This document shows positions 1 to 34,105 of a stretch of 34,105 bases of DNA, in pieces. A program made the position numbers and the translations under genes. This DNA comes from Candidatus Gemmiger excrementigallinarum (GTDB taxonomy: Bacteria; Bacillota; Clostridia; Oscillospirales; Ruminococcaceae). The notes under the pieces were generated by a model that made no database searches, was not told the origin of the DNA, and was given only the letters and a program-made list of their open reading frames with translations. The stretch covers positions 1-34,105 of the forward strand of contig DXBP01000058.1 in assembly GCA_019116445.1 (NCBI GenBank). The letters run 5' to 3'. Position 1 is the first letter of the stretch. Each line of letters opens with the position of its first letter.

Positions 1-21
1 ATCCAGCTGAGCTACGACCGC
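1..21 (-). tRNA. 5' part of tRNA-Arg, cut by window edge
   Basis: On the minus strand the sequence reads GCGGTCG TA GCTC AGCTGGAT, a 5' acceptor arm, positions 8-9 and D-arm identical to the start of the truncated tRNA-Arg at 186-224. The rest lies beyond the left edge, so it cannot be told whether this copy is complete. It is probably the functional copy, because the other one is broken. Confidence 0.6.
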
Positions 22-23
22 AC

Positions 24-185
24 ATTTATGAAAATCGTCGCTGGGACGAGATTCATCGTATAAAATTGTGAAAATCGGGTTGGTGGTCAATTCGTGGTCA
101 GTCTACCGCAAACCACCGGGTGATGTGCCTGCTTTTTCACGTTATGCCGAGCAATTTCTTGCCGGTTGCCTAACGTGCCACAGTT
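24..185. other. att-like spacer between two tRNA-Arg 5' copies
   Basis: These 162 bp separate the truncated tRNA-Arg from the second tRNA-Arg copy. They hold no credible gene. GTGGTCA occurs twice in direct orientation at 83-89 and 94-100, one helical turn apart, which resembles arm-type integrase sites next to a tRNA attachment core. That reading is an inference. Confidence 0.4.
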
Positions 186-224
186 GTCGGAGTCCAACGC
201 TCTATCCAGCTGAGCTACGACCGC
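186..224 (-). pseudogene. truncated tRNA-Arg(CCG), 5' half only
   Basis: The minus strand reads acceptor GCGGTCG, TA, D-arm GCTC...GAGC, anticodon stem TTGGA and loop CTCCGAC (anticodon CCG, Arg). The expected 3' anticodon stem TCCAA is replaced by AACTG, and no T-arm or 3' acceptor strand follows. The break falls exactly at the end of the anticodon loop, a common crossover site for tyrosine integrases. A promoter at 263-291 is retained, so this is probably the original 5' half separated from its 3' half. Confidence 0.65.
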
Positions 225-262
225 ACATCTTATTTTGCCCCCGTGATACCGGGAACTTATAT

Positions 263-291
263 AGTATAGCAAATTCCAAAGAAAAATGCAA
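263..291 (-). promoter_or_regulatory. sigma-A promoter of the broken tRNA-Arg
   Basis: On the minus strand TTGCAT (291-286), a 17-nt spacer and TATACT (268-263) lie about 40 nt upstream of the tRNA 5' end. The geometry is ideal for a housekeeping promoter. Confidence 0.55.
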
Positions 292-343
292 ATGCTTTCT
301 TGTCGAGCGGGCAAATTTTTTCCGGCGGGGGTGTGGGGCAACA

Positions 344-372
344 TTGCACAACTTTCCAAATTTTGCTATACT
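344..372 (+). promoter_or_regulatory. sigma-A promoter of the alpha/beta hydrolase
   Basis: TTGCAC (344-349), a 17-nt spacer and TATACT (367-372) lie about 44 nt before the ATG at 416. The promoter supports a start at 416 over the longer open frame that begins further upstream. Confidence 0.65.
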
Positions 373-415
373 ATGCTGTGGAGCGTATATTTTTTGCTCC
401 AGCGAGGTGCTTACA

Positions 416-1399
416 ATGAAAAAAAGTCATCTGATTGCGGCCGGGGCGGCAGCCTCGGCTGCGGCGGCCGCTTCTGTTTTGGGGGCGGCCTATGGCATTT
501 ACCGGCTGTGGTTTTATCATGCGGCGCAGCCCGAGGATATTTCCTCGGAGGAACTTTCCAAAACGCTGCCCTATGGCGAGCAGCTGAAAAAGGATGCCGA
601 GGCGCTGGCTGCCGCGCCCTATGAAAGCATCCACATCACGGCGGACGACGGCACACTGCTGGCGGCGCGGTACTACCACCATGCCGACGGCGCACCGGTG
701 GCGATCATCTTCCACGGATACAAGGGCTTTGCCCGGCGCGACGGCATGGGCGGCTACACGCTGTGCAAAAAGCTGGGTTACAACGTGCTGTTGCCGGACC
801 AGCGCAGCCACGGTGCCAGCGGGGGACACACCATCACCATGGGCGTGAAGGAGCGCTACGACTGCCGGGCCTGGGCCTACTGGGCGTACAAGCATTTTGG
901 CCCTGACGTGCCGCTGTTCCTGATGGGGGTTTCCATGGGTGCTTCCACAGTGCTGCTGGCCAGCGGCCTGGACCTGCCCCCCACGGTGCGGGGCATCATT
1001 GCGGACTGCGGCTACACCAGCCCCCACGACATCTGCCGCAAGGTGCTGGCGGAATTCAAGCCCCACATGCCGGTAGGGCCTGTGTACACCATCGGGCGGC
1101 TGGGCACCCTGGTGTTTGGCCGGTTCGATCCCGAGGACGCCGACTGCCGCCAGGCGGTAGCCAAAACCGACATTCCGATTTTGTTCATCCACGGGGAATC
1201 CGACGATTTTGTGCCCTGCGACATGAGCCGGGCCAACTATGAAGCCTGTGCCGGCCAAAAGAAGCTGGTGACCATTCCCGGTGCCGGGCACGCGGTGGCC
1301 TACTATGTGGACATTCCTGCCTACGAAACCGCCGTGACCCAGTTCCTTTCCGACTGTCTGGAAGAAAAACCGCAGCCTGCCCAGACCAACCAGCAGTAA
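416..1399 (+). CDS. membrane-anchored alpha/beta hydrolase
   Basis: The 327-aa protein is a serine hydrolase of the alpha/beta fold; substrate unknown. An Ala-rich hydrophobic stretch at residues 5-33 is probably a single membrane anchor, placing the catalytic domain outside. HGYKG (100-104) fits the oxyanion-hole HG motif, GVSMG (171-175) the nucleophile elbow with Ser173, and Asp263 and His292 complete the triad. The start at 416 is chosen because it follows a promoter and a GAGGTG Shine-Dalgarno, and because the in-frame extension upstream runs through the tRNA scar. The gene is monocistronic and converges on the patatin gene. It resembles uncharacterised Firmicute hydrolases annotated as lysophospholipase-like; an esterase or peptidase activity is equally possible. 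Confidence 0.85.
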   Translation: MKKSHLIAAGAAASAAAAASVLGAAYGIYRLWFYHAAQPEDISSEELSKTLPYGEQLKKDAEALAAAPYESIHITADDGTLLAARYYHHADGAPVAIIFHGYKGFARRDGMGGYTLCKKLGYNVLLPDQRSHGASGGHTITMGVKERYDCRAWAYWAYKHFGPDVPLFLMGVSMGASTVLLASGLDLPPTVRGIIADCGYTSPHDICRKVLAEFKPHMPVGPVYTIGRLGTLVFGRFDPEDADCRQAVAKTDIPILFIHGESDDFVPCDMSRANYEACAGQKKLVTIPGAGHAVAYYVDIPAYETAVTQFLSDCLEEKPQPAQTNQQ

Positions 1400-1412
1400 T
1401 ACATCCTAACAA

Positions 1413-1447
1413 ATGCCGGACACCGGGATTTTCCCGGTGTCCGGCAT
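1413..1447. terminator. bidirectional hairpin between convergent genes
   Basis: A perfect 16-bp stem (1413-1428 with 1432-1447) encloses a TTT loop between the convergent hydrolase and patatin genes. The T-tract is weak on both strands, so it is a probable but not classical intrinsic terminator. Confidence 0.55.
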
Positions 1448-1450
1448 GGT

Positions 1451-2323
1451 TTATGCCTGCAAATAGGCCTGCAAGGCGGCGAGTTGAGCGCGCATTTCCC
1501 GGCGTCCGCGGTTGTAGAGGTCCAGCAGTTTTTCGGTATTCTTTTCAAAGCGGCCGATCTCGATGGGTTCGGCCGGGCGCAGCACAAAGAGCTTGCCCGC
1601 TTCTTCCAGGGTGTCGATCTCGTCCATCAGGGCGTTGTAGCGCACCTCCTGGGTGAGCAGGGTAGCCAGGAACAGCGTCCGGTCGCCGTAGAAATCGTCG
1701 TACAGGTTCACCATCCGCTGGCCGGGCAGCGTTTTGCGGAAACCCTTGTGCCGGGTGGTGATGATGACGGTTTTTTCAAAGCCTTCCGTCTGGGCCCAGT
1801 GCAGCGGAATGGGGCAGGAGCAGCCGCCGTCCAGGTAGGTGAACTTGCCCAGGTGTACCGGCACCGATACCAGCGGCAGACTGGCCGAAGCCCGCACCGC
1901 TTCCAGAAAATCGAAATCGGTTTTGCCTTTTTCAAAGTAAGCCGCCTTGCCGGTTTCCAGGCAGGTGGCCACGGCTACCATCCGCTGCCCGCCATTATAA
2001 AAGGTATCGCTGTCAAAGGGGACCACATTGGGGATATCCCGCAGCATGAAGTTCAGCCCGAACAGGCTGCCGCCGTTGAAGGCAGCCATCGGCCCGAAGT
2101 ACCGCGGGTCCCGACGGTAGCGCAGGTTGATGCTGGCCGAACGGCCCGGTTCGTGGGCCACGTAGTTGACGGCATTCAGCGCCCCGGCGCTGACACCCGC
2201 CACCGCGGGGAAATAAAGGTTTTCTTCCATGAGGGTATCCAGTGCCCCCGCCGTATACAAACCGCGCAGGGAACCGCCCTCCAGCAGCAGGGCGGCGCTT
2301 TGCGGCATCGTGAAGTTTTCCAT
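1451..2323 (-). CDS. patatin-like phospholipase family protein
   Basis: The 290-aa protein has the patatin Ser-Asp dyad and is predicted to be a cytosolic acyl hydrolase on lipid substrates. EGGSLRG (residues 15-21) is the glycine-rich oxyanion loop, GVSAG (43-47) carries nucleophile Ser45, and LDGG (164-167) carries Asp165. No signal peptide is visible. Length and architecture match the YjjU-like bacterial patatins. AGGAGG precedes the ATG at good spacing. The gene is divergent from aroD and alone in its unit. The natural lipid cannot be inferred from sequence. Confidence 0.88.
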   Translation of the reverse strand: MENFTMPQSAALLLEGGSLRGLYTAGALDTLMEENLYFPAVAGVSAGALNAVNYVAHEPGRSASINLRYRRDPRYFGPMAAFNGGSLFGLNFMLRDIPNVVPFDSDTFYNGGQRMVAVATCLETGKAAYFEKGKTDFDFLEAVRASASLPLVSVPVHLGKFTYLDGGCSCPIPLHWAQTEGFEKTVIITTRHKGFRKTLPGQRMVNLYDDFYGDRTLFLATLLTQEVRYNALMDEIDTLEEAGKLFVLRPAEPIEIGRFEKNTEKLLDLYNRGRREMRAQLAALQAYLQA

Positions 2324-2458
2324 AGAAAATGCCTCCTGTATTTCTTCATTGTAGCGCGCCGGGCCGGCCGCCGCAAGCGGAAAACGCCGAATTTACAGTT
2401 TTTTTAAATTGTGGTACAATACAACAAAAAGCCGTCTGTACGACAAAGGAGCCCTTTT

Positions 2459-3202
2459 ATGCTGAATCTGAACCCCGACACCCCGCGCATCATCGTGCCG
2501 TTGTTTGCCCATGCTCTGGACGAACTGGAAGTCCAGGCCAAAGCGGCCCAGGCGGCCCCGGAAGCGGACCTGGTGGAACTGCGGCTGGACCCGCTGCGGG
2601 AGGGGGATTGGCTTTCGGCGCTGGCGCTGGTGCGCAGCGTGGTGCAAAAGCCGCTGATCGTGACCATCCGCACGGCGCGGGAAGGGGGCGAAGCGGCCCT
2701 GGGTCCCACCGATTACCGGGACGCGGGGCTGGCCCTGCTGCAGCAGGGGGGCGTGGATGCCCTGGACATTGAGTGGCGCATCGACGCTTCGGTGGTGCGC
2801 GCCCTGCGGGACGCGGCGAAGCGGACGGGGGCGGCAGCGCTGTTCAGTGAGCATCACTTTGACGGCACGCCGGACCGCCACGCCATGGTGGAGGCCCTCC
2901 ACGGGATGCTGGATGCGGGAGCGGACATAGCCAAACTGGCAGTGATGCCTCATAACCGTACGGATGCGGCGGCGCTGCTGCTGGCCACGGCGGAAGTCCA
3001 CGACCAACGCCCGGAGGCAGTGCTCATCACCATGAGTATGGGTCGGGACGGGGCAGCCACCCGGTATTGCGGCGGTGCCTTCGGCAGCGCGGCGACCTTT
3101 GGCACGCTTTCGGCGGCCAGCGCCCCGGGCCAGCCCCCCGCCGCCAACCTGCGGGCCAAATTGCTCACCGCAGGGGACCTACTTTCTTTGCAAAGAAAGT
3201 AG
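2459..3202 (+). CDS. aroD: type I 3-dehydroquinate dehydratase
   Basis: This 247-aa enzyme dehydrates 3-dehydroquinate to 3-dehydroshikimate in aromatic amino-acid synthesis. The type I signature is clear: ADLVELRLD near residue 40, catalytic His132 in SEHHFDGTP and Schiff-base Lys159 in DIAKLAVMP. The start at 2459 follows AAAGGAG; an upstream in-frame codon at 2411 lacks a ribosome binding site. The last residues (SLQRK) and the TAG stop are encoded by a family A palindrome at 3178-3203, so the C-terminus may have been rewritten by the repeat. No other shikimate gene is nearby. Confidence 0.92.
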   Translation: MLNLNPDTPRIIVPLFAHALDELEVQAKAAQAAPEADLVELRLDPLREGDWLSALALVRSVVQKPLIVTIRTAREGGEAALGPTDYRDAGLALLQQGGVDALDIEWRIDASVVRALRDAAKRTGAAALFSEHHFDGTPDRHAMVEALHGMLDAGADIAKLAVMPHNRTDAAALLLATAEVHDQRPEAVLITMSMGRDGAATRYCGGAFGSAATFGTLSAASAPGQPPAANLRAKLLTAGDLLSLQRK

Positions 3203-3463
3203 GCAAAGAAACTCCAACAAAATAATCCAGAAATATTGTGCCACCCGCCAATTTTCCGTTGCGGGGGTTCGGGCACGCCCGAATCAACAGTGGAGCACCG
3301 CCAAAACGGCAGGAAAAACAGTCTATCCAGGCGTTTTTCCCCGTTTTGGCGTGGGCGACTTCTTCTTTGGGGGTCTTGGGGGTGAGTAACCCCCAAGACG
3401 TGCCCCGCGCCTCGGAAGTAGCGGCGACTTTTTCGGTTCCTTTTTGGTCGCTCAAAAAGGAAC
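3178..3463. repeat. palindrome-bounded multi-hairpin element (family A)
   Basis: The aroD-mnmE gap starts with a perfect 26-bp palindrome (3178-3203, half-site CCTACTTTCTTTG) followed by GCAAAGAAACTCCAAC. It ends with a related hairpin GTTCCTTTTTG/CAAAAAGGAAC (3436-3463). Between them are three more hairpins: TTCGGG/CCCGAA near 3270, a long one at 3299-3319 with 3333-3351 (two bulged bases), and an 11-bp stem at 3373-3383 with 3389-3399. No gene was found. The layout is that of a mobile or structured-RNA element. Confidence 0.65.
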
Positions 3464-3537
3464 ACTTAGGGGCAGCGCGAACCTCCCGGTTCACCCGCTT
3501 TCTTACCTTTATATCTAATAGACACAAGGAGCTATCT

Positions 3538-4929
3538 ATGGACCGTTTGGAACAGACCATCTGTGCGCTGGCAACGCCACCGGGGGAGGGCGGCATTGCG
3601 GTGATCCGGGTATCGGGTCCCGACGCCTATCCCATCGTGGAAAAAATCTTTGTGCCGGTGCGCCAGGGACGCCGGGTAGCGGACGCCAAGGGCTACACCG
3701 CCATGCTGGGCCATTACACCCTGCGGGGTGAAGAGATGGACGAAACGGTGGCGCTGTTTTACCGGGCGCCCCATTCCTACACCGGGGAGGATGTGATCGA
3801 GCTTTCGGTCCACGGCGGCGCGGCCATGGCCGACGGCCTGCTGGAAGCCCTGCTGCTGGCGGGCGCCGCCCCGGCCGGCCCCGGCGAATTCACCCGCCGC
3901 GCCCTGGAACACGGCAAACTTTCGCTGACCCAGGCCGAGGCCGTGATGGAAGTCATCGCGGCCAACGGACGGCAGGGGGCAGCGCTGGCAAAATCCGCCC
4001 TGGACGGACGGCTGGCCAGGCGCATTGCCGCCATCCAGACGGCGCTGCAAAGTCTGAACGCCCACCTGACCGCCTGGGTGGATTACCCCGAGGAGGACGT
4101 GCCGGAACTGTCCGACGCGGCCCTCACCGGCACTCTGGCCCTGCAAAAACAGGAACTGGACGACCTCATCGCCGGGTACGGCGCAGGGGCGGTTTTGCGC
4201 CACGGGGTGGACTGCGTGCTGCTGGGCCGCCCCAACGTGGGCAAAAGTACGCTGCTCAATCTGCTGGCCGGGTTTGACCGGGCCATCGTAACGCCGGTGG
4301 CGGGCACCACCCGGGACATCGTGGAGCAGGCGGTGCAGCTGGGGGAGATCCGACTGAACCTGTTTGACACCGCGGGAGTGCGGGAGGTGGGCGCCGACGG
4401 CGACGCCATCGAGGCCGAGGGCATCCGCCGCAGCTGGAAGAAGCTGGACGAGGCGGGACTGGTACTGGCGGTGTTCGACGCCGCCCAGCCGTTGGAAGAA
4501 TCCGACCTGGACATTGCCCGCCGCTGCCAGGGCCGCCCGGCGCTGGCCATCCTGAACAAACAGGACCTGGCAGAATCCACCGAAGCTGCCCGGGAACAGC
4601 TGGCCCCTTACTTCAGACAGGTGCTGACCCTGTGCGCCAGGGATGCTGCCAGCCTGCAGCCGCTGTCGGCGGCGGTGGCGTCCCTTTTGGGCACGGCGAA
4701 GCTGGACCCCCGGGCGGGGCAGCTGTGCAGTGCCCGGCAGCTGGCGGCGGCCACCCGGGCCCGGGACGCTCTGGCCGAAGCGCTGCAGGCGGAGCGGGAC
4801 GGCTTTGGGCTGGACGCGGTGGCGGTCTGCCTGACCGACGCCTTGCAGGCCCTGTGTGACCTGACCGGCGAGGACGCCGCTGACGCCACCATCGACGAAG
4901 TGTTTGAAACCTTCTGTGTGGGCAAGTAA
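3538..4929 (+). CDS. mnmE: tRNA modification GTPase MnmE
   Basis: MnmE works with MnmG to place cmnm5 (aminomethyl-type) groups on U34 of tRNAs reading split codon boxes. The 463-aa length is typical. The N-terminal folate-binding domain is followed by a G domain with GRPNVGKS (230-237), TTRD (257-260), DTAG (277-280) and NKQD (340-343), and the protein ends in the catalytic CVGK motif (460-463). The ATG at 3538 follows ACAAGGAG; the frame stays open further upstream through the repeat, but that extension has no homology to the family. It is followed after 15 nt by a small membrane protein gene and then by mnmG, so MnmE and MnmG are probably co-expressed. Confidence 0.96.
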   Translation: MDRLEQTICALATPPGEGGIAVIRVSGPDAYPIVEKIFVPVRQGRRVADAKGYTAMLGHYTLRGEEMDETVALFYRAPHSYTGEDVIELSVHGGAAMADGLLEALLLAGAAPAGPGEFTRRALEHGKLSLTQAEAVMEVIAANGRQGAALAKSALDGRLARRIAAIQTALQSLNAHLTAWVDYPEEDVPELSDAALTGTLALQKQELDDLIAGYGAGAVLRHGVDCVLLGRPNVGKSTLLNLLAGFDRAIVTPVAGTTRDIVEQAVQLGEIRLNLFDTAGVREVGADGDAIEAEGIRRSWKKLDEAGLVLAVFDAAQPLEESDLDIARRCQGRPALAILNKQDLAESTEAAREQLAPYFRQVLTLCARDAASLQPLSAAVASLLGTAKLDPRAGQLCSARQLAAATRARDALAEALQAERDGFGLDAVAVCLTDALQALCDLTGEDAADATIDEVFETFCVGK

Positions 4930-4944
4930 AGAAAGGAGCCGACC

Positions 4945-5406
4945 ATGTACCGGGTTTTGCGCATTCTGGGCATTGTGTTTACCGTTATGGGGCTGTTGTT
5001 CACCGCCTTGGGCGGCACACTGGCCCTGCTGGTGGAGCCGATGCTGTTTCTGTTTGCCCTGCCGGGTCTGATTTTTTTGGTATTGGGGCTTTCCTTTTTC
5101 GGGGCCAACGCCCATACCCGCAAAATCCGCCAGTGGCTGGCGGAAAATGGCCGTCGCATTGAAGCGGACATCATCGGCGTACAGTACGACACCCGGGTAC
5201 GGGTGAATGGCCGCTGCCCGCTGGTCATCCAGTGCCAGGCGGTAAACCCCGCCGACGGCAAAGTGTATGTCTTTGAGAGCGAGGGCCTCTGGTTTGACCC
5301 GGAGCCGTTTTTGGGGGAGCGCACCACCCTGCCGGTGCTGGTGGACCCCGACGACTACCACCGGTATCAGATAGTGACCGAGGGGATTTTACCGGAAAGA
5401 GGGTAA
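4945..5406 (+). CDS. small two-TM membrane protein, DUF3592-like
   Basis: The 153-aa protein has two hydrophobic helices (about residues 5-30 and 33-54) followed by a soluble domain rich in beta strands (residues 65-150). The pattern of two membrane spans, GRRIEADIIGV, and a domain ending in VLVDPDDYHRY resembles DUF3592-type proteins; I am not certain of the family. AAAGGAG lies before the ATG. It is 15 nt after mnmE and probably in its operon. Function unknown. Confidence 0.75.
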   Translation: MYRVLRILGIVFTVMGLLFTALGGTLALLVEPMLFLFALPGLIFLVLGLSFFGANAHTRKIRQWLAENGRRIEADIIGVQYDTRVRVNGRCPLVIQCQAVNPADGKVYVFESEGLWFDPEPFLGERTTLPVLVDPDDYHRYQIVTEGILPERG

Positions 5407-5430
5407 CCCTTGGGGAAAACCCGCGGTTTG

Positions 5431-5993
5431 AAAGAATAAATAATAAAGAATAAAGAATAAATATGGTGGACCGCGGGCCGCGGGCCCGCTCAAAAAATGG
5501 AAAGGTCGCGGCATGAAACAGGATAACATTCTGCTGGAGAAGACCCTGGATTTTTCGGTGCGCATCGTAAACAGCTGCCGTTACCTGCAGCAGGAAAAAA
5601 GCGAGGATGTGCTCAGCCGTCAACTGCTGCGCAGCGGCACCTCCATCGGTGCCAACTGTCACGAGGCGGTATACGGTGCCAGCCGGGCCGACTTTATTGC
5701 CAAATTGCAGATTGCTTTAAAGGAAACTTCCGAAACAGAATACTGGATTCTTCTCTTGGGCCGTACCGGCTACCTGACACAAACCCAAAAAGAATCCCTG
5801 CTTTCCGACTGCCTTTCCATCAAAAAAATTCTGGTTGCCACCCTCAACAAAAGCAAACAGACCACACCCTGACAAACAGGAGATACCGCTCCGTTTTTTC
5901 TGCCTTTACAGACCGGGGTGCATCCCTGTATTGTAGAATTGCGCGCGCGGCGCGCATCCCTATTTATTATTTCTTATTTCTTCTTTATTATTT
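5431..5993. mobile_element. family B element, long copy carrying a four-helix-bundle ORF
   Basis: The ends are AT-rich and mutually complementary (TAA-rich at 5431-5463, TTATT-rich at 5961-5993). Inside them lie the two GC-rich hairpin modules of the family, GCGGGCC..GGCCCGC next to TCAAAAAA (about 5464-5497) and a GCGCGCGCGGCGCGC block (5940-5956). Four shorter copies occur at 20511, 26411, 26904 and 29204. Only this copy holds a gene (5513-5872). It is inverted relative to the short copies with respect to host transcription. Short copies plus a longer one with a four-helix-bundle ORF mirror 23S rRNA intervening sequences. Confidence 0.7.
5513..5872 (+). CDS. four-helix-bundle protein (23S IVS/S23 family, TIGR02436-like)
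   Basis: The 119-aa protein matches the four-helix-bundle family first seen as ORFs in 23S rRNA intervening sequences. Telling features are LLEKTLDFSVRIV near the N-terminus, the hallmark LLRSGTSIGANCHEA (residues 43-57), and SRADFIAKLQIALKETSETEYW. Family members form pentameric alpha bundles; Avd of diversity-generating retroelements is a relative. The cellular role of the stand-alone form is unknown. It sits inside a family B element and interrupts the mnmE-mnmG neighbourhood, so it looks like element cargo. A weak AAAGG precedes the ATG. No reverse transcriptase or variable repeat is in the window, so an Avd role is unsupported here. Confidence 0.88.
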   Translation: MKQDNILLEKTLDFSVRIVNSCRYLQQEKSEDVLSRQLLRSGTSIGANCHEAVYGASRADFIAKLQIALKETSETEYWILLLGRTGYLTQTQKESLLSDCLSIKKILVATLNKSKQTTP

Positions 5994-6037
5994 ACCAATC
6001 GCTAACTTATCAGAACAGCAAGGAAGTAACCATAACT

Positions 6038-7927
6038 ATGGATATTTTGGGAAACTATGACGTCATTGTGGTTGGCGCGGGCCACGCGGGCATCGAGGCC
6101 GCCCATGCGGCGGCGGTGCTGGGGGCCAAAACCGCCGTCTTCACCCTGACGCTGGATTTTATCGGCAATATGCCCTGCAACCCGTCCATCGGCGGCACGG
6201 CCAAAGGGCATCTGGTGCGGGAGGTGGACGCCCTGGGCGGCCTGATGGGCCTGGGGGCGGACGCCACCTTTTTGCAGAGCCGGATGCTGAACCGGGGCAA
6301 AGGCCCCGCCGTGCACAGCCTGCGGGTGCAGACCGACCGCAAGCGCTACCATATATGGATGAAGCACGCCCTGGAAAAGACCCCGAACCTGGACATCCAC
6401 CAGGCCGAGGTGGTGGGCGTGGATGTGCAGGACGGCAAGATCGTAGGTGTGGTCACGTCCCTGGGGGGCTACTACGGCTGCAAGGCCTGCGTTATCGCCA
6501 CCGGCACCACCCTGGGCGGGCGCATCTTTGTGGGCGAGGCCCACTACGACGGCGGCCCCGACGGCACCCACGCCGCCACCGAACTGACGAAATCCCTGGT
6601 AGCCCACGGGTTCACCCTGCGCCGGTTCAAAACCGGTACTCCCGCCCGGGTCCACCGCCGCAGCATTGATTTTTCCAAGCTGGAATGTCAGCCCGGCGAC
6701 CCCGACGAACTGCTGCAGCCTTTCAGCTTTCTGAGCCGGGAGCCCATGCACAACAAGGTGGACTGCTACATCGCCTACACCAACCCCGAGACCCACCGGG
6801 TCATCCTGGAAAATCTCCACCGCTCTCCCCTGTACGGCGGCGACATCCAGGGCGTGGGGCCCCGGTACTGCCCCTCCATCGAGGACAAGGTGGTGCGCTT
6901 CAAAGAGAAAGAACGCCACCCCATCTTTGTGGAACCCTGCGGCGAGGACACCGAGGAAATGTACCTGCAAGGTCTGTCCTCCAGCCTGCCGGAAGCGGTG
7001 CAGAATGCCATGTACCGCACGATTGTGGGCTTTGAGCACCTGGAGATCATGCGCCCGGCCTATGCCATCGAGTACGACTGCGTGGACCCCACCACCCTGA
7101 AACCCACCCTGGAAAGCAAGGTGGTGGCGGGCATCTACGGTGCCGGGCAGTTCAACGGTACCTCCGGCTACGAGGAAGCCGCCGCCCAGGGGCTGCTGGC
7201 GGGCCTGAACGCCGCCCGCCACGCTTTGGGCAAATCCGAACTGGTGCTGGCCCGGCACACCAGTTATCTGGGCACCCTGGTGGACGACCTGGTCACCAAG
7301 GGCGTCATGGACCCCTACCGCATGATGACCAGCCGCAGCGAATACCGGCTCTCTCTGCGGCAGGACAACGCCGACGAGCGCCTGACCCCCATCGGCCGGG
7401 AGTACGGTCTGGTGGATGACGCGCGCTGGGCGGTGTTCTGCCACGACCGGGACATCAAGCAGGCGGAACTGAAACGGCTGGAAAACGCCCACATCAAGCT
7501 GGCCGACCTGCGGGCGGTGGTGCCCCAGGGCACCCAGCTGGGCGAGAGCGGCGGCACGGCGGCAGAGCTCATGCGCCGGCCCGCCGTGACCTACGAGCGC
7601 ATCGCCGCGGTCATTGGCCGGGGCGATGGCGTGACCCCCGCCATGGCCCAGCGCATCGAAACCGAGATCCGCTACGCCGGGTACATTGCCCGGGAGGAGC
7701 GCATCATCCGGGACATCCAGCGCCACGAGCAGGTGGCCATCCCCGAGGATTTCGACTATGCGCCCATCGAAACCATGACCCTGGAAGCCCGGGAAAAACT
7801 CACCAAGATCCGCCCCCGCACCCTGGCCCAGGCCGGGCGCATCCCGGGGGTTTCCCCCAGCGACCTGGCCCAGCTGAGCATCGCCCTGCTGAAAGCCCGC
7901 AGCCAACAGAAAGAGGAATCCAAATGA
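6038..7927 (+). CDS. mnmG: tRNA uridine-5-carboxymethylaminomethyl modification enzyme MnmG
   Basis: MnmG (GidA) is the FAD-dependent partner of MnmE in U34 modification. The 629-aa length is normal. The dinucleotide fold VVGAGHAG is at residues 11-18, [12 protein letters not shown] near 49 and [16 protein letters not shown] near 92. The C-terminal helical MnmE/tRNA-binding domain ends with [22 protein letters not shown]. The ATG at 6038 follows AAGGAAGT; an earlier in-frame start at 5918 would extend into the family B repeat and is rejected. Its stop overlaps the rsmG start by four bases (ATGA), indicating translational coupling. Confidence 0.97.
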
Positions 7928-8628
7928 TCGACAAAGAACGCCTGGCGCAAAAATGTTCCACGTGGAACATCGCGCTCTCCCCCGCCCAGCTGGACCTGCT
8001 GGACCGCTACGCGGAAATCCTGGTGGACTACAACCGGAAAGTCAACCTCACGGCCATCACCTCCCCCGAGGGCATCGAGGACCGCCACTTTGCCGACAGT
8101 CTGCTCTTTGCCGCCCAGCCCGAAGTCACCGGCAAGGTGGTGGACGTGGGCACCGGCGCGGGCTTCCCCGGCGTGGTGGCCAAAATCTACAAACCCGACC
8201 TGGAACTCACCCTCATGGAACCCACCGGCAAACGGGTGGATTTTCTCAAATACCTCTGCGGCGAGCTGGGCTTGACCGGCATTGAGTTTGCCAAGGAGCG
8301 GGCCGAGGAAGCCGCCCGCAAAGTCTGGCGGGAACAGTTCGACGTAGCCTGTGCCCGGGCGGTGGCGGCGCTGCCGGCGCTGTGTGAATACTGCCTGCCC
8401 CTGGTAAAACCGGGCGGACGGTTCATCGCCCTGAAAGGCCCCGAAGCCGACGCCGAAGCCAAGGCCGCCGCCCATGCCCTGCAAAAGCTGGGCGGGCAGT
8501 ACGCCGAGACCCGCACCTTTACCCTGCCCGACGGCAGCGCCCGGGGGCTGGTGGTATGCAAAAAAATATCGCAGACTCCGACGATTTATCCCCGGATCGG
8601 CGGAAAAATCGCAAAAAAACCGCTGTAA
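7924..8628 (+). CDS. rsmG: 16S rRNA (guanine527-N7)-methyltransferase RsmG
   Basis: RsmG (GidB) methylates N7 of G527 in 16S rRNA using SAM; loss usually gives low-level streptomycin resistance. The 234-aa protein has the SAM-binding loop [11 protein letters not shown] (residues 73-83), [14 protein letters not shown] and GGRFIALKG, and the usual C-terminal [13 protein letters not shown]. The gene overlaps mnmG by ATGA. A perfect parS site is embedded in its codons 11-16. A Rho-independent terminator follows the gene. Confidence 0.96.
7954..7969. promoter_or_regulatory. parS: parS site inside rsmG
   Basis: TGTTCCACGTGGAACA matches the bacterial parS consensus tGTTNCACGTGNAACa at every fixed position. 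It lies in the N-terminal coding part of rsmG, where it encodes residues CSTWN. ParB (and possibly its paralogue at 8754) should nucleate here. Confidence 0.9.
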
Positions 8629-8683
8629 CAGCGCGAAATCGCCCGGTTTGGGGCGAACGATTTTTGTTCCTGTTTGCGCCGCG

Positions 8684-8727
8684 ATGTGCTATGCTTTTTT
8701 GTAGAAGCATAGCACATTTCTTTTTTT
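8684..8727 (+). terminator. rsmG terminator, possible attenuator for the noc-like gene
   Basis: A 13-bp stem (8684-8696 with 8705-8717) and an 8-nt loop are followed by TTCTTTTTTT. It closes the mnmE-mnmG-rsmG unit 27 nt before the noc-like start. No clear promoter is seen between it and that gene, so partial read-through is likely. Confidence 0.8.
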
Positions 8728-8753
8728 ACATAGACCGCAGGGAGGAAACCATC

Positions 8754-9704
8754 GTGTCCAGAAAAGAACCCCAAAAGCCCGGCCGCGTACTGCTGCTGCC
8801 CATCGACAGCATCGAGCCGTCCCCCTACCAGGCGCGCACCGCCTTCGACGAACCGGAGATCGCCGCCCTGGCCGTGAGCATTTTGCAGAACGGCTTGCTG
8901 CAGCCCATCAGCGTGCGGCGGGTGGGGCTGCGCAAATACCAGCTGGTGGCGGGCGAACGCCGGCTGCGGGCCTGCCGTCTGGCGAAGCTGGAAAAGATCC
9001 CGGCCATCCTGGCTGACTTCGACGACAGCGAATCGGCGGCCCTGGGGCTGCTGGAAAATCTGCAGCGCAGCCAGCTGGACCCCTTCGACACCGCCCGGGG
9101 CATCAAGGAGGTCATCCGGTTATGGGGCTGCACCCAGGCCGAAGCTGCCCGCCGCCTGGGGCTGAGCCAGCCCGCCCTGGCCAACAAGCTGCGGCTGCTG
9201 ACCCTGACCCCCGAGCAGCAGGACCTGTGCACGGCCAATCACCTGAGTGAGCGCCACGCCCGGGCGGTGCTGCGTCTGCCGGAGAACCGGCGCACGGCGG
9301 CGCTGGAAAAAATCGCCCGGGACAATCTCAGCGTGCGCCAGGCCGACAAGCTGGTGGAGAGTATGCTGGCCGCCCCCAAGGGACCCAGTCCCTGCCGCAA
9401 GACCATCCCCATGGTGCGGGATGTGCGGTTTTTTGTGAACACCCTGCAGCACGCCGTGGACCTGATGACCCAGAAAGGCATCGCCGCCACCACCAGCTGC
9501 GACAAGCGGGACGGCTGCCTGGAATACATCGTGCGCATCCCGGTGGGCAGCGATGGCCGGGTGGTGCCCGGAACCCCGGCGCCGCCTTCCCCCGCTGCCG
9601 CCCAGGCGGCTGTGCCCGCTGCCCCGGCTGTGCCGACCGAAGCTGCCCTGCCGGCAGCGGCTCCCGCCGACGGCACCGAAGATTTCGCCGTGCAGCTTTT
9701 ATAA
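8754..9704 (+). CDS. noc: ParB-family nucleoid occlusion-like protein
   Basis: The 316-aa protein has the ParB/Noc core: ParB box I IEPSPYQAR, the CTP-binding motif GERRLRACR (about residue 64), ENLQRSQLDPFDTA and the helix-turn-helix CTQAEAARRLGLSQPALANKLRLL. The C-terminus is a Pro/Ala-rich tail. The GTG at 8754 has a strong GGGAGGA; an earlier in-frame ATG at 8556 lies in rsmG and crosses the terminator. Position between rsmG and parA equals that of noc in Bacillus. Noc normally inhibits septation over the nucleoid by spreading from NBS sites, but no ATTTCCCGGGAAAT-type site was seen here. It may instead be a second parS-binding ParB. Confidence 0.82.
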   Translation: MSRKEPQKPGRVLLLPIDSIEPSPYQARTAFDEPEIAALAVSILQNGLLQPISVRRVGLRKYQLVAGERRLRACRLAKLEKIPAILADFDDSESAALGLLENLQRSQLDPFDTARGIKEVIRLWGCTQAEAARRLGLSQPALANKLRLLTLTPEQQDLCTANHLSERHARAVLRLPENRRTAALEKIARDNLSVRQADKLVESMLAAPKGPSPCRKTIPMVRDVRFFVNTLQHAVDLMTQKGIAATTSCDKRDGCLEYIVRIPVGSDGRVVPGTPAPPSPAAAQAAVPAAPAVPTEAALPAAAPADGTEDFAVQLL

Positions 9705-9877
9705 CCTGCTTTCTTTACAAAGAAAGTAGGCAAAGAAATTCCAACCATATATCCCGTGGAGTAGGAACTTCCACAAAGCATACCACGCGCCTTTTCCGGT
9801 TTTGCCGCCAATCTTACCTCTTTTTCTGTTTTCCTCTGTTCAGAGTTTCTTCGCTTCCTTCTTTGCAAAGAAGGAAG
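9705..9877. repeat. family A palindrome pair between noc-like gene and parA
   Basis: A near-perfect 26-bp palindrome (9705-9730, centre TTTACAAA) begins on the base after the noc-like stop codon and is followed by GCAAAGAAATTCCAACC. A second, perfect 24-bp palindrome with half-site CTTCCTTCTTTG occupies 9854-9877. The roughly 120 bp between hold no gene and no convincing T-tailed terminator. Confidence 0.65.
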
Positions 9878-9896
9878 AAAAAACCTTCCCCCACCT

Positions 9897-9924
9897 CGCA
9901 AATGTTCCACGTGGAACATTTGCG
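9897..9924. promoter_or_regulatory. parS: parS site within a 28-bp palindrome upstream of parA
   Basis: The parS core TGTTCCACGTGGAACA (9903-9918) sits in a perfect 28-bp palindrome that extends six bases beyond the core on each side. It lies about 50 bp upstream of the parA promoter, so ParB loading here could also repress parAB. This is the second perfect parS in the window. Confidence 0.9.
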
Positions 9925-9968
9925 GGGCACTTTTTATGGCAAAACCCCTTTTTAAACCCTGTAAGCTG

Positions 9969-9977
9969 TGCTATAAT
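9969..9977 (+). promoter_or_regulatory. extended -10 promoter of parAB
   Basis: TGC-TATAAT (9969-9977) is a perfect extended -10 element; only a T-rich weak -35 is present at about 9949. The parA GTG begins 55 nt downstream. Confidence 0.6.
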
Positions 9978-10031
9978 AGTTCGTAGACGCAGTTTTTGCG
10001 CCCAATTTTGCAAAAAACAGGAGGAAACGCC

Positions 10032-10796
10032 GTGGCAAAAGTCATCGCGATCGCAAACCAGAAAGGCGGCGTGGGCAAAACCACCACCGCCGTCAATCTG
10101 AGCGCCTGCGTGGCGGCGCTGGGCAAAAAGGTCCTTGTGGTGGACCTGGACCCCCAGGGCAACACGACGTCGGGGTACGGCGTGCCCAAAAACAAGCAGG
10201 AATGTAACACCTACACCTGCCTGATGGATGACGACGATGTGCGGGATGCCATCATCAAGACCGAGTACAACGCCGACATCATCCCCTCCAACACCCAGCT
10301 GGCGGGGGCGGCGGTGGAGCTGGTCAGCATCCCCCGGCGCGAAATGCGCCTGCGCTCGGTGCTGGCCCCGGTGGTACCGCTCTACGATTACATCTTCATC
10401 GACTGCCCGCCTTCCCTGGACCTGCTCACCATCAACGGCCTGTGCGCCTGCGATACCGTGCTCATCCCCTTGCAGTGCGAGTTCTACTCCCTGGAAGGTC
10501 TTACCGAGCTGATGAACACCCTCAAGACGGTGCGCAAAAAGTACAACCGCTATCTGGACATCGAAGGCGTGCTGTTCACCATGTACTCCGGCCGGCTCAA
10601 CCTCACCATGCAGGTGGTGGCCCAGGTCAAGAAATACTACGGCGACAAGGTGTTCAAGGCGGTGATTCCCCGGTCGGTGCGCCTCAGCGAAGCGCCCAGC
10701 TTCGGTATGCCCATCAACTTCTATGAGCCCAACGGCAAGGGCTGCGAATCCTACATGGAGCTGGCCCGGGAATTCTTGAACAATAACGAGAGATAA
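10032..10796 (+). CDS. parA: chromosome partitioning ATPase ParA/Soj
   Basis: The 254-aa deviant-Walker ATPase binds DNA as an ATP dimer and works with ParB/parS in origin segregation; in Bacillus, Soj also controls Dna[11 protein letters not shown] (residues 10-19) is the deviant Walker A motif, VVDLDPQGN the A' motif and [13 protein letters not shown]alker B. The GTG at 10032 follows AGGAGG and directly precedes [13 protein letters not shown], the family N-terminus. parB starts 13 nt after the stop with its own AAAGGAGG, so the two genes form an operon. Confidence 0.96.
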
Positions 10797-10809
10797 AGGA
10801 GGTACGCCG

Positions 10810-11694
10810 ATGGCCAAACGCAAACTGGGGGGCCTGGGCAAAGGGCTGGACAGCCTGTTTGCCGACCTGCCCGATACAGGCGCCGACGATGCGGGCGTTT
10901 CCACCCTGCCCCTGCGGGAGATCGAACCCGATCCCGACCAGCCCCGCAAACATTTTGACGACGATGCCCTGGCAGGTCTGGCCGCCAGCATCACCGAAAA
11001 CGGTCTGCTCCAGCCCATCGCCGTGCGGCCCAAACGCATCGGCACCGGGTACCTCATCATTGCGGGCGAACGCCGCTGGCGGGCTGCCCGGCTGGCAGGC
11101 CTGGACGAGGTGCCGGTGCTCATCAAGGACGTCACCGACGAACAGGCCGCGGCCCTGGCCCTGATCGAGAACCTGCAGCGGGAGGACCTGGACCCCATCG
11201 AAGTGGCCGAGGGCTGCCGCCAGCTCATCGAAAAATACGGCCTCACCCAGGAAACCGCTGCCAAGCGGCTGGGCAAAAGCCGCAGCGCCGTGACCAACTC
11301 TTTGCGGCTGCTGGCCCTGCCCGAGGATGTGCGCGCCAAGGTCAGCGCCGGGCAGCTGAGTTTCGGCCATGCCAAGGTGCTGCTGGGCCTGCCCAGCGAG
11401 GACCTTATCCGCACCGCCGCCGAGGAAGTCATCGACAAAGGGCTCAACGTCCGCCAGACCGAAGCCCTGTGCAAGAAACTTTCCAAGCCCCCCAAGCCGC
11501 CCAAACCCCAGCCTGATGCCTTCACCCGCCCCAAGCGCGCCGTGGAGGTGGAAGCCGCGCTGAAAGAGGTCACCGGCAGCGAGGTCCATGTGGACTACAA
11601 GGACGGCAAGGGCAGCCTGAAGATCGACTTCTACAGCGACGAGATGCTGCAAAAGTTCGTCAGCCTGCTGGGCCAGTACGATCCGGAGGCCTGA
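10810..11694 (+). CDS. parB: chromosome partitioning protein ParB/Spo0J
   Basis: The 294-aa CTP-dependent parS-binding clamp has the standard N-terminus KLGGLGKGLDSLF, which in the family contains the ParA-stimulating peptide. PDQPRKHFD is box I, GERRWRAARLAG the CTP-binding box II, and the helix-turn-helix covers LTQETAAKRLGKSRSAVTNSLRLL. A C-terminal dimerisation domain ends in YDPEA. It forms an operon with parA. Two cognate parS sites lie 1-3 kb upstream. It is distinguished from the paralogue at 8754 by the complete N-terminal motif. Confidence 0.96.
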   Translation: MAKRKLGGLGKGLDSLFADLPDTGADDAGVSTLPLREIEPDPDQPRKHFDDDALAGLAASITENGLLQPIAVRPKRIGTGYLIIAGERRWRAARLAGLDEVPVLIKDVTDEQAAALALIENLQREDLDPIEVAEGCRQLIEKYGLTQETAAKRLGKSRSAVTNSLRLLALPEDVRAKVSAGQLSFGHAKVLLGLPSEDLIRTAAEEVIDKGLNVRQTEALCKKLSKPPKPPKPQPDAFTRPKRAVEVEAALKEVTGSEVHVDYKDGKGSLKIDFYSDEMLQKFVSLLGQYDPEA

Positions 11695-11700
11695 TCAAAA

Positions 11701-11829
11701 GGGGCAACAGTCGCCTACGGCGGTGCCTAAGGCTCCTGTTTCCCCTCTTTGGAATCCCCTTCGACAAAATTTTGCCCAAAACCGCGCACTCGTCGCGGGG
11801 CTCCTCGCACACAATTTTGGGCAAAATTT
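11701..11829. other. structured intergenic region between parB and serS
   Basis: The 225-bp gap holds no gene. A stem GGGGCAACAG/CTGTTTCCCC (11701-11710 with 11736-11745) encloses two small GCC/GGC hairpins and is followed by TCTTT, so it probably ends parAB. A 15-bp perfect inverted repeat AAATTTTGCCCAAAA (11767-11781 with 11815-11829) spans a 33-nt loop. No T-box motif was recognised before serS. Confidence 0.5.
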
Positions 11830-11919
11830 CCCTGGATGTATCGGCGCCGTCGGCGCATGTCCGCCGACGCCGATGGTTCTTAAATCTTTTCTGTGAATCT
11901 GTAAATAGGAGTGGAATTT

Positions 11920-13224
11920 ATGTTAGACATCCGCTTTGTCCGTGAAAACCCCGAAGCCGTCAAGGAGAACATCCGCAAAAAGTTCCAGGACGCCAAGCTG
12001 CCCCTGGTGGACGAGGTCATCGCCCTGGACGCCGAGTACCGCGCCGCCATCGGTGAGGCCAGTGACCTGCGGGCCAACCGCAACAAGCTGTCCAAGCAGA
12101 TCGGTATGCTGATGGGCCAGGCCAAGAAGGACCCCAGCAAGGCCGCCGAAGCCGAGGAAGTGAAGAAGCAGGTTACCGCCCAGGCTGACCGTCTGAAGGA
12201 ACTGGAAGCCAAGGAAACCGAACTCCAGGCCAAGATCCAGGAGATCATGTACACCATTCCCCAGATGATCGACCCCAGCGTGCCCATCGGTCCCGACGAC
12301 AGCCACAACGTGGAAGTGCAGCGCTTCGGCGAGCCCGTGGTGCCGGACTACCCCATCCCCTACCATGTGGACATCATGGAGAGCTTTGACGGCATCGACC
12401 TGGATGCCGCCGGCCGCGTGGCAGGCAACGGGTTCTACTACCTCATGGGCGACATCGCCCGCCTGCACGAAGCCGTGCTGGCCTACGCCCGGGACTTCAT
12501 GATCGACAAGGGCTTTACCTATGTGATTCCCCCCTTCATGATGCACGGCGACGTGGTGAAGGGTGTTATGTCCTTCCCCGAGATGGACGCCATGATGTAC
12601 AAGATCGAGGGCGAGGACCTCTACCTCATCGGTACTTCGGAGCATACCATGATCGGCCGCTTCATCGACCAGATGCTGGACGGCGAAAAGCTGCCCATCA
12701 CCCTGACCAGCTATTCCCCCTGCTTCCGCAAGGAGAAGGGTGCCCACGGCATCGAGGAGCGCGGCATCTACCGCATCCACCAGTTCGAGAAGCAGGAGAT
12801 GATCGTGGTCTGCAAGCCCGAGGACAGCATGAACTGGTACGACAAGCTGTGGCATAACTCGGTGGAGCTGTTCCGCAATCTGGAGATTCCTGTCCGTCAG
12901 CTGGAATGCTGCTCCGGCGACCTGGCCGACCTCAAGGTGAAGAGCTGCGACATCGAGGCCTGGAGCCCCCGTCAGCAGAAGTACTTCGAGGTGTGCAGCT
13001 GCTCCAACCTGGGCGATGCCCAGGCCCGCCGCCTGCATATCCGCTACAAGGACGAAAACGGCAAGCCCCAGCTGGCCCATACCCTCAACAACACCTGCGT
13101 GGCCCCGCCGCGTATGCTGATCGCCTTCCTGGAGAACCATCTCCAGGCCGACGGCACCGTCACCATCCCCGAGGTACTGCGCCCCTACATGGGCGGCAAG
13201 GAAGTCCTGGTGCCCAAGAAATAA
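11920..13224 (+). CDS. serS: serine-tRNA ligase
   Basis: This 434-aa class II synthetase charges tRNA-Ser. The N-terminal coiled-coil tRNA-binding arm is at about residues 30-105. Motif 2 is FRKEKGAHGIEERGIYRIHQFEKQEM-like (about residues 268-293), and motif 3 is TLNNTCVAPPRMLIAFLENH, the variant seen in Clostridia rather than the TLNGS form. The ATG at 11920 is preceded by AGGAGTGG; a GTG nine bases upstream overlaps that site and is less likely. Codon choice is more uniform than in its neighbours, as expected for high expression. A family A palindrome and a strong terminator follow. Confidence 0.96.
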   Translation: MLDIRFVRENPEAVKENIRKKFQDAKLPLVDEVIALDAEYRAAIGEASDLRANRNKLSKQIGMLMGQAKKDPSKAAEAEEVKKQVTAQADRLKELEAKETELQAKIQEIMYTIPQMIDPSVPIGPDDSHNVEVQRFGEPVVPDYPIPYHVDIMESFDGIDLDAAGRVAGNGFYYLMGDIARLHEAVLAYARDFMIDKGFTYVIPPFMMHGDVVKGVMSFPEMDAMMYKIEGEDLYLIGTSEHTMIGRFIDQMLDGEKLPITLTSYSPCFRKEKGAHGIEERGIYRIHQFEKQEMIVVCKPEDSMNWYDKLWHNSVELFRNLEIPVRQLECCSGDLADLKVKSCDIEAWSPRQQKYFEVCSCSNLGDAQARRLHIRYKDENGKPQLAHTLNNTCVAPPRMLIAFLENHLQADGTVTIPEVLRPYMGGKEVLVPKK

Positions 13225-13235
13225 CAGGGTTTGTC

Positions 13236-13261
13236 CCTACTTTCTTTGCAAAGAAAGTAGG
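13236..13261. repeat. family A palindrome after serS
   Basis: A perfect 26-bp palindrome with half-site CCTACTTTCTTTG, identical to the one at the aroD end, lies 11 nt past the serS stop. It is followed by GCAAAGAAATTCCAGAC and then the terminator. Confidence 0.8.
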
Positions 13262-13277
13262 CAAAGAAATTCCAGAC

Positions 13278-13310
13278 AAAAAGGCATGGTCGCAAGACCA
13301 TGCCTTTTTT
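13278..13310. terminator. bidirectional terminator of serS and the lipoprotein gene
   Basis: A 14-bp stem (13278-13291 with 13296-13309) with a GCAA tetraloop has A and T tracts on both sides, so it works for both convergent genes. Confidence 0.9.
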
Positions 13311-13342
13311 GGTTGTTTACAAAGGGTCGTTTGCCCGGCTGC

Positions 13343-14059
13343 TCATTCTTCGGGCAGGAAATCTTCCCAGAAGAAGTCATAGATTTTCCAGCTGTCGGCG
13401 TCCCCCGCCTTGCCCAGCAGGAAATACCGCTCATACCGTCCCTCGTCCAGCTGGGGGCCTTTGGCCTGTTCCGCCTCGGTGTAAGTCCAGGAAATATCCA
13501 CCTCCTGCACCGTCCACTGGGTCAGGCCGCAATCCGCCACCTCCTGGGCGATGACATCCAGATACCGCTGTTCGGCGCTCTGCACGTCCTCAAGGCTCAA
13601 GATGTCCATATCGTGCAGGGTGTAGGACTGGTTGCCCGCGCCCTCCTGCACATTGCGCACGGTATTTTCAACGGTGATACGATAGTTTTCAACATCACCC
13701 ACCAGAGCCAGCGCGCCGTCCAGGTCCCCCGTCAGTTCGTTGCGGTAACTGTCGTAGATCAGCTGGTCGATCTCGTTGTCCAGCTCGCATTCCAGGATCA
13801 GTTCGCGGCCGTCCTCGGTTTCCACCAGGCGGACCATGGTGCCCACCTCGGGAAATTCCTGCACATAGGCCGCGTAGATGTCACCCCCTGCTTCCTCCTG
13901 GGTGGCCTGCTCTGCCGGGGCGGGTTCCGCCTCCGATACTGCGGCAGGTTCCTGGGTGGGGGCCGGCGTGGCGGTGGCCTGGGCGGTTTCCCCGCCTGAC
14001 GAGCAGGCCGTCAGTACCAGCGCCGCGGCGGTCAATGTGGAAATTAAAAGTTTTTTCAT
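13343..14059 (-). CDS. secreted lipoprotein of unknown function
   Basis: The 238-aa protein has a type II signal peptide with lipobox LTAC (Cys19), followed by a low-complexity Ala/Thr/Pro/Glu linker (residues 20-57) and an acidic domain of about 180 residues. I do not recognise a family. The linker suggests a surface-exposed domain held away from the membrane. The start at 14059 has AAAGGAGGT and its own promoter, whereas the longer frame upstream has no signal peptide. The gene is single and convergent to serS. Confidence 0.8.
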   Translation of the reverse strand: MKKLLISTLTAAALVLTACSSGGETAQATATPAPTQEPAAVSEAEPAPAEQATQEEAGGDIYAAYVQEFPEVGTMVRLVETEDGRELILECELDNEIDQLIYDSYRNELTGDLDGALALVGDVENYRITVENTVRNVQEGAGNQSYTLHDMDILSLEDVQSAEQRYLDVIAQEVADCGLTQWTVQEVDISWTYTEAEQAKGPQLDEGRYERYFLLGKAGDADSWKIYDFFWEDFLPEE

Positions 14060-14086
14060 GGGGTAACACCTCCTTTGATTTTTTAC

Positions 14087-14116
14087 AGTATACCATAGCC
14101 GGCCCCGCTGCGGCAA
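14087..14116 (-). promoter_or_regulatory. promoter of the lipoprotein gene
   Basis: On the minus strand TTGCCG (14116-14111), 18 nt and TATACT (14092-14087), the latter preceded by TGG as an extended -10. The transcript starts about 20 nt before the ribosome binding site. Confidence 0.55.
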
Positions 14117-14174
14117 TGCCCGCCATAAAATTTGAATTCCTGCGGTATTTTTGAAAAAAAATTGCAAAAACTAC

Positions 14175-14203
14175 TTGACAGAAAGCCCCACTATCCGTAT
14201 AAT
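14175..14203 (+). promoter_or_regulatory. consensus promoter of the tRNA operon
   Basis: TTGACA (14175-14180), exactly 17 nt and TATAAT (14198-14203): a perfect sigma-A promoter about 32 nt upstream of tRNA-Met. Confidence 0.85.
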
Positions 14204-14234
14204 AATAGAGCGCTTTTTGAAAGGCGAAACATGT

Positions 14235-14311
14235 GGCGGTATAGCTCAGTTGGCTAGAGCATTCGGTTCATACCCGAAGTGTCACCGGTTCAAATCCAGT
14301 TACCGCTACCA
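14235..14311 (+). tRNA. tRNA-Met(CAT), elongator type
   Basis: All four arms fold: acceptor GGCGGTA/TACCGCT (one G-T pair), D-arm GCTC/GAGC, anticodon stem TTCGG/CCGAA with loop TTCATAC, and T-arm ACCGG/CCAGT around TTCAAAT. CCA is encoded (14309-14311). The anticodon stem lacks the three G-C pairs of the initiator, so it is elongator Met or, if C34 is lysidinylated, tRNA-Ile2. Confidence 0.93.
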
Positions 14312-14317
14312 CAGATT

Positions 14318-14395
14318 ACAAGGTTTCGCTAAAATACTTGGGGACCGGTTGCAATAGTGGCCGGTGGGTTGCTTGCTGTCTTAGCGAAATCTTGT
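14318..14395 (+). other. long hairpin between the two tRNAs
   Basis: A 15-bp inverted repeat, ACAAGGTTTCGCTAA (14318-14332) with TTAGCGAAATCTTGT (14381-14395), one G-T pair, encloses an inner ACCGG/CCGGT stem. It fills the inter-tRNA spacer and lacks a T-tract. It may be an RNase III-type processing site. Confidence 0.6.
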
Positions 14396-14404
14396 ATTCT
14401 ATGA

Positions 14405-14479
14405 GGCCCGTTGGTCAAGCGGTTAAGACACGGCCCTTTCACGGCTGTAACATGGGTTCGATTCCCGTACGGGTCACCA
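14405..14479 (+). tRNA. tRNA-Glu(TTC)
   Basis: Acceptor GGCCCGT/ACGGGTC, D-arm GTCA/AGAC, anticodon stem CGGCC/GGCTG with loop CTTTCAC (anticodon TTC) and T-arm ATGGG/CCCGT around TTCGATT. CCA is encoded at 14477-14479. It is co-transcribed with tRNA-Met. Confidence 0.93.
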
Positions 14480-14480
14480 A

Positions 14481-14513
14481 AACATCCTGCTCTCAAGGGA
14501 GCAGGATGTTTTT
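14481..14513 (+). terminator. tRNA operon terminator
   Basis: A 12-bp stem (14481-14492 with 14499-14510), loop TCAAGG and a TTTCTTT tail lie directly after the tRNA-Glu CCA. Confidence 0.88.
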
Positions 14514-14540
14514 CTTTATATCCATGTGGTTTGGGCCGAC

Positions 14541-14891
14541 GTACGGGAATCGAACAGCTCGTGCCCGCCGTCCTGCGTACCGGCGGGCAAAAACGCTCCT
14601 GCGGAGCGTTTTTAGAGCGCGGGAGATTCTCCGTACGGGTCATAAAAATAATCCCCCCAGCTCAGGCTGGGGGGTTATTTTTATGCTTCCGTACGGGGAA
14701 CTGCTGCGCAGGCGACCGCCGCCTGCGGCGGATGCAGGGAGCCGGAGCAGGGCCGCGGGTCGCAGAGGGCAAGCCCCGCCCAAGGGGCGCTGACCGATGC
14801 GGGGTACCCGCGCCCGGTACAGGGCGGCGCACCGCAGTGCGCAACGAACAGTCCAGTGGACTGTTCGTTAGCCCGCGGGAGATTCCCGTAC
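14541..14891. repeat. mosaic of tRNA-Glu 3'-end fragments and hairpins
   Basis: Pieces of the tRNA-Glu T-arm/acceptor recur after the gene: GTTCGATTCCCGTAC inverted at 14541-14555 (15/15), CCGTACGGGTCA at 14631-14642 (12/12) and GATTCCCGTAC at 14881-14891 (11/11). Both later copies are preceded by GCGGGA. Between them are a palindrome AAAAACGCTCC/GGAGCGTTTTT (about 14590-14614), a long terminator-like hairpin with CCCCCCAGC/GCTGGGGGG (14643-14684) and AACGAACAGTCCA/TGGACTGTTCGTT near 14843-14869. No gene was found in 14514-14927. The pattern fits repeated integration and excision at the tRNA 3' end. Confidence 0.6.
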
Positions 14892-14927
14892 CATCAAGGG
14901 AAGTATCTGCCGGCGCTTTTTTACCCT

Positions 14928-16547
14928 TTACAGTTCGTTCTTTTGGGTAACCAGCCGTTTGAATTCTTTTTCCAGTTCCTCTTTATTCTGGCAGTTGGGG
15001 GTGGACAGCCGTGAAATCACCTCTGCCAGGCGCAGTTCCAGAAGGACCCGGTCCATCTTCTTGGCGGATTGAACCTCCCGCTGCTTATTCTCCCAATCGG
15101 TCAGAGTTCCGTCAAAGGAAATCAGTTTTCTGTCCTCGATGCGTAAAATCCGGGTGGCGCATCCATCGGCAAAAGCCCGATCATGGGAAACAAACAGCAC
15201 GGTTCCTTCATAGTCTTTCACCATGGTTTCCAGGGCCTCGATGGCAGGCATATCCAGAAAATTGGTGGGCTCATCCAGCAAAAGCAGATTAGCCGGGGAA
15301 CCGAACAGCTTTGCAAAAACCAGTTTGACCCGTTCCCCGCCGCTCAGGACCCCCGCTTTTTTATACACATCCTCCCGGCGAATCAACAGCCTGGCCAGGA
15401 TACCACGCATGGTATTTTCGCTCTGGACCGAGGTTTCCATCACATTCTCCAAAACCGTTTTGCTCAGATCCAGCGTATCCAGACTTTGTTTGAAATACCC
15501 GATTTTTGCTTTGGGAACCATCCGTATGCCCGGAGCACCAGACCAGATCATCTCCATGAGGGTGGTCTTTCCTGCACCATTTGGTCCCACCAGGGCCGTT
15601 TTGCTCCCTTTTGGCAGGGAGAAGGAAGTATTTTCAAAAATCAGGTTTTTTCCATAGCGGAAGGTTATTCCTTCGCCCGTGACGATCTCCCGGTTGGCGG
15701 GCGGGTCTGTCAGGGAAAAATCGATCCGCACCGGGGCGGTTTCCTGCGGTTTTTCTTTTACTTCCAGCTGTTCCAGGCGGGATAGGATCGTTTTTCGGGC
15801 ATTGTCCAGCTTTTCCATTTTTTCTCCCGCTGCCCGTTTGTGAAGGCGTGCTTCGGAATTTCCCATGCGTCCGGGTGCTTTTCGGATACTTTTGCTGGCC
15901 TGGCTCCGCTGGCGGGCCGCCTTCTCCAACCGGGATTTTTCCGAACGGTACTGCTGGTACTCAAATTGCTGCCGTTGGTAGGCCTGCTCTCTTTGTTCGC
16001 GGTACGCCGTAAAATTTCCCGTGTAAAAATGAAGCTGCCCGTCCTTTACCTCGATGATGCGGGTACACAGACGGTCCAGCACCGCCCGGTCATGGCTGAT
16101 AAGCAACAGCGTAGAACACTGTTCCAGCATCCGGCAGCAAATCGCCACCCCCTCGGCATCCAGATTGGCCGTGGGTTCATCCGCAAAAATCAAAGCAGGA
16201 TCTTTGCCCAGGGCGGCCAGTCCCAAACGGGTCCTCTCTCCGCCGCTGAGATGTTCATGGGAAAGATTTCCCGCCAGCCCCAGTTTACGGCAGCTTTGCG
16301 GGTCCGGGTTTTCCGTCTTATCCCGAAACTGTCTGAAATAGCGTACCGGCACCGTGCGGATCACACTTCCTTCCTCCGGGATCAGGTCCCCGGACAAAAT
16401 ATTCAAAAGCGTGGTTTTTCCTGCACCGTTGGTCCCTACAATGCCGATGTGGTCCCCTTCGTATACGGTCAGTTTTTCAAAATCCAGGATTTTACGCTCC
16501 CCGAAATAGTGGACGATATGGTTTGCAGATAACAAAATTTTGGACAT
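14928..16547 (-). CDS. ABC-F ATPase, antibiotic resistance type (Msr/Vga/Lsa-like)
   Basis: The 539-aa soluble protein has two ABC domains and no membrane spans. NBD1 has GTNGAGKTT (38-46), LSGGERTRL (100-108) and FADEPTANLD (121-130). NBD2 has GPNGAGKTT, LSGGERVKL and LLLLDEPTNFLD. A charged interdomain linker (about residues 190-285) precedes NBD2. NBD1 lacks the long arm of EttA/Uup, as in ribosome-protecting ARE members. Overall layout and motifs recall MsrD/Mel-like proteins. It probably removes ribosome-bound antibiotics (macrolide, lincosamide, streptogramin or pleuromutilin); which one is unknown. The start at 16547 follows GGAGG. A leader peptide and attenuator upstream support drug-responsive control. 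Confidence 0.85.
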   Translation of the reverse strand: MSKILLSANHIVHYFGERKILDFEKLTVYEGDHIGIVGTNGAGKTTLLNILSGDLIPEEGSVIRTVPVRYFRQFRDKTENPDPQSCRKLGLAGNLSHEHLSGGERTRLGLAALGKDPALIFADEPTANLDAEGVAICCRMLEQCSTLLLISHDRAVLDRLCTRIIEVKDGQLHFYTGNFTAYREQREQAYQRQQFEYQQYRSEKSRLEKAARQRSQASKSIRKAPGRMGNSEARLHKRAAGEKMEKLDNARKTILSRLEQLEVKEKPQETAPVRIDFSLTDPPANREIVTGEGITFRYGKNLIFENTSFSLPKGSKTALVGPNGAGKTTLMEMIWSGAPGIRMVPKAKIGYFKQSLDTLDLSKTVLENVMETSVQSENTMRGILARLLIRREDVYKKAGVLSGGERVKLVFAKLFGSPANLLLLDEPTNFLDMPAIEALETMVKDYEGTVLFVSHDRAFADGCATRILRIEDRKLISFDGTLTDWENKQREVQSAKKMDRVLLELRLAEVISRLSTPNCQNKEELEKEFKRLVTQKNEL

Positions 16548-16598
16548 AAAAAATACCTCCCTTGCCTTGCAGAAGGCGCCGGAGGGCGGTTGGGACAC

Positions 16599-16638
16599 AA
16601 AAAAGCCCGGAAACGCACAGCGCCGCACATTTCCAGGC
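16599..16638 (-). terminator. attenuator terminator upstream of the ABC-F gene
   Basis: On the minus strand a 9-bp stem GCCTGGAAA/TTTCCGGGC (16638-16630 with 16613-16605, one G-T pair) is followed by six T (16604-16599). It lies within the leader of the ABC-F gene. An alternative 10-bp helix, CTGGGCCTTT with AAGGGCCTGG, would consume its 5' arm. This is the arrangement of transcription attenuation. Confidence 0.75.
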
Positions 16639-16640
16639 CC

Positions 16641-16724
16641 TTACCCTGCAAAGGAAAGGCCCAGCAATATCCGCCCGGTTCCAGCACAAACAAAGGGTCC
16701 AAGACCCCTTCTGCATTTCAGCAT
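16641..16724 (-). CDS. leader peptide of the ABC-F gene (27 aa)
   Basis: A short frame ATG(16724)-TAA(16641) encodes MLKCRRGLGPFVCAGTGRIL plus LGLSFAG. Its stop is two nucleotides before the attenuator stem. ABC-F resistance genes such as msr, vga and vmlR are commonly preceded by such leader ORFs, where a drug-stalled ribosome prevents termination. The ribosome binding site is weak (AAGGA about 12 nt upstream). A second frame starting at ATG 16716 overlaps and could serve instead. Confidence 0.5.
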   Translation of the reverse strand: MLKCRRGLGPFVCAGTGRILLGLSFAG

Positions 16725-16795
16725 CCTGTTTGTGTGAAATCCTTAGCGAATGCGCATTCTGGCTGTACCTTTTCCTTTCTTATGTATTTGATTTG

Positions 16796-16824
16796 AGCAT
16801 AGCACAGTTGCCGGTTTTTGGCAA
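16796..16824 (-). promoter_or_regulatory. promoter of the ABC-F leader
   Basis: On the minus strand TTGCCA (16824-16819), 17 nt and TATGCT (16801-16796), with TGC directly before the -10. The predicted transcript has a leader of about 240 nt before the ABC-F ATG. Confidence 0.75.
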
Positions 16825-16903
16825 GAGTTTTGTATTGCACCCGGCTGCCGCTTACCTTTTCTGTAACCTTTTTCTCATTCTTGAAGTTTTCCACACCGCT
16901 GTG

Positions 16904-16932
16904 GAAAAAGAGCCGGGAGTTTTCACTCCCGG
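16904..16932 (-). terminator. terminator of the CAP lipoprotein gene
   Basis: On the minus strand CCGGGAGT, loop GAAA, ACTCCCGG, then CTCTTTTTCC. The tail overlaps a pair of inverted TTTTCCACA nonamers (16887-16895 and 16900-16908), which are one mismatch from a DnaA box. Confidence 0.8.
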
Positions 16933-16951
16933 TTCTTTGCGGTTTTCTGTA

Positions 16952-18049
16952 TCAGCCCAGCGTGACACACCAGTAGGTGGCGCCGCCCTCTTCAAATTCA
17001 CAGGCAATGCCGCAAACCGTGTAATTCGGATCGGTCATGGCTGCGTAGTGTCCCGGGCTGGCCGCCCAGGCATCCACCACCGACTGGGCAGAATTGTAGT
17101 TCTGCGCAATGATCTCTGCCGTCTGGTAGCCGTCGTGGCTCATAACGCCGGAACGAACCATGTCCAACGTCCGTTGATAGGCGATGTTGGACATACCCGA
17201 ATCCACAGTCAACGGGGCAACTCCTACCGCAGCTCGATAGGCATTGATGTTTTCCAACGTAGCCCAATACGCATCATCGGTGGAATCAATATGCCACCAT
17301 TCCTGCGTCCCCGCTGCCAGACTGAACGGCACCGCCCCATAGGCCGTACTGGCGGCCGGGGCTTCCGAACTGTTGTCGGCACCGGCGGCGGACGGTTCCT
17401 GCTGATCCTGCGCGGTCTGGGTTTCCGCGGGGGCTTCCTCCGGTTCTTCGGGTTCCTTCTCTTCCACCGTCACCGCACAGGCGGCTTCCAGGTCGCCCAG
17501 CTTTGCCGTGATGGTGGCTTCACCCGGGGCTACCGGCGTTACATTGCCCGCTGCATCCACGGTGGCGATCGATTCATCCGAGGAAGTGTAAGTAACCGCC
17601 TTGTCAGTAGCGTCCTCCGGTTCCACGGTGGCTGCTGCGGACTGAGCTTCGCCGCCTTCGGTCAGCGTCAGGTTTTCGGGCATCGTCAGACCCGTGGGAC
17701 TGACCACCACCGTGATGACCCCGCTGGCCGAAAGTGTGCCGTCCTCGCTGGCAAGGGCTACTTCCGCCGTGCCGGCGCTCACCGCCACCAGATTGCCGTC
17801 GGCATCCACCATTACCACACCGGGGTCGCTGGATGTCCAGGTCAGGCCCAGTTTTTCCACCAGGTCCTCCGCCTTCGCCTGTTCCGGTGTGGCGCCGCTG
17901 TAGGCATACTCCGGGGTGGCTGTCGCCGTGGCGCCCCGCTCCATGGTACCGGGCAGGGTCAGCGTCACCCCCGTGATGCTCGTCCCGCAGCCTGTCAGCA
18001 GCAATGCCGCCGTCAGGCTCAGTGCAGCCAGTTTTGCAGAAAGTTTCAT
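16952..18049 (-). CDS. lipoprotein with Big_2-type repeats and a CAP/SCP domain
   Basis: The 365-aa surface protein begins with a lipoprotein signal (LLLTGC, Cys21). Two bacterial Ig-like (Big_2) domains follow (about residues 25-115 and 118-200), each with the TYTSSDESIATVDAAGNVT-type signature, then an acidic Glu/Pro/Ala linker (200-245) and a C-terminal CAP domain (about 265-365). The CAP part has NAYRAAVGVAPLTVD, SHDGY and SPGHYAAMTDPNYTVCGIAC. The domain pair suggests cell-wall or host-surface attachment; the CAP function is unknown. AGGAG precedes the ATG at 18049. Monocistronic, with its own promoter and terminator. Confidence 0.88.
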   Translation of the reverse strand: MKLSAKLAALSLTAALLLTGCGTSITGVTLTLPGTMERGATATATPEYAYSGATPEQAKAEDLVEKLGLTWTSSDPGVVMVDADGNLVAVSAGTAEVALASEDGTLSASGVITVVVSPTGLTMPENLTLTEGGEAQSAAATVEPEDATDKAVTYTSSDESIATVDAAGNVTPVAPGEATITAKLGDLEAACAVTVEEKEPEEPEEAPAETQTAQDQQEPSAAGADNSSEAPAASTAYGAVPFSLAAGTQEWWHIDSTDDAYWATLENINAYRAAVGVAPLTVDSGMSNIAYQRTLDMVRSGVMSHDGYQTAEIIAQNYNSAQSVVDAWAASPGHYAAMTDPNYTVCGIACEFEEGGATYWCVTLG

Positions 18050-18115
18050 GTTTTTTCTCCTTTCCTCCGCCCCGGCCGGGCAGAGTTTTCCACATCTTTG
18101 TTGAAAACTTCTTTT

Positions 18116-18145
18116 ATTATAGCACAACCGGACGCCGTTTTCCAA
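18116..18145 (-). promoter_or_regulatory. promoter of the CAP lipoprotein gene
   Basis: TATAAT (18121-18116, minus) preceded by TGC as an extended -10; TTGGAA about 18 nt upstream is a weak -35. It overlaps the flank of the khpB terminator. Confidence 0.6.
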
Positions 18146-18182
18146 ATAAAAAACCTCCGCAGGGTTTTCCACCCTGCGGAGG
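18144..18182 (-). terminator. terminator of the rpmH-khpB transcription block
   Basis: On the minus strand CCTCCGCAGGG (18182-18172), a 7-nt loop and CCCTGCGGAGG (18164-18154) followed by TTTTTTATTT. Confidence 0.9.
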
Positions 18183-18205
18183 TTTTTGGTTGAAAGTTCT
18201 TTTGT

Positions 18206-18227
18206 TTCTTTTCTTTCAAGAAAAGAA
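18206..18227. repeat. family A palindrome after khpB
   Basis: TTCTTTTCTT-TC-AAGAAAAGAA lies 7 nt after the khpB stop in the sense of transcription. An AAAGAACTTTCAACC spacer and the terminator follow, the same order as at serS, dnaA and gyrA. Confidence 0.7.
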
Positions 18228-18234
18228 TACGACC

Positions 18235-19347
18235 TTACAGTTCGATCTTGCCGAAGGCAAAATCGTCACCGTCGTGGATGCGTTCCGTGGTCTTGGGCGC
18301 CATGGGCTGGGCGTTGGGATCACGGGGCGTATCGGCAAATTCACGGCCCGGTACGCTGGAACGGGGACCGCCGAAACGTCCGCCTTCACGGCGGGGTCCG
18401 CGTCCACCGCGGCCGCCGCGGTTATCCCGACGGCCGCCACGTCCGCCAACCCGACGATTGCCGCGGCCGCCGTCCCGGCGTCCGCCACGGGCGTTGCGGG
18501 CGTTGTCACGGTCGGGCAGGTTGCTGGCATTGGGGTCGGTGGAATAGATCACCACGCGGCGGCTGGGGCCTTCGCCCTTGCTCTCGCTGCGCACACCCTC
18601 GATGTCCGCCACGGCGGTATGGATGATGTGCCGCTCGTAGGGGTTCATGGGTTCCATCTCGTAGTAGCAGCCGGTGCGGATCACACGGTCCGCAATGCGG
18701 CGGGCCAGGGCTGCCAGGTCCTCTTCCCGCTTATCGCGGTAGCCGCCCACGTCCAGGCCCAGCTTCACGTAGGGGCCTTCCATCCGGTTCACCACCAGGC
18801 TGGCCAGGTAGGAAAGGCTCTCCATCGTTTCGCCGCGGCGGCCGATCAGGGCGCCCATGTGGGTGCCGGTGACCCGCAGAATGGTGGCTTCCCCCTTCTT
18901 CAGGGCCGAGAAGGCAAAGTCCTCCACGCCCATCAGCTTGAAGATGGGCGTCAGGTAGTCCACCGCCGCCTGCAGCCGCGGGTCGGCGTCGATGTCCAGG
19001 GCCACTTCGGCGGCTTCCGCCGGTTCGGCAGCGGGGGTTTCTTCCGCGTTTTCCACAGGCTGGGGGGCGGGTTCCGCCACCGGAGCCGCTTCTTCCACGG
19101 GAGCCGGGGTGGGTACCGCCTCGGCAGCCGGAGCGGACTGCGGGGCTTCCGCGGCCGGAGCTGCGGTTTCCTCGGGTTCCTCCACCGTCACGCGGACCTT
19201 GGCAGGGATGGTTTTGAACAGTTTACGGGCAGGGAATTCCAGAACTTCATAGCTGACGTTCAGATCGTCACGATCCACGCCCAGCGCTTCACAGGCGGCC
19301 TCCACGGCCTCTTCCACAGTGCGGGCACTCATATCAATGGTGCGCAT
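18235..19347 (-). CDS. khpB: RNA-binding protein KhpB (Jag) with RGG-rich tail
   Basis: The 370-aa protein has a Jag_N domain (residues 1-55), a long Ala/Pro/Glu linker (55-115), a KH domain with IGRRGETMESLSYLASLVV and an R3H domain (LAALARRIADRVIRTG, NPYERHIIHTA). KhpB with KhpA binds many RNAs and affects cell-wall growth in Firmicutes. A C-terminal extension at about residues 282-327 is dense in RGG/GGR repeats, absent from the Bacillus and Streptococcus proteins and likely adding nonspecific RNA binding. It is 15 nt downstream of yidC in the conserved operon, with GGAGGGAG before the ATG. Confidence 0.93.
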   Translation of the reverse strand: MRTIDMSARTVEEAVEAACEALGVDRDDLNVSYEVLEFPARKLFKTIPAKVRVTVEEPEETAAPAAEAPQSAPAAEAVPTPAPVEEAAPVAEPAPQPVENAEETPAAEPAEAAEVALDIDADPRLQAAVDYLTPIFKLMGVEDFAFSALKKGEATILRVTGTHMGALIGRRGETMESLSYLASLVVNRMEGPYVKLGLDVGGYRDKREEDLAALARRIADRVIRTGCYYEMEPMNPYERHIIHTAVADIEGVRSESKGEGPSRRVVIYSTDPNASNLPDRDNARNARGGRRDGGRGNRRVGGRGGRRDNRGGRGGRGPRREGGRFGGPRSSVPGREFADTPRDPNAQPMAPKTTERIHDGDDFAFGKIEL

Positions 19348-19362
19348 GCTTCTCCCTCCTTT

Positions 19363-20382
19363 TTAATGCTGCAACGGGGTTGTCCGTTCATCCTTATACA
19401 GTTCGACTTCGCGTTTGCGGGCCATCTCCAGGCGGAGTTTGTTTTCCTCCCCTTTGGTGACTTCCTTGGTGACCGTCTTGCCGTTTTCTTCCACGGTCAC
19501 GGTCTTTTTCTTCTTTTTCTCGGCACGTTTGGCGGCCAGTTCCGCCTCGTACTGGGCTTTGAATTTTTCGGGGCTGTAGATCTTATAGGTCACAAAGCTC
19601 TGGCCGATCTGGAACAGGTTGGAAACGCCGTAGTACAGCGAGAAGCCGACGGGGGCATTGAAGCAGAAGGTGACGAACATCAGGTTCGTAACCCATATCA
19701 TGATCTTCATGCTGCCCTGCATCTGGGCGCCCATGCCGGAGAGTTTCTGGTTGATGAAGTAGCTCAGGATCATCGTCACGGCAGCGACGATGGGGAAGAT
19801 GGCGATGGGCGAGAGGTTGAAGCCGGGGATATCGCACATATCCATGCCGAAGAACACGGTGTTGAAGTTCTTGATCTCGTTGACCACGTCGGCGGAGATG
19901 ATGGCAGGATCGATCACCGCGCCGTTGTGGATGGCCTGGATCAGCGAAGTCTGCATGGTGGTGGCGTTGGCGGTAGCCAGGCCCAGCGCCTGGCAGGCTT
20001 CCCGCACGGCGGCGTCCGACACGCCGAAAATGTAATGCACGGGGTAGTACACAACGCCCAGGAAACCGAACAGCACCAGCATGGTGAGCAGCATCGGCAG
20101 GCAGCCCGCCATGGGGTTGAAGCCGTGTTCCTGCTGCAGCTTCATCATTTCTTCCTGCTGTTTCTGGGGATCGTTTTTGTACTTTTGCTGGATCTCGTTC
20201 ATCAGCGGCTGGAACACCGACATCTTGGCGGTGGATTTCTGCTGGTGGATGGCCAGCGGGAACAGCAGCAGCTTCAGAATCAGGGTGGCAACGACCATCG
20301 TTACCGCGTAGTTGCCGATGAGGTTGTACAGAACCTTCACCAGCGGGCCAATCAGGATGGCCAGGAAGTAGAGAATTTGCAT
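19363..20382 (-). CDS. yidC: membrane protein insertase YidC/SpoIIIJ
   Basis: The 339-aa protein is the Oxa1-type insertase. The hydrophobic segments lie at about residues 4-22, 25-45, 95-120, 175-200 and 225-260, and a cytosolic hairpin (STAKMSVFQPLMNEIQQKYKN, about 50-70) matches the family. The C-terminus is a long Lys/Glu-rich tail that may contact ribosomes. No lipobox Cys is seen near the N-terminus, unlike SpoIIIJ of Bacillus. The ribosome binding site is weak. It is separated from yidD by a family B element and followed by khpB. Confidence 0.93.
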   Translation of the reverse strand: MQILYFLAILIGPLVKVLYNLIGNYAVTMVVATLILKLLLFPLAIHQQKSTAKMSVFQPLMNEIQQKYKNDPQKQQEEMMKLQQEHGFNPMAGCLPMLLTMLVLFGFLGVVYYPVHYIFGVSDAAVREACQALGLATANATTMQTSLIQAIHNGAVIDPAIISADVVNEIKNFNTVFFGMDMCDIPGFNLSPIAIFPIVAAVTMILSYFINQKLSGMGAQMQGSMKIMIWVTNLMFVTFCFNAPVGFSLYYGVSNLFQIGQSFVTYKIYSPEKFKAQYEAELAAKRAEKKKKKTVTVEENGKTVTKEVTKGEENKLRLEMARKREVELYKDERTTPLQH

Positions 20383-20510
20383 AGCTTGTCCATTCTGCCC
20401 CGGCTGCGCCCGGAAGCGTGTATTTTAACGTAGGTCTTTGCCGCGCAGCGCAAAGACATGAGAAGCGAAGAAGAAAGGAGAGGTCGCGGTGGACCCGGGA
20501 AAAGGGATTG

Positions 20511-20799
20511 AAGAAATAATAAATAATAAAGAATAAATAATAAATTTGGTGGATCGCGGGCCGTTGGCCCGCTCAAAAAAGTAGTGGGAAATGCCGGTCA
20601 AACCGTAAAACCGGTTGAAAAAATTTACCTGCCAGGCTTTTGCGGGGCGATGCCCTGCGGTAACCCGGCCATCCACTCCCAAGCGGGCGGCGGGTGTTAT
20701 CGCCGCGGAAAAACCGGCGGAGTGCTCACCCATCGTTTTAAAATTGCGCGCACGGCGCGCATCCTGATTTATTATTTATTATTTATTCTTTCTTATTTA
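20511..20799. mobile_element. family B element, short copy between yidD and yidC
   Basis: Complementary AT-rich ends flank the GCGGGCC/GGCCCGC hairpin with TCAAAAAA (about 20550-20580) and the GCGCGCACGGCGCGC block (20746-20760). The core matches the copies at 26411 and 26904 (CCCCGCAAAA.., GGTTTTACGGTTTGACCGG in the same sense), with about 70 extra bases. On the transcribed minus strand it has the same orientation as the copies in the gyr operon. No gene was found inside. Confidence 0.7.
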
Positions 20800-20813
20800 G
20801 CTTCATCTCTCCT

Positions 20814-21068
20814 TCACCCTCGGGTCAACCGGCGTTGGTCGTTGACCCAGCGGCCTTTTTCCGGCACGGGGTCAAACCCGAATTTGCAAAGGGGATTGCA
20901 CCGTAAAAGACGCCACACCGTCAGAATCAGACCTTTTATCAGGCCGTGGACGGCCAGCGCCTGCATGGCGTATTCGCTGCAGGTGGGCACAAACCGGCAA
21001 TGATGCCCCAGATGCGGGCTGATGTATTTTTTATAGCCCCGCAGCAATGCGATAAGCAGCCGGGTCAT
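20814..21068 (-). CDS. yidD: membrane protein insertion efficiency factor YidD
   Basis: The 84-aa protein has the family pattern [35 protein letters not shown] and [14 protein letters not shown]. YidD is thought to assist YidC-dependent insertion at the inner membrane face. Its ATG overlaps the rnpA stop (ATGA), so translation is coupled. In many Firmicutes it lies directly between rnpA and yidC, as here apart from the inserted repeat. Confidence 0.95.
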
Positions 21069-21457
21069 TGGGGATTTTCCACCGGGGCGGGCGCCGCGGG
21101 CAAAACCGGTTGTTCAGGTTTTGCCAGGTCGGGCAGCCCCGCCTTCGCAAAGAGTTTGCCCAGAGTTTTGCTCAGCTGGGTGCTCTTGAGATGGGGCGTC
21201 TGACCCCGGGCTACCAGTATTATATCATACCCGCCGATATTTTGCGAGAGATGTTCACTGAGGGCTGCACGCATCACACGCCGGGCGCGGTTGCGCTGGA
21301 TGGCATGCCCCACTTTTTTGGTGGCCGTCAGCCCGATGCGGGTGTACCCCAGCCGGTTTTTGGCTACATACAGCACCACATGGGGATGCACGTAGCTTTT
21401 GCCGCGGCCGTACACGCGGTTATACTGCCAGTTTTTGTTCAAAGTGCGGTATCGCAT
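21065..21457 (-). CDS. rnpA: ribonuclease P protein component
   Basis: The 130-aa basic protein is the cofactor of RNase P RNA in tRNA 5' maturation. It has the RNR signature [20 protein letters not shown] at about residues 46-65 and the usual VGRGKSY-like start region. The ATG at 21457 has GGAG at 8 nt; a longer frame upstream starts inside the intergenic region and is rejected. The last 20 residues are a Pro/Ala-rich extension. It overlaps yidD by four bases. Confidence 0.94.
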
Positions 21458-21590
21458 GGGAAAAACTCCAAAAAACGCAAAAACGCAAAGTATAAAAGTA
21501 AAAATCTCGTCGCCGTCGGCGGACATCTCCGGCCTAAGAGCCGCTGCTGCGCAGCGGTTGGCCGACGCCGCGCCGATAGTAATACTTTTG

Positions 21591-21626
21591 AAAAAAGGGC
21601 TGCTGACCGACTTGTCAGCAACCCTT
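21591..21626 (-). terminator. terminator after rpmH
   Basis: On the minus strand a 13-bp stem (21626-21614 with 21607-21595, one G-T pair) is followed by six T. It should partly uncouple abundant rpmH mRNA from rnpA, whose own promoter was not clearly identified in the 130 bp between (TATACT near 21490 is a candidate). Confidence 0.85.
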
Positions 21627-21647
21627 TACTTCATTCATTTCCAAAGA

Positions 21648-21782
21648 TCAGACCGTCAGGTTCTTGCGGCCCTTGGCACGACGACGAGCCAGGACTTTGC
21701 GGCCGTTCTTGGTGGCCATGCGCTGCAGGAAACCATGAACACGGCTGCGCTGACGCTTCTTGGGCTGGAAAGTACGCTTCAT
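21648..21782 (-). CDS. rpmH: 50S ribosomal protein L34
   Basis: The 44-aa protein translates as [20 protein letters not shown] followed by [20 protein letters not shown] and NLTV, the canonical L34 sequence and length. AGGAGG precedes the ATG. It lies between its strong promoter and a terminator, divergent from dnaA, as in most Firmicutes. Confidence 0.98.
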
Positions 21783-21864
21783 TTTTCATTCCTCCTGTTG
21801 AATTCCCGGTATGGGCGGTTTGTTTCAGGGCTTTGCCCATACAGGGGCAGCCTTGCAGTCTTAG

Positions 21865-21894
21865 ATTATACGCGATACAGGCCCCTTTTGTCAA
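21865..21894 (-). promoter_or_regulatory. rpmH promoter
   Basis: On the minus strand a perfect TTGACA (21894-21889), 18 nt and a perfect TATAAT (21870-21865). The roughly 75-nt leader contains an 8-bp stem GTATGGGC/GCCCATAC. Confidence 0.85.
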
Positions 21895-22023
21895 TAGGGT
21901 TTGGACAGTTTTTTTCGCCCGAGCGTACAGTTGTGGGGCGTAAAATCCATACCCACCATATTTAGTGGGCGAAGGCTGCCCCGGGGGACGGCAAAAATAT
22001 TCCTACTTTATTATAATAGGGTG

Positions 22024-22052
22024 TTGTTTTGAACCCCCTTTTGTGGTATACT
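22024..22052 (+). promoter_or_regulatory. dnaA promoter
   Basis: TTGTTT (22024-22029), 17 nt and TATACT (22047-22052) preceded by TGG as an extended -10, giving a leader of about 105 nt. No DnaA box was recognised in the rpmH-dnaA gap (21783-22166), so DnaA autoregulation is not evident here. Confidence 0.7.
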
Positions 22053-22166
22053 GTATGTAGTGTTTTTGCGCCCTTCATGAAGCGTAGATGCAATACAAAA
22101 CCTTGTTTTGTACCGTGCTGCGCTGGGGGCGCGATTTTTAACAGGAAGTGGGGAGTATCGTAAGCC

Positions 22167-23477
22167 ATGGATTCCATCAACGACGTATTGGACGCGGCGA
22201 AAGCCTATTGCCGTGAACATACTGCCGAGGCAACCTATCAATACTACATCAGCGACATCAAGGCCGTCAGCTTTGAGAATTCCAACACCATCACGCTGGA
22301 GATCCGCAATGCCTTCATCCTGGGCATCGTATCGGACCGCTACACCGCGATGCTGAAGGATGCCTTCAAATCGGTGCTGGGGTTTGATGTCGATCTTGTG
22401 TTCGTCACCCCGAAAAAAGAGGAAGAACCGGAAAAACCCAAGCTGGACGAAAAAACGCTGCCCAGCGGCCGGTACGATTTCACCTTTGAGAACTTCATCA
22501 AAGGTCCTTCCAACCAGTTTGCCTACGCGGCGGCCCAGGCTGTCGCGGCGAACCCCTCGGGAGCGTACAACCCGCTGTTCATCTACGGACCGTCGGGACT
22601 GGGCAAGACCCATCTTTTGAACGCCATCCAGATCGAGATCAAAAAGAACCATCCGGATTTCAACATCGTCTACGTGGACTGTGAAATGTTCACCAACGAG
22701 ATCATCACGGCGGTGAAGACGGCGACCACCGAGCAGTTCCGGCAAAAATATCGTCAGGCGGACGTTCTACTCATCGACGATATTCAGTTCCTGGCAGGCA
22801 AAGAAAGTACCCAGGAAGAATTCTTCCACACTTTCAACACGCTGCACAACGACGGCCGGCAGATCGTGATTGCCTCGGACCGTCCGGCCAAGGAGATCAA
22901 GAGTCTGGAAGAGCGTCTGCGCACCCGGTTCGAGTGGGGCCTGACCGCCGACATCCAGCCGCCGGATTTTGAAACCCGCGTGGCCATCGTGAAGCGGAAG
23001 GCGGAACTGCTGAACCTGGACCTGCCCGACGACGTGGCGGAATACATCGCCAATCATCTGAAACAGAACATCCGGCAGCTGGAAGGCGCGGTGAAAAAGC
23101 TCAACGCCTACTATATGCTGGAGGGCATCGCCCCCTGCATCGGCGTGACCACCACCGCCATCAAGGATACCCTGAACGACAGCCAGCCCATCCCGGTGAC
23201 CATTGAGAAGATCCTCAACGAGGTGGCGCGCACCTACAACGTGATGCCCGCGGACATCCGGGGCAAGAAACGCAACGCCAACGTGAGCGCGGCCCGGCAG
23301 ATGACCATGTATATCATCCGGGAAGTCACCGGCATGAGCATGGAAGCCATCGGTCAGGAGTTCCAGCGGGATCATTCCACGGTGGTGTATTCCATCAAAA
23401 CGATGGCGGAAAACATCACCAAGGACCAGCACCTGAAAGAAATGTGCAGCGACATCATGAAGAACGTCCGCACTTAG
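22167..23477 (+). CDS. dnaA: chromosomal replication initiator DnaA
   Basis: The 436-aa protein has domain I (residues 1-85), a very short domain II (86-100), the AAA+ domain III with GPSGLGKTH (141-149) and LLIDDIQFLAGKE (201-213), and domain IV with RDHSTVVYSIK, the DnaA-box recognition helix. It binds oriC and opens the duplex. The ATG follows GGGGAG at somewhat long spacing. The TAG stop shares its G with a family A palindrome, after which a terminator separates dnaA from dnaN. Confidence 0.98.
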   Translation: MDSINDVLDAAKAYCREHTAEATYQYYISDIKAVSFENSNTITLEIRNAFILGIVSDRYTAMLKDAFKSVLGFDVDLVFVTPKKEEEPEKPKLDEKTLPSGRYDFTFENFIKGPSNQFAYAAAQAVAANPSGAYNPLFIYGPSGLGKTHLLNAIQIEIKKNHPDFNIVYVDCEMFTNEIITAVKTATTEQFRQKYRQADVLLIDDIQFLAGKESTQEEFFHTFNTLHNDGRQIVIASDRPAKEIKSLEERLRTRFEWGLTADIQPPDFETRVAIVKRKAELLNLDLPDDVAEYIANHLKQNIRQLEGAVKKLNAYYMLEGIAPCIGVTTTAIKDTLNDSQPIPVTIEKILNEVARTYNVMPADIRGKKRNANVSAARQMTMYIIREVTGMSMEAIGQEFQRDHSTVVYSIKTMAENITKDQHLKEMCSDIMKNVRT

Positions 23478-23632
23478 TTCTTTCTTTGCAAAGAAAGAAC
23501 CAAAGAAACTCCAACCAAAATCGAACGATGTTCGATTTTTATAAAAAAGAAAAGGGTCATCCCACCTGCGGGATATGGGTTTGAAAGTTCTTTGCCTACT
23601 TTCTTTCAAGAAAGTAGGTGCAAAGAAAGAAC
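23477..23632. repeat. family A palindrome pair around the dnaA terminator
   Basis: A perfect 24-bp palindrome with half-site GTTCTTTCTTTG (23477-23500) starts in the dnaA stop codon and is followed by CAAAGAAACTCCAACC. The dnaA terminator follows, then a mirrored spacer GTTTGAAAGTTCTTTG and a second palindrome (23595-23618, half-site CCTACTTTCTT). It is the clearest two-sided copy of the module. Confidence 0.8.
23517..23540 (+). terminator. dnaA terminator
   Basis: AAAATCGAAC, loop GAT, GTTCGATTTT and further T (to 23540). It ends dnaA transcription before oriC. Confidence 0.85.
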
Positions 23633-23701
23633 AATAAACTTTTAAACAAAGTTTTCCCTTTTCAACAGGCGGTTTTCAAGAACCGCGGTGAAAAACTCGG
23701 G

Positions 23702-23904
23702 TTTTCCAGATTTTCCACCACTTTCTTCACAGTCGGTGGAGAAAAACTCAACGGCCGTTTTCCGCGCCGTTATCGAAATCCCCGGACTTTTCCACCATTT
23801 TCACACCCCCTACTACTACTACGAGAATAGTTAATAGTTTCTGCTTCCAAAACACGATTCAGTTCGCGGTTTTCTCCCCAAAAAACTGTCCAATCTGTGG
23901 AAAA
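23702..23904. other. oriC: oriC between dnaA and dnaN
   Basis: DnaA-box-like nonamers TTTTCCACC (23711-23719, 23788-23796), TTTTCCAGA (23702-23710) and inverted TTTTCCACA (23896-23904) cluster here; all differ from TTATCCACA at the third base. TTTTCCACC, TTTTCACAC and a C-tract are followed by CTACTACTACTAC (23810-23822), i.e. four 3'-GAT-5' DnaA-trios on the other strand, then AT-rich GAATAGTTAATAG. Box, GC tract, trios and AT stretch match the basal unwinding module known from Bacillus subtilis. The 23633-23980 gap has no gene. Confidence 0.78.
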
Positions 23905-23980
23905 CAAAATCAGAAACAAAAAACCTCTTTTTAATAAACGTCGGGTCTTTCAGCAAACAAAGACCGAGAAAGGACCTGCC

Positions 23981-25090
23981 ATGAAATTTGAATGCGAAAA
24001 ATCCCTTTTGGCATCTGCGATCGAAGGCGTTTCCCGCGCCATTACCAACCGTTCGGCGATCCCCGTGCTGGAAGGCATCTACCTCAAAGCCGAGGGCTTC
24101 AACCTGACCCTCACCGGCTACGATATGGAAATGGGCATCACCACCACCATCGAGTGCAATGTCCTGGTACCCGGTGAAACGGTTCTGGAGGCGAAACTCC
24201 TGCTCTCCATGGTCAGCCGCATGCCCGCCGGTGACGTGCGCATCGAACTCACCGACGAAGGCCAGGCCATCATCAGCGGCGGCGTGGCAGAATTCGAGAT
24301 CCCCGCCATGAACGCTTCCGATTATCCCAGCCTGCCGGTCACCGGTGCCGACAACACCATGACCATCCCCACCAGCATGATGCGGGAACTCATCGAAAAA
24401 ACCATCTACGCCGTCAGCCAGGACGACAAGAAACCCGCCCACACCGGCGAACTCTTCGTCATCGAGCCCGGCAGCCTGACCATTGTGGCGCTGGACGGCT
24501 ACCGCCTGGCCATCATCCAGCGGGACGTGGAATGTACCCGCGACATCCGCATCATCATTCCCGCCAAAACGCTGCAGGAACTGCTCAAGATCATGGGCGG
24601 GCCGGATGACCCCGTGAAGATCGACGCCAACCGCCGGTATGTGGTGTTCACCACCAACGGCTACACCATCATGAGCCGCCTGATCGAAGGCGACTTCCTC
24701 AATTACGAGAGCGTCATTCCCAAAGACAAGAAAACCCGCGTCACCGTGGACTGCAAGACCTTCATCAACACCATCGAGCGCGCGTCCCTCATCATCACCG
24801 AGCGGCTGAAGAACCCGCTGCGCATCACTTTTGCCGAGGACAAGATCACCGTGCGGTGCCAGACGCCGCTGGGCAAAGTGGTGGACGAGTTCCCGCCCGT
24901 GGCCATGACCGGCGACCCCGTGGAGATCGGCTTCAACAACCGGTATCTGCTGGATGCCATGCGGTACTCCAAGTGCGAGCGGATGGTGCTGGAGATCAAC
25001 GGCCCCCTGAGCCCCGTGAAGATTTTGCCCGAGGACGGCAAGGACTTCATCTATCTGGTGCTGCCGGTGCGCTTCAAGAACGAGGGGTAA
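23981..25090 (+). CDS. dnaN: DNA polymerase III sliding clamp (beta)
   Basis: The 369-aa protein has the three-domain clamp length and conserved segments NRSAIPVLEGIYL, LVPGETVLEAKLLLSMVSRM, ALDGYRLAI and the C-terminal PVKILPEDGKDFIYLVLPVR-like end (about residues 345-366). It tethers polymerase III to DNA. The ATG at 23981 has AAAGGA; an in-frame start 84 bp upstream lacks a binding site and family homology. The S4 gene begins 3 nt after the stop. Confidence 0.97.
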   Translation: MKFECEKSLLASAIEGVSRAITNRSAIPVLEGIYLKAEGFNLTLTGYDMEMGITTTIECNVLVPGETVLEAKLLLSMVSRMPAGDVRIELTDEGQAIISGGVAEFEIPAMNASDYPSLPVTGADNTMTIPTSMMRELIEKTIYAVSQDDKKPAHTGELFVIEPGSLTIVALDGYRLAIIQRDVECTRDIRIIIPAKTLQELLKIMGGPDDPVKIDANRRYVVFTTNGYTIMSRLIEGDFLNYESVIPKDKKTRVTVDCKTFINTIERASLIITERLKNPLRITFAEDKITVRCQTPLGKVVDEFPPVAMTGDPVEIGFNNRYLLDAMRYSKCERMVLEINGPLSPVKILPEDGKDFIYLVLPVRFKNEG

Positions 25091-25093
25091 GGC

Positions 25094-25309
25094 ATGGAGA
25101 AGATTCGCATTTTTACCGACTATATCAAGCTGGACGCCCTTTTGAAATTCGCGGGCCTGTGTGAAACGGGCGGCGAAGCCAAGGAACTGATCCAGGGCGG
25201 CCAGGTAAAGGTCAACGGCGAGGTGTGCACCATGCGGGGCAAAAAATGCCGCGCCGGTGACACCGTGGAGCTGGACGGCCAGACCGTGCAGATCGCGGAG
25301 GGCACCTGA
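25094..25309 (+). CDS. rlbA: S4-domain RNA-binding protein RlbA/YaaA
   Basis: The 71-aa protein is a single S4 RNA-binding domain ([27 protein letters not shown] helices, then [10 protein letters not shown]). The YaaA/RlbA family sits between dnaN and recF in many Firmicutes and has been linked to ribosome assembly. It starts 3 nt after dnaN and its TGA shares a base with the recF ATG, so dnaN-rlbA-recF are translationally linked. Confidence 0.92.
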
Positions 25310-26412
25310 TGCGCCTTGAGCATCTGGAACTGACCGATCACCGCAACATCGCCCACGCGGTGCTGGACCCGGACCCCAACTTAACGGTTTTGTGCGGCCC
25401 CAACGGCCAGGGCAAGACCAATCTGCTGGAAGCGGTTTGGCTGCTCACCGGGGGCAAAAGTTTCCGGGGCGCCAAGGACGCCGAACTCATCCGCCGCGGG
25501 TGCGAATTCTCGGTGCTGGAAGGTTCCTTTACCTCCGACGGCACCGAAAAGACCATCCGCCTGACGGTGGGGGCCAAGGGCAGCCAGCGCCCGGGGCGCA
25601 CCGCCAAACTCAATGGCGTGGACCAGGGCCGGGCCGCCGCTTTGGCGGGCAATTTCCAGGCCGTGGTCTTTGAGCCGGACCTTTTGGCACTGGTCAAGGG
25701 CGGGCCGGAAGGCCGGCGCCGGTTTCTGGATTCGGCGCTGTGCCAGGTGTTCCGGCCCTATCTGGTGGCCCTGCGGCGGTATATGCGGCTGGTGGCCCAG
25801 AAAAACGCCCTTTTGAAAAGTTACGAGATTACGCCAAACGGCGCGCTGCTGCTGGACGCTTACAACGACCAGCTGGCCCAGTACGGCGGGCAGATCATGG
25901 CCCACCGGCAGAAATTCGTGGAGGCCCTGGCCCCTGCGGCGGCGCAGAACTACGCCGAAATTTCGCATGGAGCCGAGGAATTTGTGCTGCGGTACCAGTG
26001 CTGCGCCGAAGCCCCCACCGCCGAAGCCCTGGCCGAAAAGCTGGCGGCGGTGCGGAGTTCTGAATTGCGGGCGGGGTTCTGCCTGACGGGACCCCACCGG
26101 GAAGACCTGGACCTGCAGCTGGACGGTCAGCCCGCCCGCATCTATGGCAGCCAGGGCCAGCAGCGCAGCTGTGTGCTGGCCATGAAACTGGCGGAAGCCA
26201 CGGTGGTGGGCGACTTTTTCGGCGAGCACCCGGTGCTTTTGCTGGACGATGTGCTCAGCGAGCTGGACGACGAGAGGCAGACCTATCTGCTCACCCGCAT
26301 GGGGGAGCACCAGACCATCGTCACCACCTGCGACACGGCGGCTTTTGCGCGAACCAACGGCAAGATCGTCTATGTGAAAGGCGGACAGGCGGCGGAAACG
26401 CCGATTTTTTAA
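25309..26412 (+). CDS. recF: DNA repair ATPase RecF
   Basis: The 367-aa SMC-like ATPase helps load RecA at gaps with RecO and RecR. GPNGQGKTN (residues 30-38) is Walker A, YGSQGQQRS the signature and VLLLDDVLSELD Walker B plus D-loop. The start overlaps the rlbA stop. The TAA stop is formed at the first bases of the family B element at 26411, so the C-terminus (ETPIF) abuts the insertion. Confidence 0.96.
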   Translation: MRLEHLELTDHRNIAHAVLDPDPNLTVLCGPNGQGKTNLLEAVWLLTGGKSFRGAKDAELIRRGCEFSVLEGSFTSDGTEKTIRLTVGAKGSQRPGRTAKLNGVDQGRAAALAGNFQAVVFEPDLLALVKGGPEGRRRFLDSALCQVFRPYLVALRRYMRLVAQKNALLKSYEITPNGALLLDAYNDQLAQYGGQIMAHRQKFVEALAPAAAQNYAEISHGAEEFVLRYQCCAEAPTAEALAEKLAAVRSSELRAGFCLTGPHREDLDLQLDGQPARIYGSQGQQRSCVLAMKLAEATVVGDFFGEHPVLLLDDVLSELDDERQTYLLTRMGEHQTIVTTCDTAAFARTNGKIVYVKGGQAAETPIF

Positions 26413-26625
26413 ATAATAAATAATAAATAAGAAAGAATAAATCAGGAATGCGCGCCGCGCGCGCATATTCAAAAAACACAGGGCGGCACCCCGCAAAAAG
26501 GCGGGCAGATAAAACGTATCACCCGCCTTTTACGGTTTGGCCGATATTTTCCCGCTGTTTTTTGAGCGGGCCAACGGCCCGCGATCCACCATATTTATTA
26601 TTTATTATTTCTTCTTTATTCTTTG
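26411..26625. mobile_element. family B element, short copy between recF and remB
   Basis: AT-rich arms (26411-26442 and 26590-26625) are about 85% complementary. Inside are GAATGCGCGCCGCGCGCGCAT (near 26447-26467, with flanking ATTCAAAA) and TTTTTTGAGCGGGCC..GGCCCGCGATCCACC (26559-26589). The 215-bp copy begins in the recF stop codon and ends about 18 nt before the remB start. No gene was found inside. Confidence 0.78.
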
Positions 26626-26643
26626 TTCCATGGGGAGGCCACC

Positions 26644-26916
26644 ATGTACTTTCATGCAGGACAGGACTTTGTGCTGAACACCCGGGACGTGCTGGGGGTG
26701 TTCGATCTGGACACGGCGGGGGCGTCCCGCCGCACCGAAGAATACTTCCGCAAAGCCGAGGCCGAGGGCGCCGTGGTGGACCTGTGTGCCCCCGGCACCC
26801 TGCCCAAAAGTTTCATCCTTACCGATTTCCCCGACGAAACGCTGTATCTGAGCCAATTGTCCCCCGCCGCGCTGAAAAAGCGCACCGGCAAAGTGGACTT
26901 TCTAAATAACAAATAA
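26644..26916 (+). CDS. remB: DUF370 protein, RemB/YaaB-like
   Basis: The 90-aa protein matches the DUF370 family: MYFHAGQDFVLNTRDVLGVF, a central acidic segment, PKSFILTDFPDETLYLSQLS and ALKKRTG. Bacillus YaaB (RemB), a regulator of biofilm matrix genes, occupies the same site between recF and gyrB. GGGAGG precedes the ATG. The last residues (FLNNK) and the stop are encoded by the edge of the next family B element at 26904, so the C-terminus has been extended or altered by insertion. Confidence 0.9.
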   Translation: MYFHAGQDFVLNTRDVLGVFDLDTAGASRRTEEYFRKAEAEGAVVDLCAPGTLPKSFILTDFPDETLYLSQLSPAALKKRTGKVDFLNNK

Positions 26917-27106
26917 AGAATAGATCAGGAATGGGCGCCGCGCGCAAGTCTATAATGCGTGGGCGCACCCCGCAAAAAAAGTCGGGCAGATACTATTTTT
27001 CACCCGCCTTTTACAGGTTGACCGGCATCTTCCCGCTGTTTTTTGAGCGGGCCAGAGGTCCGCGATCCACCACATTTATTATTTTTTCTTTATTATTTAT
27101 TCTTTG
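26904..27106. mobile_element. family B element, short copy between remB and gyrB
   Basis: The same structure as the 26411 copy in the same orientation, 203 bp, with the related core CCCCGCAAAAAAAGTCGGGCAG and CACCCGCCTTTTACAGGTTG. The left arm is shortened and the GC-rich palindrome degraded (GGGCGCCGCGCGCAAG), so this copy looks older. Confidence 0.72.
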
Positions 27107-27171
27107 CAGTATTGCTTATTTCCGGGCCAAGCGCCCATGTACCCAAATGTACCATAGGAGGCACTCACTTC

Positions 27172-29160
27172 ATGGCAGACGAAATCATCACCGAATCCAA
27201 CCGCGAGACGGCGACCGACCACGCCTACGGCGGCGCACAGATCCAGGTCCTGGAAGGCCTGGAAGCCGTGCGCAAGCGCCCCGGTATGTACATCGGTTCC
27301 ACCGGCCCCTCCGGCCTGCACCACCTGGTCTATGAGATCGTAGATAACTCCATCGACGAAGCTCTGGCCGGGTACTGCACCCACATCGAAGTCACCATCA
27401 AGCCCGGCAACATCATCGAAGTTTCGGACAACGGCCGCGGCATCCCCGTGGATATCCAGCCCAAGCTGGGCATCCCGGCTGTCACCGTCGTCTACACCGT
27501 GCTCCATGCCGGCGGCAAGTTCGGCGGCGAGGATTCCGGCTATAAGGTGGCCGGCGGCCTGCACGGCGTCGGCGCGTCCGTCGTCAACGCCCTGTCGGAA
27601 TGGCTGGTGGTCCGGGTGCGCCGGGACGGCGCCGAGTACGAGCAGAGCTTCAAGCGCGGCAAACCCGACGGCGACCTGAAAAAAATCGGCCCCGCTGCTT
27701 CCACCGGCACCACCGTCACCTTCAAGCCCGACCCGGAGATGTTCCAGGAAACCACCCTCTACCGCTACGAAACGCTGCTCAAGCGTCTGCGGGAGGAAGC
27801 CTTCCTCAACGGCGGCGTGCGCATCACCCTTACCGATGAGCGCCCCGAATCCGACCGGCCCAGCGACGAGCAGGGCGCCGAGAACGATGCCCGCAGCGAA
27901 ACCATGTGCTACGAGGGTGGCATCCGTTCCTTTGTGAGCTACCTCTGCGAGCGCCGGGACCTGACGCCCCTGACCCCCCAGGTCATGTATATGAAGGGCG
28001 AAGGCCAGGGCGCCGTGGCGGAAGTGGCCCTGCAGTACTACGACAACAGCTACAATGAACTGCTGCTGAGCTTCGCCAACAACGTCCACACCCCCGAGGG
28101 CGGCACCCACGAGGAGGGCTTCAAGCTGGCCCTGACCCGCGTGCTCAACGAGTACGGCCGCGCCAAAGGCATCCTCAAAGACAAGGACGAGAACCTCTCC
28201 GGCCCCGACGCCCGGGAAGGCATCATCGCCGTGGTCAGCGTGAAATTGCAGGAAGCCCAGTTCGAGGGCCAGACCAAGGCGAAACTGGGCAACACCTTCA
28301 TCAAGAGTCTGGTGAACGGCGTGGTCTACAAGGCCCTGAGCGAGTACTTTGAAGAAAACCCCGCCGCCGCCAAAGCCATTCTGGAAAAGGCCACCCAGGC
28401 AGCCCGCGCCCGCGCCGCCGCCAAAAAGGCCCGGGACCTGGTGCGCCGCAAGAGCGCGCTGGAATCCAACCGGATGCCCGGCAAGCTGGTCGACTGCCAC
28501 GAAAAAGACCCCAGCAAGACCGAACTCTTTATCGTGGAGGGCGATTCTGCAGGTGGTTCCGCCAAGATGGGCCGTGACTCCAACATCCAGGCCATCCTGC
28601 CCTTGTGGGGCAAGATGCTCAACGTGGAAAAGGCCCGCGCTGACCGCATCTACGGCAACGACAAGCTGATGCCCGTGGTCACGGCCCTGGGCACCGGCAT
28701 TGGCGATGAGTTTGATATTTCCAAGGTGCGGTACCACAAAATCTTCATCATGGCCGATGCCGACGTGGACGGCTCCCACATCTGCACCCTGATGCTCACC
28801 TTCTTCTTCCGCTATATGCGGCCGTTGATCGAGCACGGATATGTGTATGTGGCCCAGCCGCCGCTGTACAAGCTCCAGAAAGGCCAGACCGTCAAGTACG
28901 CCTACAACGACGACGAAATGAAGGTGCTTTCGGCCGAGATGCCCGGCGCCAAGGTGAACCGCTACAAAGGTCTGGGCGAAATGAACCCCGACCAGCTGTG
29001 GGAAACCACCATGAACCCCGAGAACCGGGTCATCGTCCAGATCAAAATCGAGGACGCCGAGCGCGCCGACGAAGCCTTCAGCATCCTCATGGGCGAGCAG
29101 GTGGAACCCCGCCGCCAGTTCATCGTCAAGAACGCCAAGTTCGCGAACCTGGACGTGTAA
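27172..29160 (+). CDS. gyrB: DNA gyrase subunit B
   Basis: The 662-aa ATPase subunit has [14 protein letters not shown] (residues 55-68), [15 protein letters not shown] (128-142), TOPRIM EGDSAGG (456-462), DADVDGSH (529-536) and [20 protein letters not shown]. An acidic insertion at about 222-243 adds length. Residue Trp479 in LPLWGK replaces the basic residue usual at this quinolone-determining site (Lys447 in E. coli). AGGAGG precedes the ATG at 27172; the in-frame upstream extension starts in the repeat and is rejected. gyrA follows after a family B element. Confidence 0.97.
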
Positions 29161-29203
29161 TAACATCAACAGGGCGACAACAGGGCAAAGGAACGGTTTT
29201 TTT

Positions 29204-29416
29204 AAATAATAAATAAAAAAATAATAAATAATAAATCAGGAATGCGCGCCGCGCGCGCATATTCAAAACACAGGGATGCCCTCCGGCAGGTCGGCGTTGT
29301 GATACCATTGGCGGCCAGCCAGTATCCAATCATTGCTGCACTTTCCCCGTTTTTTGAGCGGGCCGCAGGCCCGCGATCCACCATATTTATTATTTATTCT
29401 TTCTTATTTATTCTTT
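29204..29416. mobile_element. family B element, short copy between gyrB and gyrA
   Basis: A 213-bp copy with the GAATGCGCGCCGCGCGCGCAT palindrome (near 29240-29260), a diverged core (ATGCCCTCCGGCAGG...) and GAGCGGGCC..GGCCCGCGATCCACC near 29356-29382. Same orientation as the other gyr-operon copies. It ends about 40 nt upstream of the gyrA ribosome binding site. No gene was found in the gyrB-gyrA gap. Confidence 0.78.
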
Positions 29417-29473
29417 GCACACATCTCCTTTCCCGGGTCAGCCGCCCATTTCAACTCCAAGGTGGTACACTGA

Positions 29474-32044
29474 ATGGAAGAAAATATCATTATGGTGCCG
29501 GGGTCCGGCACCAAGGTCATTGAGCGCGATGTCAAACAGGAGATCGAAACGGCCTTCCTGGACTATTCCATGTCGGTCATTGTTTCCCGTGCGCTGCCCG
29601 ATGTGCGCGACGGCCTCAAACCCGTGCACCGGCGCATCCTGTACACCATGCACGAGCGCGGCAACGACCCCCAGCATCCCTACCGCAAATCCGCCGACAC
29701 CGTAGGTGCCGTGCTGGGTTCCTACCATCCCCACGGCGACGCTTCCGTCTACGACGCCATGGTCCGTCTGGCCCAGGATTTCAGCCTGCGGTACCCGCTG
29801 GTGGATGGCCAGGGCAACTTCGGTTCCGTGGACGGCGACCCCCCGGCTGCCTACCGTTATACCGAAGCCCGTATGTCCAAGATCGCCTGCGAGATGCTCA
29901 CCGACATCGAGAAGGAAACCGTGGACTGGGACCCCAACTTTGACGAAACCAAAAAAGAACCCCACGTGCTGCCCAGCCGCTTCCCCAACCTGCTGGTGAA
30001 CGGCAGCCAGGGCATCGCCGTTGGTATGGCCACCAACATCCCGCCCCACAACCTGCGGGAAGTGGTGGGCGGCATGTGCGCCCTGATGGACGACCCCGAA
30101 ATCGACCTGGCGGGCCTGATGGAATACGTCAAAGGCCCCGACTTCCCCACCGGCGGCATCATCATGGGCCGGTCGGGCATCCGGGCGGCCTACGCCACCG
30201 GCCGCGGCAAAATCACCCTGCGGGGCCGCGCCGAGATCGTGGAGAAGAAAAACGGCCGGTACGAGATCCTGATCACCGAGATCCCCTACATGGTCAACAA
30301 GACCCGCCTCATCGAGTCCATTGCCGACCTGGTCAAGGACAAGCGCATCGAGGGTATCTCGGACCTGAACGACGAATCTTCCAGCCGTACCGGCATGAAG
30401 ATCGTAGTGGAACTGAAAAAGGACGCCAACCCTCAGGTAGTGCTCAACCAGCTCTACCGCTACACCCAGCTGCAGGACACCGTGGGTGTCATCATGCTGG
30501 CCCTGGACGACGGCGTGCCCAAGATCATGAGCCTGAAAACCGTCATGGAACGCTACATTGAGTTCCAGATGGAAGTCATCCGCCGCCGCACCGCCTTTGA
30601 TCTGAAAAAGGCCCAGGAGCGGGAACACATCCTGGAAGGTCTGCGCAAGGCCGTGGACATCGTGGACGAGATCATCGCCACCATCCGCGCCTGCAAGGGC
30701 GGCTTTGCCGAAGCCCGTGTGGCCGTTATGGAGCGGTTCGACTTCGACGAACCCCAGGCCGACGCCATCGTCAAGCTGCAGTTGGGCCGTCTGGCCGGTC
30801 TGGAAATTCTCAAGATCGAGCAGGAATTGGGCGAACTGCGGGAAGCCATTGCCGATTACAAGGATATTCTGGCCAACGACGAGCACGTGAAGCGCATCGT
30901 GAAAACCGACCTCACCGCCCTGGCGGACAAGTACGGCGACGAGCGCCGCACTTCCATCGAGGCGGTGTCCGGCGAGGTGGACATCGAGGACCTCATCCCC
31001 GAGGAAACCTGTGTCTTTACCCTGACCCACGAGGGCTACATCAAGCGCACGGCCCTGGACACCTACCAGGCCCAGAACCGCGGCGGCCGCGGCGTGCAGG
31101 GCATGACCCAGAAGGACGACGACTTCACCGAGGAGCTGTTCGTCGGGTCCACCCATGACTATATGCTCTTCATGACCGACCAGGGCCGCGTTTATCGGCT
31201 CAAAGGCTACCAGGTGCCGGAAGGCAGCCGCACGGCCAAGGGCAGCCACATCGTGAACCTGCTCCAGCTCCAGGAGGGCGAAAAAGTCACCCTGATGCTT
31301 CAGCAGAGCGCCAAGGCGGACGAGGACAACACCTATCTGACCATGGTGACCCGCCAGGGCCTCATCAAGCGCACGCCTTTGTCCCAGTTCCGCAACATCC
31401 GCAAGGCGGGCCTGATCGCACTGGGTCTCAACGAGGGCGATGCCCTGGTGTGGAGCCATCTCACCGGCGGCGATGACGAGATCATCGTGGCCACCCACGA
31501 CGGTGCCGCCATCCACTTTACCGAGTCCGGTGCCCGGGCCATGGGCCGTACCGGTCACGGTGTGCGGGTCATCAAACTCCGCGAGGGTGACTATGTCATC
31601 GGCGCGGGGGTCTGCCGCCCGGGCGGCACGGTGCTCACCATCACCGAGGAAGGCAAGGGCCGCCGCAGCCGCATCGACGATTACCGCATCACCAAGCGCG
31701 GCGGTCTGGGTATCCGCAACTATGCCAAGGGCGGCGTAGCGGGCATCAAGATCGTGGATGATACCGACGATCTCATCCTCATCAGCGCCAACGGCATCCT
31801 CATCCGCATCCATGCTTCCGACATTAACGTCCAGAGCCGCTACGGCAGCGGTGTCCGGGTCATGCGTCTGGCCGAGGGCGACAAGGTCGCCATGGTGGCC
31901 CGCGTGGACCGCGACAACGAAGCCGAAACCGCCAAGGTGGAAGCGGATGCCGGTGACGACGCCGAACCTTCCGCCGAGGAACTGGCTGCCATCGAGGCCG
32001 CTGAACGCGCCGACGAAGCCGCCGATGTCCCCGACGACGAATGA
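29474..32044 (+). CDS. gyrA: DNA gyrase subunit A
   Basis: The 856-aa subunit has catalytic Tyr129 ([10 protein letters not shown]), the tower/coiled-coil region and a C-terminal beta-pinwheel with the GyrA-box-like QNRGGRGV at about 534-541, then an acidic tail (about residues 815-856). The quinolone-determining loop reads [10 protein letters not shown] (85-94), with Ala90, Ser91 and Asp94, matching mycobacterial numbering and residues. AAGGTGG precedes the ATG. A family A palindrome starts on the base after the stop codon. Confidence 0.97.
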
Positions 32045-32070
32045 GTTCCTTTTCTTGTAAGAAAAGGAAC
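32045..32070. repeat. family A palindrome after gyrA
   Basis: GTTCCTTTTCTT-GT-AAGAAAAGGAAC begins immediately after the gyrA TGA and is followed by CAAAAGAACTTTCACC. The gyrA terminator lies about 60 nt further on. Confidence 0.78.
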
Positions 32071-32131
32071 CAAAAGAACTTTCACCTTATGGCCCGTGAA
32101 AGAGCGGTAAATCACCCGAAAACCTAAATCC

Positions 32132-32167
32132 AAAATCCCGGAAGAGAAGCTCTCTGCCGGGATTTTT
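32132..32167 (+). terminator. gyrA terminator
   Basis: AAAATCCCGG (32132-32141) pairs with CCGGGATTTTT (32157-32167); the loop contains an inner AGAG/CTCT pairing. Confidence 0.85.
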
Positions 32168-32187
32168 ACAGGAAAAGGGGAATCCCC

Positions 32188-33759
32188 ATGAATGATAAGA
32201 CACGTCGCATAGCCCGGCATCTGGTGGCCTGGGCGCTGTTGCTGCTGTTGGTGGCGGCGGTGGCCTGGCTGAAATATCCCCGGGGCGAGTACAATTACCT
32301 CAATTCCGACGCCACCTGGCACGTGGTGCTCACCATGAATGCCTACGATGAAACCCCGCTGTCGGTACATAAGTTCCTGCCGCTGGTTTCCCTGGGCGAT
32401 GCCCGGGATAAAGGCATCTCCTGGGGGGCTGCCGTCTGGGACCAGCAGGGCAATTATTACTATACTTCCTTTTCTTCCATGGGCTTTGCCCTGCCCTATC
32501 TGGTACTCAAGCTGCTGCATCTCCCCTTTACGCCCCAAAGCCTGTATCTCTTCAATACCGGGCTGCTGTGGCTCTCCTGCGGGATTGTGTATGAGCTGCT
32601 CTCGCTGTGGAGCGGCCCCCGCCGCCGTCAGTGGCTGATGGCGGTGGTGCTGGTGGCTTACGTCCTCACCCCCGAGATCATGCACGGCATGGGCCTGACC
32701 TACTGGCACCAGTCCCTGATGCAGGTGTTTTTGCCCCTGCAGCTGCTGCTGTATTACCGCTGGGCCACCACCGGGCGGGGGTTCTGGGCCTTTGCGGTGC
32801 TCTGCCTGGTTTGCCCCTATACCGAGTGGAGCGGCTACGTCGCCAACGCCGGGTACTTCCTGGCCGAGGGATACCGCTGGGCCAAAGACCACGACAAACG
32901 CCACGGCAAATCGCTGGCCGTCATTGCGGCGGCTACCGTGCTGGCGGGGGTCATCTTCTGCGTGCAGTATCTGCCGGTGGTGGGGCTGGAAAACCTCTTC
33001 CTCATCGTGGGGGAGCGGTTCGTGGCCCGCAGCGTGTCCCAGAACAAGACGGTATTCGATCTGCTGGCCGGGTATTGGGTGTCGGCCAAGGCGCTGCTTT
33101 TGCTGGCGGGGGCCTGCCTGGTGGTCTGGGCGGTGCTGCGCCTGACCGGCCTGCGCCGGGGCGAAGCCTATACCCGGGAACAGAAACTGGTGGTATTTCT
33201 GGCGGTGTTCCCGCTGCTGGAAAACCTGCTCATGCAGCAGCACGCCCTTTCCTACACCTACGACCGCATGAAAATTGCCCTGCCGCTGCTGTTGCTGCTC
33301 TACGGGCTGCTGTACAGCATCACGGCCGGGCGGCGGGCGTGGCTGGCGGGGGCCGGCGCCCTGGTGGTGCTGGTGGTCTGCTTCTTTGCCCGGCAGTACC
33401 GGACCGACACGCATTTTGTCTGGGCCACCGATTACAAGGCGGGCAACGAGGCACTGTTTGCCTATCTTGACGAGAATTTCGACGACAGCGTGCTGGGCTG
33501 CACGGCCCCGGTGCGCGGGTATGTGAATATGCTGGCGGGCCGCGGCTGCTATGAGCAGGTGAGCGACCCTTACCAGCTGGAAGAACAGGCCGCCGAACAG
33601 GATGTGCGCTATATTGTGCTGCTGACCCAGCAGGATGCCGCCGGCACCGACGGCGGGTACTGCTATTGCATGGGCGCCCAGGTGCTGGACCGCACCACCG
33701 GGCAGCTGTGCACCATCACCAACCTGCACAGCGGCATCGAAGTTTCCGACTGGCAGTAA
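32188..33759 (+). CDS. polytopic membrane protein, possible GT-C glycosyltransferase
   Basis: The 523-aa protein has about ten hydrophobic segments (starting at residues 11-28, then about 97-115, 117-135, 147-165, 175-190, 197-215, 245-268, 300-325, 340-360 and 365-400) and a C-terminal soluble domain (about 405-523). The first loop has NSDATWHVVLTMNAYD, and acidic residues in that loop are typical of GT-C (PMT/ArnT-like) enzymes, so a lipid-linked sugar transferase is plausible but not shown. AAAAGGGG precedes the ATG. It is alone after the gyrA terminator and has its own terminator. Confidence 0.75.
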   Translation: MNDKTRRIARHLVAWALLLLLVAAVAWLKYPRGEYNYLNSDATWHVVLTMNAYDETPLSVHKFLPLVSLGDARDKGISWGAAVWDQQGNYYYTSFSSMGFALPYLVLKLLHLPFTPQSLYLFNTGLLWLSCGIVYELLSLWSGPRRRQWLMAVVLVAYVLTPEIMHGMGLTYWHQSLMQVFLPLQLLLYYRWATTGRGFWAFAVLCLVCPYTEWSGYVANAGYFLAEGYRWAKDHDKRHGKSLAVIAAATVLAGVIFCVQYLPVVGLENLFLIVGERFVARSVSQNKTVFDLLAGYWVSAKALLLLAGACLVVWAVLRLTGLRRGEAYTREQKLVVFLAVFPLLENLLMQQHALSYTYDRMKIALPLLLLLYGLLYSITAGRRAWLAGAGALVVLVVCFFARQYRTDTHFVWATDYKAGNEALFAYLDENFDDSVLGCTAPVRGYVNMLAGRGCYEQVSDPYQLEEQAAEQDVRYIVLLTQQDAAGTDGGYCYCMGAQVLDRTTGQLCTITNLHSGIEVSDWQ

Positions 33760-33764
33760 GGGAT

Positions 33765-33874
33765 GTTCCTTCTTTGCAAAGAAGGAACCGAAGAAATTCC
33801 AAATAAAAATATCCCACGGGGCAACACCCCGTGGGATATTTTTGTTGAGAGTTCTTTTCTTGCAAGAAAAGAAC
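33765..33874. repeat. family A module: palindrome, terminator, palindrome
   Basis: A perfect palindrome (33765-33788, half-site GTTCCTTCTTTG) lies 5 nt after the stop, then CGAAGAAATTCCAAAT. A strong bidirectional terminator (33805-33821 with 33827-33843, T-tailed) follows, then TTGAGAGTTC and a second perfect palindrome (33851-33874, half-site GTTCTTTTCTTG). This is the full two-sided form. Confidence 0.85.
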
Positions 33875-33885
33875 CATCTCTTATT

Positions 33886-34105
33886 GGTGGGCCATCCTCT
33901 GATGACCCGCGCCCTATCCGACAGTCCGCTGGACTGTCGTCTTACGGGCTGTTCAAGCCCCGGATGGCCCTCTGAGTCATGACCCCCGGCTAAGCCGGGG
34001 GCTTGTGTAAGCCCTAGAAGGGCATCGTACCGGCAAGCCTCTCAAGAGGCACTGAAAAAGTCGCCACTTGCATCACTTGCCCCACAGCCCGTAAACGGGC
34101 GCTAT
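33886..34105 (+). ncRNA. structured non-coding end, possible mobile-element RNA
   Basis: No gene was found. The outer stem GGGCCATCC (about 33888) with GGATGGCCC (about 33962) encloses GACAGTCC/GGACTGTC. It is followed by a 9-bp CCCCCGGCT/AGCCGGGGG stem (33983-34001), GCCC/GGGC (34011-34023), GCCTCT/AGAGGC (34037-34050) and GCCCGT/ACGGGC (34087-34100). Such a hairpin series resembles the end of an IS200/IS605-group element or an OMEGA/HEARO-type RNA ahead of its nuclease gene. The window stops before any ORF, so this is an inference. Confidence 0.35.

Follow-up and report, generated by a model that had tools for sequence, protein, structure and literature searches.

Intervening sequences (IVSs) of 23S rRNA occur both with and without an open reading frame (ORF), and the names given to the protein family PF05635 state only S23/IVP or four-helix-bundle protein. 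In the published Coxiella 23S IVS, tandem heptameric repeats stand immediately ahead of the S23p ORF, the number of heptamers differs between strains, and the IVS is processed by RNase III, whose cut falls where the first heptamer begins (PMC4990558). According to the same paper, the S23p region is in decay and the protein seems not to be produced in vivo; it may therefore be dispensable in Coxiella. A Xanthomonas protein (2GSC) is described there as a homopentameric torus (PMC4990558), and PMC10053308 describes PF05635 as resembling Avd, an accessory protein of DGRs.

The window analysed here, a stretch of 34,105 nt from Candidatus Gemmiger excrementigallinarum (order Oscillospirales; contig DXBP01000058.1), contains five elements, E1 to E5, which are a real family of repeated elements (Table 1). 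Alignment finds them where a preliminary description had placed them, with some spans adjusted by ~1 nt. Its division into one ORF-bearing copy, E1, and four empty copies holds, and the E1 ORF is the sole PF05635 match in the assembly. The ends are complementary and AT-rich, as had been claimed; their nature as heptamer arrays of about five units per arm had been missed. The left and right arrays are degenerate 7-nt tandem repeats, complementary to each other, and GTGGA with a covarying hairpin lies inward of them. The two GC-rich inner modules that had been proposed are both present, with covariation shown for the 5' module.

Table 1. Coordinates of the five elements and their parts in the window (gene names beside E3 to E5 mark the gap occupied).
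Feature	Position	Strand	Evidence and remarks
E1, ORF-bearing copy	5431..5994 (564 bp)	+	alignment, period-7 arms; lies between a 153-aa ORF and presumed mnmG (named from the translation)
E1 5' arm, five 7-nt units with AAAG/AAAT cores (by eye)	5431..5463	+	period-7 scan
E1 5' module, GGTGGA + hairpin + TCAAAAA	5465..5496	+	pattern match, covariation
Four-helix-bundle protein gene (PF05635 / TIGR02436), 119 aa	5513..5872	+	profiles, structure model
E1 3' module, GC hairpin TTGCGCGCGCGGCGCGCATCCC	5935..5960	+	alignment
E1 3' arm, five complementary units (by eye)	5961..5994	+	period-7 scan
E2, empty	20511..20799	+	arms 20511-20545, 20767-20799; 5' module 20548-20579
E3, empty, recF-remB gap	26410..26625	-	arms 26410-26441, 26592-26625; 5' module 26559-26590
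E4, empty, remB-gyrB gap	~26904..27106	-	good arm 27074-27106; 5' module 27040-27071; other arm decayed
E5, empty, gyrB-gyrA gap	29203..29416	-	arms 29203-29236, 29384-29416; 5' module 29351-29382

Within the window, the 7-nt periodicity is confined to these elements. A scan of the 34-kb window returned nine segments of period 7, every one an arm of E1 to E5, as against none at periods 5 and 6, one at period 8 and two at period 9. Counted by eye, nine of the ten arms have five units. The 5' module was searched for as a 32-nt pattern, GGTGGAYCGCGGNCCNNNGGNCCGCTCAAAAA, with up to three mismatches allowed. All five elements match it without mismatch, and two further sites (with one and three mismatches) lie on another contig, C43, so that the seven module copies of this genome are confined to 2 of its 67 contigs; the reversed pattern, used as a control, gave no match. 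In the hairpin of this module 91.6% of cells are paired, and the covariation score is 0.265 compared with 0.067 after shuffling (0/500).

The long copy had been said to carry a four-helix-bundle ORF, and profile matches bear this out: PF05635 at 1.5e-23 (83.5 bits, cut-off 33.8) and TIGR02436 at 4.3e-27 (94.5 bits, cut-off 24). A monomer model of the E1 protein superimposes on the solved relatives 2RLD (TM 0.86-0.90) and 2GSC (TM 0.76-0.81), both of which have five chains, and the protein is predicted to form a homopentameric ring. The net charge of the domain has a median of only +1, with a pI of ~8. The dN of 0.26 and dS of 2.0 in one pair, dS not being computable in two other pairs, are only suggestive of selection on the gene. 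Avd structures (4DWL, 8UBE, 8UB7) have the same four-helix-bundle fold (TM 0.72-0.78), but at 12-14% identity and E-values of 0.02-0.06 they rank among unrelated helical bundles.

Are the heptamer arrays a peculiarity of this window? A wider survey shows them to be characteristic of the PF05635 family across many phyla. Within the order, 139 of 295 genomes have a PF05635 match, and 115 genes (5 genus loci and 110 order loci) were surveyed. A period-7 arm is present on at least one side of 52 of these and on both sides of 37; among the alternative periods from 3 to 20, both-sided arms appeared only at period 14, and control windows gave 0/120. In the set drawn from many phyla, 61 of 80 genes have arms, 39 of them on both sides (control windows, 4/138), and 19 have no arm above the threshold. 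An earlier test of flank complementarity in a 300-nt window, which took in 114 of the 115 genes (one flank was too short), had given a weak signal, with 42/114 scoring at least 15 against 12/675 cross-locus pairs. This was because the second partition described below was mixed in and some arms lay farther out, and the period-7 test was used instead. In the literature searched, with preprints and most subscription papers outside reach, no link of heptamer arrays to the PF05635 family in general was found.

Four-helix genes without such ends, the counter-evidence that the preliminary description had itself named, do exist in part. Tandem arms are absent from 63 of the 115 genes in the order, and all 63 fall in one of two partitions of the protein tree. 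The other partition is armed throughout (49/49), and forms a bipartition with a local support of 0.41; the arm label changes only twice on the tree, compared with a mean of 38 and a minimum of 29 after shuffling. In 54 of the 66 members of the second partition, a 7-mer occurs several times upstream of the gene, first as such and then as its complement, and the units recur with gaps of ~18-22 nt. Identification of the second partition with Avd and DGRs was tried and dropped, no reverse transcriptase having been noticed by eye among the ORFs of eight such loci.

The gapped double array upstream of the gene would suit a purely regulatory role, with the arrays serving as operators or leader sites through which the four-helix protein regulates its own and neighbouring genes, and no mobile element involved. 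The TAACTGA heptamers of Beggiatoaceae were likewise proposed to be regulatory (PMC4679880). Such a role is nevertheless improbable, for gene-less copies stand at unrelated sites as bounded, two-ended structures that are present or absent between relatives. Empty sites in relatives, which it had been suggested to look for, are found for E1, E3 and E4. E1 is missing from the gap before the presumed mnmG in six relatives (G002, G008, G021, G025, G026, G034), and E3 and E4 are present in G000 and G002, with no copy seen in any of the 13 other genomes listed. Target duplication was not discernible, the flanks of filled and empty sites being too divergent. A four-helix gene occupies the same mnmG gap in G000, G006 and G014 also, and part of the spread is therefore descent or repeated targeting. 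Three genomes (G002, G013, G033) have element copies and no PF05635 match; G004 and G005 have a PF05635 gene and no match to the 5' module of the window.

REPINs and BIMEs also consist of a short motif with a hairpin, in inverted intergenic pairs, and the window elements resemble them in the 5' module, where GGTGGA and its hairpin stand inverted relative to the second hairpin. The elements might be passengers, inverted GTGG-hairpin doublets that a Y1 (RAYT) transposase mobilises and that carry the four-helix gene along as cargo. Y1 matches occur in five of the six copy-bearing genomes: weak ones in G006, G013, G014 and G033, RAYT-like by reading of loci L053 and L066, and one strong match with one fragment in G000. 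However, no Y1 match turned up in G002 despite its ten module matches, and the module was matched in none of 14 among the 19 Y1-positive genomes. Pairs of GTAG-type palindromes are separate units in the same genomes, some lying inside these elements (L023, L026, L032). As the main mechanism this was set aside and is very improbable, since the two distributions disagree and the GTAG pairs are separate units. The window elements further differ from REPINs and BIMEs in being longer, in being linked to a four-helix gene and not to a Y1 transposase, and in their heptamer arms, which are not known as a REPIN feature.

What do the arms conserve? The heptamer unit has a polarised consensus. In the order it reads A-R-T-K-M-R-N, with 5.67 bits (column-permuted null, 3.95 at most), falling to 4.38 when the strands are mixed; across many phyla it reads Y-A-G-K-N-N-T (4.78 bits, null maximum 3.44, 3.23 with strands mixed). 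Five is the commonest number of units per arm, being found in 25/46 left and 25/38 right arms of the armed set of the order and in 25/50 left and 25/50 right arms across many phyla, while 84 of the 184 counted arms have another number.

The ends had been described as pairing into a long stem. Pairing is possible, but no conservation of full-register pairing is visible in the arms, which match as well when shifted by multiples of seven (31 loci of the order, gain -0.005, p 0.34; 25 loci from many phyla, gain 0.007, p 0.37). Full-register pairing of the arms thus lacks support, the test showing no pairwise constraint between the two. The result bears on an explanation by RNA handling, in which the arms pair to give the operon transcript a long stem, to be cut by RNase III as in rRNA IVSs, the heptamers being a slippage by-product of stem growth and the protein a chaperone or relic. 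E1 and E2 fold far more stably than their shuffled versions (z -4.2 for E1, -5.3 for E2), E3 to E5 sit between co-directional ORFs, and the cut at the first heptamer, the variable heptamer number and the apparent lack of S23p in the Coxiella account (PMC4990558) all accord with it. Slippage alone, however, predicts neither a family-wide polarised consensus nor a mode at five, and together with the register result this makes the explanation unlikely.

The four-helix protein may act in mobility or in the handling of RNA, as had been suggested. Our preferred reading, to which we give a probability of roughly 0.55, is that E1 to E5 are selfish elements of the IVS type and that the predicted pentameric ring, acting in trans, recognises their ends, one subunit per heptamer. 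They are copies of one repeated element with inverted end arrays of about five 7-nt units, and probably spread selfishly; the ring would be built from the protein that E1 encodes. Against this reading count the low charge of the domain, the many-phyla genes without arms, the arms with other unit numbers, the genomes in which copies and gene do not coincide, the want of pairwise constraint between the arms, the mnmG gap shared with three other genomes, the crowding of the seven module copies on two contigs and the apparent lack of S23p in Coxiella. The ring may bind the arms in the form of RNA or single-stranded DNA, in a manner comparable to the TRAP ring, which reads NAG repeats. Five repeats per arm would then correspond to five subunits; because five-repeat arrays stand beside four-helix genes in many phyla, one repeat per ring subunit is likely. 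Arm binding would serve mobility. Apart from chance-level matches, the four-helix family was all that the 119-aa protein hit in profile searches, so the chemistry would have to come from enzymes of the host or from a different element. Copies without the ORF would be relics or rely on protein made by another source. The left arm of E3 carries the recF stop codon, and the decayed arm of E4 that of remB; with stop codons within the units in the dialect of the window, a copy could end a reading frame at the 3' end of a gene at little cost.

The kinship with rRNA IVSs that the preliminary description had proposed thus stands in kind. The window elements share with 23S IVSs the PF05635 protein, the presence of an ORF in the long copy and its lack in the short ones, complementary ends and, as published for the Coxiella IVS, tandem heptamers; tandem ends are not universal and long-stem pairing is not visibly conserved. 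Unlike 23S IVSs, the elements lie between protein ORFs, are multi-copy and have two hairpin modules. The window has no rRNA match, Rfam gave none at the 80 many-phyla loci, and a search of the assembly for an LSU gene came back empty. If the ring reading holds, the intergenic elements would be tied to the puzzling insertions in rRNA genes.

Tandem 7-nt repeats also lie between genes as the short tandemly repeated repetitive (STRR) heptamers of cyanobacteria, and 10 of 12 PF05635 genes on cyanobacterial plasmids are armed, 7 on both sides; as in the order and many-phyla sets, other periods and control windows gave few such arms or none. The intergenic TAACTGA repeats of Beggiatoaceae can be read on the reverse strand as CAGTTAT, which fits Y-A-G-K-N-N-T; the report on them raised a possible unknown repeat-binding protein, and the terms 'four helix' and 'S23' are absent from its main text (PMC4679880). 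A wider proposal, which we put forward tentatively, is a bacteria-wide class of selfish elements with a number code, five heptamers per end, in which a catalytically silent five-subunit ring would join or deliver both ends. STRRs, Beggiatoa TAACTGA arrays, rRNA IVSs and the window elements might all be its footprints, and gapped arrays a second dialect whose linkers are folded away as hairpins. A cis-signature that recurs across phyla, with a commonest unit number equal to the chain number of the solved relatives, provides a target on which the PF05635 family can be tested directly, and hints at what reads the heptanucleotide repeats described independently in different groups, none with a known partner.

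Five repeated elements, E1–E5, one of them with a four-helix-bundle gene, had been claimed for the window in the preliminary description, and all five are present and align over their full length. From 5' to 3', each opens with an AT-rich arm and a 5' module made up of GGTGGAYC, a 7-bp GC hairpin and GCTCAAAAA; after a middle part that varies come a second GC hairpin module, TTGCGCGCGCGGCGCGCATYCC, and an arm complementary to the first. Both arms are tandem arrays of 7-nt units, AAAGAAT/AAATAAT in the window. Scanned in full for periodic segments (score ≥11), the window yielded nine of period 7, every one an arm of E1–E5; the tenth arm, in E4, is decayed. The same scan returned none at periods 5 and 6, one at period 8, and two at period 9. 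Counted by eye, nine of the ten arms have five AAAG/AAAT-type cores, one with a one-base slip. For comparison, eight period-7 segments are present in 30 remB loci (92 kb) from across the genus, confined to L260 (genome G000, that of the window), L264 (G002), L273 (G027), and L288, and 30 mnmG loci (97 kb) contain seven, in four loci; 12 of these 15 segments are element arms in G000, G002, G006, and G014.

Repeat features of the window
Feature	Position	Strand
E1	5431-5994	+
E2	20511-20799	+
E3	26410-26625	-
E4	~26904-27106	-
E5	29203-29416	-
Second-family palindrome	3177-3224	
Second-family palindrome	9704-9751	
Second-family palindrome	9855-9889	
Second-family palindrome	13235-13282	
Second-family palindrome	23475-23522	
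Second-family palindrome	23594-23641	
Second-family palindrome	33763-33810	

A pattern search of G000 found the 5' module with 0 mismatches in E1–E5 and with 1 and 3 mismatches at two further sites, both on contig C43, where one copy is complete and the other has a 5' end but no clear 3' end; the reversed pattern, used as a control, had no match anywhere in this genome. All seven matches lie on 2 of 67 contigs (C43 and the window contig C45), five of them on the latter. Near-origin clustering or uneven binning could account for this confinement. An ORF of the window contig was read as dnaA; from their translations, we take the neighbouring genes to be mnmE, mnmG, recF, remB, gyrB, gyrA, dnaA, and yidC. 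A second intergenic family in the window consists of palindromes of TACTTTCTTTGCAAAGAAAGTA / TTCCTTCTTTGCAAAGAAGGAA type, with ...AAAGAAACTCCAAC alongside, and similar palindromes precede remB in G008, G025, G026, and G034. Palindrome pairs of GTAGGGGCGCATTC... type, presumably REPIN-like, lie between both hairpin modules of the empty heptamer elements L023, L026, and L032 (G006).

The gene in E1 encodes 119 amino acids that match PF05635 (1.5e-23) and TIGR02436 (4.3e-27) in profile searches, and Pfam and NCBIfam searches gave no catalytic domain. AlphaFold2 models it with confidence (mean pLDDT 94). Compared through this model, the best solved relatives are 2RLD (54–55% identity, TM 0.86–0.90, five chains) and 2GSC (21–23% identity, TM 0.76–0.81, five chains), a Xanthomonas protein described as a toroidal homopentamer (PMC4990558). 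Avd chains of DGRs (4DWL, 8UBE, 8UB7) rank after these at TM 0.72–0.78 and E-values of 0.02–0.06, and pectin methylesterase inhibitors and other unrelated bundles turn up in this range too.

Do heptamer arms accompany PF05635 genes elsewhere? The family is matched in 5/35 genomes of the genus and 139/295 of the order, and among the matches listed, 115 loci were analysed (5 from the genus, 30 + 80 from the order). A period-7 array lies within 500 nt on at least one side in 52 of the 115 and on both sides in 37; when the remaining periods between 3 and 20 are tried, both-sided arrays occur solely at 14, itself a multiple of 7, and one-sided arrays number 13 at period 18 and 6 at period 20. No period-7 array was present in 120 control windows taken around the genus's Y1 loci. 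An edge of the protein tree separates 49 loci, all of them armed, from 66 others, of which three are armed (L108, L133, L145). The split was first noticed on tip order and afterwards checked as an edge of a FastTree tree, where its local support is low (0.41); mapped on this tree, the arm label needs two changes, where shuffled labels need 38 on average and never fewer than 29. In five loci of the armed set (L130, L135, L161, L166, L172), a clear array begins 164–282 nt upstream and none occurs within 700 nt downstream. Within the genus, GAGGAAT-type arms lie on both sides of the gene in G005 (L036) and on one side in G004 (L039).

The association extends to many phyla. A genome-contig search with a divergent PSNIAEG-type query gave a best 80 loci, nine with a flank shorter than 300 nt, whose record titles name Bacillota/Clostridia, Bacteroidales and other Bacteroidota, Treponema, Fibrobacter, Verrucomicrobia, Chloroflexi, Patescibacteria, Proteobacteria, Myxococcales, Atribacterota, Gloeocapsopsis, and others. 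Arrays occur on at least one side in 61 of these 80, on both sides in 39, and on neither in 19; the most frequent both-sided period that is not a multiple of 7 is 8 (four loci), and 4/138 control windows 1.5–2 kb away have an array. From 30 plasmid records with a match, 12 were analysed, all cyanobacterial, with arrays at 10/12 genes and on both sides at 7/12 (L328 and L329 fall below threshold). The plasmid gene L320 is flanked by ribonucleotide reductase genes, L321 and L323 lie between cas6 and cas4, and L329 between cas10 and a cmr3-family gene. No general link between PF05635 and heptamers was found in the literature searched.

With units rotated into a common register and permuted columns as the null, 49 left arms of the order yield A-R-T-K-M-R-N (A 0.90, T 0.92; 5.67 bits, null 3.79, maximum 3.95), and 50 left arms from many phyla yield Y-A-G-K-N-N-T (A 0.90, G 0.99; 4.78 bits, null 3.26, maximum 3.44). 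Reversed right arms give the same consensus at 5.69 and 4.63 bits, respectively. Mixing the strands lowers left-arm bits to 4.38 (order) and 3.23 (many phyla); therefore, with the gene setting the orientation, the A-R-K strand is shown in the left arm and its complement in the right arm. Arm length peaks at 30–33 nt. Counting cores with one miss allowed, five is the mode in the armed set of the order (25/46 left and 25/38 right arms) and in many phyla (25/50 on each side), and four comes next in all but one of these four counts. The score threshold needs only 18 nt and so does not impose this mode.

Is it the unit or the duplex that is conserved? RNA folding of E1 and E2 against shuffled sequences gave z of -4.2 and -5.3. 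Among loci with both arms ≤45 nt (31 from the order, 25 from many phyla), the centred register was no better than shifts by multiples of 7 (mean gain -0.005, p 0.34, and 0.007, p 0.37, respectively). The arms can pair in any multiple-of-7 register, and the conserved entity is the unit. This result suits unit-by-unit recognition more than it suits selection acting on a single precise duplex, and a stem could form as well. Covariation in the 5' hairpin was scored on the 30 of 45 module matches that were assigned loci (six genomes, 22 distinct rows). Its paired fraction, 91.6% of cells, is biased upward because the search pattern fixes part of the stem. The covariation score was 0.265 against 0.067 shuffled, and cells changed on both sides numbered 17 against 7.3, each reached by 0/500 shuffles; two of five measures were not above shuffles (double-change pairs, 3 against 2.4; further pair types, 4 against 4.0).

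The remaining 66 proteins, the partition without tandem arms, mostly have arrays of another kind. In 54/66 of these loci, a 7-mer occurs at least three times, followed by its complement at least three times, within 330 nt upstream (one mismatch allowed per 7-mer, regular spacing not demanded); one mononucleotide shuffle per locus gave 2/66. In many, left-hand units are spaced at about 18 and right-hand units at about 22, with three to five units each side, and some are irregular (e.g., L110, L121, L159, L175). Examples are AATGATG/CATCATT, GTGAAG/CTTCAC, and AGCTAAAT/ATTTAGCT. Read by eye, the gaps may be mini-hairpins. The tandem and gapped architectures may represent a single recognition code. 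At L086, L111, L113, and L153, what appears by eye to be a tRNA gene's 3' end opens the upstream region, accompanied in three of them by a terminator-like hairpin.

One protein subunit per heptamer would be the simplest way to account for the five units, their strand polarity, and the five chains of the solved relatives. The TRAP ring, which reads NAG repeats, is an analogue for such ring-per-repeat recognition. Since the searches gave no catalytic domain, the four-helix protein, if it serves mobility, would hold or deliver element ends on which other enzymes act.

Empty sites, which the preliminary description suggested seeking in close strains, do occur: in G002, G008, G021, G025, G026, and G034, which all share the neighbouring gene, there is no E1 in front of mnmG. 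Nor was a four-helix element found before mnmG in G001, G003, G004, G005, G013, G024, or G033; G006 and G014 have one there. Repeated insertion and loss would both fit the distribution; filled and empty flanks have diverged too far for a target duplication to be readable. E3 and E4, in the recF–remB–gyrB region, are present in G000 and G002, with half of E4 replaced in the latter; no similar element was found in the flanks of 13 other genomes examined, and G027 has a lone array of a different dialect. The recF and remB stop codons of G000 come from arms, and relatives terminate otherwise. The gyrB–gyrA gap, which holds E5 in the window, is occupied in G006 (L066) and G024 (L057) by a weak Y1 match, read as RAYT-like. 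Module matches number 7 in G000, 10 in G002, 8 in G006, 2 in G013, 1 in G014, and 17 in G033, with none in the other 29/35 genomes. Because PF05635 matches occur only in G000, G004, G005, G006, and G014, the copies in G002, G013, and G033 lack the gene.

The elements had also been described as apparent intergenic relatives of 23S rRNA IVS. The kinship is supported in kind, through the PF05635 ORF and the published Coxiella heptamers before S23p, but the window elements do not share the defining rRNA location. No rRNA match was found among the best 80 many-phyla loci, from contigs in which rRNA is possibly under-represented. The Coxiella burnetii IVS is described as 428 nt within 23S rRNA, with a 28-bp terminal stem and an S23p ORF preceded by tandem GACAGAT repeats of strain-variable number; RNase III cleavage falls where the first repeat begins, the IVS has been proposed to be mobile in origin, and S23p is, in the authors' conclusion, probably not produced in vivo (PMC4990558). 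It resembles the window elements in its PF05635-family ORF, complementary ends, and tandem heptamers. In CPR bacteria, PF05635 ORFs are reported in 16S and 23S rRNA insertions (PMC11270868). TAACTGA heptamer arrays are reported from Beggiatoaceae, Cyanobacteria, and Bacteroidetes in a paper that raises the possibility of a mobile component in the form of a repeat-binding protein and whose main text contains neither "four helix" nor "S23" (PMC4679880). The reverse strand of TAACTGA can be read as CAGTTAT, which is compatible with the unit consensus.
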